Origin: a virus
Reading direction: 5' to 3' (one strand)
DNA: 56,442 nt
Virus record (IMG/VR): IMGVR_UViG_3300022866_000008
Location: 1 to 56,442 of that record
The translations under genes were made by a program, and so were the position numbers. This document shows positions 1 to 56,442 of the stretch, piece by piece. The notes below the pieces were generated by a model. That model saw only the letters and a list, made by a program, of their open reading frames with translations, was not told the origin of the DNA and searched no databases. How positions within the stretch are numbered: position 1 is the first letter of the stretch; the number at the start of each line of letters is the position of its first letter.

Positions 1-99
1 GTGATGATTCTCTTTATAACCCGATATGTCTAAAGGATTATTTTTTCTATTAGATATAATGCTGTTATACCATCTTGTATATTTGTTATTCTTAAACAT
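1..99 (-). CDS. HNH homing endonuclease, N-terminal part (runs off left edge)
   Basis: The frame is open from an ATG at 99 to the window edge and gives 33 residues. They begin MFKNNKYTRWYNSI and end GYKENHH. This matches the N-terminal signature of phage HNH homing endonucleases, where a KYT.WYNSII segment leads to a G(Y)..KHH motif that opens the HNH nuclease fold. The catalytic part lies outside the window. There is no Shine-Dalgarno sequence; a late-type element GATAAATA ends five bases before the ATG. The gene overlaps the end of a 21-codon stub of another gene (92-157), so it seems to have inserted there. The family call rests on the short N-terminus only. Confidence 0.6.
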   Translation of the reverse strand, partial: MFKNNKYTRWYNSIISNRKNNPLDISGYKENHH

Positions 100-157
100 A
101 CAAGTATTTATCAAACTTTGGATCAAACCTACCGGTAACTAAAATTATTTTGCGCAT
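92..157 (-). pseudogene. Cytidylyltransferase-like N-terminal stub cut at its active-site motif
   Basis: This short frame encodes 21 residues starting MRKIILVTGRFDP. RfaE/GlpT-cytidylyltransferase-like nucleotidyltransferases of phages and bacteria start almost identically (KxxLVTGxFDPxHxGH). Here the similarity stops just after FDP, exactly where the catalytic HxGH should follow, and the frame runs into the promoter and start of the HNH gene. I infer a sugar-nucleotide cytidylyltransferase gene interrupted by the endonuclease. It has its own late element, CATAAATA, five bases before the ATG, and follows the FkbM methyltransferase gene by 27 bases. The rest of the gene, if kept, would lie left of the window. 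Confidence 0.45.
105..112 (-). promoter_or_regulatory. Late promoter element abutting the HNH gene start
   Basis: The minus strand reads GATAAATA, then five bases, then ATG at 99. It resembles the T4 late -10 element TATAAATA. The same GATAAATACTTGTATG context recurs at the gp13 start (18477-18492). Spacing predicts transcription starting at the AUG. Confidence 0.6.
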
Positions 158-162
158 AAAGT

Positions 163-170
163 TATTTATG
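163..170 (-). promoter_or_regulatory. Late promoter element abutting the cytidylyltransferase stub
   Basis: The minus strand reads CATAAATA, five bases, then ATG at 157. No Shine-Dalgarno sequence is present. It has the same architecture as eleven other gene starts in the window. Confidence 0.55.
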
Positions 171-184
171 TACGCAGTTAATAC

Positions 185-808
185 CTACCAGCCGAAAATG
201 TAATCTTTTCTAACGCTGGTTAATTCTATTGCACCTAGCGACTTAAGATATTCGCCTGCTTGCTTAAACTTTGCATGTTGTTCAACAATTAAAATAGGTT
301 TATATTTTAATATTGTTTCTGTAGCACCTTTAAGTACTTGGAGTTCGTAGGTTTCACAATCGAGTTTTATCATTCCAAATTTTGGAAGATTTAAATCATC
401 TAATTTTTTAATTAAAATACTACCAGTTCCGAGCGAATCTTTTTTAATATAACTTGCGCCAATGTTTTCATGATCGAAAAACATATCAACAGTATTGTTT
501 TCCTCGCCCAGCGCAAAGTTGTACAAATCAACGTTTAGCCCTTTAACATTTAGTTCTAAACATTCGTAGACTTCGTTAATTGGTTCAAATGCAATTACTT
601 TATTAAACCGTTCAGCTAGATGCTTTGCCCAAAGTCCTACATTGGCTCCTACATCAACAACTAGATCAAAGTCAGTTACATATTTGTATGCTGCATCTCT
701 TACGTCATCTTGATATTGTGCAGGTCCGCCTTTTTTAATACGTTTAGCAATTAACCCTTCAAAATGTTCGTCGCAATCGGGCATCCAATATTCGTAAACT
801 TTTTTCAT
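185..808 (-). CDS. FkbM-family SAM-dependent methyltransferase
   Basis: This is a 207-residue protein with a class I methyltransferase motif I at about residues 49-60 (LVVDVGANVGLW). An acidic strand-2 end (IAFEP, about 75) and an IKLDCETYE segment follow, as in the FkbM family. Relatives O-methylate sugars and natural products using S-adenosylmethionine, and phage copies usually sit with glycan genes. Here a glycosyltransferase-like gene lies directly upstream (2-base gap) and a cytidylyltransferase stub directly downstream, which supports a role in sugar modification. An AAGG Shine-Dalgarno sequence precedes the ATG, and an ATAAATA sequence lies 34 bases upstream inside the preceding gene. 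The acceptor is unknown. Confidence 0.8.
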   Translation of the reverse strand: MKKVYEYWMPDCDEHFEGLIAKRIKKGGPAQYQDDVRDAAYKYVTDFDLVVDVGANVGLWAKHLAERFNKVIAFEPINEVYECLELNVKGLNVDLYNFALGEENNTVDMFFDHENIGASYIKKDSLGTGSILIKKLDDLNLPKFGMIKLDCETYELQVLKGATETILKYKPILIVEQHAKFKQAGEYLKSLGAIELTSVRKDYIFGW

Positions 809-810
809 CT

Positions 811-1443
811 TTATACCTTGTATTTGTTGTATTCTACAAGATATTTATCTATGGTTTTCTGTTCGCCTTTGAGAGTTAAAAATACCCCATTGGTTTTATT
901 TTTTCCACTGTTTATCCATTGTTGTCCTACTGGAGAAAAATTATAATCAGTTGACATTTGCCCAAGAATTTTTTGATCTCTTCCCCACTTCCATTCTTCA
1001 ACAGGAATACTAGTTAACAACTCTGCATACCGTTTTCTAAAATCAGTATTGCCAAAAGATACTAAACATGCTAGCCATCTTGTTGATTTATGGTGCTGCA
1101 TTACGTACTGTTTTGTAAATAATGTTTTAAATTCAGCTTCGGTAAAACTTCTTGTGCATATCGTATCAGTATCTACTACAATTAGGGATTCACTATTTGG
1201 AATCTTTGATGCTGCAAGAAACCTAGCAGCCTGCAAATAAGAAATTTTAGATTCGTCATTTAAAAAAGAGATGTTTTCAGTTGTATATGAAACAAAATCT
1301 AATTCTTTTGCATTTATTGGGTTAACTATATGACATCTTAGTTTAATCCACGGATTGTTATAATGTATAGATTGTAATAATGCAATCCCCCAATCGTCAT
1401 AATAAGATTGGTCGCACCCAATTAAAATACTATAGTGACGCAT
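811..1443 (-). CDS. Putative GT-A type glycosyltransferase
   Basis: The 210-residue protein begins with a beta-alpha pattern typical of nucleotide-sugar glycosyltransferases (YSILIGCDQSYYDDWGIALL). It carries a DTD motif at residues 91-93 after hydrophobic residues (LIVVDTDT), matching the metal-binding DxD of GT-A enzymes such as family 8. I infer sugar transfer from a nucleotide sugar; donor and acceptor cannot be read. It overlaps the end of uvsY by 14 bases and has an AGGA Shine-Dalgarno sequence inside uvsY, so it is probably co-transcribed with the recombination genes. FkbM follows at once. Confidence 0.55.
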   Translation of the reverse strand: MRHYSILIGCDQSYYDDWGIALLQSIHYNNPWIKLRCHIVNPINAKELDFVSYTTENISFLNDESKISYLQAARFLAASKIPNSESLIVVDTDTICTRSFTEAEFKTLFTKQYVMQHHKSTRWLACLVSFGNTDFRKRYAELLTSIPVEEWKWGRDQKILGQMSTDYNFSPVGQQWINSGKNKTNGVFLTLKGEQKTIDKYLVEYNKYKV

Positions 1444-1885
1444 CTTCTAATCCTGATACTCGTAATTTAACAATGTTGCTTAGATGCCATTGTTTCTGAT
1501 CAAGTGCTTTAATAATGCCCAACCACTTGTTACGTAATAGGGCAAAATCGTTGATAATTTTTTCAAAGTCTACAACGTCAGCTTCACCTTCTACGAACTT
1601 TTCACAGTCCCTAGAAGATAAAGCTCGTTGATAATTTTCAAGATACTTGCGAAAATATTGACTACGAAGTCTACGAAGTTCAATGTGTAAGTACTCAAGG
1701 ATACCTTCAATCTCTTGAAGTTGATTAAAGCGGTTTTCTACGATGCCGGGCATTTGCGAACTTGCTTTCTCAATGTTTCCCGCTATGCGGACATCTTGTT
1801 TTGCATGAATTAATTCAGCTTCATAATAAGCCACAGCATCGGGAATATTGCTTATATCTTTACTAACCTTGTGGTACCAGTTCAT
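1430..1885 (-). CDS. uvsY: UvsY-like recombination mediator
   Basis: This is a 151-residue, largely helical charged protein (T4 UvsY has 137). The central FEKIINDFALLRNKWLGIIKAL and the closing helix ending near NIVKLR follow the layout of UvsY in aquatic T4-like phages. UvsY loads UvsX recombinase on single-stranded DNA coated with gp32. The gene order gp32, uvsX, small gene, uvsY supports the call, because all three partners are adjacent and co-directional. The start has a GAGG Shine-Dalgarno sequence. Sequence similarity to T4 UvsY itself is weak, so the call relies on pattern plus context. Confidence 0.72.
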   Translation of the reverse strand: MNWYHKVSKDISNIPDAVAYYEAELIHAKQDVRIAGNIEKASSQMPGIVENRFNQLQEIEGILEYLHIELRRLRSQYFRKYLENYQRALSSRDCEKFVEGEADVVDFEKIINDFALLRNKWLGIIKALDQKQWHLSNIVKLRVSGLEDASL

Positions 1886-2116
1886 TTAATCCTCGTAATC
1901 TTCTTCGTCTTGTTCTTCGATTTCTTCACCGTCTACTGCATATTCAATAGCCTGATCTAGATATGGATCTACGCCCATTAAACTTTCTAGTACGCTTTCT
2001 TTAATCCCATGATCTAGCAAAGCGTTTACAAAATCTGCTGCAACATCTTTTCTTGCTTTCTCAGGGATATGTTCAATAACAATAGTCCAAATATCCGTAA
2101 TTAAATCTTCTTTCAT
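1886..2116 (-). CDS. Conserved small acidic protein between uvsX and uvsY
   Basis: The 76-residue protein is mainly helical and ends in a strongly acidic tail (GEEIEEQDEEDYED). It overlaps uvsX by 4 bases and abuts uvsY, so the three are translationally coupled. A GGAG Shine-Dalgarno sequence lies before the ATG inside uvsX. I do not recognise a catalytic motif. Position suggests a helper of recombination or replication, but that is inference. The acidic tail could mimic DNA or contact basic partners. Confidence 0.75.
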   Translation of the reverse strand: MKEDLITDIWTIVIEHIPEKARKDVAADFVNALLDHGIKESVLESLMGVDPYLDQAIEYAVDGEEIEEQDEEDYED

Positions 2117-3192
2117 TCAGTAATCTCCGTTTCAGGTTCAACAATAGTAGTTATCTCTGAATCGGATTTTTCGCCATGTTTCGAAATGTCTGCCATAATA
2201 ACATCGAGACCTTTCTTTTCATTGCGTTCCCACGGCTTACGGAACTGTTTGATAATTTCGCCATCACTGGTTATGTATACTAGGCTGTTACCTTCTTTCT
2301 TGAGCATCCCTTTAGCTTCGAACAAGTCGACTAATCCACTATATGGACTCATACCTGTTTCATAAGGAATCTCAACCTGTACACTTTCAAACGGCTTTGC
2401 ATAACGTGTTTTCATAATCTTACAAGCTGCACGAATACCTTGCACAGTTGAAGTTTTGTTACCGGCTGCATCAAGTTTCAACTTTAACTTGCGCATAGCG
2501 ACAACAATTGAACTTGCGTAGATAAAGCCTTGGCCGCCACTGATTTTATCATCCGGATCAAACATATCTTGTGATGCGTATGTGTGATTAGTACATACCA
2601 TACCAATGTTGTAAGCACCAAACATATTAACACAGTTACGAACAAGTGCGGTTAGTGCCTTAGGCTTACGGCCCATATCACCTTTCATATCACCTGCTTG
2701 GAATTGATTAACATCAGTCGGAGTCAACAACATGCCCAAGCTGTCAACGATAAACAATACTTTAGGACGATCTAGTTCATCCATTGTTTTGTACTCTGAA
2801 ATAAACTCTGTGATAGTCTTTGCTACATCGTCAATCATAGCCATGTTAAGTTTTAGCAACTTATCTGGACTCGTATCAACACCAAGAGCATGTAGCCATT
2901 TTTCATCAAGCGCATTCTCTGTATCAATCAAGATAGGATAGATGCCTTGTGCTTGTGCGTTCTTAACTAGATTGCCCGAACAGATAAAAGATTTACCTGC
3001 ACCAGATTCCCCAGCAAATACTGTAACCTTGCCTAGTGGAATGCCTCGATCAAAGTGTCCACTGATAAGATAGTTCAATGCGTAGTTGTTTGTACTAACC
3101 CAATCTGTTGGGTCGTTAAAGCCAATACTTAAACCTTCGATTGATTTAGTGATTGACTTTCTAAATTTAGAAATATCAAATGCTTTTGCCAT
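2113..3192 (-). CDS. uvsX: UvsX RecA-like recombinase
   Basis: The 359-residue protein has a Walker A motif GESGAGKSF at residues 61-69 and a Walker B strand VLFIVDSLGML near residue 145-155, with the RecA-core order. It ends in an acidic low-complexity tail (SEITTIVEPETEITE). It matches T4 UvsX (391 residues) in length and layout. UvsX forms filaments on single-stranded DNA and drives strand exchange for recombination-dependent replication and repair. The partners gp32 and UvsY flank it. An AGGGA Shine-Dalgarno sequence precedes the ATG, and a terminator hairpin separates it from gp32. Confidence 0.95.
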   Translation of the reverse strand: MAKAFDISKFRKSITKSIEGLSIGFNDPTDWVSTNNYALNYLISGHFDRGIPLGKVTVFAGESGAGKSFICSGNLVKNAQAQGIYPILIDTENALDEKWLHALGVDTSPDKLLKLNMAMIDDVAKTITEFISEYKTMDELDRPKVLFIVDSLGMLLTPTDVNQFQAGDMKGDMGRKPKALTALVRNCVNMFGAYNIGMVCTNHTYASQDMFDPDDKISGGQGFIYASSIVVAMRKLKLKLDAAGNKTSTVQGIRAACKIMKTRYAKPFESVQVEIPYETGMSPYSGLVDLFEAKGMLKKEGNSLVYITSDGEIIKQFRKPWERNEKKGLDVIMADISKHGEKSDSEITTIVEPETEITE

Positions 3193-3212
3193 ATTAGTCC
3201 CTGTAAATGAAG

Positions 3213-3237
3213 AAGAGTGGGAACCTGTCCCACTCTT
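3213..3237 (-). terminator. Terminator between gene 32 and uvsX
   Basis: A perfect 10-base stem (AAGAGTGGGA/TCCCACTCTT) with a 5-base loop lies 10 bases after the gene 32 stop, followed by a pyrimidine-rich CTTC run. It would end or attenuate transcription from the gene 32 promoter. Confidence 0.7.
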
Positions 3238-3246
3238 TTATGTTGC

Positions 3247-4251
3247 TTACTCTGCTGCTTTGCGATTACGAATCATTGCAAGAATGTCTTGCGCACGACT
3301 ATCGCCACCTGTTGTTGCTGCTGGTGCAGCTACTGGTGTTGGTGCTTGAGTAACTCTTGCTACAGGAGCAGGCTCGCTGTCTGCATAGTCTGCACTAGCT
3401 TTAGCAGCTGGTGTAGCTGTGTTAGCAGTTGCACGATGCGGATCGCCAGTTGCTTGACCCATACCCGCTGGCTTGTAATACTGACCCCAACGTTCCAGGT
3501 CATATGCTTCGCCATCAACTGATGCTTCAAACATTTCCTTCATTACCTTAAGCTCAACATCAGTTGGCTTTTTAGGCAGGAAGTCGCTGAGAGTGTACAA
3601 CTCATTTGTTGCCAATGCACTTGCTTCAACTTCTGTCAATGCACGTTCACGACGGCTCCACTTTGAAGTAGAGTAATCAGCGAAGCCACCTTTAGATGTC
3701 TTAGCAATACGGAAGTCTACACCTTTCAGGTAGTCAGTTGGCAACTCTTCCAATTCTGGATCCATCAATGCTGAACGGATAATTTGAAAGATTTGAGGAC
3801 CAATGATGAATCGACGAATTGGGTTTGCCGGAGTCTTTTCTTCACGAATAGGATCTTCAACAACAAAGCCTTGGAAAATGTATGAACGCTTTTTCCAGTA
3901 CTTACGACCCATGTCTTCTAAAGATTTATCTTTAAACCAACCACGTACTTCTGATAAGATCGGACAAACAGTACCGTCATTGTACATTTCAATACAAGGA
4001 ACTTGTACTTGAACTGGACGACTGTCAGTTTCACCTTTAATACCTGCGAACGGCAACTTGATCATTGCACGTTCTACCCAGAAGAATGTATTGGCAGAAT
4101 TGCCATCGGGTAGCAAACGAATTACTGCTTCCTTACCTTCAGCCATGTTCCAATGTGGGTAAATTGCGTTGTCTCCACCGCCGGTGGATTGTCCTGTGGA
4201 CTTTGATTGTGCTTCTGCGAGTTTAGCACGGATTTCTGCGAGTGATGCCAT
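3247..4251 (-). CDS. 32: gp32-like single-stranded DNA-binding protein
   Basis: The 334-residue protein (T4 gp32 has 301) has the gp32 core: an HWNMAEGKEAVIRLLPDG strand region near 35-50, the cysteine loop, and KYWKKRSYIFQGFVV with basic and aromatic DNA-binding residues. An Ala/Pro/Thr-rich linker near 270-320 is followed by a basic end (MIRNRKAAE) rather than the acidic tail of T4. The T4 zinc ligands are C-x9-C-x2-C plus a histidine. Here C-x9-C is kept (CIEMYNDGTVC) but the third cysteine is leucine and the histidine is not at the expected place, so zinc binding is doubtful. A consensus host promoter and a full AGGAGG ribosome site precede it. Confidence 0.9.
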   Translation of the reverse strand: MASLAEIRAKLAEAQSKSTGQSTGGGDNAIYPHWNMAEGKEAVIRLLPDGNSANTFFWVERAMIKLPFAGIKGETDSRPVQVQVPCIEMYNDGTVCPILSEVRGWFKDKSLEDMGRKYWKKRSYIFQGFVVEDPIREEKTPANPIRRFIIGPQIFQIIRSALMDPELEELPTDYLKGVDFRIAKTSKGGFADYSTSKWSRRERALTEVEASALATNELYTLSDFLPKKPTDVELKVMKEMFEASVDGEAYDLERWGQYYKPAGMGQATGDPHRATANTATPAAKASADYADSEPAPVARVTQAPTPVAAPAATTGGDSRAQDILAMIRNRKAAE

Positions 4252-4312
4252 TTTTGTATGCCTCCTATAGCCTAAAATAAAAATGTTGTATATGCCTTAA
4301 TGCACATAAGCT

Positions 4313-4341
4313 ATTATGCGCTTTTTATTTAGTATTGTCAA
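4313..4341 (-). promoter_or_regulatory. Host-type sigma70 promoter for gene 32
   Basis: The minus strand has TTGACA (4336-4341), a 17-base spacer, and CATAAT (4313-4318), one mismatch from consensus. The spacer also contains ACTAAATA, which resembles the late element. An AGGAGG site at 4261-4266 lies 9 bases before the gene 32 ATG. Early expression by host RNA polymerase is the simplest reading. Confidence 0.8.
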
Positions 4342-4379
4342 CGATTATCTACTACTTTATTGGTTTTATTAAGCCAAAA

Positions 4380-4405
4380 GAAAAGGACTTCGAAAAGTCC
4401 TTTTC
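4380..4405 (-). terminator. Terminator after the 579-residue protein gene
   Basis: A perfect 10-base stem (AAAAGGACTT/AAGTCCTTTT) with a CGAA loop lies 16 bases after the stop at 4421, with T-rich flanks on the minus strand. It insulates the late block from the gene 32 promoter. Confidence 0.8.
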
Positions 4406-4420
4406 ATGAAGCATTGCTGC

Positions 4421-6160
4421 TTACATACTGTACATGCCTGATAGTGCTTTAATACGAGCTAGCTCTGGATTCTCTGCTGGTTCTGGAGCTTGTTGTTGCG
4501 GCGCCATTCTTTCAGCCATCTTACGAGCTACTGTTTCTGCCTGCTCACCAAACTTCTTACCTACCATAGTGCAAACGCCTTCTGGGCCTTTGGGAAATGT
4601 GCCTGAATCTTTATCATAAAAGCTGTGCATAAACTCAGCTAATTCTTGTACGTTCATCTTGCCACTATGTTCTTCCGGCGATTGTTCTTCCGATTCCTGT
4701 GGGACTTCTTCTGGCGCAGTTTCTTCACCCCCTTGGTCTGTCGCCGGCTCACCGCCCACTGGTTCTGGTTGAAAATCACCAAAATCTAATACCTCTAACA
4801 CTTCTGGAGCATTGGCTTCCAGCCATACTTGTACTAGGCCTCTTACATCTGCTTCCGGATCTTCTTTAGATTGCGTCTTAATTTCTTCTTCTAATCGTGG
4901 ATCATCTATGATGCCTTTAAGACTTTCAATTGCATTAGAACCGTCTACGCCTGCGGGGAATGCCTGGCTAACTAACTCTTGTAATTGTTGTGCTGCTGCT
5001 GCCTGTTCTTCTTCATCTTGGCTTTGTATTGCGCTTTCTTCGCCTAAATTCATAGCCCATTGTTCAAACTTTGCAAATGGGTCATAGCGGTCTGCGTTGA
5101 AATCCTCGTCTTCAGTTTGGATTTCTTCTTGTGTCATGGCGACTATGTCGTCGTAGCCTAGTTCACTTTCTTTCATTAAACGATACAGTACAGGAAATAC
5201 TGCGGCCATATCTTCTTTGAAATTCTTCACTGTAAATTGATCTTTAAATTGTTCTGCAATTTCTTGCGGAACTTCCATAGGTTGCTGTGCCTGGAAACTT
5301 TCTTTGTAAGCCTCATAGTGGCCTTGTTTTGATAGTGCTTTTATTTGCTCACGTAATCCGTTAAGTGCTTGTGTACTACGCTCAACAACACTGTTCGTGT
5401 CGCTGTTCATTAGATCATTGCGTACAACATAATTGCCAAAGCTCTTTAATTGTGCAATCTCTTCACTCATCTTAATGATGCTTTCACCAATGGCATCGTA
5501 CGGTAAGCCACCGTTAGCCACATGGCGTTGCATAGCACGGGCGCCTGCTAAGTGAATGAATGGATATTTAAATCTTTCACCGTCTGCGTTTTCTACAAAC
5601 AGGCCAGCGATATTACGACTTCTGGCACCCGGTGCCATATCGTCATTTAACTTTTGACTGTGTTTAACAATCAATCGTGTATTTTCTAATTTTTGGTAAC
5701 TAACGCTTTTAGTACCGTACATTGTGCTTTCTGCCATAACGCCTTCTCCGACTGGAACTGAATTTTGTGCTTCTTGTTTAGGTTGAGCATTACGAGTTAA
5801 AAATTTGTAATCTCTTTTATCTAGGTTGTCTTTGGCAATATCTCTAGTGTCAAAGTTTAGTAATCTACGCTTGGCAAACATACGTAATTCTTTTAGGAAT
5901 CCGTACCACCTGTCTTTTTGCTCTGCGTCCATTGATTCTGTAATTCCGTGACTGAAGTAAATCTTCATGGAATTATCTTCTGCTAGACTAATGCTAACGT
6001 GACCAATAGGAGTTTCACCTTCCATATAGTCAAAATCAAAGAAACGTGCTTCTTGTGGATTTATAGTAATTTCGCCAATTTCTGTACCTAATTTTAGACC
6101 AGAGAATCTGCTACGAATTTTGTAGAATAAATCTGTTGCGATGTTGTTAGTTGCGTCCAT
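4421..6160 (-). CDS. Large conserved protein of unknown function
   Basis: I do not recognise this 579-residue protein. The first 130 residues are beta-rich, then helical and basic. The middle is charged and helical, and about residues 440-515 are rich in Glu, Pro and Gln. A compact C-terminal segment near 515-560 (FYDKDSGTFPKGPEGV, KKFGEQAETVARKM) recalls short modules in other aquatic T4-like proteins. I chose the ATG at 6160 over an upstream TTG at 6175 because the element GATAAATA ends five bases before this ATG, the same spacing as other starts here. The gene follows terminase, whose stop overlaps the promoter. A packaging or virion role is possible but unproven. Confidence 0.75.
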   Translation of the reverse strand: MDATNNIATDLFYKIRSRFSGLKLGTEIGEITINPQEARFFDFDYMEGETPIGHVSISLAEDNSMKIYFSHGITESMDAEQKDRWYGFLKELRMFAKRRLLNFDTRDIAKDNLDKRDYKFLTRNAQPKQEAQNSVPVGEGVMAESTMYGTKSVSYQKLENTRLIVKHSQKLNDDMAPGARSRNIAGLFVENADGERFKYPFIHLAGARAMQRHVANGGLPYDAIGESIIKMSEEIAQLKSFGNYVVRNDLMNSDTNSVVERSTQALNGLREQIKALSKQGHYEAYKESFQAQQPMEVPQEIAEQFKDQFTVKNFKEDMAAVFPVLYRLMKESELGYDDIVAMTQEEIQTEDEDFNADRYDPFAKFEQWAMNLGEESAIQSQDEEEQAAAAQQLQELVSQAFPAGVDGSNAIESLKGIIDDPRLEEEIKTQSKEDPEADVRGLVQVWLEANAPEVLEVLDFGDFQPEPVGGEPATDQGGEETAPEEVPQESEEQSPEEHSGKMNVQELAEFMHSFYDKDSGTFPKGPEGVCTMVGKKFGEQAETVARKMAERMAPQQQAPEPAENPELARIKALSGMYSM

Positions 6161-6165
6161 AGTTA

Positions 6166-6173
6166 TATTTATC
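6166..6173 (-). promoter_or_regulatory. Late promoter element abutting the 579-residue protein start
   Basis: The minus strand reads GATAAATA, five bases, then ATG at 6160, overlapping the stop codon of the terminase gene. No Shine-Dalgarno sequence is visible. It decides the start of the downstream gene. Confidence 0.6.
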
Positions 6174-7758
6174 AATATCCTGTGCTTACAAAGATCGGCA
6201 TTGGCATTTGTTCTTCAGAAAGTCGTTCAGACATTTTTTCGTAAATCTTAGGATCCCAATCTGCTAATACATCTGCCATACGTATAATTAGCAATGCAGC
6301 GCTTATTAGATCGTCATTTTCTCCTGATTTAGCATTAAATCCTAGGCCGCTGGCTACGAATGTTTTAAGTTCTGATAATAGAGGTTTTGATTTAATAATT
6401 AGTTTGTTAGTTTCGACTAAGTTCTTAAACTGACTACATGCTGTGACTTTACTGCGATGTGTTGTATTAAATCCCTTACGAAATTTACGCACATGCCCTT
6501 TGCGAATAGGTTCGCTTAGGAATAGTCCTGGAAAGTTTTCTTCACCGATGTCACTGATAACAATAAGTGCTGCTTCACCTAGACTGTTGTTTTCTACTGA
6601 GTAATACATCTGGGGCGCACCGCCTTTTTCTATGCCACGATCTTGGATATATCGCAGTATCTCTCTCATGTGCTTTATCTGCTGTTGTATAGGAGTTAAA
6701 TTATGACGCCACTCTGCAACCTGTATCATACTAGGCATTTCAAATACTTGAATAGCTGCATAGTTGCCGCCTGTTCCCAGACTGGGATCTAACGACAATA
6801 AGTAAGTTGCCTTAGGATCAATGTCTTTGTAGAATCTAGTTTGCCCCATAGTCATTACAGGATCAACTCCAGACAGCTCTGCAAGTTTTACAGTATTAAT
6901 CAAGGTTTCGTCAAAGATCAAGAATTCGCAATCAAACTCGCGCCGGAAACGTTCAGGACCAATTTTAGCACGTTCTACTGCCGCCCACTTCTCATCTCGA
7001 TCTGGATGTTCATTCCAGTGTGCAAAGAAGCTGTGGAATCCGTTTGTGCCAAGTTCTTGTTCGTTGCCATACTCGTCAAACTTCTTATTAGCTTCTGTCC
7101 AGATTAAAGCAAATTGATCTTCGTCGCTGTTTGGTGTCGATGTAATGATACACTTACCACCTGTTGACAATGTAGGGCTTAGTGCCGTCCAGAACTCTTT
7201 AGCTTTCTCTGGCGGCTGCACGAATGCGAATTCATCACAGTAAATTAATGATAGTGACTTACCACGACCAGTGTTTTCTGTTGTAGTAGTTGCTTGAATA
7301 CGTGCGCCGTTGTCGTATTCAATTGTGTTTCTGTTGTAGCTGTATACACCTGCACGAATAAAGTCAGGCAAGTTCTCATAACCGAATCGGTAACGATTCA
7401 TAATATCCTGCGCACCTTCGTACTTATGAGCAGCAATTAATACTTGTGCTTCTGGCACAAACATTGTGTACCATAGTAAATATCCCGTAGCGCAAGTAGT
7501 CTTACCCATCTGACGAGGCAGCATACCAATAGACTGTTTGTAGTTGTGGTATGACTGTATTAGCCTCTCTTGGTATTCATACGGTTCAAACTTAATCGAT
7601 CCACGTACAGGATGTTGAATCTTTAAAAAGTTTTTACAGAAGTATAACGGACCGTCTACCGGATGCATACATGCTTCAAGATGCTTAACTTCCTCTAACG
7701 TGTATCGGATCGGAGCATGTGCTTTCTTAATTAAATTACCGTCTAGTGATTTTGCCAT
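6172..7758 (-). CDS. 17: Terminase large subunit gp17
   Basis: The 528-residue protein (T4 gp17 has 610) has the packaging ATPase Walker A variant PRQMGKTT at residues 81-88 and Walker B LIYCDE at 171-176, then a TSTPN coupling motif near 205. The C-terminal RNase H-like nuclease begins with LLSLDPSLGTGG near 322, giving the first catalytic aspartate. It translocates DNA into the prohead and cuts concatemers. The start has no Shine-Dalgarno sequence; AGTAAATA ends five bases before the ATG. The small subunit gp16 lies at 9568-10044, separated by three small genes, unlike the adjacent 16-17 order in T4. Confidence 0.96.
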   Translation of the reverse strand: MAKSLDGNLIKKAHAPIRYTLEEVKHLEACMHPVDGPLYFCKNFLKIQHPVRGSIKFEPYEYQERLIQSYHNYKQSIGMLPRQMGKTTCATGYLLWYTMFVPEAQVLIAAHKYEGAQDIMNRYRFGYENLPDFIRAGVYSYNRNTIEYDNGARIQATTTTENTGRGKSLSLIYCDEFAFVQPPEKAKEFWTALSPTLSTGGKCIITSTPNSDEDQFALIWTEANKKFDEYGNEQELGTNGFHSFFAHWNEHPDRDEKWAAVERAKIGPERFRREFDCEFLIFDETLINTVKLAELSGVDPVMTMGQTRFYKDIDPKATYLLSLDPSLGTGGNYAAIQVFEMPSMIQVAEWRHNLTPIQQQIKHMREILRYIQDRGIEKGGAPQMYYSVENNSLGEAALIVISDIGEENFPGLFLSEPIRKGHVRKFRKGFNTTHRSKVTACSQFKNLVETNKLIIKSKPLLSELKTFVASGLGFNAKSGENDDLISAALLIIRMADVLADWDPKIYEKMSERLSEEQMPMPIFVSTGY

Positions 7759-7763
7759 ATTGT

Positions 7764-7771
7764 TATTTACT
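7764..7771 (-). promoter_or_regulatory. Late promoter element abutting the terminase start
   Basis: The minus strand reads AGTAAATA, five bases, then ATG at 7758, with no Shine-Dalgarno sequence. It lies immediately after the upstream terminator, so terminase should start a new transcript here. Confidence 0.6.
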
Positions 7772-7772
7772 G

Positions 7773-7800
7773 AAAAAAATAGGCTCCGAAGAGCCTATTT
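7773..7800 (-). terminator. Rho-independent terminator after the 146-residue protein gene
   Basis: A perfect 10-base stem (AAATAGGCTC/GAGCCTATTT) with a short CGAA-type loop runs into seven T residues on the minus strand. It sits 16 bases after the stop at 7816 and just before the terminase promoter. Confidence 0.85.
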
Positions 7801-7815
7801 GGTTTTATAGCTGTA

Positions 7816-8256
7816 TTAAGCGAAAGATAACCCAGTCAATGCCACTTCAGTAATTGTGATATCATTTTCTGCAACACCAAGTGCTGCGCCAATTGCATCT
7901 TCAAGATTTTCATAAGATCCGTCAAAACTTGTTGATGCTCCGTAGCCGTCTCCAGTATCTTCAGAGTGGATTAGCGCTACAAACTGATTAGCACCGGATG
8001 CTGTTGGCTTGCCTGCGTAATAAATCTCTGCACGGCTTTGAAGTCCTGTAAGTGCCTTAGACATATTACTGTTAGCAACTGTAGGTGTTGTGGTAAAGTT
8101 AATAGTTGCTGAAACAATCTTAATTGCCGTTAGCGTAGGAGTACCAAAACTTGTATATGGTCCAACTCCTGCTGCGCCATCTCCTAATACTCTTCTTGCA
8201 TTGGCGTCAACATTAACTGCTGTGCCGCCCGCGGTTGTTCCATATAAATCTGCCAT
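7816..8256 (-). CDS. Small beta-rich protein, unknown
   Basis: The 146-residue protein is rich in Ala, Thr and Gly, with no cysteine. It has repeated strand-like segments (AIKIVSATINFTTTP, NDITITEVALTGLSF) and looks like a virion or capsid-decorating beta protein, but I recognise no family. It overlaps the preceding gene by one base (stop-start coupling), has an AAGGGAG ribosome site, and ends at a strong terminator. It is the last gene of the transcript that starts near gp16 or the tube genes. Confidence 0.65.
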   Translation of the reverse strand: MADLYGTTAGGTAVNVDANARRVLGDGAAGVGPYTSFGTPTLTAIKIVSATINFTTTPTVANSNMSKALTGLQSRAEIYYAGKPTASGANQFVALIHSEDTGDGYGASTSFDGSYENLEDAIGAALGVAENDITITEVALTGLSFA

Positions 8257-8972
8257 TATTTTGCTCCCTTAGCTTCTGCTAATCTTTGTAATAGTTCTGC
8301 ACGGATACTAGCACGTAGGTCGGCGCCTTCTCTAACACGGTTCATTGGGTTGTCGCCGCCAGCCACTTTAGGATGTGTTCCTTTAGGCTTATTCATGCCA
8401 CCGGCTAATTGGTTGTTCATATAGTCAACACTTTTAACTTCAGGATCTGGCTCGTTTGCATATGATTCGTCTTTTTCTTTATCACGCATCTTCTTTTCTA
8501 GCTTGTGATCGTCCATGTCGTGATCACCATCACCATCTTGGTCACCCATTGCTTTCTGCATAGCGTCCATTGGACTGTCATCTTTCTCCATATCGTGATC
8601 GTCCATGTCGTGATCACCATCACCATCTTGGTCACCCATTGCTTTATCAAAGTCTGGTAACATCTTCAACGGACCTTTATCTAGATTACCTAAACTTAAA
8701 GGTGCAATGCTAGGTCCAGGAGGAGTTAAACTAGGCATTGGTTGATTGATCATATCCGGATTTACTTTAGTCATTAACTTTAGTAAACTTTCAATGCTGT
8801 CCATACCTTGTGCATTAAGATTAACACTCATTGATGGTGGAGTTACTGCAGGAGTAGATGACATTGGGGGCATCATTCCACTCATCATAGAATCACCGCA
8901 GGCTTCTACTGCTACGTTACTGACCGGGCGATCTAAGTCACGCATTGTTTGCATTAATTTATTAAAATCCAT
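8256..8972 (-). CDS. Acidic repeat protein with DxDGDGD motifs, unknown
   Basis: The 238-residue protein has a Met/Pro-rich first half and an acidic middle containing two copies of a 30-residue unit (AMGDQDGDGDHDMDDH) at about residues 110-160. DxDxDG loops bind calcium in EF-hand and dockerin-like proteins, so calcium binding is possible, though no flanking EF helices are evident. The C-terminus is helical and basic (RASIRAELLQRLAEAKG). The repeats are also a 51-base perfect DNA repeat. AAAGGA precedes the ATG, and both neighbours overlap by one base, so the three small genes form a coupled set. Function unknown; a scaffold or head-associated role is a guess. Confidence 0.65.
   Translation of the reverse strand: MDFNKLMQTMRDLDRPVSNVAVEACGDSMMSGMMPPMSSTPAVTPPSMSVNLNAQGMDSIESLLKLMTKVNPDMINQPMPSLTPPGPSIAPLSLGNLDKGPLKMLPDFDKAMGDQDGDGDHDMDDHDMEKDDSPMDAMQKAMGDQDGDGDHDMDDHKLEKKMRDKEKDESYANEPDPEVKSVDYMNNQLAGGMNKPKGTHPKVAGGDNPMNRVREGADLRASIRAELLQRLAEAKGAK
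8505..8645. repeat. 51-base perfect direct repeat, 90-base period
   Basis: Two identical 51-base copies lie at 8505-8555 and 8595-8645, encoding the DxDGDGD units of the acidic protein. The in-frame 90-base period and perfect identity point to a recent duplication or to ongoing expansion and contraction by recombination. Confidence 0.85.
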
Positions 8973-9559
8973 TATACTTTTCCTTTAAGTGGATCTGGAT
9001 TACTAATCTTGCTCATAGGAGCCATAGATCCAGCTTTGTCTTGTTTTGCCTTAGGTAATTTGTATTCCCCAACACCGTCTTCTTTCTTACGGGCTTTAGC
9101 CGTTTTCTCTAAATCTTTTAAGAAACTCTTGTTAAAATCATCCCCAAAATAATCTTTGTGTTTAATTTTTTCATTTTTGTACTCTGCTTCATCTAGTACT
9201 GCTTCACCGCTAGGGTCTAGGTCAAATGTAGCATGTTCTGCTTCAGCTGGGTCGCCGCCGTTACGCACTCTGAAATTAGATTCAGGCACTAAGTGGCCAA
9301 CGTGTACAGCAAGTTCGGGTGCAGTAATTGGATATTCACAAACCACTTCGAATGTGTACACTTCCATGTTTGCAAGTTCTGGGAAATCCAACGGAATCGC
9401 TTGAGCAGATGTTTTAGACTTTTCAATGATTGTTGGATTAGCTGCCCCGAGCATTTCCTTTAATTTTTTTTCAAAATCCTTAGGCAATTCGCCTGCGACT
9501 TTTACTCTAAAAGGGTATGCTTTTTTGCTTTCAGCAAGATATTCTTTAAAAGTTTTCAT
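8972..9559 (-). CDS. Conserved T4-like protein with FKEYLAE N-terminus, unknown
   Basis: The 195-residue protein begins MKTFKEYLAESKK, an N-terminal motif seen on many small aquatic T4-like phage proteins and probably a peptide recognised during assembly. A beta-alpha-beta domain spans about residues 15-110 (FRVKVAGELP, VYTFEVVCEYP). The remainder is Lys/Asp-rich and likely disordered. No enzymatic motif is visible. The element ACTAAATA ends five bases before the ATG; an AAGGA lies too far upstream to serve as a ribosome site. It follows gp16 by 8 bases and is coupled to the acidic repeat gene. Confidence 0.65.
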   Translation of the reverse strand: MKTFKEYLAESKKAYPFRVKVAGELPKDFEKKLKEMLGAANPTIIEKSKTSAQAIPLDFPELANMEVYTFEVVCEYPITAPELAVHVGHLVPESNFRVRNGGDPAEAEHATFDLDPSGEAVLDEAEYKNEKIKHKDYFGDDFNKSFLKDLEKTAKARKKEDGVGEYKLPKAKQDKAGSMAPMSKISNPDPLKGKV

Positions 9560-9564
9560 ATCAG

Positions 9565-9572
9565 TATTTAGT
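9565..9572 (-). promoter_or_regulatory. Late promoter element abutting the 195-residue protein start
   Basis: The minus strand reads ACTAAATA, five bases, then ATG at 9559, and overlaps the end of gp16. Confidence 0.5.
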
Positions 9573-10044
9573 CCTTTTGACCCAAACTCTTGAGCAATGC
9601 ATTACGGTCTGTGATTATATAACCTGAACCTTTTAGCACATCGTTAGGGTCTTCTGGTGAATCTTTATCCATTTTTAGTTTCTTTAACTGTAGATCAATA
9701 GCTTTGAGCTTTTTATCTACTTTGTTAGTCTTTGCGGTGATAGCATGTCCTAGCATACTGCTAGCAACTTCAAATATTCTGCTAGAATATCGTACTTCTA
9801 CGTTCATACCTAGATCCATTAGTTCGTCATAGGCTTTTTCTGCTTTTGCTGCTAGATCGTCAAGTTCGTCGTCGCCTAAGTCGTCCAACTCTGTAATCTG
9901 CGGTAATGTTCGAGTGATCTCTGCTACTGCGTTGTAACTATCAGTTATGCTTTTAACTTGAGAATGGGTAGGAGGTTCAATAACTGGCTTAGCTTCTGGC
10001 TCTGCTGAGTCTAGGTTGAACAATTCTTCTAACTTTTTGGTCAT
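9568..10044 (-). CDS. 16: Terminase small subunit gp16
   Basis: The 158-residue protein (T4 gp16 has 164) has an acidic N-terminus and two central helices with the T4-type pattern: an EKAYDELMDLGMNVE helix, an EVASSMLGHAITAKTNKVDKKL segment, then a charged helix. In the family this central coiled region makes the oligomeric ring that recognises DNA and stimulates gp17. Gene 4 lies directly upstream and overlaps its promoter. The start lacks a Shine-Dalgarno sequence; GATAAGTA ends five bases before the ATG. Three small genes now separate it from gp17. Confidence 0.75.
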   Translation of the reverse strand: MTKKLEELFNLDSAEPEAKPVIEPPTHSQVKSITDSYNAVAEITRTLPQITELDDLGDDELDDLAAKAEKAYDELMDLGMNVEVRYSSRIFEVASSMLGHAITAKTNKVDKKLKAIDLQLKKLKMDKDSPEDPNDVLKGSGYIITDRNALLKSLGQKD

Positions 10045-10049
10045 ATAAT

Positions 10050-10057
10050 TACTTATC
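10050..10057 (-). promoter_or_regulatory. Late promoter element variant abutting gp16 start
   Basis: The minus strand reads GATAAGTA, five bases, then ATG at 10044. The same A-to-G variant occurs at the Nudix gene start (24159) and, as GCTAAGTA, at the HNH gene start (16118). Confidence 0.5.
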
Positions 10058-10493
10058 TACGTTTACTGCCTTGGTGGAAAATATCGCCTTCATTTACTAT
10101 TCGAAATTTGATACCTTGCTGTTTGCACCATGCAGTAGCAGCTTCCCATTTGGCTACATTCTTAACATACTGTTGCTGATTGTATTGACTCTTTCCTACT
10201 TTATCTATAAATGTTTGACTAGACGGCTTTACTTCTATTAGCTCTGCATGTTTCGCGCCGTTTTTATCGTTGTACACTACAAAGAAATCAGGAACATAAA
10301 TGGTATATTTGCCAGTGAGCGGATCCCTATACGGTATTTGTACGCTTTCGCTTGCCCACTTCTCAACGCTAGGATGTTCGTCTAGCATTTTCATAAAGAT
10401 AAATTCCCAAGAGCTGCGAGACATAGGAGTTTTCTTCCCAACATACTTTTCGGGATTTTTTACTTCATATCTACCTTGTGCAAACTTTGCCAT
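10053..10493 (-). CDS. 4: Head completion nuclease-like protein gp4
   Basis: The 146-residue protein (T4 gp4 has 150) has a PD-(D/E)xK nuclease core: TIYVPDFFVVY gives the aspartate and LIEVKP the ExK pair, with an N-terminal SRSSWEFIFMKML helix, as in TnsA-like and gp4 proteins. In T4, gp4 is needed to finish filled heads before neck attachment. It lies between gp16 and a conserved unknown gene, fitting a head-completion role. The start is coupled to the gene upstream by a one-base overlap. Confidence 0.8.
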   Translation of the reverse strand: MAKFAQGRYEVKNPEKYVGKKTPMSRSSWEFIFMKMLDEHPSVEKWASESVQIPYRDPLTGKYTIYVPDFFVVYNDKNGAKHAELIEVKPSSQTFIDKVGKSQYNQQQYVKNVAKWEAATAWCKQQGIKFRIVNEGDIFHQGSKRR

Positions 10494-10861
10494 TATGCTG
10501 CAATATTCCTAATTTGAGTTGGTTTTACATCAGCAGTTCTAAATCCTAGTGTACTACTAGGAGTTCTATTATTATTAAGAACTTCTCCGACTACTTGACT
10601 TAACCCTAGATTATCAAACCCAGTTAGGCTGTCTAATATTTGAAATATAGGAGTACCGTCTAACTTTGCCTGTTTTAATAAAACAGTTGATACTGTTTGT
10701 GCTGCATCTAATTCGAATCCTTTTGATCTAAAGAATGCAATAGTTGCATTGACATCATCAGCATTAAATTCTAAAGGTGCTTGCCCATAACTATCAAAGA
10801 ATAGTTTTGTTCCTGCTGCACTATCCTGTTTAATTTGTGCGGGGAGATTAGTAGTTGCCAT
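10493..10861 (-). CDS. Conserved 122-residue protein, probably structural
   Basis: I recognise no domain. The protein is helical (DVNATIAFFRSKGF, AQTVSTVLLKQAKLDG) with a C-terminal extension ending TADVKPTQIRNIAA. It is sandwiched between the tube-fold protein (1-base gap) and gp4, so it is likely a tail or head assembly component. No clear Shine-Dalgarno sequence is present; translation is probably coupled to the gene upstream. Confidence 0.6.
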   Translation of the reverse strand: MATTNLPAQIKQDSAAGTKLFFDSYGQAPLEFNADDVNATIAFFRSKGFELDAAQTVSTVLLKQAKLDGTPIFQILDSLTGFDNLGLSQVVGEVLNNNRTPSSTLGFRTADVKPTQIRNIAA

Positions 10862-10862
10862 A

Positions 10863-11939
10863 TTACGGTGCTAGGTTCTTTGGTGAAGCAGTAGTTGTTT
10901 CTGTGTTGCTGGAGCTTTTAGGAAATATTGTTCCTACAAGGCCGCCTACGGTGCTTACTGCGGTTGCAATATTTGCTGGGTTGCTTAAAACATTTATTGC
11001 TTCTCTCTTAAGACTATCTTTTGAAAGTTCTTTAAAATTCTTGTAGGTGTTGACCGTTTTAATAGCACTCCCTAAGAATCCCCCAAAACTGTCAAAAGTA
11101 TTACCATTAGCTAAATCGCCAAATATACTTTCTAATCCATCAAGGACTCCGCCGTCACCTGTTAAGTTGCTTACGCCGCCGCCTGCTACACTTAATGGAC
11201 TTGGTACAGTATCATAGTGCAGTGTGGCAAATCCTTTTGGACTATCATATCCTACATTACCCGCACTATACTTTACCGCTTCATATTCTAAAGTCATTTG
11301 ACTTTCTAGTACTTCACTACCTGCTGCATAATCTAATGATCCGTGATTCCAGTTAGTAATTTTTGGATTAATTAACGTGTATCCGGTAAAGCGTCTGCGC
11401 GCCATAGTGTATATGCTAATGCTTTTAAAGAAAGGAACAGAAATATTATTATCCATACCGTATCTAAAATTATCTAGTGGTGTCTTTGTAGGCCTGAATT
11501 TATTTTCGTTATACGCAGAAGTTGGCAAGTGTCTATCAGCAACATAGTATCCGTAGTATATTGCCCATAATGCATTAGTTACACCTGCTGCATCATCGTG
11601 CATGGTAATTGATATAGGTTCGTAGTTGATGTTTTTGTAAACAATCTTTTTTCTATTATATTGATTTTTTGTAAGAGTATCAAATTTAAATTTAGGAAGT
11701 TCTGTAGTTTTAACCAGCATACCAACTTCTTGAGAATGTTTAGCTGTAAATGCTGCTGCTGCGTGGGCAGTTGGATCAATCTCAAATCGCACATAGTAAT
11801 TAAACTTTGTACGAGGAGCTAATCTCATAGTATCGTCTATGAATAGACGCGTGGCATGCTGCCAGTTAGAAACTATTCCCTTAGGAGTAGTTAACCCTGT
11901 GCCTACGCCATTTAGAAAACGAGTAAAGTAGTTTGCCAT
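10863..11939 (-). CDS. Tail-tube-fold baseplate protein (gp48/gp54-like candidate)
   Basis: The 358-residue protein has an N-terminal domain of about 250 residues with the tube-type strand order: FNYYVRFEIDP, VGMLVKTTELPKFKFDT, YEPISITMHDD and a late SQMTLEYEAVKYSAG strand, as in myovirus tube and tube-initiator proteins. A Gly/Ala-rich, weakly helical C-terminus follows (about 250-358). T4 has two such baseplate proteins, gp48 (tube cap) and gp54 (tube initiator), near this size; I cannot tell which. It lies directly downstream of tail tube gp19. CATAAATA ends five bases before the ATG and no Shine-Dalgarno sequence is seen. Confidence 0.6.
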   Translation of the reverse strand: MANYFTRFLNGVGTGLTTPKGIVSNWQHATRLFIDDTMRLAPRTKFNYYVRFEIDPTAHAAAAFTAKHSQEVGMLVKTTELPKFKFDTLTKNQYNRKKIVYKNINYEPISITMHDDAAGVTNALWAIYYGYYVADRHLPTSAYNENKFRPTKTPLDNFRYGMDNNISVPFFKSISIYTMARRRFTGYTLINPKITNWNHGSLDYAAGSEVLESQMTLEYEAVKYSAGNVGYDSPKGFATLHYDTVPSPLSVAGGGVSNLTGDGGVLDGLESIFGDLANGNTFDSFGGFLGSAIKTVNTYKNFKELSKDSLKREAINVLSNPANIATAVSTVGGLVGTIFPKSSSNTETTTASPKNLAP

Positions 11940-11944
11940 AATAA

Positions 11945-11952
11945 TATTTATG
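11945..11952 (-). promoter_or_regulatory. Late promoter element abutting the tube-fold protein start
   Basis: The minus strand reads CATAAATA, five bases, then ATG at 11939, immediately after the gp19 terminator. Confidence 0.6.
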
Positions 11953-11956
11953 CCGT

Positions 11957-11987
11957 AAAAAAAGCCCGGAATGCGTCCGAGCTTTTT
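11957..11987 (-). terminator. Terminator after tail tube gene 19
   Basis: An imperfect stem (AAAAAGC-x-CGGA / TCCG-x-GCTTTTT) with one mismatch and a 5-base loop is followed by a T run on the minus strand, 16 bases after the gp19 stop. Confidence 0.75.
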
Positions 11988-12002
11988 CTAGTACTGCGTA
12001 GA

Positions 12003-12641
12003 TTAGACTGGCGTACCTGCTCCAGTAACTGCCTCGCCAAGTGTACGACCAACTGCTGCACCGATACCAGATCCAACACTGGATGCTCCTGCACCCCATT
12101 GTTCCATGTTATCAAAGCGGATTGTTAGTGCCACAGTAGCTGCTTCGTTAGTAGCGTAATTCATATCGCCGTAGTCTGCATTCATTAAGATGCAACCATA
12201 CATGTTCATAGTTTCTAGAACGTTTGATACGTAGTTACCGTTACCGCCGTCTAGTACTTCAACACGAGTTGTGAACTTATAGTCAATACCTGAACGTGCA
12301 GATGATTGTTCCATAAAGTCAAACTGTTTCTGAATTTGCTGACCAACTAACTTTTGAACTTCACCACTAGCATCATCACGTAATGTTAATGATAATGTTT
12401 CAAAGCTAGGCTTACCAGCAAGGTAAACCTTGCTGTTGTAAACGTCTAACATAATCTCTTCAAAGTTTACCTTTGGACGAGTAACGTCTTGTACTTGCTT
12501 GGTTAGCTCAGTGGCTGCTGCAACACCAAAACCTAAGAGAGTCACTCTAAAGCGATACTTCAGTTTTGGCATCAATAGTACTTGCGTACTGCCGGCGCCT
12601 CCTGTCGGGATACCAAAATTATTTAATGATGTAATAGCCAT
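12003..12641 (-). CDS. 19: Tail tube protein gp19
   Basis: The 212-residue protein (T4 gp19 has 163) carries the tube fold: YRFRVTLLGFG near 30, KVNFEEIMLDVYNSKVYLAGK near 75, the LSLTLRDDASGEV strand near 105, and a final VALTIRFDNMEQWGA strand. It polymerises into the inner tube under the sheath. The sheath gene lies just upstream (2-base gap), the usual 18-19 order. A GAGAG-type ribosome site is present, and a terminator follows. The C-terminal 30 residues are Gly/Ala-rich and extend past the T4 length. Confidence 0.92.
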   Translation of the reverse strand: MAITSLNNFGIPTGGAGSTQVLLMPKLKYRFRVTLLGFGVAAATELTKQVQDVTRPKVNFEEIMLDVYNSKVYLAGKPSFETLSLTLRDDASGEVQKLVGQQIQKQFDFMEQSSARSGIDYKFTTRVEVLDGGNGNYVSNVLETMNMYGCILMNADYGDMNYATNEAATVALTIRFDNMEQWGAGASSVGSGIGAAVGRTLGEAVTGAGTPV

Positions 12642-12643
12642 TT

Positions 12644-15600
12644 TTAAATCTCTCCTGTGTTCTTGACACGCAATGGAATGTAAATGAACTCAACTGCCTT
12701 GACGGGTTCGATAGCGATATCTACCCAAAGCTCGTTGCGATCAATTCTTGCCGCTGTGTTATTTGACTCGTCACACACTACAGCAAAGTCATACAATGCA
12801 CGTAAGCCTACCAATTCTAACAATAGACTTTCACATGCTTGTTTAACTTCATCTCTAGTAATCTTATCATTTGGTTCAAAGATAAACGGACGAGCTAATT
12901 TGTTTAACTGACTACGTAAGTATACTGTTAAACGTGCTACGTTGATACGATCTAATGCTGATGCGTTTCTTGCACGAGTCTTCTGACCATAGTTAACTAG
13001 TCCAACACCATTAAAGAATGTAATTGGGTTAATTTTTAAGTCATATAACGTATCACGTTGACCTTCATTCAGTGCAACAGTTTGGAATTCACCGCTTGCT
13101 GCATCAATGTAACCAACGGCTGTAGCGTTAGTAATGCCACCGCGTCTTGTACCTGCTGGAGCAAACCATGGGTAAGAAACGTTGTCGCTTAGTGCAATAG
13201 TCTTAAGCATCATGTGTGAGCTAGGAACAACTGCATTGGCGCCGCTTAGGTCTGTGGTAAATCCACTTGGGTAGAACGTAGCCAAGTATTCGTCGTAAGT
13301 AACAAGCCCTTTATCGCCGTTATCAGTAACTAGCTCTGCATTTGAACCCCAGTTAGTTAATGTTGTAGCATCGCTAGCTAAACGTAGTGGAGTGTCACCA
13401 ACTACAAACGCTGTAATTCCACGATCGATATTCAAGTTAACTAGATTGCTCATTAGCTCAGGATATCCTGGGCAAGAAATAATGTTAAAGTTACGTCTTT
13501 CTTCGTCACGGATCTCGCTGCTTGTATCAACTGCACTCTTAAGCGCAGCAACTACAACACCACGTTGTGCATGACGTAGGAATGATCCAGAACCGTCTTC
13601 ATTATTTGGGCTAGCTGTAACCCAACGATCAGTTGCATAGTCTGCCATAGATTCGTTGTTGTTAAAACGTACATTATCACTTGCTGTATTCACGTAGTTG
13701 TTTTGGTAACGCTTAACGTTGCCGCCACTTCTGCGCAAGTTCCACAGCAACATGCCTCTTGGATATAGATCTGGATCTGGAGCATCAAAGTCTAAGAAGT
13801 TACTGTTAGCTAGATCGCTAATAGAAGCTGCAATAGTTTCTTCGCCGTTCAAGTCATAACGTGCATCGGCAAACAAGATACCTTCTTCAGTTTGTTGATC
13901 AGTCTTGTCAACTAATTCCCAACGATTCTTTCCGTCGGCAATATCAGTTCTTGCTGAATTGTAACGGTAAATTGTTGGATAATTTTCTAAGTCGGCTGTG
14001 CTAATCCACAAGTCGCCTGTTAGTGTTCCGGCTATCCAAGGATTGCTTGCTGATACCACTGGAGTGTATCCAATACGTGTTGTATCTACGCTATTAAAAT
14101 CTGATGCAGCGTTTCTGTAACCAACCCAAGTTGTACCATCATGTATCATAATGTCAACATCGCCAACACTAGAGCTGTACCATAATTGTCCATCATCTGC
14201 TTCGTTTAGAGGAGCGCTAGCAGATGCACTAAAGGCAGTAGTTGTAAATGGTGCCCAGGCTGAGACAACATAGTCATCACTTGAACCTGCAGGCGCAGCA
14301 TATACATTTAGTGCGCTGGCAAACAAGTTACCAAATACACTGTCAGTGTCGACAATTCTAAAGTCGCCTCCTAACTTGTGGTAAATGCTCAATACGTTAG
14401 TTGCATTAGTAGGCGCGGTACTTGCTGCTACTGATTCTGCTTCAATGTTTGCAAATCCTGCTGCGTTAATTGCTTGAGCAATTAGTTCAGCATCGTCCAT
14501 GTCGTTGGTAGCAGTGAATGAAATAGTCTTTGCTGTACCTAATGCAATAACACCCTTAACACTTTCTGCAATTGTGAATGACTTTGGACCAGTAGATGCA
14601 ACTGATCCTACTGTTATGCTAGTAGCAATTGTTGTGTATTGTCCGGCCGCAACAGACCGTCTCCACATTCTAAATGTAACACTATCAGGCACTATGTCAT
14701 TGAACGAGCCTTCTTGGCTGTTTGTTTGAACCATTAATGCGTTAGCACTAATGTTGATTCCGCCGCCGCTGCGGTCTAAGTAATACAATGCTGCATTTGT
14801 AGTAGCATAGATAGGAGCTTCGCTTGCTACCCAAGTAGCAGTCGCTGAATTCCATTGCTTAACTCTCCAACGTGCGCCATTGTTTGGCTCAGTTGTCTTT
14901 AACCATACTGAACCTGTTGGGCGTGCAGTTGCATCGTTGCTCTTCCATGTTGGAACTTGCGTATGTGGAGTTTGCTGTAGACCTGGAGCATAAAATGTGC
15001 CAGCAACTAAACCTAATAAGGATAGTGTAGTAGTGCCTGCACCAATGGTAATTGTTGTTGACAGACTAGAATCAACAGTAGCTGGTTGATCGTTAGTACC
15101 GGAAGTATAAAGATAAATTTCGCCGCCAACTGCTCTAGCAAATACGCCTCTTGCTTCTTCAGCATCAACAATAGTTAATCCATTAATAAGTGCAACTGTT
15201 GCTGCAACAGTTTCGCCACCGGTCAATGTAATAGTTGTTCCGTTAATTGTAAAGTTGCCTGCTATAGGAGTACTAAAGCCAGAGCCAGTTACAGTTGCGT
15301 GGCTTAATGCCCACTCTGTAGAACCAACTAGCGCCCATGCACCTGCAACAACACCAGCGACTGGTAGTCCAGCGCTCTTGAAATAAATTTTAGCTTCTTC
15401 GCTACCTGCGCCGCTTCCTTGCACTGTTTGGAACACAACACAGTAGTCACCGATAGAGCCAATAGATGCTTTTGGAACACCGCCTGATTCAATTTTAGAA
15501 CTGTCGTCGTCTGTTAGTACTATTGGAGTTTTTGCTGCAAACTTCTGTCCACCGGTAGTGCTAACATCTGCACTGTTCCACTCTTGGATGCCCCAAGTAG

Positions 15601-16024
15601 TCGCTTGCGTATCAACCCACCATTTGCCGTTATTCGGGGCCGCTCCCGGAGCAGTTGCTTGGGCTTCTAACTCTGATAGATCAACATCAGCACGTACAAT
15701 AAATGCTGCGTTGCTGACTCCTAGCAAGCTGTAAGCTGCTAGCAGACCGTATTCGTTTCTTTCACCGCCGTGTACTGGACTTGAAGAAGCAGTCTTCTCA
15801 AAGAATGGTACTCCAAACAGATCAGTAAGATCGCGTTGGCTAGTTAGTTTAAATGCCTTGCCGGCATTTGCTTTTGTTGTGGATGAGGCAACCGCTGTCC
15901 CTGATCCGTTCGTTTTGTCTTGCGCTGTAGCTACTACGATAAGAGGAGTAGTACCAGGCTCTGCTGGTGTGTAAAAACTCTCGTCGATAACTGTAACTTG
16001 TACGCCTGGTGATTGTAGTGCCAT
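12644..16024 (-). CDS. 18: Tail sheath protein gp18, with large insertion
   Basis: The 1126-residue protein is far longer than T4 gp18 (659). The N-terminal 120 residues and the C-terminal about 380 are sheath-like, including IAFVVGDTPL-type and IDRNELWVDIAIEPVKAVEFI strands and an APAGTRRGGI loop. The middle about 600 residues hold at least four short modules of the type G-x-x-W ... x-x-W at about residues 130, 370, 610 and 670. These resemble fibre repeats and probably form knobs on the outer sheath surface. Sheath contraction drives DNA delivery. An AGGAG site and a late element 34 bases upstream precede the start. The insertion modules recur in gp14 and gp15. Confidence 0.93.
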   Translation of the reverse strand: MALQSPGVQVTVIDESFYTPAEPGTTPLIVVATAQDKTNGSGTAVASSTTKANAGKAFKLTSQRDLTDLFGVPFFEKTASSSPVHGGERNEYGLLAAYSLLGVSNAAFIVRADVDLSELEAQATAPGAAPNNGKWWVDTQATTWGIQEWNSADVSTTGGQKFAAKTPIVLTDDDSSKIESGGVPKASIGSIGDYCVVFQTVQGSGAGSEEAKIYFKSAGLPVAGVVAGAWALVGSTEWALSHATVTGSGFSTPIAGNFTINGTTITLTGGETVAATVALINGLTIVDAEEARGVFARAVGGEIYLYTSGTNDQPATVDSSLSTTITIGAGTTTLSLLGLVAGTFYAPGLQQTPHTQVPTWKSNDATARPTGSVWLKTTEPNNGARWRVKQWNSATATWVASEAPIYATTNAALYYLDRSGGGINISANALMVQTNSQEGSFNDIVPDSVTFRMWRRSVAAGQYTTIATSITVGSVASTGPKSFTIAESVKGVIALGTAKTISFTATNDMDDAELIAQAINAAGFANIEAESVAASTAPTNATNVLSIYHKLGGDFRIVDTDSVFGNLFASALNVYAAPAGSSDDYVVSAWAPFTTTAFSASASAPLNEADDGQLWYSSSVGDVDIMIHDGTTWVGYRNAASDFNSVDTTRIGYTPVVSASNPWIAGTLTGDLWISTADLENYPTIYRYNSARTDIADGKNRWELVDKTDQQTEEGILFADARYDLNGEETIAASISDLANSNFLDFDAPDPDLYPRGMLLWNLRRSGGNVKRYQNNYVNTASDNVRFNNNESMADYATDRWVTASPNNEDGSGSFLRHAQRGVVVAALKSAVDTSSEIRDEERRNFNIISCPGYPELMSNLVNLNIDRGITAFVVGDTPLRLASDATTLTNWGSNAELVTDNGDKGLVTYDEYLATFYPSGFTTDLSGANAVVPSSHMMLKTIALSDNVSYPWFAPAGTRRGGITNATAVGYIDAASGEFQTVALNEGQRDTLYDLKINPITFFNGVGLVNYGQKTRARNASALDRINVARLTVYLRSQLNKLARPFIFEPNDKITRDEVKQACESLLLELVGLRALYDFAVVCDESNNTAARIDRNELWVDIAIEPVKAVEFIYIPLRVKNTGEI

Positions 16025-16058
16025 ATTCCCTATTCTCCTGGTAATAGTTTACTCAAAG

Positions 16059-16066
16059 TATTTACC
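16059..16066 (-). promoter_or_regulatory. Late promoter element with leader for sheath gene 18
   Basis: The minus strand reads GGTAAATA 34 bases before the gp18 ATG, with an AGGAG site between. This is the conventional leadered layout, in contrast to the abutting elements. Confidence 0.55.
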
Positions 16067-16117
16067 TGAATGCAGGAAAAATAGTCCGTTATAACCCCTG
16101 AAAAAGGGGCAGAAAAG

Positions 16118-16125
16118 GCTAAGTA
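16118..16125 (+). promoter_or_regulatory. Late promoter element variant abutting the HNH gene start
   Basis: The plus strand reads GCTAAGTA, five T residues, then ATG at 16131. It lies 51 bases from the divergent gp18 element. Confidence 0.45.
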
Positions 16126-16130
16126 TTTTT

Positions 16131-16466
16131 ATGAGACCACTTTGCAAGTGCGGATACCGCCCTAAAGCAGTAAATTACAAGAAAAATGACAGAGTATACT
16201 ACCGAAGTCTCTGTGAAATCTGCATGTCCAACGGAATTGGTCATGGAATACCCCGCTGGGTTAGAGCAGGGTATCAGATAAAGTTACAATGCGATAAGTG
16301 CGGGTTTCGATCACCGCATAAAGAAGTGTTTAGAGTATTTCACGTAGACGGTAATTTAAACAACTGCCGTCCTAACAATCTAAAAACTGTTTGCTGTAAC
16401 TGTGCTCAAGTACTAGGCAAAGAAGGAATTGCCTGGAAGCAGGGTGACCTCATCGCTGACTATTGA
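16131..16466 (+). CDS. Small zinc-type HNH endonuclease-like protein
   Basis: The 111-residue protein has several cysteine pairs (CKC, CEIC, CDKC, CCNC) and an HNH-like stretch VFHVDGNLNNCRPNNLKTVC, with histidine, asparagine and NLKTVC arranged as in small phage HNH nucleases. It could be a free-standing homing endonuclease or a host-DNA nuclease. It is on the plus strand among minus genes, divergent from gp18 and convergent with the kinase gene, whose last 54 bases it overlaps. It has no Shine-Dalgarno sequence and uses an abutting late element. Confidence 0.7.
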   Translation: MRPLCKCGYRPKAVNYKKNDRVYYRSLCEICMSNGIGHGIPRWVRAGYQIKLQCDKCGFRSPHKEVFRVFHVDGNLNNCRPNNLKTVCCNCAQVLGKEGIAWKQGDLIADY

Positions 16467-17069
16467 AGCGGCCTGCTTGTACAATGCGTCAATAGTATGA
16501 TTGTTGTCTAGAACAGCGTCAAAGTCTGTGCCCACCCATGCTGTTTCACTAGCATGAATTTTTCGCATCTTTAATTCTTGAATTGCATAATTGCGGCCTG
16601 TGTTTGCGTCGAGAGCCACTTGATACCAATCAGGTAATTCTCCACGTTGTACCCAGACAATCTTACCACCTGCATTTCGAATACTTTGAATTTCATTAGG
16701 AAATCTACAATCACTAATTACTACATTATCTTTACTTAGACGGAGTTTGTTTTCCAAGCTAGCGATCCAGATATCGTCATGGAATGTTTTGCGGCATACT
16801 TCTGTACCCCAATATTGGAGAACCCAACGAGGAGTTAGTGTAGGCATTGCTAGGCGAGTTGCCCACCACGGATCTACTTGTTCTCGCCATTCGCGAGCTT
16901 CCTTAGTACGACCTTCTAGCATAGTTCGGTCCCAACCAAATACTGCTGCCACTGCATCTTTAAGAGTTGATGCAAAGCTCTCTCTACGATACCGATGAAA
17001 ATTTACGAGATAATCCGCAACAGTATCTTTGCCGCTGCCTATAAATCCCACTACCCCAATTATAGCCAT
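16413..17069 (-). CDS. 1: Deoxynucleoside monophosphate kinase (gp1-like)
   Basis: The 218-residue protein begins with a P-loop GFIGSGKDT at residues 8-16 and has the LQYWGTEVCRK and VVISDCRFPNE segments typical of phage dNMP kinases (T4 gp1, 241 residues). It phosphorylates dNMPs, including modified ones in T4, to supply dNTPs for replication. It is driven by a perfect consensus sigma70 promoter with an AAAGGA ribosome site, so it is an early gene isolated among late genes. Its end overlaps the convergent HNH gene by 54 bases, which may be the scar of the HNH gene's arrival. Confidence 0.88.
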   Translation of the reverse strand: MAIIGVVGFIGSGKDTVADYLVNFHRYRRESFASTLKDAVAAVFGWDRTMLEGRTKEAREWREQVDPWWATRLAMPTLTPRWVLQYWGTEVCRKTFHDDIWIASLENKLRLSKDNVVISDCRFPNEIQSIRNAGGKIVWVQRGELPDWYQVALDANTGRNYAIQELKMRKIHASETAWVGTDFDAVLDNNHTIDALYKQAASIVSDEVTLLPGNSFFA

Positions 17070-17088
17070 AAGTTTTTTCCTTTTTCAT

Positions 17089-17117
17089 ATTATATTACAC
17101 TTTTATATACTTGTCAA
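17089..17117 (-). promoter_or_regulatory. Perfect sigma70 promoter for dNMP kinase
   Basis: TTGACA (17112-17117), 17-base spacer, TATAAT (17089-17094) on the minus strand, 20 bases upstream of the ATG at 17069. Both hexamers match the consensus exactly. Confidence 0.9.
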
Positions 17118-17124
17118 CCATAAT

Positions 17125-17132
17125 TATAAATA
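17125..17132 (+). promoter_or_regulatory. Perfect T4-type late promoter before the GIY-YIG remnant
   Basis: The plus strand has TATAAATA, identical to the T4 late consensus, seven bases before the ATG at 17140. It survives although its gene is truncated. Confidence 0.65.
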
Positions 17133-17139
17133 CAAAGTC

Positions 17140-17265
17140 ATGAAAGATTACCAATCTCAAGCATTTGTTTATAAATGGAAGCATATACCAACTAGTATGT
17201 GGTATATCGGATCACGAACTGCAAAAAATTGTCATCTTAACGATGGATTGCTAACAGCAGTATAG
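17140..17265 (+). pseudogene. Truncated GIY-YIG homing endonuclease, N-terminal remnant
   Basis: The 41-residue frame reads FVYKW...MWYIGSRTAKNCHLNDG and then stops after LLTAV. Intact phage GIY-YIG proteins of this type begin the same way and continue after NDG with a YICSS-like segment, so only the first third of the nuclease domain remains and the catalytic Arg/Glu region is gone. A perfect late promoter precedes it. Its tail overlaps, antisense, the end of the 34-residue remnant at 17232-17336, so the breakpoint lies near 17248. The ATG at 17140 is chosen over upstream starts because it follows the late promoter and begins the recognisable domain. Confidence 0.7.
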
Positions 17266-17336
17266 ATGTCAGCGCTGTTAATCAGCGTTCTACCAGTTGT
17301 GGGCCTTTCTAAGAACCCGCATACACCTATAATCAT
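17232..17336 (-). pseudogene. Truncated P-loop (kinase-like) gene start with intact promoter
   Basis: A 34-codon frame begins MIIGVCGF, like the first strand and start of the P-loop in the nearby kinase (MAIIGVVGF), but the GxxGxGK loop is replaced by LERPTTGRT and the frame soon ends. An AGGAG site 7 bases before the ATG and a near-consensus sigma70 promoter remain. I infer the start of a second nucleotide kinase or related P-loop gene cut by recombination with the GIY-YIG gene, leaving two 5' ends facing each other. A hairpin-forming CGCTG-ATTAA-CAGCG lies within the frame. It could instead be a functional leader peptide. Confidence 0.45.
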
Positions 17337-17355
17337 AACTATCTCCTATACGACA

Positions 17356-17384
17356 ATTATACTATAATAATGATATAGGGTCAA
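17356..17384 (-). promoter_or_regulatory. Near-consensus sigma70 promoter before the P-loop stub
   Basis: TTGACC (17379-17384), 17-base spacer, TATAAT (17356-17361) on the minus strand, followed by AGGAG and the ATG at 17336. It could also feed dNMP kinase downstream. Confidence 0.8.
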
Positions 17385-17385
17385 C

Positions 17386-17724
17386 CTATCTATAAGGTTT
17401 TGGTTGTTTTGGTTTGTTAGTGTTCAATCTATTAGCTAATACACTTGCAGTATTGATAGATTTAGTTCTTTGAGTTCTTCTAGCTGCTTGAGGAGCAGTA
17501 CGTGCTCTAGTAGTTTTCATCTTCTGGGCCTGTGCCATATCCATAGGCTGGTGGCATTTTGATGGATGACTAACTTGTCGGCTCTTCCTTGGTCCTGATG
17601 AACAACGGAATTTTAATTTAGTTGTGCCGCCACGAGCAGTGTGCTTGCCAACACCCCAAACCATTTTAGCAGTTTCAGTATATAACTCTTCGTCATCTTC
17701 AAAAATAAATTCATTAGCTTTCAT
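17386..17724 (-). CDS. Basic conserved protein near neck genes, unknown
   Basis: The 112-residue protein starts MKANEFIFEDDEELY and turns strongly basic, with a KLKFRCSSGPRKSRQVSHP segment and Arg/Lys/Thr-rich C-terminus. I chose the ATG at 17724 because it overlaps the gp13 stop as TAATG; an upstream ATG at 17745 would begin within gp13. The basic C-terminus suggests nucleic-acid or acidic-protein contact. Similar short basic proteins sit near neck genes in aquatic T4-like phages, but I cannot name a function. Confidence 0.65.
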   Translation of the reverse strand: MKANEFIFEDDEELYTETAKMVWGVGKHTARGGTTKLKFRCSSGPRKSRQVSHPSKCHQPMDMAQAQKMKTTRARTAPQAARRTQRTKSINTASVLANRLNTNKPKQPKPYR

Positions 17725-18479
17725 TATCCGATCACCCATCCCCAACCTTGTGTAGTAATACCAGTCTTAAGGTCTTCACTTAGTCTATCCATATCAGATT
17801 GTCCTTCAGCTTTCATTGCTGCCCCGTTAAGCGCTGTGCCGCCCTGCGGACCTGCAATGCTGGCAAACTTTTCACGGGCTTGACCAAGCATCATTTTGCA
17901 ATTAGCAAGGGTGTAATCTTTAATCCATTGTCCTGCATACGTATCTTCGATAATTGCGTGATCAGGTTTGACGTTATAAACCAACAACATAACTGACTCT
18001 TGAGTGCGAGGACGTTGATGAATTGTTAGTTTACGGTTTTGTGGATTCCAATTAAAGTTAATAAAAGATCCAAACATCTTACCAACCATTTCTTGATAGC
18101 CTGCAAACAGTTCGTATGTTGCTAGCCCACCCATGTTTGTTGATGATAACAAATAGGTATTTGTGTAGGCTAAGTTAAACGGTTCAAATACGGTACCGCC
18201 GCTTCCTCCGCCTGTGCGCGAACCAATAGTTCTACGATAAATCTGTCGGACAACCTGTATTTCTTTTGGCAAAATATACTCGTTTTGATCTTCTTCAAGA
18301 TTCAAAAAGATGTAACTTTCTTCAACAGCATTATCTGCACGTTGTCGAAATACTGCTAAACTGCGTGTTAGCGCAGTTTCGTAATGGATAGGATCTAGCT
18401 CTATATCAATCATGCCGTCACCCAGCATGGCTTTACAGTAGTCGTAAACGCTTTGTTTGGTAATATCTATTTGGCTCAT
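17724..18479 (-). CDS. 13: Neck protein gp13
   Basis: The 251-residue protein (T4 gp13 has 309) has the family pattern: an N-terminal TKQSVYDYCKAMLGD helix, IELDPIHYETALTRSLAVFRQRAD, a YILPKEIQVVRQIYRR core and a closing helix (KDYTLANCKMMLGQAREKF). gp13 sits under the portal, seals the packaged head and attaches gp14. The start lacks a Shine-Dalgarno sequence; GATAAATA ends five bases before the ATG. It is divergent from gp14 across 30 bases, whereas in T4 genes 13 and 14 are co-directional. Confidence 0.88.
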   Translation of the reverse strand: MSQIDITKQSVYDYCKAMLGDGMIDIELDPIHYETALTRSLAVFRQRADNAVEESYIFLNLEEDQNEYILPKEIQVVRQIYRRTIGSRTGGGSGGTVFEPFNLAYTNTYLLSSTNMGGLATYELFAGYQEMVGKMFGSFINFNWNPQNRKLTIHQRPRTQESVMLLVYNVKPDHAIIEDTYAGQWIKDYTLANCKMMLGQAREKFASIAGPQGGTALNGAAMKAEGQSDMDRLSEDLKTGITTQGWGWVIG

Positions 18480-18484
18480 ACAAG

Positions 18485-18505
18485 TATTTATCGTTACGGT
18501 AAATA
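18485..18505. promoter_or_regulatory. Back-to-back late promoters for gp13 and gp14
   Basis: Within 21 bases there is GATAAATA on the minus strand (18485-18492, five bases from the gp13 ATG) and GGTAAATA on the plus strand (18498-18505, four bases from the gp14 ATG). Only five bases separate them. Neither gene has a Shine-Dalgarno sequence. Confidence 0.65.
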
Positions 18506-18509
18506 TAGT

Positions 18510-19775
18510 ATGCCAAGATTAAGCCTCTACCGCGCCCAAAAGGGCAATGATTTTAAATTCATCGATAAAACCGTTTGGGAAATGTTCCAAGTCGGCGGAG
18601 TCGATGTACTTGTTCACAAGTATATAGGACCTGGTTCTAGCAGTGAAGTTACTCCGACAACTCCTGCATATACCACAGACAATCCTTTACAAATACAAGA
18701 TTTACTATTCTTAGAAAATAGAGATCGTAAGTATGATCCGGATATATATAGGCTGCGAGGTGTTTATAATATTCAAGACATTGACTTTAACCTAAGTCAG
18801 TTTGGTCTATTTCTACAAAATGACACAGTATTCATGACGTTTCATATTAACGATACTGTCGAAAAACTTGGACGTAAAATTATGTCGGGCGATGTAATTG
18901 AGCTACCGCACTTAAAAGACGAGTATGCACTTAACGATTTGCAGTTTGCTCTAAAACGTTTTTACGTTGTTGAGGAAGTCAATCGTGCAGCGGAAGGATA
19001 TTCAGTAACTTGGTATCCGCACCTATATCGTGCTAAATGTAAACCACTAGTAGACAGTCAAGAATTTAAAGACATTCTCAACGGTCTCGCTGACGGAGAT
19101 GGTAACGATACTACCACTACCTTACGTGACATTATGTCTACGTATGAAAAAGAAATGCAGATTACCCAAGCAGTTCTTAACCAAGCAGAAGCAGATGCTC
19201 CTAAGAGCGGATACGATACTACTAAATTCTGGACTGTTCAACTGGATGAAAACGGAAATGCTGATCTAGTAACTGTTGACAATGAAACTATTGATGCTAG
19301 CTTGCAAACGCAGGCCACTGATGCTAATGGCAACTTGTTGTTTGATGCCAACAACGACCCAATATATGTTGGGCCAACAGCTAGCACAATGTTACAAACT
19401 GCCAAGGGCAATGGCTACCAAGGTTACCTAACAGGAGATGGCATTCCTTCAAACGGCGCGCCGTTTACTGCTGGCATTGCATTTCCACTGTCAGGCGTAG
19501 ACGGACAGTATTGCCTAAGAAAAGATTACATGCCTAACAGACTGTTTAGGTTCAACGGAACAAGATGGGTTAAGATGGAAGATATACAGCGTATGACTAT
19601 GAACAATCTAGGTGCTAGCGATACCGGAGTTGGCGATACATTTGAAGGTAAAGATGTTCGTCAAACACAGAAAGGTACATTTATTAACAATACAAATACA
19701 GCAGTCATCGACGGGCATACTGTTGAAGAGAAACAAAGCCTTAGCAAGGCGCTTAGACCACAGGCGGATGTATAA
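18510..19775 (+). CDS. 14: Neck protein gp14, enlarged
   Basis: The 421-residue protein (T4 gp14 has 256) starts MPRLSLYRAQKGNDFKF, matching the SLYR...NDFKF N-terminus of aquatic T4-like gp14. The body has the DPDIYRLRGVYNIQD and ALKRFYVVEEVNRA segments. An insertion near 333-360 ends in RLFRFNGTRWVKMED, a fibre-like module also found in gp15 and gp18. gp14 completes the neck with gp13. I chose the ATG at 18510 because it follows the late element and begins the conserved N-terminus. The stop overlaps the start of a homing endonuclease as TAATG. Confidence 0.85.
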   Translation: MPRLSLYRAQKGNDFKFIDKTVWEMFQVGGVDVLVHKYIGPGSSSEVTPTTPAYTTDNPLQIQDLLFLENRDRKYDPDIYRLRGVYNIQDIDFNLSQFGLFLQNDTVFMTFHINDTVEKLGRKIMSGDVIELPHLKDEYALNDLQFALKRFYVVEEVNRAAEGYSVTWYPHLYRAKCKPLVDSQEFKDILNGLADGDGNDTTTTLRDIMSTYEKEMQITQAVLNQAEADAPKSGYDTTKFWTVQLDENGNADLVTVDNETIDASLQTQATDANGNLLFDANNDPIYVGPTASTMLQTAKGNGYQGYLTGDGIPSNGAPFTAGIAFPLSGVDGQYCLRKDYMPNRLFRFNGTRWVKMEDIQRMTMNNLGASDTGVGDTFEGKDVRQTQKGTFINNTNTAVIDGHTVEEKQSLSKALRPQADV

Positions 19776-20323
19776 TGTATATCTATAAATTTATACATAC
19801 CGAAAGCGGAAGAGCGTATATAGGGCAAACTATACAAAATCCAAATCGGCGTCGGCTTGAACATATTGCCGATAGTAGGAATACTCCAAGAACATATCAC
19901 TTTCACAATGCTTTAAAAAAATACGGATCAGAATCATTTATATTTGAAGTTATTGCAGAAGCGAAATCTTTGGAAGAATTAAACTTGTTAGAGGAAAAAT
20001 ATGTGAATCAATACGATTCTATTAACAATGGGTTTAATATTCGACAAGCAGGTGGCAACAAGCTACATTCTGAAGAGAGTAAACAACGGATGAGTGATGC
20101 TCAAAAAGCTGCTCATTTACAGAGAAGATTAGAAGGAAGAGATAGCGGATGGAAAAGGAAAGATGGCGGGCCTATGAAAGGAAAAATCTGTTCCGAAGAA
20201 AATAAACAAAAAAAACGAGAAGCACATTTAAAAGCACAGCACTATACTGGAAAAACTTGGAAAGTTATAGATGGTAAAAGAGTGTGGTTAACTAAGGAGG
20301 CTGTGGCTAACGCTACTGTATAA
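19775..20323 (+). CDS. GIY-YIG homing endonuclease inserted between gp14 and gp15
   Basis: The 182-residue protein opens MYIYKFIHTESGRAYIGQTI, the GIY-YIG variant YIYKF...AYIGQT. RRRLEH with the catalytic Arg follows near 26-30 and a Glu near 70 (LNLLEEKYV), giving an apparently intact nuclease. The C-terminal half has two NUMOD3-type DNA-binding motifs (SEESKQRMSDAQKAA, SEENKQKKREAH) and a KTWKVIDGKRVW end. Its ATG overlaps the gp14 stop (TAATG) and its stop overlaps the damaged gp15 start (TAATC). This is classic intergenic homing between two essential tail genes. Confidence 0.9.
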   Translation: MYIYKFIHTESGRAYIGQTIQNPNRRRLEHIADSRNTPRTYHFHNALKKYGSESFIFEVIAEAKSLEELNLLEEKYVNQYDSINNGFNIRQAGGNKLHSEESKQRMSDAQKAAHLQRRLEGRDSGWKRKDGGPMKGKICSEENKQKKREAHLKAQHYTGKTWKVIDGKRVWLTKEAVANATV

Positions 20324-21753
20324 TCATCGACTATTTTTATGACGGACAAATAAGACGATATGTAACGCAATTCATGCGTGTGTTTATAGGATTTAAGTAT
20401 CAAGACGGAGAAGGCAATCAATTAAGTGTTCCGGTGCTGTACGGAGATATGACCAGGCAAGTTGCTAGTATTATTAAAGATAACAGCGAAAACAAAATGT
20501 CTACCGTTCCTCGCATTGCCTGTTATATCAGTGGCGTTGACATGGATATGAGTCGGATGAGTGATGCTACGTTTGTTAGTAAGGTTAATATTAGAGAACG
20601 TAGATATGACGATATCGACGGTACAATTGATTATCAAAATGCACAAGGCGGCAACTATACCGTCGAACGGCTAATGCCTACTCCGTTCACACTGTCTATG
20701 AAAGCAGACATCTGGACCAGTAACACTGATCAAAAGTTACAATTATTTGAACAGATTATGGTATTGTTTAATCCTAGTCTTGAGTTACAAACAACGGACA
20801 ACTATATTGATTGGACTAGTTTAAGCGTTCTAAATATAAAGACAACTAATTTTAGTTCTAGAACAATACCACAAGGCACTGACAGTGACATTGACATTTG
20901 TTCTGTTGAGTTCGATATGCCTATATGGTTATCTCCGCCAGCCAAGGTCAAGAAGTTAGGCGTGGTTAGATCAGTTATTGCTAATGTGTTCACAGAAGCC
21001 GGTGATATTGTTAATCTTGAAGATTTAGCATTTAATCGGGATAAGGGATCTTTCCAGACTAATCCGTTGCGCTTTCGTGTACTATTGTTTAAATCTAATA
21101 CTGGTAATATCAGTGATAATATTTACGATCTTACACTAGTCAATCCAGGTGCTGCTGTTATTGCACAAGGGTTAGATCAAAAAGCATTCAAGTTAGGTGA
21201 ACCAGTTGATTGGAATAGTTTGTTATCAGCTACCGGTGGGTTTAAAGCTGGAGACCATATTTTCTTTAAGCAGGCTAGCGGCTTTGACATGGTAGGCACA
21301 TTTGATATTAACCCTACTGATCCAACTATTCTAACTGTGTCGTTTGCAGACGATCCTAACCAAATTTCTAATACTGTTATTGCAGGCAAAACTTATGTAG
21401 ATGCAATCATTGATCCTTATAGATTCAATCCTGTTACTACATTTAACGGACAGGCAAATATACCTGAGATTAGATATCTAATGTTAGACGATGTCAATCC
21501 TAATAGTGCAAATGCAGATGGACCCGATGGCTGGAAGAATCTCGACCTTAGTGACCCAGTTATCAAAGCCAACAGTATTATTGAATGGAACGGCACTAAC
21601 TGGGTTGAAGTTTGGGATCCTGCTACTGCTACTGTTCCAACTTATATTCAAAACTATCGTACAGGTATCCAATATCGCTGGGACGGTACTCAATGGATGA
21701 AAGCATTTGAAGGCGAGTACGCTCCAGGATACTGGGGAATAGTTAACGGGTAA
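20323..21753 (+). CDS. 15: Tail completion and sheath stabiliser gp15, start codon altered
   Basis: The frame from 20323 reads (I)IDYFYDGQIRRYVTQFMRVF, which matches the T4 gp15 N-terminus (MFGYFYNSSFRRYATLMGDLF). No ATG, GTG or TTG exists before an ATG at 20374, which would remove 17 conserved residues. At 20323 the codon is ATC where TAATG coupling would be expected, so the homing endonuclease upstream seems to have cost gp15 its ATG. gp15 caps the contracted-ready sheath and links the tail to the neck. The 476-residue protein is longer than T4 (272), with two C-terminal EWNGTNWVE and YRWDGTQWMK modules at about 415-460. Either ATC or ATG 20374 is used. Confidence 0.8.
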   Translation: MIDYFYDGQIRRYVTQFMRVFIGFKYQDGEGNQLSVPVLYGDMTRQVASIIKDNSENKMSTVPRIACYISGVDMDMSRMSDATFVSKVNIRERRYDDIDGTIDYQNAQGGNYTVERLMPTPFTLSMKADIWTSNTDQKLQLFEQIMVLFNPSLELQTTDNYIDWTSLSVLNIKTTNFSSRTIPQGTDSDIDICSVEFDMPIWLSPPAKVKKLGVVRSVIANVFTEAGDIVNLEDLAFNRDKGSFQTNPLRFRVLLFKSNTGNISDNIYDLTLVNPGAAVIAQGLDQKAFKLGEPVDWNSLLSATGGFKAGDHIFFKQASGFDMVGTFDINPTDPTILTVSFADDPNQISNTVIAGKTYVDAIIDPYRFNPVTTFNGQANIPEIRYLMLDDVNPNSANADGPDGWKNLDLSDPVIKANSIIEWNGTNWVEVWDPATATVPTYIQNYRTGIQYRWDGTQWMKAFEGEYAPGYWGIVNG

Positions 21754-21765
21754 TAATTCTAAAGT

Positions 21766-24057
21766 TTAAAGAGTAGAGATAGTTTTAACAGTAATCAGCC
21801 CTACCATTGAGCCGTGTACGCTACACTGATATCGGTATCCACCTGATATGTCCGATGGTACTTTCCAATATAATGTTCCAGAAACCTTACCTTGTGCATT
21901 AGTTCCAGTTGATACTGTACCACCAGTTGATACATGAATTAATCCAGTATTATAATTTATACCGCCTGGTGTTTGTATTAGGAAAGGATGGCCGCTTACA
22001 TTTAAATTAAAAGCAATAGTCATTCCTGTAATTGCATATACTGTTGGGTTATCAGTAGATCCGTATTGATCAAATCTATATGCCGATGCTCCGTTATTTG
22101 TTACTAACAACATTGTCATTGCTGGTAAGTAGATTTGATCTATAGTTGCGCCGGCCGAATCGCTTAATCCTGTAAATGCAGTGGCTCCAGAGGCTACTGT
22201 ACTTGTAATAGTTACTGTGTCTGTACTCTCATTTGTAGTTATGCTAATACCTGTACCAGCGGAGATCGTTAACGTATCAGTAGCACTATCTGCTACTACA
22301 TCATTTTGTCCGGTAACTGCAATAGTTGCAAAAGCATTAGCAGAGCTAGAACTGTTAGTAATAGTCACAGTGTCTGTGCCTGCATCTGTAGTTATACTGA
22401 TACCGGTGCCAGCGACTAGTGTTAACGTATCAGTAGCTGAATCTGCTGCAACACTAGTCTGTCCTGCTACTGCTATTGTTGCAAAACTATCTGATTGTGC
22501 GCCACCGCCAGCTACGGTTGTCCAAGTATTATCGCCTCTCAAGAACGTGGTAGTATCTCTAGTTCCAGCAGTGCCTAACCTCAAAACTGGCACAGTACCA
22601 CTTGCTAAGTTACTAGCATTTAATGCTGTTAAGTTTATTCCGCTTACTACTGGAAGCGTAGCAGGGAATCTAGCATCTGGCATAGTACCACTTGCTAAGT
22701 TGCTAGCATTTAATGCTGTTAAGTTTACTCCGCTGGCAACAGGCAGCGTAGCAGGAAATCTAGCATTAGGAACTGTACCACTTGCTAAGTTGCTAGCATT
22801 TAATGCTGTTAGACTTGTTCCTATACCGCTGAATGATGTTGCTGATAATATTCCAGTATCGCTGATAGAAGCCAAACTAGTTTGTATAGATGTACCGGAT
22901 ACACCGTTGTACCGGACAAGGTTGTTATCTGCATAGCCGCCATTTACTGAGCTAACATCGCCGGCGCCGCTACCTGTAGGACCAGGAGGGCCTTCATCGC
23001 CTTGCGGCCCTACTAACGTTGCTGTGCTTTGTCTACTACCGTCCCCAAATACGATTTCGCTGCCTATTTCCACATCTGCTGAAAAACTTACATCGGTTAA
23101 AAAGGATATACTGCTGCCTGTTGACAAATCTATAGTGTTAGTAGAGAAAATTAAGTCGCCTGCGGCAGCAGAAGAATTTATAGTAACTACTCCTTGATTA
23201 GTAGTTAGTGTGATTCCGGTACCTGCAGTAATGCTTAACACTCCTGTATTAGATACCGTAAATGCACCTGCGGTTTCAGAAACTGCAATCCCTGCGGCTG
23301 CTTGAATATCTAATACACCTGTATTAGTCACAGTAGTTACATTATCAACTACTGCTACAGAAATGCCACTACCTGGGGTTATATTAGCAATTCCACCTGA
23401 TCCTGGATCTGCTACTGATATGGCATTTCCCATAACTAAATGGTTAGAACACCAATAGTAAAGAGTCGCTGGTGTTGAGTTGGTTATTGTTATCCAAACT
23501 TGTCTAGAGGTGGCTGAGTTGAACGCTGAACTATTATATACAGTCTCAGTTACAGTAAGCCCATTAAGAAAATATCTTACGTTGGACAAATAACGTGTGC
23601 CGCCGCCCAACGATCCACTTAAATTGTCATCGGAAAAATTCAAAGGATGAGGATTAGGAGTAGAGTTGGTAGCATTTGGAAAGTATACATTAGTAGCATC
23701 GCCTTGATCAAATACATAAGTGTATCCTACTACAAGAGTTGGACTTGCACGATAAATATTGTTAAGATTGTATTTGTTTCCCGCGTCGGCCTCCTGTGGT
23801 CCAGTAACAGTTACTGTATAAACAACAGTTGACACTCTAGATTCTACAGATTTTTTTCTAAATCCTATATTATCTATATTAGAAAGATCAGCCTTAGCAA
23901 GCGAAATTCCGCCTGTCAGATCACCATCAAATAATCTAAGTGTATTTGAATCTCTATCGTAAAAAATTTCTCCCCTGCTCCCAACTTTCCTGTCTAGAAA
24001 GTCAGATTCTCTAGGAATAATTCTTACGCTGTTTAGTATAGGTGCTTTGTTTGACAT
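21766..24057 (-). CDS. Tail fibre-like protein with two cupredoxin-like domains and collagen-like segment
   Basis: This is a 763-residue virion protein. The N-terminus (SNKAPILNSVRIIPRESDFL) is a fibre attachment-like region. A cupredoxin-like domain follows at about 75-215 with possible copper ligands H137, C203, H206 and M209 (CSNHLVM). Beta repeats, a collagen-like GPQGDEGPPGPTG near 350, three 30-residue LTALNASNLASGT repeats near 415-485 and two SATDTL repeats come next. A second cupredoxin-like domain ends the protein with H690, C745, H748 and M751 (CSVHGSM). The start is ATG at 24057; an upstream TTG is less likely. AATAAATA lies at 24078-24085. The gene is convergent with gp15. A role in host surface or metal binding is inferred. 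Confidence 0.75.
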   Translation of the reverse strand: MSNKAPILNSVRIIPRESDFLDRKVGSRGEIFYDRDSNTLRLFDGDLTGGISLAKADLSNIDNIGFRKKSVESRVSTVVYTVTVTGPQEADAGNKYNLNNIYRASPTLVVGYTYVFDQGDATNVYFPNATNSTPNPHPLNFSDDNLSGSLGGGTRYLSNVRYFLNGLTVTETVYNSSAFNSATSRQVWITITNSTPATLYYWCSNHLVMGNAISVADPGSGGIANITPGSGISVAVVDNVTTVTNTGVLDIQAAAGIAVSETAGAFTVSNTGVLSITAGTGITLTTNQGVVTINSSAAAGDLIFSTNTIDLSTGSSISFLTDVSFSADVEIGSEIVFGDGSRQSTATLVGPQGDEGPPGPTGSGAGDVSSVNGGYADNNLVRYNGVSGTSIQTSLASISDTGILSATSFSGIGTSLTALNASNLASGTVPNARFPATLPVASGVNLTALNASNLASGTMPDARFPATLPVVSGINLTALNASNLASGTVPVLRLGTAGTRDTTTFLRGDNTWTTVAGGGAQSDSFATIAVAGQTSVAADSATDTLTLVAGTGISITTDAGTDTVTITNSSSSANAFATIAVTGQNDVVADSATDTLTISAGTGISITTNESTDTVTITSTVASGATAFTGLSDSAGATIDQIYLPAMTMLLVTNNGASAYRFDQYGSTDNPTVYAITGMTIAFNLNVSGHPFLIQTPGGINYNTGLIHVSTGGTVSTGTNAQGKVSGTLYWKVPSDISGGYRYQCSVHGSMVGLITVKTISTL
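22591..22816. repeat. Three in-frame 90-base repeats in the fibre gene
   Basis: Near-identical copies of an about 40-base core (CTTGCTAAGT...TAATGCTGTTA) start at 22601, 22691 and 22781, an exact 90-base period encoding 30-residue units. Such repeats can expand or contract by recombination and so vary fibre length. Confidence 0.8.
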
Positions 24058-24077
24058 GTATAATTCCCGTATCAATA

Positions 24078-24085
24078 TATTTATT
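24078..24085 (-). promoter_or_regulatory. Late promoter element for the cupredoxin fibre gene
   Basis: The minus strand reads AATAAATA 20 bases before the ATG at 24057, with a weak GGGA in the leader. Confidence 0.5.
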
Positions 24086-24158
24086 CATAATACAACATAG
24101 AATTGTGTGCCAATACTGGGGTAGTTACCATTATACTATAGGGTAGTTAACTGCTAAC

Positions 24159-24166
24159 GATAAGTA
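24159..24166 (+). promoter_or_regulatory. Late promoter element variant abutting the Nudix gene start
   Basis: The plus strand reads GATAAGTA, five bases, then ATG at 24172, with no Shine-Dalgarno sequence. Confidence 0.5.
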
Positions 24167-24171
24167 TTGGT

Positions 24172-24549
24172 ATGCAACAGCGTGCCGGATTACTATTCTT
24201 AGCAAAAACAACAGGTAGGGTACTTCTTATATTAGAAGAATCTAAATGGACAGTTCCTACCTTCCCTCGTAGCCGATCGCTCCTAGAAGATGCTGATGTA
24301 TTATTAGACAGGTATTCTAAAGGACGTATTTTGCCTATTGAATTGTACCTATCAGAAGACCGGGGATTTGAATATGGTACGTATGTTTGTCTCGTTGATG
24401 AAGAATTTTTAACAACTGCTGCCTCAACTATTGCTTGGAGTAACCTAGAATATTTGCCTAAGCAATTACATACTGGATTAAAAATTACATTAAATAATTC
24501 AGTTATAAGAACTAAAATTGAAACTATATTGGAGTTAGAAAAATGTTAG
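24172..24549 (+). CDS. Nudix-fold-like protein with degenerate Nudix box
   Basis: The 125-residue protein opens with a Nudix-like strand pattern, QRAGLLFLAKTTGRVLLILEE, as in phage Nudix hydrolases. The catalytic box GX5EX7REUXEEXGU is absent: where it should be, the sequence is PRSRSLLEDADVLLDRYSKGR. The later strand region (YVCLVDEEF) and an SNLEYLPKQLHTGLK end fit the fold. It may bind a nucleotide or protein without hydrolysis. It is on the plus strand, overlaps the next gene by 7 bases and is divergent from the fibre gene. Confidence 0.5.
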   Translation: MQQRAGLLFLAKTTGRVLLILEESKWTVPTFPRSRSLLEDADVLLDRYSKGRILPIELYLSEDRGFEYGTYVCLVDEEFLTTAASTIAWSNLEYLPKQLHTGLKITLNNSVIRTKIETILELEKC

Positions 24550-24815
24550 AAATACTTAAATCTGAAAGATTTCAAGAAGAATATAAAATGTATCAAGCTA
24601 GTATTGATGCTATAGCTAATAGTGATATTCGAGCACAAGCAGAGATATTACTTAAAAGTTTAGTTAACGAAGTGAGAAAACTTGATAATCAACATCAAGA
24701 AATGTTTTCCGGTAATCAAATTCCTATGGCGCTAGGAGACTCTAGATTGGGGATTACTCAGTTACGGAAAAAACTTGATGTTCTTTGTAAAGAGTTGAAA
24801 ACTTTAAAAAAATAA
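24543..24815 (+). CDS. Small helical protein, unknown
   Basis: The 90-residue protein is almost entirely helical and charged, with heptad-like leucines (ILLKSLVNEVRKLD, LRKKLDVLCKELKTL), so a coiled coil is likely. It overlaps the Nudix-like gene and is convergent with the oxygenase gene, 17 bases away. No family is recognised. Stop-start overlap suggests it is co-expressed with the Nudix-like protein. Confidence 0.65.
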   Translation: MLEILKSERFQEEYKMYQASIDAIANSDIRAQAEILLKSLVNEVRKLDNQHQEMFSGNQIPMALGDSRLGITQLRKKLDVLCKELKTLKK

Positions 24816-24832
24816 TATGCTTATTTGATCTA

Positions 24833-25444
24833 CTAATATAAGTTACCTTGTCTTGTTATTACTATGTTTGATGCAAACACAACTCTCGATTCAGTTGTTT
24901 GATTATAGAATACATAATGTTCGAGGCATGATGGAAATATTATTAATATTCCCTCTTCCATTGGTGGCTTATATACATTCGGATATTGATCTAGTGGGTC
25001 CAATTCTAAATATTTCAAATGATTCGATAGATTAGGAGTCCTAAAAACAAGCTGGCCCGAATTCAAATTAGGTTGTTTTAATATCGCTATACATGAAAAT
25101 GCTGGTACATTAGTTGTTATATGATTATGCAATTGTTGGTGATCGTATTGATTATGAACATTATACCATGTATCTATTTCAACTTTATACGGAAATTGAA
25201 ACATAAAAGAATCTATGTAGGACTGAATGTAAGGTCCAGGTAGTACTGTATCATTCCATTTTTTAAAGAATTCAGCATCGCACCAGCGTTGAGATGCATT
25301 TTTAGAAATTCTACTTTCATCGCCTTTGTATTCATCTTCTTCTCCATTTAGTATTAATGGAAGATAATGATCTTGTAGCGTTTTTAGATCTACAGGATTC
25401 AATCGAGAAATGCTTATTGGGTATCCTTCAAGTTGTATTTTCAT
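24833..25444 (-). CDS. 2OG-Fe(II) oxygenase-like protein
   Basis: The 203-residue protein shows the double-stranded beta-helix pattern: LHNHIT gives candidate iron ligands H106/H108, the distal histidine is H176 (SCLEHYV), and R187 (ESRVVFASNI) would bind 2-oxoglutarate. This matches the TIGR02466-like oxygenases common in aquatic T4-like phages. It would hydroxylate an unknown substrate using iron, oxygen and 2-oxoglutarate. It is the last gene of a tightly coupled late operon and is joined to the SGNH gene by TAATG. Confidence 0.72.
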   Translation of the reverse strand: MKIQLEGYPISISRLNPVDLKTLQDHYLPLILNGEEDEYKGDESRISKNASQRWCDAEFFKKWNDTVLPGPYIQSYIDSFMFQFPYKVEIDTWYNVHNQYDHQQLHNHITTNVPAFSCIAILKQPNLNSGQLVFRTPNLSNHLKYLELDPLDQYPNVYKPPMEEGILIIFPSCLEHYVFYNQTTESRVVFASNIVITRQGNLY

Positions 25445-26169
25445 TAGATATTGTCTTTGGTGTACAAGCCAGTTTTAAAATTACTTGTGAGATCTACAGT
25501 ATTACCAGTGTTAAAGAAGTCAATTACTTTGTCTGCTAAAATTTTATGATTAACTTCTGAAAAGTGATTAAAACGCAGGTCGCCAGTTGCTGCACGATAT
25601 ATCGCAGCCGTTTCATCGTAGTCAAACTCAGAGCTTGAAGTGTTAAACATAGTGCCTTCTACTCCTGTAACGGAGTGAAACCCTGGTAGAATCAAACATC
25701 GAACACCTTGCTGTGCATATAGTTTAGTTCTAAAAGTTATCGCATCAAGAATTGCATCATAGTGTATTAAAAGGCGGTGATCGGAATATAAATATTTTTT
25801 ATACATTTCTAATGCTTCGGCTTGTTCTTTTGTAACATGAATTCCGGGCACAAATTTTGCATTTAGGAAGTTTCCCATGTCTGGGTTATCTTCAAAGAAC
25901 CATTCTCTGTAATAAGAAGTAAGTTGTATTATAACATAGTCACCACTTTTAAATGACGGTTCACGACTTCTTAGGGTATGGAAAATATACTCATTGGCAC
26001 AGCCAGCTACAGCGTCATTTATATAATCGCTATCTCCAGTAAAACTTTCAAAAACAATATCGGTCCAATTCTTTTCTAAAGGCATGAACGTTACCGGGCC
26101 GTTAATCCCAATAACTTCATCCTTATGAGCATTGGGTAAACTAAAACTGTCGCCGAAAATATATAACAT
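25444..26169 (-). CDS. SGNH/GDSL-family hydrolase-like protein
   Basis: The 241-residue protein begins LYIFGDSFS with the catalytic serine of the GDS motif at residue 8. An AVAGCANEY block with Gly/Asn may supply the oxyanion hole, and a C-terminal DLRFNHFSEVNH supplies the Asp/His pair near 197-208. SGNH enzymes deacylate lipids or sugars, and some acylate glycans. Phage copies often sit with glycan or fibre genes. Coupling is tight on both sides (TAATG each). Substrate unknown; sugar O-acyl removal fits the operon. Confidence 0.7.
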   Translation of the reverse strand: MLYIFGDSFSLPNAHKDEVIGINGPVTFMPLEKNWTDIVFESFTGDSDYINDAVAGCANEYIFHTLRSREPSFKSGDYVIIQLTSYYREWFFEDNPDMGNFLNAKFVPGIHVTKEQAEALEMYKKYLYSDHRLLIHYDAILDAITFRTKLYAQQGVRCLILPGFHSVTGVEGTMFNTSSSEFDYDETAAIYRAATGDLRFNHFSEVNHKILADKVIDFFNTGNTVDLTSNFKTGLYTKDNI

Positions 26170-26798
26170 TAATTAGTTGCTCCGGTTTCTAATAAAATAT
26201 TGAAAGATAAACTAATACGATCTTCATTAGTTTTATTTTCATCAACGCTATGATCTAAATAGCCTGGCCACATACTTATTCTGCCTTGATCCGGAGAGAA
26301 TGCGTTTTCATGAGCATATGAACTTCCGATTGGATTACATTTTAATGCTTTAAGCGCATTTTTAAAAACTATATCACCATCTTGACCATTTGTCTTGAAC
26401 CAATATACTCCGCTAATATGACTGGTCCCGTGATCATGAAGATGAACATACTGACCGGGTTTGGTTAGTGTTAGCCATGAGGATTCAATTGCAGGCTTAT
26501 AAAGAGGTTTAACATTCATCATTCTCATATAATTGAGACAATTATGCATAATACATGACGTAACTGCCCTCATTTCTTCGACTCGTAAAATAGACTCTCC
26601 AAAATTACCTTTATTAGACAGACAATTGGTGTTAGAATTCCAATGTGGATTTTGCCCCCATTGATCTTCTAAATAAAGTTTATCAACTACAGTTTGCAAT
26701 TCGGTTTGTATCTCAGCATATTCCCTATTTTCTGTTTTATAGGTATAAAAAGGCGTAGGAAATAACGAATAAATTTTAGCTTCATTTTCGTTGTTCAT
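26169..26798 (-). CDS. 2OG-Fe(II) oxygenase (TIGR02466-like)
   Basis: The 209-residue protein has a clear fold signature: VHLHDHGTSHISGVYWF gives H121 and H123, a GRISMWPGYLDHSV segment gives H183, and R194 (EDRISLSFNI) is the 2-oxoglutarate arginine. The N-terminal IYSLFPTPFYTY is typical of this phage family. It is predicted to hydroxylate an unknown substrate. It lies between the SGNH gene (TAATG overlap) and the DUF6445-like gene. Of the three oxygenases here, this is the most canonical. Confidence 0.85.
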   Translation of the reverse strand: MNNENEAKIYSLFPTPFYTYKTENREYAEIQTELQTVVDKLYLEDQWGQNPHWNSNTNCLSNKGNFGESILRVEEMRAVTSCIMHNCLNYMRMMNVKPLYKPAIESSWLTLTKPGQYVHLHDHGTSHISGVYWFKTNGQDGDIVFKNALKALKCNPIGSSYAHENAFSPDQGRISMWPGYLDHSVDENKTNEDRISLSFNILLETGATN

Positions 26799-26812
26799 AT
26801 TTTATTCCGTAT

Positions 26813-27403
26813 TTAAATAAACATCATTTGATTAATTCTATAAGAATCGCCAACAAACCAATCAGGTTGCATTACTGCTGTATGTACATCAGTCTGTCTA
26901 TATAATACTAATCTATTAAACATCATTTCTGCATAACCTAGTTCCTGCCCGTTTTCAGAATAGAACGCAGTGCCGCCGCGTGATTCGTTGTTGTAATTTA
27001 AATATATCGATGCTGCAAATCTTCCAGGATTTGCACTATCTCGATGAGGCGTTGGCTGGTCTTGTCCTTGCATTACATTTACTAAAAATGGCATGAAATT
27101 AAACGCTTCACGTATATCGTTACTAGTCTTTCGAGGACCATCATTAAAATTCTCATTGATTAATTTAACAAATGTTTCTGCTAACCCTGTTAGATTAATT
27201 CCAAGACTGATTGATAATCCTGGGTAAGTATTTCTAATCATGCTTTTTGATGCAGGAATAGAAAGGGTCAATTCTCTAATCTTTTCAGGATTAACATAAA
27301 AGTCATCAACAATAACGCATTTGGAATCGCCTAATTGATGTACACATACTTTAAAATTAGGATTGATTGCAAATATGTCGCATTCATTTATTTTTTTAAT
27401 CAT
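26813..27403 (-). CDS. DUF6445-like protein, probable 2OG-Fe oxygenase relative
   Basis: The 196-residue protein contains PHRDS (H120, D122), AASIYLNYN, RGGTAFY, and RQTDVHTAV (H174) followed by SYRINQMMF (R189). The HxD...H plus Arg order is the non-haem iron and 2-oxoglutarate pattern, and the wording matches the DUF6445 family. Function of that family is not known to me. Its ATG overlaps the carbamoyltransferase stop (ATGA), so the enzymes are made together. Confidence 0.7.
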   Translation of the reverse strand: MIKKINECDIFAINPNFKVCVHQLGDSKCVIVDDFYVNPEKIRELTLSIPASKSMIRNTYPGLSISLGINLTGLAETFVKLINENFNDGPRKTSNDIREAFNFMPFLVNVMQGQDQPTPHRDSANPGRFAASIYLNYNNESRGGTAFYSENGQELGYAEMMFNRLVLYRQTDVHTAVMQPDWFVGDSYRINQMMFI

Positions 27404-29211
27404 GCTCTAGCATTATGCTCAATCTCTACCAGCATTCTAACTGCCGGGAAATAGATGTAATTAATTCCGGAATTATACAGAGTACGCATAGCATCGTCAA
27501 TAGTTTCAACTAATGGCTCACCGCCTAAATTAAAACTAGTATTAAACAATGCAGGAACTCCTGTTTGATTTTTAAATTCTTTAATTAAATTATACCAATG
27601 AAAGTTTTGCTCTTCAGTTACAGTTTGAATTCTACATGTACCATCGATGTGTATAACTGCTGGAATCTTTTCTTCTATTCCCGGCTGACAATTAACAGCA
27701 TACATCATCGAAGGAGAATCTTCCATGCCTCTTAGATCGAACCAATCATGCACATCGTCCTGTAGTACAGATGCAGCAAATGGTCTAAAGTATTCTCGCT
27801 TCTTAATTAAATTAACAAAATCTTTACCATCTGTAAATGTTGGATCAAACATCAGTGATCGATTGCCTAATGCACGCGGTCCGTTTTCACATCTTTCTTG
27901 AAATAATGCTACAATGTTCTTTGATCGGATAGTATTAATAATATCTTTGTAATCAACATCTAGTGTTACGCTTCCGCCGTATTTGCTTGCAGTCTCTATC
28001 ACTGCATCTTCAGTAATGCGCTGCACTGGCCCAAGATATAGTCCTTCGTCTTTAGCTCTAATTTTCCTATCTTGTGTAACTTTATAGTAATGATAAAGTG
28101 CTGCACCCATTGCGGTGCCAGCATCGCTTGATATTGGCTCAACATATATCTTTACGCCTTTTGGTAAGTGCTGTAGATAGAAATAGTTAGCTACGCAATT
28201 TAAAGCATATCCTCCGCTAATAACAATATTTTTATTGCCAGTACGTTCAATTGATTTTAGAATTAAGTCTAGCACCAATTGCTGAGATTCAGTTTGAACA
28301 TTGTACGCCATATTTCTTCTAGAGGACAATAGCGTTACATCTTCTGCATTAGCTTCAAGCATTTGTTGTTCGTAACGCTGCCTCTGTTGTTGATCAGTAG
28401 GGTCTGTTACTGCTCTATGAATTACTGTTGGATTATGTAGCCTATCATCTAGCTCGTCGTATAGTTCTTCATTGACCAATGCTCCATTGGGATAGGTTGG
28501 TACGATTAAATTCTTATTTGCACCAATTTTTTCATAAATCTTTGGTGCTTTATTTGGTTCACCGTATGGGAATAGTCCCATAGTTTTACCTGCTTCGATT
28601 GAATGCCACCCGCAAAATCTAGTAACGGCTTCGTATGCTTTAACAATGCCTGCTCTATCACTAATTACAACTTCACATCCGTTATGGTGAATCTCAGTTG
28701 CCCACGGTCCGTTTCCAGCACAGTGTTTATACACTTCTGTAAACACTGAAGGATATGATACGTCATATATACTTTCTACTTCCCACATTGTGTCGCCATC
28801 GTGACGTTTAATAAAAGTGCCAGCACCATCTACAATAATAGCACTTGCTTTATCAAACCCAGATCTATAAAATGCACATGCAGCATGATTTCTATGATGT
28901 TGATCATGGTACTCAGCTACTTGTGTACTAACATCATCAATCAGCCCAACTTTTCTTGCTAGAGAAGAATAAATATTTTCACCAGTGTAATCAACTCTTG
29001 CATTACATTCATCAGTGTGTGAAATTACCAAATAATCAATTTTATCAGTATAGTCAAGTATTTTTAAAATGCTAGCAAACGGGCCGCCGTCATACTTCTG
29101 TCGAGTTAATCTTTCTTCTTCGATAGCAAATACAATTTCTCCATCTTTTAAAAGACAAACTCCTGCATTATGTCCTCGAGCAATACCTGCGATATAACCT
29201 GTTTTTTGCAT
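27400..29211 (-). CDS. NodU/CmcH/TobZ-type carbamoyltransferase
   Basis: The 603-residue protein has the two-domain family plan. The N-terminal Kae1-like domain has HNAGVCLLKDGEIVFAIEEER near 15, HHRNHAACAFY with metal-binding histidines near 105, and IIVDGAG near 130. The C-terminal domain has RCENGPRALGNRSL near 440 and FNTSFNLGGEPLVET near 560. The family makes carbamoyl-adenylate from carbamoyl phosphate and ATP and transfers carbamoyl to a hydroxyl of a sugar or other acceptor. I chose the ATG at 29211 because AAGGA sits 8 bases upstream; an ATG at 29229 lacks one. Partners are a GT9-like enzyme upstream and oxygenases downstream. Confidence 0.92.
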   Translation of the reverse strand: MQKTGYIAGIARGHNAGVCLLKDGEIVFAIEEERLTRQKYDGGPFASILKILDYTDKIDYLVISHTDECNARVDYTGENIYSSLARKVGLIDDVSTQVAEYHDQHHRNHAACAFYRSGFDKASAIIVDGAGTFIKRHDGDTMWEVESIYDVSYPSVFTEVYKHCAGNGPWATEIHHNGCEVVISDRAGIVKAYEAVTRFCGWHSIEAGKTMGLFPYGEPNKAPKIYEKIGANKNLIVPTYPNGALVNEELYDELDDRLHNPTVIHRAVTDPTDQQQRQRYEQQMLEANAEDVTLLSSRRNMAYNVQTESQQLVLDLILKSIERTGNKNIVISGGYALNCVANYFYLQHLPKGVKIYVEPISSDAGTAMGAALYHYYKVTQDRKIRAKDEGLYLGPVQRITEDAVIETASKYGGSVTLDVDYKDIINTIRSKNIVALFQERCENGPRALGNRSLMFDPTFTDGKDFVNLIKKREYFRPFAASVLQDDVHDWFDLRGMEDSPSMMYAVNCQPGIEEKIPAVIHIDGTCRIQTVTEEQNFHWYNLIKEFKNQTGVPALFNTSFNLGGEPLVETIDDAMRTLYNSGINYIYFPAVRMLVEIEHNARA

Positions 29212-29234
29212 TATTTTTCCTTGTAGCATTTATT

Positions 29235-30221
29235 TTAAGAACAACCGGGAGTAGAACAACCAGCAAGTTGTTTAGGTTCAGTATATGTACTGGTAGTTTT
29301 ACTTAAAGTAGTTTTAATTCCTTTAGTAAGTGTCTTGATAGTTTCGTCATTAAGTTTCATTAAATTTTCGTTATGCCTATCAATTCTAATATCTACTACA
29401 ACTCTTATTGGAGAATATCGTCTTTCGTCTTTGCCATTATCTAGTATCGTAAGTGTACTGCTACTAGGATACGAAATATTTTCTGGGAATGTGCTGCCTA
29501 TAACCACTGTACCTGGTTTGTTTAGAGCATGTGCAATATGCTGTCCAACTGAGTCGCAACCTAAAAAATAATCAGCAGCATTAACAATTCCGGTCCATTG
29601 TAATAGGCTAACACTCTCCGGAACCATTACTCCTAATGCTTTATTTGTAGGAATTTTTAACTCGCTCATCATTATAACGGCGTAATTTTTATTCAGTTCT
29701 TCGAGTATTTTTATAATATCGTCAACTTCAAATGATCTACCACTTTCGTCAATTATAACATCGCCTTGTATTCTAGCTGTAGATCCGAATGGTTGAAATA
29801 TTACTACTTGTTGCTTTTTAAAATGATTCCTAGCTTCATTAACTAGTTCGTTTGATGTTACAATGTCTTTTTTACCAATAAAGATATTGTATTCTTTTGT
29901 TTCTGGAATAGTTTCGGGCGGAACGTCGTAGTTAATCAACATATCAAATGCTTGGACAAGATTGCATCGTTGAGTAAAGTATGCGTTTAGTTTGTACGGT
30001 TCGGGAGTAATTATTTCTCTGTCTTTTAATTTTTCAAAAAGATTCGGGTCGTTAGCAGGATGTACATTACTTGCTAAGATTTTGCTAGTTAAATATAAAT
30101 CGATCCAACCTTCGACAATAATAACTACAGTCGGATCGATATGTTTGACGTAATATTCTAGTGCGGGAATTGCACATAGTACTCTGCCTGCGCCGCCATT
30201 TATAAAAAATGCTTTTTTCAT
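29235..30221 (-). CDS. GT9-like (heptosyltransferase-type) glycosyltransferase
   Basis: The 328-residue protein has a GT-B layout: FFINGGAGRVLCAIPAL at the N-terminus (the GDxxxx-P loop of heptosyltransferases) and a C-terminal donor half with VVIFQPFGSTAR and AADYFLGCDSVGQHIAHAL, the GxDSG..H-like GT9 motif. It ends in an odd Cys pair, GCSTPGCS. It likely transfers a sugar to a glycan. An AAAGG ribosome site is present. It is the first gene of the late operon that holds carbamoyltransferase, oxygenases and the SGNH hydrolase. Confidence 0.7.
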   Translation of the reverse strand: MKKAFFINGGAGRVLCAIPALEYYVKHIDPTVVIIVEGWIDLYLTSKILASNVHPANDPNLFEKLKDREIITPEPYKLNAYFTQRCNLVQAFDMLINYDVPPETIPETKEYNIFIGKKDIVTSNELVNEARNHFKKQQVVIFQPFGSTARIQGDVIIDESGRSFEVDDIIKILEELNKNYAVIMMSELKIPTNKALGVMVPESVSLLQWTGIVNAADYFLGCDSVGQHIAHALNKPGTVVIGSTFPENISYPSSSTLTILDNGKDERRYSPIRVVVDIRIDRHNENLMKLNDETIKTLTKGIKTTLSKTTSTYTEPKQLAGCSTPGCS

Positions 30222-30257
30222 TAATATTACAACCTTTGATAACTCATCGTATTATAA

Positions 30258-30265
30258 TATTTATT
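30258..30265 (-). promoter_or_regulatory. Late promoter element for the modification-enzyme operon
   Basis: The minus strand reads AATAAATA 36 bases before the GT9-like ATG at 30221, with an AAAGG site in the leader. It implies the enzyme set 24833-30221 is expressed late, with virion genes. Confidence 0.55.
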
Positions 30266-30337
30266 GTGAAGTATGTACCTCTAAGAACAATGTGGCTGTT
30301 AAGTATTGTGCCGTTTCCAGCATAATACTATTTAAGA

Positions 30338-31054
30338 TTACTTAACGCCAGCAGGTAGCTGTGACAATGCATCATTGTCTATATCAGTTCTATCAGCAAT
30401 TCTAATAACATCAACGTATGGGTCATTAAATTCCATATCAACAGAGTCATCGGGGCTCATTGGAAATCTTATTAGGTAGCCTGGAACTCCTGCCCAATCT
30501 GCTGGCAAATCTCTAAGTTTTTGTCTGTATGTCATCCATTGTTCTTTTAATGCAGCAGGCATATCTGATGCAAGTCTACCGTCACTAGCTGCTAATAGTG
30601 AGTTTCTTTCAATTTTAGTAAACTCTATTGACCTATCTCGTAGGTACTCAAAGAACGAAAGAGGTGCAGTATAGTCGCTATCTACAGTCTCTCTATTGTA
30701 AACTATTCTAACATCGGACGGATCTACAACTGTAGCATTTGCCGCATCAGCTGGGCCAACTGCAACTTCGTAAATTTTTGGCTTGTCGAATCCGCTGTGT
30801 ATTAATCCAATTCTAATACAGTTTTCGTCAGTGTCTGCTTTTAAGATCTCTCTTTTAAGATCCAATGGCAGCGGTTGTGCTGGCTCATTTTCTGCTTCCC
30901 ACGATTGTGTAACCCGGCCGGTATCTTTACTAATCCAAAGTATCAATTCGGCTGGACCGTTGTACAACTGTGTACTAGTTTTACCCAACGTAGTTGCAGT
31001 TGAGTACATTTCATCTGGTACGCTATATGTTAGCATTTTAGTTATTTTTGCCAT
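30338..31054 (-). CDS. Putative fibre assembly chaperone or fibre-associated protein
   Basis: The 238-residue protein has a mixed N-terminal domain (TKMLTYSVPDEMYS) and a C-terminal half with QWMTYRQKLRDLPADW near 185, a motif typical of tail-fibre assembly (TAP-like/DUF4376) proteins. It is the last gene of the adhesin operon, directly after the Cys-rich adhesins (10-base gap), where fibre chaperones usually sit. The start has AAGGAG. Whether it is a chaperone or a virion component cannot be decided from sequence. Confidence 0.5.
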   Translation of the reverse strand: MAKITKMLTYSVPDEMYSTATTLGKTSTQLYNGPAELILWISKDTGRVTQSWEAENEPAQPLPLDLKREILKADTDENCIRIGLIHSGFDKPKIYEVAVGPADAANATVVDPSDVRIVYNRETVDSDYTAPLSFFEYLRDRSIEFTKIERNSLLAASDGRLASDMPAALKEQWMTYRQKLRDLPADWAGVPGYLIRFPMSPDDSVDMEFNDPYVDVIRIADRTDIDNDALSQLPAGVK

Positions 31055-31064
31055 TTTATTCTCC

Positions 31065-31892
31065 TTAACTATACGTTATTTTAACTAGGCCGCCGGCGCC
31101 AAAACTACCCCAACATGCACTTGATGAGTCAGTTGCGTGTCCCGCGCCCCCGCCACCTGGGAACGCCGCGTGTGCAGAGCAACAGGCTAAGTTCCCAACA
31201 CATCGATGTTTTCCGCCTATGCCATGAGGAGCAGTAAATGGTCCACTTGGTCCACCTGCTACTGAGAATGCATCTGCACAACAGTTATACTGCCTGTTAA
31301 ATGATCCCGTAGTTCCTCTAAATTCAATATCGCCGCCATAAGTTGGTGAGTTGCAGCTATGGTTGACCCAACCTGCGTTGTAGTTACCTCTGTCACATTG
31401 AGTATTACCAATATGACAGTTATAACAGTTTGATGTCATATCCCAGCTAGTTGAGCCGCCCATGCCGCCAATTGCACAGAAATTACTTAGGCCAGTTCCC
31501 TGAACCCAACTAGTACATCCATGACGGCAGTTCATGTTACATGAACAGCAGCAGCTACAGTTTGACGAACCAGCAGCACACACAGTATACCCAGTACCAT
31601 CTCCAAATCCATGCACTGATTTAGTCAATGTCTTTGCGGTATAATTGCCGCCTGCGCCTCCTACACCGTGGTCATAGTCACCACCTGAGGAGCCGCCTGG
31701 GCCGCCTCCTGATAATATTTCAAACTTTATAGAAGTAGTTCCTGCTGGGGCTATAAATTGACAGCATCTTCCGCCGTTTTCTGGCGTCCAGTTGTTTGTA
31801 TTATATACCCATATTTCTTTAACTTCAGCAATTGCGCATTGGTGCTGTCCATTAGCATATACTATACCGTTATTTGATAATTGTACTGGCAT
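31065..31892 (-). CDS. Glycine- and cysteine-rich adhesin-like protein, copy A
   Basis: The 275-residue protein has about 22 cysteines, including clusters NCSCCCSCNMNC and NCYNCHIGNTQC, within a Gly-rich framework (GGGPGGSSGGDYDHG, FPGGGGAGH). The N-terminus QLSNNGIVYANGQ resembles the start of tail-fibre tip modules. The fold may be a Gly-rich sandwich as in T-even-like adhesins, with cysteines binding metal or forming disulphides. It is a tandem paralogue of 31908-32735, offset by 843 bases. An S74 fibre lies upstream and a possible chaperone downstream. Host receptor binding is inferred. Confidence 0.65.
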   Translation of the reverse strand: MPVQLSNNGIVYANGQHQCAIAEVKEIWVYNTNNWTPENGGRCCQFIAPAGTTSIKFEILSGGGPGGSSGGDYDHGVGGAGGNYTAKTLTKSVHGFGDGTGYTVCAAGSSNCSCCCSCNMNCRHGCTSWVQGTGLSNFCAIGGMGGSTSWDMTSNCYNCHIGNTQCDRGNYNAGWVNHSCNSPTYGGDIEFRGTTGSFNRQYNCCADAFSVAGGPSGPFTAPHGIGGKHRCVGNLACCSAHAAFPGGGGAGHATDSSSACWGSFGAGGLVKITYS

Positions 31893-31907
31893 TTTTTTTA
31901 TTTCCTC

Positions 31908-32735
31908 TTAACTATATGTTATTTTAACTAGGCCGCCGGCACCAAAGCTGCCCCAACATGCATTTGATGACATTGTTGTGTGACCTGCTCCGCCGCCACC
32001 TGGATAAGCCGCATGTGCAGAACAACAGGCTAAGTTGCCAACACATGGATGCTTTCCGCCTATGCCGTGGGCAGCACTTATTGGTCCTGATGGAGAACCT
32101 GCAACTGAGAAGTGGTCTGCACAACAGCTGTACTCTCGGTTCATAGATCCAGCTGTACCTCTAAATTCCATATCGCCGCCATAAGTCGGTGAGTTGCAGG
32201 CATTTGCCTGCCAGCTAGAGTTGTATAATCCTAGATTACACTGGACATTGCCAATGTGACAGTTATAACATTGACTCATCTTGTCCCAGATCGTTGGGCC
32301 ACCCATGCCGCCAATAGCGCAGAAATTACTTAGACCTGTTCCTTGGACCCAACCTGTGCATCCATGACGGCAGTTTACGTTACACGAACAACAGCAACTA
32401 CAATCCGATGTGCCAGCGGCGCATACTGTATATGTTTGACCATCTGTAAATCCATGCACTGATTTTTGTAGTGTTTTTGCAGTATAATTGCCGCCCTGTC
32501 CGCCTATACCATAATCATAGTCGCCGCCTGATGAGCCACCTGGCCCGCCGCCTGATAGTATTTCAAACTTTATAGAAGTAGTCCCTGTAGGCACAACCCA
32601 GCCACAACATCTGCCACCATTTGCAGGCGACCAATGGTTTCCGTTATAAACATAAACTTCTATTTTTTCTTCAATCGTACACTTATGTTGATTGTTGGAA
32701 TAAATAATACCGCAATTTGATAGTTGCACTGCCAT
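31908..32735 (-). CDS. Glycine- and cysteine-rich adhesin-like protein, copy B
   Basis: This 275-residue protein matches copy A in length and nearly all cysteine positions (DCSCCCSCNVNC, QCYNCHIGNVQC) but differs at many surface-like residues, e.g. the tail near SMNREYSC and SQCYN. Both start with the QLSN-GI-Y-N-QH motif and end FGAGGLVKITYS. Equal length and conserved cysteines show duplication followed by divergence, as expected of receptor-binding proteins under host pressure. A GAGAG ribosome site is present. The 15-base spacing places both in one operon. Confidence 0.65.
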   Translation of the reverse strand: MAVQLSNCGIIYSNNQHKCTIEEKIEVYVYNGNHWSPANGGRCCGWVVPTGTTSIKFEILSGGGPGGSSGGDYDYGIGGQGGNYTAKTLQKSVHGFTDGQTYTVCAAGTSDCSCCCSCNVNCRHGCTGWVQGTGLSNFCAIGGMGGPTIWDKMSQCYNCHIGNVQCNLGLYNSSWQANACNSPTYGGDMEFRGTAGSMNREYSCCADHFSVAGSPSGPISAAHGIGGKHPCVGNLACCSAHAAYPGGGGAGHTTMSSNACWGSFGAGGLVKITYS

Positions 32736-32737
32736 TA

Positions 32738-33628
32738 TTAAATCTCTCTTTTAATATTGTCAATTTCTTCTTTTAGAGTTTTAATAGACTCTATTAACAA
32801 AGGAATTATCTTATTATAATTTACAGCAAGATACCCGTCGTCTCTTTGGACTACAGCTGATGGCAATACTTCCTTTACTTCTTGAGCAATAACTCCCACG
32901 TCTAGCGTAGTTCGCTCTGGATGTAGTTCTTGCGCAATGCTATTCCAGTAATACTCATATCCTGATATTTTTAATAGTTTTTCTAAGCTATTATCAATTT
33001 TTGTAATATTTTCTTTTAGTCTAATATCAGAAGCAGCAAATGCAACAATATCGCCGCCTACATATAGTGATCCACCAATGCCTGCCCCGCCAGTTACAAC
33101 TAATGCGCCCGTAGTCTTACTTGATGACCCTGTAGAAGCACTAGCTCTTAGTTCAGAGGAAGATACTGTTCCGGTACTAGGTTGATATGTCAGTTTTGAA
33201 CTCGACACACTAACTGATGTTGCTGCGCCTGATGTAGCAGTGGTAAACAACGGATACTGAAAAGTTGCTGTAGTAATTTCATCACCAATTATAACTGACT
33301 TCGATGACCAACTTAGTGTACCTGCTGCATTTGTAGTTAATACCTGATCGCTAGATCCGTCAGTTGCCGGTAATGTCCAGATTACGTCTGATACAATAGT
33401 TGCAGGAGGTTTAAAACCTACCCAATTTGAACTATCAGCATCTGAAAATCTTAACTCGCTCTGGGTGCTTAACTCAAAAGCCGTGGTAGAAATTAATATG
33501 CCGCCAGCTCCAGGACTAATGGTAATATTTTGATCGTCTGCTGTAGCAAGTTCTGCATTGGCCGAAATCTGAATAGTTCCTATAAATGTCGAACTACCTG
33601 CCAGTCCGCCTGTAATTTTTCTTGCCAT
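32738..33628 (-). CDS. Fibre protein with C-terminal S74 chaperone domain
   Basis: The 296-residue protein has a beta-rich shaft and ends in an intramolecular chaperone of the peptidase S74 type at about 198-296, with SDIRLKENI at the start, IAQEVKEVLPSAV, and YLAVNYNKIIPLLIESIKTLKEEI. In phage endosialidases and fibres this domain helps trimerise the shaft and then cuts itself off at the Ser-Asp bond. The N-terminus KITGGLAGSSTFIGTI is short. The Cys-rich adhesin genes follow, 2 bases away. Confidence 0.88.
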   Translation of the reverse strand: MARKITGGLAGSSTFIGTIQISANAELATADDQNITISPGAGGILISTTAFELSTQSELRFSDADSSNWVGFKPPATIVSDVIWTLPATDGSSDQVLTTNAAGTLSWSSKSVIIGDEITTATFQYPLFTTATSGAATSVSVSSSKLTYQPSTGTVSSSELRASASTGSSSKTTGALVVTGGAGIGGSLYVGGDIVAFAASDIRLKENITKIDNSLEKLLKISGYEYYWNSIAQELHPERTTLDVGVIAQEVKEVLPSAVVQRDDGYLAVNYNKIIPLLIESIKTLKEEIDNIKREI

Positions 33629-33642
33629 GATATTATCCTTTT

Positions 33643-33963
33643 TTAAACTGTGGCGGTTTCAATACCATATACTATTGCATTAACGCTAATAGCACTTGAT
33701 CTTACAACCAGTAACTTTCCTGCATCTAGTACAATACCAGTACGCTCTAACACACCCTTTGCTAGTAAAGTTATATCAAATTCTAGATACTCGTCGACAC
33801 CCGGAGTTGAGGTATCACAAATTGCCAGTTGAACTGTTGCCGAACCACTTCCGCGATTACATACACTAACTGTTACTACTGCAAATGTATCAGCAGGGCA
33901 AGTATACACCGTAGTGTTAGTTGCTGCTGTTAAATCTGCTGTTCCTAATCTTCCTGTTGCCAT
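33643..33963 (-). CDS. Small beta-sandwich virion protein
   Basis: The 106-residue protein follows a strand pattern (VVTVSVCNRGSGSATVQLAIC, KLLVVRSSAISVNAIVYGI) shared with two other small proteins here, at 47374-47706 and 50550-50924. They are probably Ig-like or decoration domains beside the fibres. GGAG precedes the ATG, and ACTAAATA lies 17 bases upstream inside the giant fibre gene. Specific role unknown. Confidence 0.6.
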   Translation of the reverse strand: MATGRLGTADLTAATNTTVYTCPADTFAVVTVSVCNRGSGSATVQLAICDTSTPGVDEYLEFDITLLAKGVLERTGIVLDAGKLLVVRSSAISVNAIVYGIETATV

Positions 33964-33980
33964 AATTTATTTCTCCAATG

Positions 33981-33988
33981 TATTTAGT
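33981..33988 (-). promoter_or_regulatory. Late promoter element for the S74/adhesin operon
   Basis: The minus strand reads ACTAAATA 17 bases before the ATG at 33963, overlapping the stop of the giant fibre gene. Confidence 0.45.
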
Positions 33989-36900
33989 TTAAAAAGTAGT
34001 TGAATGCTAGTGGTAAGCCTATTACTCCACCACGGAATTCAAAAGTTGCATTCATCTTAATCGGTGTACCTGTAACTGTAGTAATTACATTACTGCTAAT
34101 AAAAATAGCACCTGCTGTTACGCTATTTACGTTCAACGATGCGCCACCGCCACCAATTTGTGAAGCAATAAATGCTTTAATTGCTCGCTGTGTTGGTACA
34201 ATATTATCGCTATCTGCTGTAAAGAACGGATCTGTTGAGAATTCTGTAATAGTTGCTGATCCGCCACCAAGTGTAACATTACCTAGATTAAGTTCCTGTA
34301 GACCACTAATATTAAACGCATCAGCATTCAATGTAGCAATACCAGTCGACTGCTCAATAGCAAACAAACTACCAACTCGGAAGTTGCCGTCTTGGTCAGT
34401 TGAAGTAAAGAATACTCGTCCGCCGTCAGCTTCAACCGTCTCGTTACCCGGTATTGGATCTTGCAATGGATCATTAGGGTAGTTACTTTCTGTGAAGCTA
34501 CCTGTACCAATGTCTAAGAAATCGTGTCCAGTTAATCGTACCTGACTGTAGCGCAATCTAGTAGTTACACCCTCTAAATGTTCAGGAGCTTGACTGATTG
34601 TTAATTGAGGACTTATTTGTAAGAATGCTGTATATTCTCCATCATTCGTACCAAGGAAAGTTACAATATTTACTAACTTAAAAGTTACTCCTGGTACACC
34701 ATCGAACACTACGTTAGATCCAGCTACTGGACGTGTTGCTAGTTGTCGAACTGCAACAAAACTACCTGTTTGATAGTTATCAGCAAATCCGTCGCCACTA
34801 CCTATCTCAGCACTTGCTGTTTCGTACTGGATTCCGCGATTAATAAATGACGGGTTGGCTAATGTTCCTTTACCTGTTCTGACTGTAAATGGTGCTTCGA
34901 AGATATTGTTAGGGTCAGTAATGGTCATTGTTGGCAATGAAGCATAACCCGATCCAGGTTCTAAGATATTAATTGCAAATATTTTACCGTTAGCTACTTG
35001 CGCTCTTGCTCGGGCACGGGTGCTAGCAGTTATCACACTAACATTAGATGCGCCGCTGTTACTAATTGTTACAAATTTACCAATTCTATTTGTATTTCCA
35101 AATACTACGGCTACACTGTTACTTGTACTAATAGTTCTTGAAGTCCAAACAACTCCGTCTGGAGAGCTAGCTGCTGTTGTACCTGCGCCTACTGCAACAA
35201 ATGTTCCTTGGCCGTAAGCAACTGACAGGTAAGCAGCACTAATAATAGTGCTAGCTACCCAAGTAATGCCGTCTAAGCTGAAAGCTGCTGCTGTTCCGCT
35301 AGTACTTGATACTGCAACAAATCTATTATTGCCAAATTCAACACTCTTCCAGTTAGTGCTAGATGGTAAAGCAGCCGTAACCCAGGTTAAACCGTAATTT
35401 ATAGAGTATGCTGCTTGAGTTCCGCCTGAAGCTACTGCAACAAATTTTCCAGCACCGTAAGTAACGCTAGTCCAAGTAGTGCTTGCAGGCAATACTGCTC
35501 CGGCTACCCATGTTAGTCCGCCGTTTGTGCTATATGCATTTGCAGTTCCGCCCGTAGCAACTGCAACCCATACTCCGCCACCGTAGGCAATACTAGTCCA
35601 AGTAGTAGTTGCAGGTAAGTTTCCGCCGGCTGTCCAATTAATTCCGCCATCGACTGAGCGTGTAGTTGTGTTAGAGCCAGTTGCAATTGCAACTATTATA
35701 GAATTAACTGCTACAACTGTTCCAGTGCCTGTAGTAGCGCCTGTGGCAATAAATGTAGTTCCAACAAAGTTGTTTACTGCTCCTACTGTATTGAACAACG
35801 AATCACCTAATACTGTAATCTTATATGCTGTTCCAGCTACTAGACTGTCAGCGGTGATAGCTGTAATATCTTGTCCAGATGCAGCGGCAATCCAATCTCT
35901 GCTAGCAGATAGTGTTCTTGAGGTCCATGTGCCGCCGATTGATGTTTCAGCTGTAGCACTTCCTGACAACAATGCAACAAAATTGCCGCCAACTCCGCTA
36001 CCAGTAGTGTCAACTGCAAGTACTGCACCAGATAGGCTGTTAATTGCTGTGATAGTGATAGTGATATCATTGGTTGTGCTAACACCGCCTAGCGATGTCC
36101 CTGCAATTGTTAGAGTGTTTAATCTAACATATCCAGTTCCGGCAGCGGCAATACTTACAAGGTACTTGGTTCCTTTCTTGATAACATTAAATGTAGCGCC
36201 AGTTCCTGTGCCGCCTGTGCCAGCAACTCCGAGGTAAGTAGTTACTGCTGATGCAAATTTTACATCAGTGTATGTACCAGCAGTTGGAAGCCCTGTTCCT
36301 GCCGCAGAAGCATATGATGGTGCTGTAAACGTTAATCTTGGTTCAACAGTGTACGTAGTACTTGCATCCGGAGAAGCAATAGTAGTTCCTGCTACAAAAT
36401 GTTCCCACCCTGCTGCGCCTGTAGATTCGGTAATTATTGTGGCAATTTTGGTACCGGTGTTGTATGTATCGATGATACCAAACTGGCCTACTCCTGTTCC
36501 GCCAGTAATTACTACCTTCATTCCAATATATCCTGTACTAATTGTACTATCAGTAGCAGCTAGTGTAATTTGCGTAGTAGATCCTGCTTGAGCTGTGTTG
36601 GAGTTAGTTAGGTATCCTGAGCCGCCAAACTCGCCATTAAGCCCATCTTCTGCTAATTGCACCAATCTAACTTGGTAAACTGCATCGTCTCGGAACTCGT
36701 CCGCTTCAGAAGTAGCATTAATTCCGCCGCCCGTTAGTACAAATTGTGCATCAGTGTAGTCTATACCTGCATTACTAAACTCTAAACCAATAAACTGTGC
36801 GCCAGTTGTAGTTACATTACCGACTGTTGCAACAAACTGCAATATGTTATCGACTACCGCAGTGTTTGGTGTTTCGCGATCGTCGAATCCTTCTGCTACA

Positions 36901-39900
36901 GAACCAAAATCTCCATAAGAGTTATTGCCATTAGTAGCTCTGATTCGTCCGCCGTTTTCAGCTAGGTATGCTATGTGTGCATAGTATGAGAACACAGATA
37001 CTAACTCTGCACGACCATTGTTGGTGATCCAAGCACCGATACCGTCTGATATTACCTGCGTAAAGTCATTAGATACTATAGAATCGTTACCGCCATTATG
37101 CAATGCGCCGTCAATTTTTTGTCCTACTGCTCCGTTACCAAATGTAGTTAACCCTTGCACATACGGTGAACGGCTGATAATCCATGTACGGAAGTCATTT
37201 GGTCCCCAACCTGGATCTAAACTTGCATATGCTCCAGCTGACACGCGGCTAGTGCCAAATTCATTTTCTGCTAACATGTCACCTGTTAGTCCAACTAATG
37301 TCTGATCTCGTAATCCAGTGCCATCACGTAGATAATACATATCTTCTTCTAGACTTCCAAGCACTGCATTTGCATAATAACGTGAAGCAAATCTTGATTG
37401 ATAGTTAGAAGTATATTTCAAATCCCACTTTAGTGCGTCAATGTATGTACCAACATCTCGTGCGCATGACTCTGTGTTGTAAGCTAAATTAACAGCCATT
37501 GACCCTGTATCGTCAGTAAATAATGCAGCAGTTCCATAACGTGTTGTGGATACTGTAAAGGTAGTTGAGCTAACTACACTTTGAACATAATACCTAGTAC
37601 CTACGGTAATCCCGCCAAATGTTGTGCCACTGAATACAATCTCAGCGTTTCTTTTTAACCAGCTAGTATCGCTAATTGTAATTACGTTAGTAGTCACAGC
37701 GGTAGCAGTATCACTAAAGGTATTAGCAATATATGCATTAACTTCTGCTACAATAAATGATCGGTTAAGTTCAAGTTGTAAGATTGCATAATCTCTGTTA
37801 CGTAATTCTGTTGAACAAACATTTCCTTCATTTGATCCGCTGTAGATAATCGTAGTAATCAAAGGCATCAATATGTTTATACGTGCAATCGCAGTTGCAT
37901 CACTACTCACATTAGCAATAGCCTGTGTTCGAGCATACTCAATTGCTTCTATAGTAACTGCCTTTTGTCCTAAAGTATATACTTCAGCAGCGTTATCTCT
38001 CAAATAAGACTGTGCTGCAATAATTGATTTAAAGTTAGTAGACACATTATTAGCTGCAACATTACCAAGCATAAAATCGTAGCCAACAGCTTTTAGAATA
38101 ATACCAATATCTCTTGAACACTTTGCACTATCGTATGTTAATGCCGGATATTGTGCATTAATATAGGAGATTGTATTTGCTCTAATAGTTGCTGCTGCTG
38201 AATTCAATGCACTATATGCACCAATTAATGCAGTAGTAGAGCTTACTCCGTCAGTAGTAGCTGGGTCAGATAATGTTACGGTAGATCCAACTGCGCCAGG
38301 ACCAGTATCGATAATTTCAATAATTGCATCTAAACTATTACCAATAAGTGTTGACGATTCTGCACTGCCTACTGTATCAGTATACGGTGTAATCACAGTC
38401 TGTAGTGGAGTAAATGCGCTACCGAGTGCAACTGCCTGCATTCTAGTTTTTAAAAATGCAAGTCCGGCAAGTGTTGCTGGTTTAAATGATGCAGAAAGTA
38501 TTGATTTAGCAATAGTACTGTCAGCACTGTCGCCATCAAAATATGCTAGACCAGCAGTAACACTTTGAGAGTTTCCGCCGTAAGTTAAGTCATATATCAC
38601 GGCATCAATTGCATACCCAGTATCTCTTCGATTAGCAGTTCTACTATATTTTGTATCAGCTTTAATTATAGTAGATGGCACTGTTTGAAACTTACTTACT
38701 TCGTATGTACCAATTTCACCAGTAGCGCCTGAAAGTTGTTTATCGATACGTGTGCCTTGAATTACACTTTCACCGTGAATTAATGCATCATTAGTAACCA
38801 CGCCACTTTCAACTGAAGTAACAGTTAACACATTTCCAGCAATTGATCCAGTAAATGCTAGAGAACTGTATGAATTTTTAAGATACGTAATTACTTCTTC
38901 TTGCAAGAACTTTTTGTTTTCTTTAATTAATTTTCTAGCATTACCATATCCTGCTAGATAGCCGGCATTGTAGCCCACAGGATCTATAAGATTTGTAGTA
39001 TGCAATGTGCCTAAGCGATAATCACTTTGCAACTTAATTACGTCAACTAATTGAGTAACGGCAACATTTTCTGCTACATCAGCGAATGGCCAATTTGCGC
39101 TTTGTGCTACAATGTTTCCGGTTGTCGGTGTGACTGTGCTGCCTGTAACAATATTGCCAATAAATCCACTAATGTGTGCCAGAGAGCTAAGGCTGTAGTA
39201 GCTATCTGAAATATCAACTAAGCTGCCTGCTGGACCAACATTAGTAGAACGTAGTTCGTCACCTTGTATACAAGTGTTTGCTGGTACAATAATTGGCAAT
39301 GTTTCACGATACTGCCCAGTTGCTACATTAATTAATGTGAACGGTACGTATCTTGCAGGAATTGTAGGTAACGGTCCAACTTGTGTAGGATTAGCTAGTG
39401 CATCGGTAATAATGGCCACTAGTAAAGTAATAGTTGTTAGTACTCCTGCTTCTGCAACTAATGTAATATCAATAAATTGTCCAGCAATTGCTGTAGAATC
39501 ATCTGTTACATTTTGATATGCAACTGCAGGTGCTTGGTTAGCTAACACTGCTGCAACAACCACTAGCAGATAATTATATGCTGCGATTCCTTGAGCTGTT
39601 TCTGACGATAATGTAGAATATGGTGCATCTTCTTCGGCTACTGAAAATGGTCCATCGACTAAAAGTCCTAGCAAAGATTGAGCTGCTGCTCTAATCTTTA
39701 AATTGCCTCCATGCCCAATATCCCACTGTAGTCTGTCAACAACGAACCCAATATCTCTTGCGCACTTGGCATCTTCGTATACAAAGTTTTCCCAAATGCT
39801 GTCAGAAGTTGCATTTGCAACTTGATAGTCAATCCAGCTAGTAACTTCACGTTGAATAAACACGCGGTTCAGTTCTAATAGTCGTTGTGCGCTAGGGTTA

Positions 39901-41360
39901 CGTGGTCCGTTTTCAACTTGCTCACATGCGTATCGGATTGTTTTAAACGGCTTATCTAAAGTTTTGCCTTGTACTGGACTTGGTGCGTCGGAACCATGTG
40001 GTGCAACATAATACACTTGGTCAGCAGCACCTAATGACACCCATTCTGGATCGTCTGCTCCTGCACGTAAAACTTGTCCTTCAGTACCAATTGGTAACCT
40101 AGTTGGGCCTGCTCCGCCAAAGTACACTAAATCGCCACGAGTAGTTAATACAGATACTTCTGTACCGATAGATAACAGATTCCAGTACGTACCACTAATA
40201 TCTTGGTCTGGACGGCTGTTTACATTGCCGCCGCCTTGTGGATCATTGCCAATAGTTGATCCATCGTCTGCTTCAGATTTATGACCCAATACACAGATAT
40301 AAGCATTTGATCCGTAACGGACTGCATCTCCCAATTTGTATATAACATCATCTACCCACTCGGCTTGCCATGAAATACCAGAATTAAGTTTTTGCCAGTA
40401 TGTTAAGTTTGGCGGTTCTTGATTTGTACTGTCTGCGGTGGCAATATATGTGTATCCGCGTTGGCTAATTACATTACCGACACGATAGGCAGTTGCACTA
40501 CTCCATTCTGATTCGAACGTAATGCCTTCACTAAATAATGACCAGATAGCAGTACTTGTACTAGGCGTTGCATTGAAATGGTTAGTTATTGCAATATATT
40601 GATTGCCGCCGTAACGTACAATATCACCTATCTGGTAGACTGTTGAACTGTTCCAATTATCTTCAAATTGTACACCCTCAACAAACTGACTCCAGTACGC
40701 GGAACTATCAGTAATGAAGTTAGTAGTAGAAATGTGTTTATCTATACAAATCCATAATCCTGCACCTTGTTTAACAATATCGTTAAGTTTGTAAAGTACT
40801 GAGCTTCCACTCCATGCGCCTTTATATTCTAATCCGGCGTTAAACTCGTCCCAATTTGCGGCGTTGGCTTCTAATCCTAATAGTTCAGTAGCTGCTGAAG
40901 TATGTCCGGTCTTACAAACATATGTGTATGCGCCGGTTCTAACTAGATCGCCGATTTTGTATCGAGTACTAATTGTCCAGGTGTTTTTCCACTCGGTACC
41001 TTCAGCAAATACATCCCAATTGTCTGGCAAATTAGCTTCAAGCCCTAGTGCTAAGGTAGCAGCCGATGTGTGAGAATTTGTACAGATATATAAAAGAGCT
41101 CCGTATTTTACAACATCGTTATCTTTATAAAATGTACCTACAGTCCAGTCACTTTTCCATTCTTGACCGTCTGTCATTTGATTCCATTTTGTTGGATTGT
41201 AATCAAGATTGGTATAGAAGTCGGCAGCGGCTGTGTGTCCTACAGTACAAATATAGGTTTTGCCGCCGTTTCTAACTACATCGTCAACATAATATGTTGT
41301 ACCGGTGATCCATACATCTTTCCATACAAATCTAATTCTACCTAATTTAAATTCTGCCAT
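33984..41360 (-). CDS. Giant fibre protein with seven CBM-like repeats (2458 residues)
   Basis: From the N-terminus: seven repeats of about 55 residues (12-400) of the form W...Y..GD.V.xxG..Y.C...H, matching carbohydrate-binding CBM5/12-type modules; a pectin-lyase-like start (VYYVAPHGSDAP, PFKTIRYACEQ) near 460; a long beta region; Asp-box-like repeats (FGNNRFVAV...DGITW) at about 1900-2120 resembling a beta-propeller; and a C-terminal region (RLTGHDFLDIGTG, FFTSTDQDGNFRVG) shared with the 1859-residue protein. It is likely a fibre or baseplate appendage that binds surface glycans. A CGGAG site and CATAAATA lie upstream. Confidence 0.75.
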   Translation of the reverse strand: MAEFKLGRIRFVWKDVWITGTTYYVDDVVRNGGKTYICTVGHTAAADFYTNLDYNPTKWNQMTDGQEWKSDWTVGTFYKDNDVVKYGALLYICTNSHTSAATLALGLEANLPDNWDVFAEGTEWKNTWTISTRYKIGDLVRTGAYTYVCKTGHTSAATELLGLEANAANWDEFNAGLEYKGAWSGSSVLYKLNDIVKQGAGLWICIDKHISTTNFITDSSAYWSQFVEGVQFEDNWNSSTVYQIGDIVRYGGNQYIAITNHFNATPSTSTAIWSLFSEGITFESEWSSATAYRVGNVISQRGYTYIATADSTNQEPPNLTYWQKLNSGISWQAEWVDDVIYKLGDAVRYGSNAYICVLGHKSEADDGSTIGNDPQGGGNVNSRPDQDISGTYWNLLSIGTEVSVLTTRGDLVYFGGAGPTRLPIGTEGQVLRAGADDPEWVSLGAADQVYYVAPHGSDAPSPVQGKTLDKPFKTIRYACEQVENGPRNPSAQRLLELNRVFIQREVTSWIDYQVANATSDSIWENFVYEDAKCARDIGFVVDRLQWDIGHGGNLKIRAAAQSLLGLLVDGPFSVAEEDAPYSTLSSETAQGIAAYNYLLVVVAAVLANQAPAVAYQNVTDDSTAIAGQFIDITLVAEAGVLTTITLLVAIITDALANPTQVGPLPTIPARYVPFTLINVATGQYRETLPIIVPANTCIQGDELRSTNVGPAGSLVDISDSYYSLSSLAHISGFIGNIVTGSTVTPTTGNIVAQSANWPFADVAENVAVTQLVDVIKLQSDYRLGTLHTTNLIDPVGYNAGYLAGYGNARKLIKENKKFLQEEVITYLKNSYSSLAFTGSIAGNVLTVTSVESGVVTNDALIHGESVIQGTRIDKQLSGATGEIGTYEVSKFQTVPSTIIKADTKYSRTANRRDTGYAIDAVIYDLTYGGNSQSVTAGLAYFDGDSADSTIAKSILSASFKPATLAGLAFLKTRMQAVALGSAFTPLQTVITPYTDTVGSAESSTLIGNSLDAIIEIIDTGPGAVGSTVTLSDPATTDGVSSTTALIGAYSALNSAAATIRANTISYINAQYPALTYDSAKCSRDIGIILKAVGYDFMLGNVAANNVSTNFKSIIAAQSYLRDNAAEVYTLGQKAVTIEAIEYARTQAIANVSSDATAIARINILMPLITTIIYSGSNEGNVCSTELRNRDYAILQLELNRSFIVAEVNAYIANTFSDTATAVTTNVITISDTSWLKRNAEIVFSGTTFGGITVGTRYYVQSVVSSTTFTVSTTRYGTAALFTDDTGSMAVNLAYNTESCARDVGTYIDALKWDLKYTSNYQSRFASRYYANAVLGSLEEDMYYLRDGTGLRDQTLVGLTGDMLAENEFGTSRVSAGAYASLDPGWGPNDFRTWIISRSPYVQGLTTFGNGAVGQKIDGALHNGGNDSIVSNDFTQVISDGIGAWITNNGRAELVSVFSYYAHIAYLAENGGRIRATNGNNSYGDFGSVAEGFDDRETPNTAVVDNILQFVATVGNVTTTGAQFIGLEFSNAGIDYTDAQFVLTGGGINATSEADEFRDDAVYQVRLVQLAEDGLNGEFGGSGYLTNSNTAQAGSTTQITLAATDSTISTGYIGMKVVITGGTGVGQFGIIDTYNTGTKIATIITESTGAAGWEHFVAGTTIASPDASTTYTVEPRLTFTAPSYASAAGTGLPTAGTYTDVKFASAVTTYLGVAGTGGTGTGATFNVIKKGTKYLVSIAAAGTGYVRLNTLTIAGTSLGGVSTTNDITITITAINSLSGAVLAVDTTGSGVGGNFVALLSGSATAETSIGGTWTSRTLSASRDWIAAASGQDITAITADSLVAGTAYKITVLGDSLFNTVGAVNNFVGTTFIATGATTGTGTVVAVNSIIVAIATGSNTTTRSVDGGINWTAGGNLPATTTWTSIAYGGGVWVAVATGGTANAYSTNGGLTWVAGAVLPASTTWTSVTYGAGKFVAVASGGTQAAYSINYGLTWVTAALPSSTNWKSVEFGNNRFVAVSSTSGTAAAFSLDGITWVASTIISAAYLSVAYGQGTFVAVGAGTTAASSPDGVVWTSRTISTSNSVAVVFGNTNRIGKFVTISNSGASNVSVITASTRARARAQVANGKIFAINILEPGSGYASLPTMTITDPNNIFEAPFTVRTGKGTLANPSFINRGIQYETASAEIGSGDGFADNYQTGSFVAVRQLATRPVAGSNVVFDGVPGVTFKLVNIVTFLGTNDGEYTAFLQISPQLTISQAPEHLEGVTTRLRYSQVRLTGHDFLDIGTGSFTESNYPNDPLQDPIPGNETVEADGGRVFFTSTDQDGNFRVGSLFAIEQSTGIATLNADAFNISGLQELNLGNVTLGGGSATITEFSTDPFFTADSDNIVPTQRAIKAFIASQIGGGGASLNVNSVTAGAIFISSNVITTVTGTPIKMNATFEFRGGVIGLPLAFNYFLN

Positions 41361-41378
41361 TTTCTACTCCGTATCTTA

Positions 41379-41386
41379 TATTTATG
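41379..41386 (-). promoter_or_regulatory. Late promoter element for the 2458-residue fibre
   Basis: The minus strand reads CATAAATA 18 bases before the ATG at 41360, with CGGAG in the leader. Confidence 0.6.
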
Positions 41387-41405
41387 TATCTGTTATTACT
41401 ATTGT

Positions 41406-44400
41406 TTAGAATGATTTATAAAACATAGTTTGTGCTAGTATACTGCCGCTGACGCCTGCAAACTCGCCTTCAAATTTTGCGAGTTTAGGAAAGATTATTT
41501 TTGACCCAGCAGTATTTCCCATTTTATCTGGACCTACTAGTACTGTACCTGCAATAAAACTTCCCACTGCAATTTCTGATCCACCAATACTTAATCTTCC
41601 TGCCAAGTACGCACGAATTGCTCGTTGTGTAGGAACTACATTATTAGAATCTGCAGTAAATAACGAATCTGTTGAAAATTCCCTAACTACTGCTCCAGTA
41701 CCTCCTACTCTAATACCACCCAAGGTCAATTCTGTCAATCCGCTAAAGTCAAAGAAGTCTGCACTAATTGTAACAGTACCAGTTGCCTGTTCTACAGCAA
41801 ATAATTCGCCTGTTCTAAAATTACCTGATTGATCAGTACTTGTATAGAATACGCGGCCACCGCCTGTTTCAACAATTTCGTTTTCTGGAGAAGGTGTATA
41901 AAATCCTGAATATAATAGTGGGTAATTAGTTTCTTGAAAATTGCCAGTTCCGACGTCTAAAAAGTCGTGTCCAGTAATTCGACATTGGCTATATCGTGAT
42001 CTAATGGATACCTGAGTATTGTGTTGTAGGTTATCTCTAACTGTAATTTCCGGACTAATTCGAATCCTTGCAGCAAGTCCTTGATCAGTTTGCCCAATTG
42101 GTGTAATTGCAACTAATGTGAAAATACCCTCGAGACCAGCAATAGTTAGCTGTGCGCCAGGTCCTGGATAATTTTCCAACTCGTTTATAACAATAAATTT
42201 ACCGGACGGAATAATGTCAGCGAATCCATTTCCAGCTATTGTAATTTTAGTAGAATTAGTACGATATCCCAACCCTCGGTTAATCCATGTTGGATTAGGT
42301 AATACTCCGTCTCCGACTCTACTTTCAAGTAGCACATCAGATGTATTATTTGGATCAATTAGCGTAATCGCAGGACCATCAAGATAGCCTGATCCCGGAT
42401 CCCATAATCTAATCTCTGATATTTTGCCTGCTACAACAGTTGCTCTTCCTAACGCTCTAGCTCCTGTTAACACTTTGTTAAATTTATCAGTAGCCGCAGG
42501 AACTACTACCCACATTGGTGAACGTTTTCCTATAGACGAGTCTCTTGACGCAATGTAAGGATTTCCAAAGCCAACTGCTTCCCATGATTGCTCTGATGCT
42601 AATTCTCTGTTAGTCCAAACTATGCCGTCGAATGATGTTGCTGCGAAAGTTGTAGGTCCTGCAGTAGCATCAGCGCCGACTAATCGTGCTCCAGTATCGC
42701 CAATAGCAAAGAATACGCCTTGGGCGTATCTAATTTTCTTCCAATTGTGTGAAGTTGATCCGTCCTGACTTGGCATCGTTCCTGGATACCATTCTACTCC
42801 ATCAAAGCTGTATCCGACGTCACCAGTAGATGATATTGCCACAAATCTATTATTGCCATATGCAATACTTTGCCAAGACTTGTTAGATGAGTCAGCAATA
42901 ACATCCATTGTGCGAGGAGTCCATGTAATAATACCGTCTTCACTGTTATATACTCCAATTCCAACATAGTTTCCACTATTTGACAATGCTACAAATTTTC
43001 TTGCGCCGTAGGCTATGTCAACCCATTCGCTAAAACTTGAGTCGCCAAATTCTGGTAAATTAGTTGATGTCCAAGTAGTTCCGTTAGTACTAATAGCTCC
43101 TGCATCTAAATCACCAGCAACTGCAACAAATATACCGTTACCGTAAACAACTGAGTTCCAAAGCCTACTTGCTGGCATCGTTCTAGCAGTCCATGTTATT
43201 CCGTCCAATGAACTAGCTGCGGCATTACTTCCTGTACGGATGGCTACAAATTTGTTATCGCCTGCGGCTGTACATTTCCAGTCTCCCGCAGTAGGTAAAG
43301 TAAATGATTCCCATGTGTCTCCGTCGCCGCTATAAAGGCCTGCTGTTCCGCCTGACGAGATAACAACAAATTTACCGCTTGATGCTTCGATGCCGTTTCC
43401 TGCTCCGAATGTTCTCTGATCAATAGCTAAAATTGAGTTAGTGCTGTCATCACTAGCAGAAGTTACTACAAGTAACAAATCGTTTAATGGAGTTTCTCCG
43501 CCGATTTTTTCTCCAGTAATTATTAACTGGTCGCCAACAAGGTACCCTGAACCTGCCGTTGCAATATCAACAGTGTAATCTCTTCCAATTTTAGTAATAG
43601 TAAAAGTTGCGGCAGTTACTACTAGGCCATCACGACCATCGACACTGCCAGTGCCTGTACCGGCTGTTAACTCTGTATATGTTTCAGTAGTTTCACCGTA
43701 GGCAATATCAGTCCAAGTAGTACTAACAGGAGTAGTAACTTCAGCAGCAATGTACTGAGGAGCTGCAAAGATAATTCTTGGCTCTATTCGATATGTAGTT
43801 CCAGTAGTTAACGGTATAGTTGCTGGCTTTCCCGGAACAACATGATCCCAGCCGGGCTGATCGTCACTTTCTCTATAAACTGTGAGAACTTTACTTGTAT
43901 TATTGTAAGCTGTTACGTAACCATATTGTCCAGTACCTGGTCCGCTAGTTAACACAATTCTCATGCCTAGATAATTAGATTGTGCGTTTGGATCATTAGT
44001 TGCTAGAGTGATAGTTGTTGCGTTTCCTGTTTGTGCGTTGTTCTGAACAATGATGTAGCCGCCGCCGCCGATATCCTGTGTGATAGTCTCACTGACATCT
44101 AAACGACGTGCTTCAAACACTGCGTCATCTCTAAATTCTTCAAATAATACTTCAGCGTCTACTCCAGCTCCTACAAAGGTAGCAGTTGCTTGTGTATAAT
44201 CTTGTCCAGCATTAGTCCACTCAAATATTTGAATCTCATCAACGAAGTCGCCGGCAAACGCCGATGATATAATTGCCTCGTTGGCTCTAGTACCAACTGC
44301 TGCTGCTACAGGTACTTCTGTTAGGTCAACTCCAGATGCAATGGCTCCAAACGTACCGTATGAACTGTTACCGTTAGTTGCACGAATAATTCCGCCGTTT

Positions 44401-46985
44401 TGAGTTAAGTAGCCAATGTGTGCATAATACGAGAAAACAGATACAAGCTCTCCTCTACCATTATTCGTAACCCATGCACCAATACCATCACTGATTACTT
44501 GTGTAAAGTCGTTAGATACAATAGATCTATTTCCGCCATTATGTAAGTTACCGTCGATCTTTTGCCCAGTACATCCAGTACCAAATGTAGTAACTCCTTG
44601 AATATAAGGAGAACGATTAATAATCCAAGTACGATTATCAGCTGGACCCCAGCCTGGATCTAATGATATATATGCTCCAGCAGTGGGCACTCTAAAAATA
44701 TCAGCCACTCCTAACGGATTTAAGACTCCAGCTAACCCTGTTAATGTACAGTTTCTAACTCCAGTAGTATCGCGGCAGTAAAACATATCTTCAGTTGCTG
44801 AGCCTAATACCGAATTACGATAGCATCTTGCTGCTAATTTTGATTTATAATTACCAGTATAGATAATGTCATACTTCCATGCATCAATGTATCTACTTAA
44901 GTCTGCTTTAACTAGCTCGCTATCAAAATTGTAGTCTGGGTGAGTAAATTCAATAAATGCAACAGCTTCAGCAATTATGAACTGTCTGTTAGCTTCGAGA
45001 ATACGCACAGCATTTACGTATCCAGCTGATGTAATCGCAACGTTACTACCGACTAATGTCGGATCAATTCCAGTTGAATTAACATAAAAATTAATATAAT
45101 TTTTAATATCTAAAATTAATAGTTGAATATCAGTTGCGGCTTGTTGATCAGCTACTACCACCCCTGTAGAAGTTGATGTTGTAGAAATACCATACTCATC
45201 TATAACTGTTTCTGAAACTGTTTCAGTTAATATTACTTGATCTTTTAAATTTCCAACAGTTTTTGGCGGTATTAATTCTGTACCTCCAATTACTCCTTCA
45301 ATTACTTGTGAAATTCTAGTTAACACTGCAATAGTGTAAGCACTATCTAATGCCAATGATGCAATCGGTCCAGCGGCATTTATCACAGTAGTTCTTAACT
45401 CTGAGCCTAACACCACTGTTCTTGCAGGGACACTTATTGGCAAAATTTCATCGTATGTGCCAGCGCCAACTTTTACTGTAGATGTTCCGGCAAATCCGTC
45501 GTCTAGTTGATCACAGGCAAATCTAATTGTGCGCCATGGTTTAAATTGACTGTTTCCTTGTTGTGGATCAGAGGTATCATCAGTGCCATTGATATCTACG
45601 TAAACAACTCTGTTAGCTTGTCCGAAGATTTTATAGATAACACTATCTGTATTGTTAATAGCAACTACCTGTCCAGGAGTTCCAATATTAACTGCTGCTG
45701 CGCCAAATGTACTGCCGTCGCCTGCTGCGCCACGACTAAGATCATAAGTTAATAAATCTCCTCGAAGTCTAAGACCTGATTCAGAACCAGCTAATAGTAC
45801 CAACTCCCAGTAGAAATATCCTGAGCCGTTATCTCCAGGATAATTCTGATCCGTTGACACATGCTCAGTTATCGATTTATATGTGCTTCCTAGAAAAATT
45901 ACTAGATCGTTAGGAGAATAGCGATTGCCGTCAGCCCAAAAATTACGCCAGTTTTGGCCAACAGTAATAAGTTCCCAGTTTGTATCGTCTAGATAATCTA
46001 GACTACTGCCGTCGGCTGTTGTATCTAGTAATGCACTATAAGTGTTTCCGCCTCGGCGGACTAGGTCGCCTGTTTTATATAATCCAGTAACGCTCCAGTC
46101 GCCTCTAAAATTAATATTCTTAGCTGCAATTTGCCAATCTATTGCATCAACTCTATCTTCTAATTGATAGATGCTGTTACTTGGATTGCTACCGTAATTA
46201 TTAGTTAAACTATAAAATAAGTACCCACCATGTTTAACCAAGTCACCGACTTGATATACCGTAGTAGTGTTCCACTCGTTACTAAACTGAAATCCTGGAA
46301 ATTCAATTTCCCAATTTTCTTCTTGATTAAAGTTTAAAGTTGAGTCGCTGCCAGCAGTATGTCCTTTCTTACAACGGAATAATGTTCCACCAAATGTTGT
46401 TAGATCATTTTTACGATATCGAGTGCCATTTGCCCACTGTCCTACATATTCTACGCCGTCGTAAACAAGTTCCCACTTTTCTTGATCTGCTTCTAATCCG
46501 TCGCTAATTGAGCTTGCAGTATGTCCAGTAATAGCACGATACACAATACCATTGTATTTTACAACATCGCCTGCACCATACCGTGTACTATCAATCCAAT
46601 CTGATTTAAATGCTGAACCCTCAGTGTACACAATCCAATTACTAATATCGTCATCAAATATACTAGTTGAGGTATAGCTAACTGCACACAGATATAAGTT
46701 ACCACCGTTTAATACGATGTCGCCGGGGTTATATAACGTAGATCCTGTCCAAGCTGAACGCCACGCATAACCGTCGGTCATTTTGCGCCATGCTGGTGTT
46801 GGATCTGTATCGTTAGGATTTGCTAAAAATGTTTGGTCAGCAGCAAATGCCCCGGCAGTATGTTGTCTAAAACATACCCAAGAATAACCACCGTATTGTA
46901 CTACATCATCTCTATTATACTCAGTTGAAAGAACCCATGTTCCTTTCCAGGTATATCGTAATCTACTGATCTTAAATTCTGCCAT
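41406..46985 (-). CDS. Giant fibre protein, paralogue of the 2458-residue fibre (1859 residues)
   Basis: It shares the plan of the neighbouring giant gene: seven CBM5/12-like N-terminal repeats, a pectin-lyase-like region with PWRTIRFACDQ and AGTYDEILPISVPA near 480-530, matching SLDPGWGP and GCTGQKIDGNLHNGG segments, Asp-box repeats at about 1205-1495, and the same C-terminal FYTSTDQSGNFRTG region. About 600 residues are missing in the middle relative to the longer copy. It is probably co-assembled with it or the product of duplication. The ribosome site is CGGAA. Likely function is surface glycan binding during adsorption. Confidence 0.75.
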   Translation of the reverse strand: MAEFKISRLRYTWKGTWVLSTEYNRDDVVQYGGYSWVCFRQHTAGAFAADQTFLANPNDTDPTPAWRKMTDGYAWRSAWTGSTLYNPGDIVLNGGNLYLCAVSYTSTSIFDDDISNWIVYTEGSAFKSDWIDSTRYGAGDVVKYNGIVYRAITGHTASSISDGLEADQEKWELVYDGVEYVGQWANGTRYRKNDLTTFGGTLFRCKKGHTAGSDSTLNFNQEENWEIEFPGFQFSNEWNTTTVYQVGDLVKHGGYLFYSLTNNYGSNPSNSIYQLEDRVDAIDWQIAAKNINFRGDWSVTGLYKTGDLVRRGGNTYSALLDTTADGSSLDYLDDTNWELITVGQNWRNFWADGNRYSPNDLVIFLGSTYKSITEHVSTDQNYPGDNGSGYFYWELVLLAGSESGLRLRGDLLTYDLSRGAAGDGSTFGAAAVNIGTPGQVVAINNTDSVIYKIFGQANRVVYVDINGTDDTSDPQQGNSQFKPWRTIRFACDQLDDGFAGTSTVKVGAGTYDEILPISVPARTVVLGSELRTTVINAAGPIASLALDSAYTIAVLTRISQVIEGVIGGTELIPPKTVGNLKDQVILTETVSETVIDEYGISTTSTSTGVVVADQQAATDIQLLILDIKNYINFYVNSTGIDPTLVGSNVAITSAGYVNAVRILEANRQFIIAEAVAFIEFTHPDYNFDSELVKADLSRYIDAWKYDIIYTGNYKSKLAARCYRNSVLGSATEDMFYCRDTTGVRNCTLTGLAGVLNPLGVADIFRVPTAGAYISLDPGWGPADNRTWIINRSPYIQGVTTFGTGCTGQKIDGNLHNGGNRSIVSNDFTQVISDGIGAWVTNNGRGELVSVFSYYAHIGYLTQNGGIIRATNGNSSYGTFGAIASGVDLTEVPVAAAVGTRANEAIISSAFAGDFVDEIQIFEWTNAGQDYTQATATFVGAGVDAEVLFEEFRDDAVFEARRLDVSETITQDIGGGGYIIVQNNAQTGNATTITLATNDPNAQSNYLGMRIVLTSGPGTGQYGYVTAYNNTSKVLTVYRESDDQPGWDHVVPGKPATIPLTTGTTYRIEPRIIFAAPQYIAAEVTTPVSTTWTDIAYGETTETYTELTAGTGTGSVDGRDGLVVTAATFTITKIGRDYTVDIATAGSGYLVGDQLIITGEKIGGETPLNDLLLVVTSASDDSTNSILAIDQRTFGAGNGIEASSGKFVVISSGGTAGLYSGDGDTWESFTLPTAGDWKCTAAGDNKFVAIRTGSNAAASSLDGITWTARTMPASRLWNSVVYGNGIFVAVAGDLDAGAISTNGTTWTSTNLPEFGDSSFSEWVDIAYGARKFVALSNSGNYVGIGVYNSEDGIITWTPRTMDVIADSSNKSWQSIAYGNNRFVAISSTGDVGYSFDGVEWYPGTMPSQDGSTSHNWKKIRYAQGVFFAIGDTGARLVGADATAGPTTFAATSFDGIVWTNRELASEQSWEAVGFGNPYIASRDSSIGKRSPMWVVVPAATDKFNKVLTGARALGRATVVAGKISEIRLWDPGSGYLDGPAITLIDPNNTSDVLLESRVGDGVLPNPTWINRGLGYRTNSTKITIAGNGFADIIPSGKFIVINELENYPGPGAQLTIAGLEGIFTLVAITPIGQTDQGLAARIRISPEITVRDNLQHNTQVSIRSRYSQCRITGHDFLDVGTGNFQETNYPLLYSGFYTPSPENEIVETGGGRVFYTSTDQSGNFRTGELFAVEQATGTVTISADFFDFSGLTELTLGGIRVGGTGAVVREFSTDSLFTADSNNVVPTQRAIRAYLAGRLSIGGSEIAVGSFIAGTVLVGPDKMGNTAGSKIIFPKLAKFEGEFAGVSGSILAQTMFYKSF

Positions 46986-46997
46986 AATATATTCCGT

Positions 46998-47363
46998 TTA
47001 ACTTGATGTACCTGTTGGATACACGTATCCTTGATTTATTCGTTGTACTAATCGACCTTCTGCACCAATATAGTACAGCATATTTCTATTATCCCATCGA
47101 TACTGAGTCCAATTTAAATTGTCATACTCAACTACATGATCGGCAGTAACACCTTCAAAATAATCAACACCAGGTTCAAAATCTTCAAAATTTTCCGAAG
47201 GAATTCCTGCAGTATTTAATTCAATCGAATCTTTATCTTTTAATTGATCACTACGCAGTAAAAATAATTCACCGTCATCGTTTCTACGAAGTGCGTACCA
47301 GTACCTAGGACTATCTCCTAGGGCTTCATCTGGACTGGTACCTAAATAATATGGGCTTGGCAT
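46998..47363 (-). CDS. Small virion protein beside the giant fibre, unknown
   Basis: The 121-residue acidic protein opens PSPYYLGTSPDEALGDSPRYWYALRRNDDG. It has aromatic-rich strands (YRWDNRNMLYYIG) and no catalytic motif. Position in the fibre operon, with 12 bases to the giant fibre, suggests a virion component or connector. An AAGGA ribosome site precedes the start. Confidence 0.6.
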   Translation of the reverse strand: MPSPYYLGTSPDEALGDSPRYWYALRRNDDGELFLLRSDQLKDKDSIELNTAGIPSENFEDFEPGVDYFEGVTADHVVEYDNLNWTQYRWDNRNMLYYIGAEGRLVQRINQGYVYPTGTSS

Positions 47364-47373
47364 TAGTTTTTCC

Positions 47374-47706
47374 TTATGATATCTCTACGTAACTTACCGT
47401 AGCATCAATGCTGTCAGGGGTATCGCATACTAATCTTAACCCTGTTGTTGACGGAAGAATTAACTTTTCTCCCTGTGTAATTACTTTAACACTAGTATTT
47501 GGAGGAATTACTAATCCTCGTATGTAATAACTTACTGTGGTGTCTGCTCCTACAACTTGTAGGTCAGCAACAACAGTATCATAATCTGTTATATTTGCAA
47601 GGTTACAACCAATTACAGTTGCTCTAACTCCTGCATCAATAGTTACTAGATCTTGAGGAACAGTTCCTATTTCTGTTACTAGTGCATGTCTAAATACGGT
47701 TGGCAT
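47374..47706 (-). CDS. Small beta-sandwich virion protein
   Basis: The 110-residue protein (RATVIGCNLANITDYDTVVADLQVV, LRLVCDTPDSIDATVSYV) belongs to the same small domain type as 33643-33963 and 50550-50924. It probably contributes an Ig-like decoration or connector to the tail appendage. AGGA precedes the start. Confidence 0.6.
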   Translation of the reverse strand: MPTVFRHALVTEIGTVPQDLVTIDAGVRATVIGCNLANITDYDTVVADLQVVGADTTVSYYIRGLVIPPNTSVKVITQGEKLILPSTTGLRLVCDTPDSIDATVSYVEIS

Positions 47707-47713
47707 ATTATAA

Positions 47714-48766
47714 TTATCCTAATGTTAGTGCGAACGAAACTGCAATATCTTCTGCTTGGATACCGCTAACTGCACCTGATGCGCCTGCTGGGCTAGCCCA
47801 TGCAAATCCGTCCCAAATTTCAAGAGCTTTCGAGTTCGTGTTATACCGTGTCATACCAGCTATTGCATAAGCAGTTGGACGTTGAGCATCATTGCCTACA
47901 GGTGGTACAAATCCGTTAGTGGTTGCTATTTTAAAATAGCCGGTTCCGGTTTGCGCAATTTGAGTAATTGCATTATTTGATACGTTTGTAATAACGTTGT
48001 CAACAATTCTAAAATTACCTAATCTAACGCCGCCGACGCCACTTCCATCTATGTATAAATCGCTGCCGGAAGTTGTTGTAATTTCATTATCACGAAATAT
48101 TAAATTACCAACATCTAGTGTAGGTAATGTAACTGAAGTTGTGTAGAAATTGTTAACGTATAAATTATTCCATCTAAAAGAGGCGCTACCTAAATCATAT
48201 AGCGTGTCAGTTTCGGGAATTAAATCACTTTTAATAGCAGCGTTAATAACAATGTTATCAGTTAGTGCATCACCAATTACAATGTTGCCGCCAATAGTAA
48301 CGTTACCTGTTGCTGAAATATTTCCAGCAACATCTAAATTACCAGTGATTTGAGTGTTACCAGTAATTTCAACAATGCCAGACCCATTAGGTTGAAGTTC
48401 TAAATTACTGTTTGAAACAAAAGTAGATATTACATTACCAGTAATCTGTATATCATCAACTTGTAAAATTGCGTTGTAGATTACAGGATTCCCTGCGCTG
48501 GCAACAAAACTAATAGTATCGATATCACTGGAAATTGTATTGCCAGTGATATGTAAATTGCCTACATCTAGTTGGTCGGTTACAGAAAGTGTTGTAGTAC
48601 GGGTTGTACCGATAACATCTAGGTCTGTGGTCGGATTGGAGTTATTCACGCCTATGCGTGAGTTAGTAACATCTAGGTATAACAGGTCAGTCTCAAAAGC
48701 AAGATCCACACCATCTCTGATGAGGTTAGCCTTTAAGAGCGGACCACTAATTCGACCAATAGCCAT
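47714..48766 (-). CDS. Beta-helix-like fibre protein, paralogue of 48888-49994
   Basis: The 350-residue protein starts AIGRISGPLLKANLIRDG. It has NSRIGVNNSNPTTDLDVIG, many GNI/GNV repeats (ITGNLDVAGNISATGNVTI) and a DLGSASFRWNNLYVNNFY segment, which is the common fibre shaft pattern preceding a tip. A closing WDGFAWASPAG and a PTAYAIAGMTRYN module end it. GGAG precedes the start. It is a virion adhesion or connector protein. The paralogue upstream has the same order of segments. Confidence 0.7.
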   Translation of the reverse strand: MAIGRISGPLLKANLIRDGVDLAFETDLLYLDVTNSRIGVNNSNPTTDLDVIGTTRTTTLSVTDQLDVGNLHITGNTISSDIDTISFVASAGNPVIYNAILQVDDIQITGNVISTFVSNSNLELQPNGSGIVEITGNTQITGNLDVAGNISATGNVTIGGNIVIGDALTDNIVINAAIKSDLIPETDTLYDLGSASFRWNNLYVNNFYTTSVTLPTLDVGNLIFRDNEITTTSGSDLYIDGSGVGGVRLGNFRIVDNVITNVSNNAITQIAQTGTGYFKIATTNGFVPPVGNDAQRPTAYAIAGMTRYNTNSKALEIWDGFAWASPAGASGAVSGIQAEDIAVSFALTLG

Positions 48767-48787
48767 GTGCTCTCCATTTCCACCGAC

Positions 48788-48886
48788 TTACACGGATACG
48801 GACACCTTACATAGCGGTCCTGCGCTGTTGAGTATCGTAAAAACTTGGTCAGTCTTTACAGTAATAGTATTTAGCCCAAAGGACAT
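48788..48886 (-). CDS. Possible 32-residue small protein between paralogous fibres
   Basis: A short frame fills the 121-base gap between the two fibre paralogues: MSFGLNTITVKTDQVFTILN, ending VSVSV. Its ATG is one base after the upstream stop, so coupling is plausible, and no other gene occupies the gap. It has beta-strand-like composition. It may be a real virion peptide or a chance frame; nothing but layout supports it. Confidence 0.35.
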   Translation of the reverse strand: MSFGLNTITVKTDQVFTILNSAGPLCKVSVSV

Positions 48887-48887
48887 T

Positions 48888-49994
48888 TTAGCCAAGTATG
48901 AGGCTAAAAACGTTACCTAAATCTTCCATAACACCTTGAGTAACTTCTTCACCACCGCCAGTAGCAATAACATATACATTACCGTCAAAACACTCTAGGT
49001 AGCTTATCTCAGTATTCCATCGAGTATCGCCTAATTCAGGAACAGCTGGGCGACTAGCATTATCACCTGCTGGGATTGCTAACGCATTTGTACCAACAAA
49101 TTTTACATATCCAATACCTCCATTATTTCTAAATGTTAATGCAGTATTAAGCAAGTTAGTAATGTCATTTTCTTGCCATTTAATGTTTTCAATATAAACA
49201 ACGCCAGTCTCTGGGTTTAGTAGTACATCTTCATTAGATTGCAAACCGCTAATCTTATTGTCAACTCCGTTAATAAATAGCTGGTCGCTAACTATAACGT
49301 TAGTTGGTCGTATAGTATCTATCTGTTGCCAGACAGGAGAACGAAGTTCGGACCAACGTTTATTGCTCTTACCTAGATCATAAGTAATATCAGTTCCCGG
49401 AATAATGCTCTGTGTAAAATCAGTGTTAACTGTTACAGTATCTAATATGTTGTCACCAACTGTAATAGTGCCGTCGGCTTGTAAATTGCCTCCCATAACA
49501 ATATTACCAGTACCGGTTCCTTGTACTGTGACATTACCATAAGTTTGTACATTTGATTCAGCTACAACTTGACCAGTGCCATTAGGGTCTAATTTAATAT
49601 TAGAATTAGCGATGCTATCAATTCGACCATTATATATTTCTAAATAATCGCTTTTTAGCTTACCCATTGAGATAACTGAATTAGGTATTGCTGTAGAAAT
49701 AATAATAGGACCAGTGTATGATCCAAACGAGCCGGCTGCATTGATTAAGATATTATCAATACGTGCTTGACCTGTAACATTTAAAACTGTAGTTTTAACA
49801 TCAGTATCAATCTGTAGATCGTATAACGGTGCATCAGTATTAATACCGATACGCAGGTTATTAACGTCAAGATATAATAAGTCGTCGTCAGTAGGAGCGT
49901 TTCTAAAGGTTAGATCGCTACCGTTGCGTAGAAGGTTTTCAGTAAGTAGCTTACCGCTGATTCTACCTAAACTGGCTGCATAAGATTCTGGCAT
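48888..49994 (-). CDS. Beta-helix-like fibre protein, paralogue of 47714-48766
   Basis: The 368-residue protein starts PESYAASLGRISGKLLTENLLRNGSDL, close to the paralogue's GRISGPLLKANLIRDG. It continues NNLRIGINTDAPLYDLQI, TYDLGKSNKRWSELRS and ends with an ELGDTRWNTEISYLECFDG module. It is likely a fibre or connector protein. CGGAG precedes the ATG and AGTAAATA lies 23 bases upstream, so it starts a new late transcript that continues through the giant 1859-residue fibre gene. Confidence 0.7.
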   Translation of the reverse strand: MPESYAASLGRISGKLLTENLLRNGSDLTFRNAPTDDDLLYLDVNNLRIGINTDAPLYDLQIDTDVKTTVLNVTGQARIDNILINAAGSFGSYTGPIIISTAIPNSVISMGKLKSDYLEIYNGRIDSIANSNIKLDPNGTGQVVAESNVQTYGNVTVQGTGTGNIVMGGNLQADGTITVGDNILDTVTVNTDFTQSIIPGTDITYDLGKSNKRWSELRSPVWQQIDTIRPTNVIVSDQLFINGVDNKISGLQSNEDVLLNPETGVVYIENIKWQENDITNLLNTALTFRNNGGIGYVKFVGTNALAIPAGDNASRPAVPELGDTRWNTEISYLECFDGNVYVIATGGGEEVTQGVMEDLGNVFSLILG

Positions 49995-50017
49995 TACATA
50001 TCTCCGTTCGATATGTA

Positions 50018-50025
50018 TATTTACT
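50018..50025 (-). promoter_or_regulatory. Late promoter element before the 368-residue fibre
   Basis: The minus strand reads AGTAAATA 23 bases before the ATG at 49994, with CGGAG in the leader. Confidence 0.5.
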
Positions 50026-50035
50026 CTAAATCTAG

Positions 50036-50548
50036 TTAGTTAGCAAAGCCGTAATAGACTGTAACGTACTTGCCGCCCGGGATAGCACTGGTAAATTCGA
50101 TTTCAGTGTTGCCGTTGATCAAGTTATAGTTAGTAACAGAAATTTGCATAACGTTTTCTACTAGAACAATAAGATTATCTGCACTAGATGGTGCTATATC
50201 AAATGGTGGGTTAAGAGTATAAGTAGTTTCGACATCGTTGCCAGGGCCTAATGTTTCTTTAGTAATTGCAGTTGCACCCGGACCTCGTACAATTTCCCAT
50301 ACTCCTGCAATAAGAGCTTCTAAGCTGTTAGTGTCTAAGTTGTAACGAATTGTACCGTCGGCAAATTCAGCGCCACTAATGCCGCCTGGATAACGTACAA
50401 GTGTTTCGTTAGGACGTTGTGCAGTTGTTCCCTGTGGCAATCTTAACCCACCAGTTAGTCCCATTACTGCACGACCAAATTGATTAGTGAATAGAGTTTG
50501 GTCTCTAATACTAAACTTTGAAATATTTTTTTGTTTTAGAAATTTCAT
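50036..50548 (-). CDS. Fibre-like structural protein with GLRLPQGTTAQRP module
   Basis: The 170-residue protein begins MKFLKQKNISKFSIRDQ and has the fibre module GGLRLPQGTTAQRP ... GTIRYNLDTNSLEALIAGVWE, a start-of-tip pattern found in many aquatic phage fibres. The closing half (TTYTLNPPFDIAP, VTVYYGFAN) is beta-rich. It is co-directional and 1 base from the 124-residue gene. Function is virion structural, exact place unknown. Confidence 0.65.
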   Translation of the reverse strand: MKFLKQKNISKFSIRDQTLFTNQFGRAVMGLTGGLRLPQGTTAQRPNETLVRYPGGISGAEFADGTIRYNLDTNSLEALIAGVWEIVRGPGATAITKETLGPGNDVETTYTLNPPFDIAPSSADNLIVLVENVMQISVTNYNLINGNTEIEFTSAIPGGKYVTVYYGFAN

Positions 50549-50549
50549 A

Positions 50550-50924
50550 TTATACCGGCAATGAACTTACTGTTACTGCGATTAAGTCTGCAACATCTGC
50601 GCCTACATAAATTGTATCGTTTGCATCTAACACTATTCTTTCTTCTGAAAAGAAAACAGTTTCGCCTGCTGGAATAATCAAGTTGCTAACAATCCTGTTA
50701 TAATTTTGATTGCCAATTCCAGCACGAGCAAACCAAATATTAACTGTAACTGCATTAGCTGTTTCGTCAGTTAGTGTTACATCACCAATATTACATAATG
50801 CAATAGTTGTTATAGCATTCACTTGCCCAGTCCCGCCACTAGCTCCGTTAGTAGTGCTAACAAAAATAGGAAGTCCTGGAGATGTAAGTGCTCTTGTTAC
50901 ATCAATCAATGTACTTGTAATCAT
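50550..50924 (-). CDS. Small beta-sandwich virion protein
   Basis: The 124-residue protein shares the small domain pattern of 33643-33963 and 47374-47706 (AITTIALCNIGDVTLTDE, NLIIPAGETVFFSEERIVLDA). It probably forms an Ig-like decoration. An AAAGAGA ribosome site is present. No catalytic residues. Confidence 0.6.
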   Translation of the reverse strand: MITSTLIDVTRALTSPGLPIFVSTTNGASGGTGQVNAITTIALCNIGDVTLTDETANAVTVNIWFARAGIGNQNYNRIVSNLIIPAGETVFFSEERIVLDANDTIYVGADVADLIAVTVSSLPV

Positions 50925-50934
50925 AGTTGTCTCT

Positions 50935-52029
50935 TTAAAATATCATGCTAAAAACAAGTGCCTTGTTTTTGCTTATTAATTCGCCAGTTCGGTGATTAGT
51001 GCTTGCACTATCGTTTACATAGTAAACACCGCTAGTTCCTAATCCCGGGTCGCCTGCTCGAATTAATGTTGCCCCAGAAACAAAAGCAGGATCACTAGAT
51101 ATTTGATCTAGTTGTAATGCATAATTTGTTTGAAGCTTTCCAGTACTGCCGGCATCAAATCGAGCAGTGTTGATAAAAATATTTTGATCCGATACACCGT
51201 TGGGCGTTCTTACTTCAAAATTTACCCCGTCGATCTCAATACCATTCAGTCCTTTGAGTCCAACTAAAAATCTATCTGCAAAAAACTGAGCCGTTAGCGT
51301 AGTATCCACTACAATAGATACAGAGCTTTCATTAATTAATTGACCAACAGTTGCAGTAGCAAATGCAAGCGAGCCTGCTGTATCTGTATTATTAGGAGTA
51401 ACATCGGCGTCAGCAATAATTACTCTAGTGTTATCTTTAAGAATTTGAAATGTTGGATTATTTTGAATTGCATCATCAACATATTTTTTGTTTGTTAACA
51501 CATCGTCGTGTGTAACTTGATCTTCATAGCTAGTAGTACCAGATACTTTAACAACTCCTGTTCCCTGACCAATCAATGTCAAGTCTCCGGCGTCTGTTAT
51601 ACTATCTGTAATTATTTGTCTTAATTTTAAACGACTGTTTTGGAATGTATAAGCGTCTTCGGCGCCGACTAGTTTCCATCCGCCTGCGGTTGCTCCTAGT
51701 TCTAAACTTGGAAATGTCTGTGCTGTTGGTATAGCAATATTCTCATCCCAAAGTAAAGAAGCGTCATCAGCTGAACCTCGATCAATTCGGATTCCGGAAA
51801 TAATTAATGATACTCCGTCGCCTCCTTCACCTTTGTTTAGCGTGATAACGTTGTCTTCAATTTCTAATTGTGTTGCAGCAACATAGACAGTTTCCCCTTC
51901 AACTAGTAATCCGCCAGTTACAATAACCGTACCTGAAGGTCCAGTATCTAGAGTAATTGTACCTCCGGATACTGAATCTCTAATGGCTTGTATATTATAA
52001 TCGCCGTTGACTCTTAAAAACTGTCCCAT
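50935..52029 (-). CDS. Fibre-like structural protein (364 residues)
   Basis: The protein begins MGQFLRVNGDYNIQAIRD. It has LEIEDNVITLNKGEGG and a VTHDDVLTNKKYVDDAIQN segment, the latter being the common fibre element that precedes an alpha-helical or coiled stretch. The C-terminal part is beta-rich (SKNKALVFSMIF). AGGA precedes the start. It is part of the long structural operon and likely a tail appendage or baseplate protein. Confidence 0.65.
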   Translation of the reverse strand: MGQFLRVNGDYNIQAIRDSVSGGTITLDTGPSGTVIVTGGLLVEGETVYVAATQLEIEDNVITLNKGEGGDGVSLIISGIRIDRGSADDASLLWDENIAIPTAQTFPSLELGATAGGWKLVGAEDAYTFQNSRLKLRQIITDSITDAGDLTLIGQGTGVVKVSGTTSYEDQVTHDDVLTNKKYVDDAIQNNPTFQILKDNTRVIIADADVTPNNTDTAGSLAFATATVGQLINESSVSIVVDTTLTAQFFADRFLVGLKGLNGIEIDGVNFEVRTPNGVSDQNIFINTARFDAGSTGKLQTNYALQLDQISSDPAFVSGATLIRAGDPGLGTSGVYYVNDSASTNHRTGELISKNKALVFSMIF

Positions 52030-52043
52030 GTTGTAATCCTAAA

Positions 52044-52439
52044 TTAAACGATTGCTGTTAGTACAATGTAGTCTGCTGATGAGTCATTTTCTAAGTACCA
52101 ATTGTACTTAACGCCGTCGAAGTCTGTAGCTACACGTTTAGTAATCTTAGCAATTTGTTTGGTATTATTAAGTCCGTTTCCGCCAACATAACCAGTGATA
52201 CGCATTTCGCCGTATGCATTAGGTTCATCAGATACTACAGTTGCAGTAACATATGATGAAGTTGTACCAATGTTTCCTACTTGAGTAACTACGAAAGTTT
52301 TTGCGCCACGTTGCTTGAGAATAACACCGTCTGTTCTTAACGATGCATCAAAAAACTCAACTCTTACACCAGTAGCTGTAGTAGCACCAGTTCCGATAAC
52401 ATCAACTCCGTTTACATCTTTTCTTAATGGACGTCCCAT
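52044..52439 (-). CDS. Conserved small structural protein (MGRPL type)
   Basis: The 131-residue protein begins MGRPLRKDVNGVDVIG. It resembles small MGRPL-starting proteins common in aquatic T4-like structural clusters, of unassigned function. It is beta-rich (KTFVVTQVGNIGTTSSYVT, YNWYLENDSS). AAGGAG precedes the start, and GATAAATA lies 68 bases upstream inside the next gene. Confidence 0.65.
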   Translation of the reverse strand: MGRPLRKDVNGVDVIGTGATTATGVRVEFFDASLRTDGVILKQRGAKTFVVTQVGNIGTTSSYVTATVVSDEPNAYGEMRITGYVGGNGLNNTKQIAKITKRVATDFDGVKYNWYLENDSSADYIVLTAIV

Positions 52440-52507
52440 TTTGTTTCTCCTTAATTTGACGTTCTAGGTCTACGCAGAGGGATTCTGCATAAATCTTCTT
52501 GACTCTT

Positions 52508-52515
52508 TATTTATC
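52508..52515 (-). promoter_or_regulatory. Late promoter element before the MGRPL gene
   Basis: The minus strand reads GATAAATA 68 bases before the ATG at 52439, overlapping the stop of the 89-residue gene. It probably starts the long transcript through the fibre block. Confidence 0.5.
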
Positions 52516-52780
52516 CACGACTAAGCATTGCCATTAGCTCAATTTTTTCAACTGTGCTTAGTATTTGATTAATAGTGTCTATTTCTTTTTGTGCTTTTTC
52601 TAAATAGGCTCGACTTTTAGTTTGTCTATGCTGTACCATAATAATACTATGTTGCTTTATGCGATTTTCAATCATATGTTCTATCTGATTAACATCGTGA
52701 GTAAACATAGGAAAGCGTTTACGCCATATACTAAACTGCTCACGCATCTGTTTAAAGTCGTTGTCTGATTCTATTTGCAT
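52511..52780 (-). CDS. Small helical protein, unknown
   Basis: The 89-residue protein is helical and charged, with His/Gln-rich middle (IKQHSIIMVQHRQTKSRAY) and a coiled-coil-like end (EIDTINQILSTVEKIELM). It follows the gp23 terminator. Its start lacks a Shine-Dalgarno sequence and has CTTAAATA four bases upstream. I recognise no family. Confidence 0.6.
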   Translation of the reverse strand: MQIESDNDFKQMREQFSIWRKRFPMFTHDVNQIEHMIENRIKQHSIIMVQHRQTKSRAYLEKAQKEIDTINQILSTVEKIELMAMLSRG

Positions 52781-52784
52781 TAGG

Positions 52785-52792
52785 TATTTAAG
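52785..52792 (-). promoter_or_regulatory. Late promoter element abutting the 89-residue protein start
   Basis: The minus strand reads CTTAAATA, four bases, then ATG at 52780, directly after the gp23 terminator. Confidence 0.45.
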
Positions 52793-52797
52793 TCAAC

Positions 52798-52821
52798 AAA
52801 AAAGCCCCGAAGGGCCTTTTT
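52798..52821 (-). terminator. Terminator after major capsid gene 23
   Basis: A stem AAAAA-x-GCCC / GGGC-x-TTTTT with one mismatch and a CGAA loop lies 26 bases after the gp23 stop, with T runs on both strands, so it may act in both directions. Confidence 0.8.
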
Positions 52822-52846
52822 GAATCTTTCTTCTTGTTTCTAAGAA

Positions 52847-54016
52847 TTAAGCAAAACGTAGGTTTGCGCTAGTTACAGCAACAGTACCTAGGTAATCAGC
52901 TGCGTTACCTAAAGAAGATGCTGTGTTTGTCAACTCAACATAACCATAGCGTGTCATGAATGACACCACTGGTTCGAATGTTGATGGATCTAACACTACA
53001 CCAGAACTCATTAGAGGAATGTAAGGGCAGTAAAATGCCGCTGCATCTGACTCAGATGAACCTTTGTAACCTACTAATACGTTGTCGTCAGTAGCATAGC
53101 CGTTAACATAAATCTTCATTGCACTGTTCAATGTACCAACAAACTTTGTGTTTGTAGGAGCTTCGAATGTACCTTCTGTTGTACGAGCAAATGCGCTTGT
53201 AGTAGCAGATTGTAGAAGAGTTAGAACTGTTGGAGATACAACAGCCCAGTTACCAGCACCACGACGTGTGCGTTGAGCAATCAAGTTAGCAGTACGATTG
53301 ATTTGAACAGCTAAAGCAGCGTGCTCGTCACCAACGAAAGTTGCAGTACCAGAAACAGCAGCTTGGTCGTATGTTAATACGATACCAGACAAGCTCTTCA
53401 AGCTAGCAATAACTTCTTGGTCAATTTCAGCAGTAATTTCTTGCGCCAAAGCAGCCATAATTTCTGCTTCGATGTCAATACCCTGTTGGGCTTGTGCATC
53501 TTGTGCAGACTCAAACGTCCAGCGAGCTGACAATTTACGTGTCTTAGCTTCAACTGTCTGTTTCAAGATTTGAATGCTTAGTCTGTTACCAGCACGACCT
53601 TCTAAAGCTGCTGTACTAGCTGCTTTGTCAGATGCTGAACCGGAATAGCCTTCGGCGATCTTGAATGGGCTTAGTGCCTCATCACCAGCTGTGATGTCAG
53701 TACCGGCTGCGCTGTTAAAGCTATCTGCATAGCGAACACGCAAGGTATGGATCTGACCAACTGGGCCAGTCATTGGTTGTACACCTACTAACTCGTTAGC
53801 GATAACGGTAGGCATTACACGTCTGATCACTGGAAGGATCACACGATTTAAAGTTGCAACGTTGCCAGCGGATGTAGCTCCAGCAGTAGCACTCTCAGCC
53901 AAATACTTGCGGGTATTTTCTAAAGTAGTAGCCATTACTGAACGCTTGTTACCTTGAAGACCTTCTAGAAGGGCGTCTTTGGTTTCCGACCAGCGTGACT
54001 CGAGTAATTGTGACAT
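52847..54016 (-). CDS. 23: Major capsid protein gp23
   Basis: The 389-residue protein (T4 gp23 has 521) has an N-terminal prohead segment with gp21-type cleavage sites (QLLE-S near 6, YLAE-S near 41), then the HK97-like core: LPVIRRVMPTVIANELVGVQP, TFESAQDAQAQQGIDIEAEI, GNWAVVSPTVLTLL and a VLVGYKGSSESDAAAFYCPY P-domain strand. It forms the hexameric capsid lattice. A strong AAGGAG site precedes the start and a terminator follows. The compact length is normal for aquatic T4-like phages. Confidence 0.96.
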   Translation of the reverse strand: MSQLLESRWSETKDALLEGLQGNKRSVMATTLENTRKYLAESATAGATSAGNVATLNRVILPVIRRVMPTVIANELVGVQPMTGPVGQIHTLRVRYADSFNSAAGTDITAGDEALSPFKIAEGYSGSASDKAASTAALEGRAGNRLSIQILKQTVEAKTRKLSARWTFESAQDAQAQQGIDIEAEIMAALAQEITAEIDQEVIASLKSLSGIVLTYDQAAVSGTATFVGDEHAALAVQINRTANLIAQRTRRGAGNWAVVSPTVLTLLQSATTSAFARTTEGTFEAPTNTKFVGTLNSAMKIYVNGYATDDNVLVGYKGSSESDAAAFYCPYIPLMSSGVVLDPSTFEPVVSFMTRYGYVELTNTASSLGNAADYLGTVAVTSANLRFA

Positions 54017-54027
54017 TATAGTTCTCC

Positions 54028-55122
54028 TTAAACTTTTAGTCCCGCAAGCCTGCGGATGTCAAATATTTCAGCAGTTTTTTCTTCACTGCTAAATTGTTGT
54101 GCCTGATGTTTATTGCCTGTAATTTCTTTGCCTTCGGTCAATGCTTTCTTGGCCGGAGTTCCACCATTCATTACTGCTGGTAGATACTTGTCAAAAGCTG
54201 CATTTAGCTTATCTGTTTGTACTGACTCTAATAGTTGGCTCATTACTGAACGCTTATCACCACCTAATGGTCCTAACAACTCGCCTATAACTGCTGTGCG
54301 CTTTGCGGATTCTTTAATGATTCTTAATTCAGTTTTATTGCTTTCTACTAATTTTTCTGTTTCTGCAACAATCTTTGCTGCTTCTTCTAATTCCATTTCT
54401 TTCTGTGCAACTACCTTTAACAGGCGTGCAGTTTCAGATTTTTCATTTAGATGACTTGCAGCAAACTCGCTTGCGAATGATTCAAAAATTCTGCGACCAA
54501 AGTCGTTTCTGCGAGCAGAGTTGATATCTTCTTTCAACTGAGTCATTTCAGATTTCAATCCCTTAGAGACTGTTTCTTCAATGATTTGTGCTGAACGAGC
54601 GATGAAATCTTTCCTGACAGCTTCAAACTTAACTCTACTATCACGTACTAGACGTACTTTAGTTTCAGCTAAATCTTTCTTGTCGCTGTGGAATTCTGCG
54701 ATTTCTTTCGCTAGTGAGTCCACAATAAAAGACTCTAATTTTTCAACGTTGCCTGCAACTGCGTTACGGTCTTCGTGTAATTCTGCAATTTCTTTGCGTA
54801 GATTATTTAAGATAAATGATTCCATAGTGGCCGCATCATCTTTCATTTTTCTAGCGTATTTTGCACGGGCTTCGATAAGTCCTTGACGGTCTTCAGCAAG
54901 TTCTGTTAGCTCTGCGGTTAAGCGATCAGCTAACATTCCTTCAACAGCTTCAACCATTGCGGTTTTATCGTGCGCATATTTCTGCGCAAATTCTTCACGT
55001 AGTGTAGCAGTGACTTGATCACGAGATTCTTGAATCTGCGTATTCCAAGCAGTTTCAATCTCCGATTTGATGTCCTCGGAAATCACATTGTTTTCAAATA
55101 ATTGTTTAACGAAATCTAGCAT
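54028..55122 (-). CDS. 22: Prohead scaffold protein gp22
   Basis: The 364-residue protein (T4 gp22 has 269) is almost wholly helical with long coiled coils (about 60-270), charged and lacking cysteine. It contains a KRSVMSQLLES segment near 285 that mirrors the gp23 N-terminus. It forms the core on which gp23 assembles and is then degraded by gp21. The gene order 21-22-23 is intact, with an AAGGAG site before the start. The greater length comes from extra coiled-coil repeats (ESFI-NNLRKEIAELHEDR and ESFIVDSLAKEIAEFHSDK). Confidence 0.93.
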   Translation of the reverse strand: MLDFVKQLFENNVISEDIKSEIETAWNTQIQESRDQVTATLREEFAQKYAHDKTAMVEAVEGMLADRLTAELTELAEDRQGLIEARAKYARKMKDDAATMESFILNNLRKEIAELHEDRNAVAGNVEKLESFIVDSLAKEIAEFHSDKKDLAETKVRLVRDSRVKFEAVRKDFIARSAQIIEETVSKGLKSEMTQLKEDINSARRNDFGRRIFESFASEFAASHLNEKSETARLLKVVAQKEMELEEAAKIVAETEKLVESNKTELRIIKESAKRTAVIGELLGPLGGDKRSVMSQLLESVQTDKLNAAFDKYLPAVMNGGTPAKKALTEGKEITGNKHQAQQFSSEEKTAEIFDIRRLAGLKV

Positions 55123-55135
55123 GTGATTCTCCTTT

Positions 55136-55771
55136 TTATTTGAGATCCTTGATGATTTTCACCAAGCTCTCTGCTATATATCTTTGTGCCTGTGGGTTGC
55201 CTTGTACTTCTAATGCCATTTTAAATGCCTGATAGCCACCTGTGTTATTCATCAAGTGCTCATATACTGGAGTTGGGTAAGCTCCGGGTGCGCTTGGCTG
55301 CGCAACAATGTCAACAGTGATAATTTCAAATCCCTGGACATTGCCGCCACCGTCTACTTCGCCGGATCCTCTTGAACTTACACCCAACTTAACTCCTGCC
55401 GTCAACATGGATTCAATTAATTTACCCATTGGTGTTGGCAAGATTTTTAGTTTTCCGTAGCCGTTAGGACCATCCATCCACATCTTGGTAATCATATGAC
55501 TAACACGATCTAGATTAATTTTTAAATCCTGAGGATGATCAACTTCACCTAGCACAGAGTAACCACCAGAGATCTGTTCGTTGAGCGTTTTGACAGCCCT
55601 GCCAATCTCTTGAGAAGAATAAACACGTTGATTTGCATTGCGGATATCACCTTGGATGCAAATCCCGTTGAGATGTAACGACTTACCGCCGTTACCATCT
55701 TCTTCGCTCTCAAGAACAATCTTAGCCTGATCGTAACTTAAATGTTCTGCTAGAGTAAATTTTTTCACCAT
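55136..55771 (-). CDS. 21: Prohead core protease gp21
   Basis: The 211-residue protein (T4 gp21 has 212) has the herpes-type serine protease pattern: the catalytic His at H79 (GEVDHPQD) and Ser at about 132-133 (GVSSRGSG), with a following VDIVAQPSAPGAYP strand. It processes scaffold and capsid proteins at (L/I)xE sites during maturation. It lies between the acidic core gene and gp22, as in T4. AGGA precedes the start. Confidence 0.95.
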   Translation of the reverse strand: MVKKFTLAEHLSYDQAKIVLESEEDGNGGKSLHLNGICIQGDIRNANQRVYSSQEIGRAVKTLNEQISGGYSVLGEVDHPQDLKINLDRVSHMITKMWMDGPNGYGKLKILPTPMGKLIESMLTAGVKLGVSSRGSGEVDGGGNVQGFEIITVDIVAQPSAPGAYPTPVYEHLMNNTGGYQAFKMALEVQGNPQAQRYIAESLVKIIKDLK

Positions 55772-55780
55772 TCGGTCCTA

Positions 55781-56442
55781 TTATCTACGACCACGGAAAA
55801 GACTTTGGCCATCAGTGGAACCTTCCGCTGCGCCCTTTTTCTCAGCACCATGACCTGACTCTTTCTTGGAGAAAGCACTACCTGCTTTTCCGCCTGGGAC
55901 ATTGATGTTACCTGTATTTTGTTCTTTTGGATTACCTTTTAACAGACCGTTGCCTTTTAATGCACCTGTCTCTGAACCTTCGCTACCGTTACGGCCGCTT
56001 AGGATGTTAGCAGTTGTACCACCCATATCATTCTTACCAGCTACTGGGGACTTGCCGCCGTCAGCTTTTTCGGATTGACCTTTCTTTTCTGCGCCGTGAC
56101 CTGCTGGAACTTTCTCAACATATTCACGCACTGTTTCTAGATCAAAGTCATCTTTCATTTCCATTTCGTCGCCCATGTCGTCGCTGTCGTCAGCCATGTC
56201 GCCACCTTTCAATGCATCAAACTTAGCTTGTAGTTCATCTACAATACTGTCTAGATCTTGGAATAATTCTTCTTCGGACTTTTCTTCGTCATCTTCTTCT
56301 GGACCCATGTCCATATCTAAATCACTTTCTAGATCGTCAGTTGCGTCGCCGCCCATTTCGTGATCGCCTTCATATGCGATATCTTCGAAGTTTTCATCCA
56401 TCTTGTCTTCTTCAGCATCTTCGTCCATTTCTTCTTCGTCTT
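55781..56442 (-). CDS. Acidic prohead core protein, partial (gp67/gp68 region)
   Basis: The frame is open to the right edge, with acidic codons continuing upstream of an ATG at 56428, so the true start is probably outside the window. At least 220 residues: a very acidic N-terminal half (DLESDLDMDMGPEEDDEEKSEEELF), then a Gly/Lys-rich half with two GHGAEKKG repeats near residues 107 and 195. T4 has small acidic gp67 and gp68 core proteins just upstream of gene 21, and the position and acidity fit, but sequence similarity is not visible. It may be cleaved by gp21 into internal peptides. Confidence 0.6.
   Translation of the reverse strand, partial: DEEEMDEDAEEDKMDENFEDIAYEGDHEMGGDATDDLESDLDMDMGPEEDDEEKSEEELFQDLDSIVDELQAKFDALKGGDMADDSDDMGDEMEMKDDFDLETVREYVEKVPAGHGAEKKGQSEKADGGKSPVAGKNDMGGTTANILSGRNGSEGSETGALKGNGLLKGNPKEQNTGNINVPGGKAGSAFSKKESGHGAEKKGAAEGSTDGQSLFRGRR

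Follow-up and report, generated by a model that had tools for sequence, protein, structure and literature searches.

T4-type late promoter elements abutting start codons suggest leaderless late mRNAs in a clade of uncultivated jumbo phages

Late transcription in phage T4 is a textbook system, whose promoters as a rule stand at a good distance upstream of a ribosome-binding site. The DNA analyzed here raises the question of what such elements do when they stand directly before a start codon. It is IMG/VR record IMGVR_UViG_3300022866_000008, positions 1 to 56,442 (56,442 nt, hereafter the window), and belongs to a clade of uncultivated jumbo phages, a little-known T4-type group. An original prediction made from the sequence proposed that about twelve genes in the window have a late element ending 4 or 5 bases before the ATG and are expressed from leaderless late mRNAs. 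Based on comparative sequence analysis, we find it very probable that T4-type late promoters give rise to leaderless mRNAs in these near-element genes. This assignment rests on the conserved spacing, a near-exclusive use of ATG, the pyrimidine preceding it, the loss of Shine-Dalgarno (SD) signal, terminators upstream of some sites and, in the longer records of the clade, a gene resembling gp55.

We defined the gap as the number of bases between a TAA(A/G)TA element and the ATG. All 12 predicted elements were found, with gap 5 at ten starts and gap 4 at two (Table 1). Ten of the genes are secure, while the starts at 99 and 157 are not established genes because one ORF leaves the window edge and the other is so short.

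Table 1. Late elements and terminators in the window
Feature	Position	Strand	Gap	Start	Gene and context
Late element TAAATA	105..110	-	5	99	Putative gene, ORF leaves window edge; one distinct upstream among loci, gap 5
Late element TAAATA	163..168	-	5	157	Doubtful gene, ORF only 21 codons
Late element TAAATA	6166..6171	-	5	6160	Virion structural protein phrog_13484; directly after terL TGA stop
Late element TAAATA	7764..7769	-	5	7758	Terminase large subunit (terL)
Late element TAAATA	9565..9570	-	5	9559	Virion structural protein phrog_14802; element TAA is the upstream gene's stop
Late element TAAGTA	10050..10055	-	5	10044	Element TAA is the stop of the upstream head-closure gene
Late element TAAATA	11945..11950	-	5	11939	Tail-tube-like protein
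Late element TAAGTA	16120..16125	+	5	16131	111 aa; weak HNH_3 match below Pfam cut-off
Late element TAAATA	18485..18490	-	5	18479	Head-tail adaptor Ad2; divergent from 18510
Late element TAAATA	18500..18505	+	4	18510	Virion structural protein phrog_11591; divergent from 18479, the two elements 9 bp apart
Late element TAAGTA	24161..24166	+	5	24172	125 aa, no known function
Late element TAAATA	52785..52790	-	4	52780	89 aa, no known function
Distant late element	16059..16064	-	34	16024	Tail sheath gene; strong SD site
Distant late element	33981..33986	-	17	33963	SD site
Distant late element	41379..41384	-	18	41360	SD site
Distant late element	50018..50023	-	23	49994	SD site
Intrinsic terminator	7773..7800	-			10-bp stem, TTCG loop, T run; ends 3 bases before terL element
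Terminator-like hairpin and T run	11962..11984	-			Directly upstream of 11939 promoter; by eye
Terminator-like hairpin and T run	52798..52821	-			Between major head protein gene and 52780 promoter, abutting the latter; by eye

TAARTA is frequent in the window (89 occurrences), which could favor chance in an AT-rich genome, or wrong start calls, as the source of the near elements. Nevertheless, it was followed at gap 4 or 5 by the ATG of an ORF of at least 60 amino acids ten times (two and eight, respectively), against a mean of 0.39 such ATGs per distance at gaps of 10–60. TAAATA alone gave seven near cases, versus zero to two for each of 14 letter permutations; most permutations were not enriched, and the highest one overlaps the real element. 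A sharp peak at gaps 4–5 was present in four related records, with gap 4/gap 5 counts of 3/10 (G001), 16/18 (G002), 11/16 (G003) and 6/11 (G006) over a background of 0.57–1.52 per distance, although these non-independent counts include orthologues, and G001 contains the window. Gaps of 4–5 account for 82/97 near sites and gaps of 6 and 7 for 14/97. Both 4 and 5 are usual, a correction to the original prediction. Start codons at gaps 4–5 in the four records were ATG in 85 cases, GTG in two and TTG in none, compared to 11.8, 2.6 and 3.0 expected from other gaps. TAARTAN5ATG exceeded its reversed control in all eight clade records (sum 121 versus 35), of which G002 and G007 appear to represent the same phage. 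Throughout, genes truncated at the borders of 20-kb pieces escaped detection. An equal frequency elsewhere, which would have spoken against the original prediction, was not seen: the element occurred next to ATG more often than it did at other distances or ahead of SD genes, and more often than permuted motifs did. Chance was rejected because the permuted and reversed motifs did not match the near-ATG excess of the real element, whose conservation in orthologues also argues against it. Wrong start codons were likewise rejected: third codon positions were the most variable from codon 2 on at 6/6 sites tested (weakly at terL), and starts deposited by others for Pelagibacter phage HTVC008M gave a similar picture (see below). 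We accord chance or miscalled starts almost no weight.

A check of gap conservation in related phages had also been proposed, and the gap was conserved at most sites. Comparing orthologous starts, with hits beginning after residue 12 or lacking an ATG within 12 nt dropped, gap 5 was found in every distinct upstream sequence at 9559 (38/38), 11939 (33/33), 16131 (28/28) and 18479 (6/6), and in 32 of 35 at 6160 (gap 4 in the other three). For terL (7758), the 80 loci had gap 5 in 63, 4 in eight, 6 in two and no element in seven; their 34 distinct upstreams had gap 5 in 22, 4 in seven, 6 in two and none in three. Other sites vary: 10044 has gap 4 in 23 and gap 5 in ten of 33 distinct upstreams, the three upstreams of 24172 have gap 4, gap 5 and no element, and the three of 52780 have gap 5 twice and gap 8 once. 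The gap of 18510 was not kept, with all seven distinct orthologous upstreams having gap 7 rather than 4.

The base preceding the start codon is consistent with transcription beginning at the codon itself. At gap-5 sites it was T in 42 cases, C in nine and A or G in none, giving a pyrimidine in 51/51 (50 ATG, one GTG), as expected if transcription starts there. The corresponding values for other genes were 80/170 and 430/955, with starts picked by best SD site and so biased; when the first ATG was used for all genes, a pyrimidine was found at 45/45 gap-5 sites, 69/122 genes with a distant element and 382/822 with none. The T4 late box lies at −13 to −6 according to PMC2988020 and PMC7892883, in agreement with the spacing assumed in the original prediction. 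At gap 4 this spacing puts +1 on the U, so that the start must shift; here a pyrimidine preceded the ATG in only 15/28 sites (first-ATG starts) or 19/31, with G in 11/31, a base pattern pointing to a leader of 1 nt or to a different start.

Transcription might instead start a few bases upstream throughout, producing very short leaders of 2–5 nt rather than truly leaderless mRNAs. The sites at gaps 6 and 7 would fit this, as would the rule of gap 7 among 18510 orthologues and the lack of a visibly fixed start position at distant promoters, where a pyrimidine-purine start was not clearly seen at the T4 position. We nevertheless regard short leaders as unlikely, given that gaps 4–5 dominate and that the invariant pyrimidine of gap-5 sites immediately precedes the T4 +1, here the initial base of the start codon.

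Near-element genes had been predicted to lack SD sequences. As a class they resemble shuffled sequence: the mean SD energy of 73 near genes was −1.65 kcal/mol (8% at ≤−5), compared to −1.29 (8%) for shuffled controls, −2.21 (12%) for 634 internal ATGs, −5.12 (54%) for 122 distant-element genes and −4.25 (44%) for 822 genes without an element, such that the two proposed classes differ as groups. This comparison used the first ATG for all genes and dropped those with <70 nt upstream; an earlier one, based on best-site starts and thus biased, dropped non-near genes with <60 nt upstream. The absence of SD sites at near genes is partly forced, because the element occupies the SD position. Partial exceptions are 9559 and 16131, where an AAGG tract seen by eye lies ~12 nt upstream of the ATG, a longer distance than is normal for an SD site, and where SD energy reaches −5 in a fraction of 0.47 and 0.61 of distinct upstreams, respectively.

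The contrasting genes were described as having good SD sites and elements 17–68 bases upstream. All seven distant elements are present, with the three outside Table 1 at gaps 20 (24057), 36 (30221) and 68 (52439), but at 24057 and 30221 the G-rich tracts recognizable by eye are all weak or distant. In tail sheath (16024) orthologues, a gap of 30–36 and an SD energy ≤−5 were retained in 22/22 distinct upstreams. Orthologues of 41360 had gaps of 26 and 39 in two distinct upstreams, and no element was found within 45 nt upstream in orthologues of 33963 (2/2 distinct upstreams) or 49994 (1/1). The contrast is not absolute: from a set of 18 contrast genes, 24057 and 56428 were dropped for want of a usable orthologue, and 5/16 with orthologues had no consistent SD site. 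The head closure gene 10493, one of these five, has neither a near element nor a consistent SD site.

Near and distant elements share flanks. The base before the TAA(A/G)TA core is A in 50–65%, and the next one out is G in 44–49% and T in 14–19%, giving a consensus of GATAAATA rather than the T4 TATAAATA, with the core itself being the search pattern. Using T4 gp55 as a query, a gp55-like match was found in 8/8 clade records (E = 3.8e-6 to 7.6e-8), although the match is weak (24.6–29.3 bits); there was none in the window (0/1) because it is a fragment. Two of the gp55-like proteins were scanned and matched the PHROG 'sigma factor for late transcription' (1e-75 and 2e-78), while Pfam and NCBIfam gave no late sigma match for the clade proteins. 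TAAATA near ATG could also be viewed as a translation element, an A/U-rich ribosome or S1 site, since it occupies −11 to −6, where an SD sequence would be. We rejected this in place of a promoter on the basis of the shared flanks and consider it highly improbable: the identical element and flanks occur 17–68 bases upstream of other genes, the permuted motifs behave as described above, TAAATA directly follows a terminator at terL, and the clade encodes a late sigma factor.

The same terminator bears on whether near-element genes are translated mainly by coupling, from longer polycistronic mRNAs, with the near promoter being auxiliary. Its stem is kept in 31/33 distinct upstreams having the element, with compensatory changes. 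Hairpins at the place matching 11962..11984, which a strict search missed because of a G-T pair, were found in G002, G003 and G006, and one similar to 52798..52821 precedes an 89-aa gene in G002 and G003. Coupling draws support from 47/82 gap-4/5 sites at which a same-strand frame of at least 80 codons ends within 60 nt upstream, from the upstream stop codons within the elements of 9559 and 10044, and from two terL orthologues without the element (L047 and L076) that have TAA directly before the ATG. Against this, eight of the other 35 sites lie behind a terminator hairpin (with a gene end 56–57 nt upstream in three of the eight as well) and 27 have neither hairpin nor near gene end by strict criteria, the terminator search allowing no mismatch or G-T pair and therefore giving a lower bound. 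Moreover, the divergent starts 18479/18510 and those of HTVC008M lack a close partner gene, and coupling requires neither a 4–5 base gap nor a pyrimidine before the ATG. Coupling as the main route therefore seems quite improbable, though coupled translation may contribute at 6160, 9559 and 10044 because each directly follows a gene end.

Compared to the T4 system (gp55 sigma, TATAAATA at −13 to −6, gp33 and gp45), the clade has the common core TAAATA, a late sigma of like kind and late genes on both strands. In contrast to the clade peak, T4 has zero and four sites at gaps 4 and 5 for TAARTA and none at either for ATAARTA, its elements cluster 23–29 bases upstream, and the base before ATAAATA is T, whereas in the clade it is mostly G. 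No gap 4–5 peak was seen in T4, syn9, PA5oct or CBB. The nearest named relatives by TerL include PA5oct (52.7%), CBB (43.5%) and GAP32 (43.3%), with RaK2 not among the matches listed; TAARTAN5ATG displayed no clear excess over control in PA5oct (20 versus 17), CBB (25 versus 19), GAP32 (17 versus 17) or RaK2 (15 versus 34). ATAAATA late promoters are described for CBB in PMC5259590.

Among 21 named records, a clear gap-5 excess was found only in HTVC008M, where 12 TAAATA sites form a sharp peak over a background of 0.76. Of 100 deposited starts checked (from 198 annotated features, taken as two sets whose truncated first feature was omitted), gap 5 was present in 11 and gap 4 in one; the gap-5 genes include those for a DNA end protector, head closure, tail tube cap, baseplate wedge and tail completion. 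SD energy was ≤−5 in 8% of these 12 near starts versus 58% of the other 88. HTVC008M resembles the clade in its SD loss, in having terminator-like hairpins ahead of some sites and a divergent pair of gap-5 starts, and in the low-copy structural genes of the near set. It differs in being a distant lineage (TerL 29.8% identical) with gap 5 in 11/12 near starts, and one of those 11 is preceded by A. A leaderless class of phage mRNAs has precedent in Thermus phage phiYS40, for which PMC3594737 describes leaderless mRNAs in the middle/late temporal class. The clade, whose class is deduced from promoter type only, would be a variant built on T4-type late promoters; phiYS40 belongs to another phage lineage and host and is reported to shift IF2/IF3.

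The proposed link of near elements to head completion, packaging and neck genes fits the cluster in the window but not every near gene. A PHROG scan of 30 near-element proteins (15 from G003, 12 from G002 and three from G001) assigned 15 to no family, eight only to families of unknown function and seven to a named function; these named functions are not mainly structural, so the label is limited to the window cluster. Phage-encoded ribosomal protein S21 was found in 8/30 records, namely the two largest clade records, HTVC008M, PA5oct, Phosso, Atu_ph07, Vibrio phage 2.275 and Melnitz, with no match in the window and six other clade records. A specific S21 link was rejected because the last five of these carriers have no clear gap-5 excess. 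A phage IF3 gene was found in 0/10 records searched.

We propose that host RNA polymerase with a phage gp55-like sigma would read the elements as T4-type late promoters. Near promoters would make transcription begin with the A that opens the start codon, leaving a leader of 0 nt or at most 1–2 nt, and ribosomes would then start on the 5'-terminal AUG by the leaderless route, without SD pairing. Other late genes, forming a second set, would retain a normal leader and SD site. A plausible purpose of the near class would be low, matched output of low-copy parts such as terminase, neck and adaptors, while capsid, sheath and tube would use strong leaders. More tentatively, and with considerable doubt, the late genes of some T4-type lineages may be split into two translation classes by promoter position alone, with leaders and strong SD sites for high-copy virion parts and leaderless mRNAs for low-copy ones (terminase, neck, completion and baseplate). 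Stoichiometry would then be fixed at initiation and favored by late-altered ribosomes, perhaps through phage bS21, in an arrangement that arose at least twice (in the jumbo clade and the HTVC008M lineage).

If true, a conserved leaderless class in T4 relatives would represent an extra layer of control readable from sequence alone, and would make the start sites and promoters of aquatic phages easier to predict; for pelagimyophages, an attempt to predict late promoters is reported as unsuccessful in PMC7029224. HTVC008M and its cultured host, Pelagibacter HTCC1062, make leaderless initiation testable.

All twelve late elements of the original prediction, each a T4-type late promoter core TAA(A/G)TA (TAARTA) close upstream of a start codon, were present as read from the sequence, with a gap of five bases at ten and of four at two, and the seven genes named as contrasts carry the element 17–68 bases upstream, as claimed. 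Ten of the twelve predicted near genes (element at gap 4–5) are secure, because the open reading frame (ORF) at 157, which may be a relic or encode a short peptide, is just 21 codons long and the one at 99 is cut off by the window edge. The window, 56,442 bases long, comes from a T4-superfamily jumbo phage. PHROGs matches among 40 window proteins scanned include UvsX-like, UvsY-like and single-strand binding proteins, TerL, head closure, two tail-tube-like proteins, tail sheath, Ad2 neck adaptor, major head protein and head protease, and its TerL is 52.7% identical to that of PA5oct, 43.5% to CBB and 43.3% to GAP32. A longer record containing the window (G001, 126,576 bases) has a 100% identical TerL and the first four elements at the same coordinates.

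The arrangement exceeds chance. Tallying ATGs that open ORFs of at least 60 aa at each distance downstream of TAARTA gave two at gap 4 and eight at gap 5 in the window versus 0.39 per distance over gaps 10–60; the corresponding counts in three related clade records were 16 and 18 (G002), 11 and 16 (G003) and 6 and 11 (G006) against backgrounds of 0.57–1.52. TAAATA scored 7 in the window and its fourteen permutations 0–2, while the best-scoring permutation in G002, G003 and G006 (AAATAT, itself overlapping the element) reached 16, 10 and 5 versus 30, 23 and 15 for TAAATA. Summed over eight clade records, partly redundant with one another, TAARTAN5ATG occurred 121 times versus 35 for the reversed pattern.

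Conservation of the gap, a check that had been proposed with the prediction, was assessed over distinct orthologous upstream regions and, for terL, over the best 80 of 332 IMG/VR stretches encoding TerL relatives. The gap was invariant at four starts, mixed at five others, terL included, and different from the window at 18510. Seven terL loci are element-less: five (L028, L029, L031, L033 and L044) share an identical sequence with an AAGGA tract in place of the element, as if promoter and Shine-Dalgarno (SD) site had been swapped, and two have TAA immediately 5′ of the ATG. Among the contrast genes (18 entered, 16 with usable orthologues), 11 have an SD energy of −5 kcal/mol or below in at least 97% of distinct upstreams, a level missed by 41360, 55771, 10861, 10493 and 3192. 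No distant element was seen within 45 nt in the few orthologues of 30221, 33963 and 49994.

Features of the window and element gaps in orthologues
Position	Strand	Feature	Gap in orthologues (bases)
1–168		record's end; short overlapping ORFs (starts 157, 99), gap-5 element before each	
6160		near gene	5 in 32/35, 4 in 3/35
7758		terL	5 in 63, 4 in 8, 6 in 2, element absent in 7
9559		near gene	5 in 38/38
9565–9570		element; TAA also the upstream gene's stop codon	
10044		near gene	4 in 23, 5 in 10
10050–10055		element; TAA also the upstream gene's stop codon	
11939		tail-tube-like	5 in 33/33
16024		tail sheath, distant element	30–36 in 22/22
16131		near gene	5 in 28/28
18479	−	Ad2 adaptor	5 in 6/6
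18510	+	near gene	7 in 7/7 (4 in window)
19775–20323		homing endonuclease-like gene amid structural genes; GIY-YIG family among matches	
24172		near gene	4, 5 and no element, one each
31065–32735		two adjacent 275-aa genes, near-alike by eye around 31489 and 32332; perhaps a tandem duplication	
52780		near gene	5 in 2/3, 8 in 1/3

At terL a terminator hairpin ends three bases 5′ of the element, and its stem is kept, with compensatory changes, in 31 of 33 distinct element-bearing upstreams, so read-through RNA there should be limited. The divergent structural genes at 18479 and 18510, with start codons 30 bp apart, have back-to-back elements separated by 9 bp, so that neither gene has much space for a leader. 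Across 82 gap-4/5 sites, a perfect hairpin precedes 8, a reading frame ends within 60 nt upstream of 47, and the remaining 27 show neither feature under the criteria used; at those 47 sites, translation may also, or instead, be coupled to that of the upstream gene on a longer message.

Bacterial transcription favours a pyrimidine followed by a purine at −1/+1. The base before the start codon was T at 42 and C at 9 of 51 gap-5 sites (50 ATG, one GTG), never a purine, and gap-4 sites were more mixed (T 12, G 11, C 7, A 1). A pyrimidine preceded 80 of 170 distant-element and 430 of 955 element-less genes; with first-ATG starts for all genes, the figures were 45/45 at gap 5, 69/122 for distant and 382/822 for none. 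No clear start dinucleotide was seen at distant promoters, which suggests that the pyrimidine belongs with the start codon and not with the promoter consensus. The T4 late box is placed at −13 to −6 (PMC2988020), with consistent numbering elsewhere (A at −12; PMC7892883), which at gap 5 makes the first base of the start codon +1. When every gene was given its first ATG as start, mean SD energy (kcal/mol) was −1.65 for 73 near genes and −1.29 after shuffling with the element retained, compared with −2.21 for 634 internal ATGs, −5.12 for 122 distant-element genes and −4.25 for 822 element-less genes; a near element and an SD are mutually exclusive in space, as the element occupies the SD position. 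Start codons at gaps 4–5 in four records were ATG (85), GTG (2) and TTG (0), and at all six sites tested the third codon position was, starting from codon 2, more variable than the other two, only slightly so at terL.

A gp55-like match (the T4 late sigma factor) was found in all eight clade records, in open frames of 284–303 aa (E 3.8e-6 to 7.6e-8); the same search found none in the window, PA5oct or CBB, and a gp55-like factor has been reported for CBB (PMC5259590). The G001 and G003 proteins matched the PHROG 'sigma factor for late transcription' (1.2e-75 and 1.7e-78) and had no meaningful NCBIfam match; that of G001 had no Pfam match at 0.01.

Among 21 named phage records, TAARTAN5ATG was in clear excess over the reversed pattern only in the Pelagibacter phage HTVC008M (18 versus 6), where gap 5 numbered 12 versus 0.76 and TAAATA 13 versus 6 for the top permutation. 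Among 100 of its deposited starts that were checked, gap 5 occurs at 11 and gaps 4 and 6 at one each; an SD energy of −5 or below occurred in 8% of 12 near starts versus 58% of the other 88, and the preceding base was T 8, C 3 and A 1 versus T 37, C 6, A 38 and G 7. Near genes there encode DNA end protector, head closure, tail tube cap, baseplate wedge subunit, putative tape measure and tail completion protein, and also an oxygenase, curli component and cyclase. Like 18479/18510, HTVC008M has a divergent gap-5 pair (18916 − and 18943 +). The gap 4–5 peak is absent from T4, syn9, PA5oct and CBB, and T4's own elements cluster 23–29 bases upstream. Since nearer relatives lack the arrangement, it probably arose twice. 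The ribosomal protein bS21, whose phage version has been suggested to give phage transcripts an advantage late in infection (PMC9723584), is encoded in the two largest clade records (L244 in G002, L245 in G003) and HTVC008M (91237–91392); as it also occurs in phages without the arrangement, it is not specific to it.

The placement of the element next to the ATG is real and conserved, and it is best explained, with high confidence, by leaderless late mRNAs from T4-type promoters. Such mRNAs in T4-type phages were not reported among the literature matches listed (titles and abstract beginnings, few subscription journals), and a pelagimyophage study describes late-promoter prediction as unsuccessful in that group (PMC7029224). 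A review gives phiYS40 as a precedent for a leaderless class (PMC3594737), and an AR9 paper notes, as an aside, that phages often have leaderless transcripts (PMC5312081).
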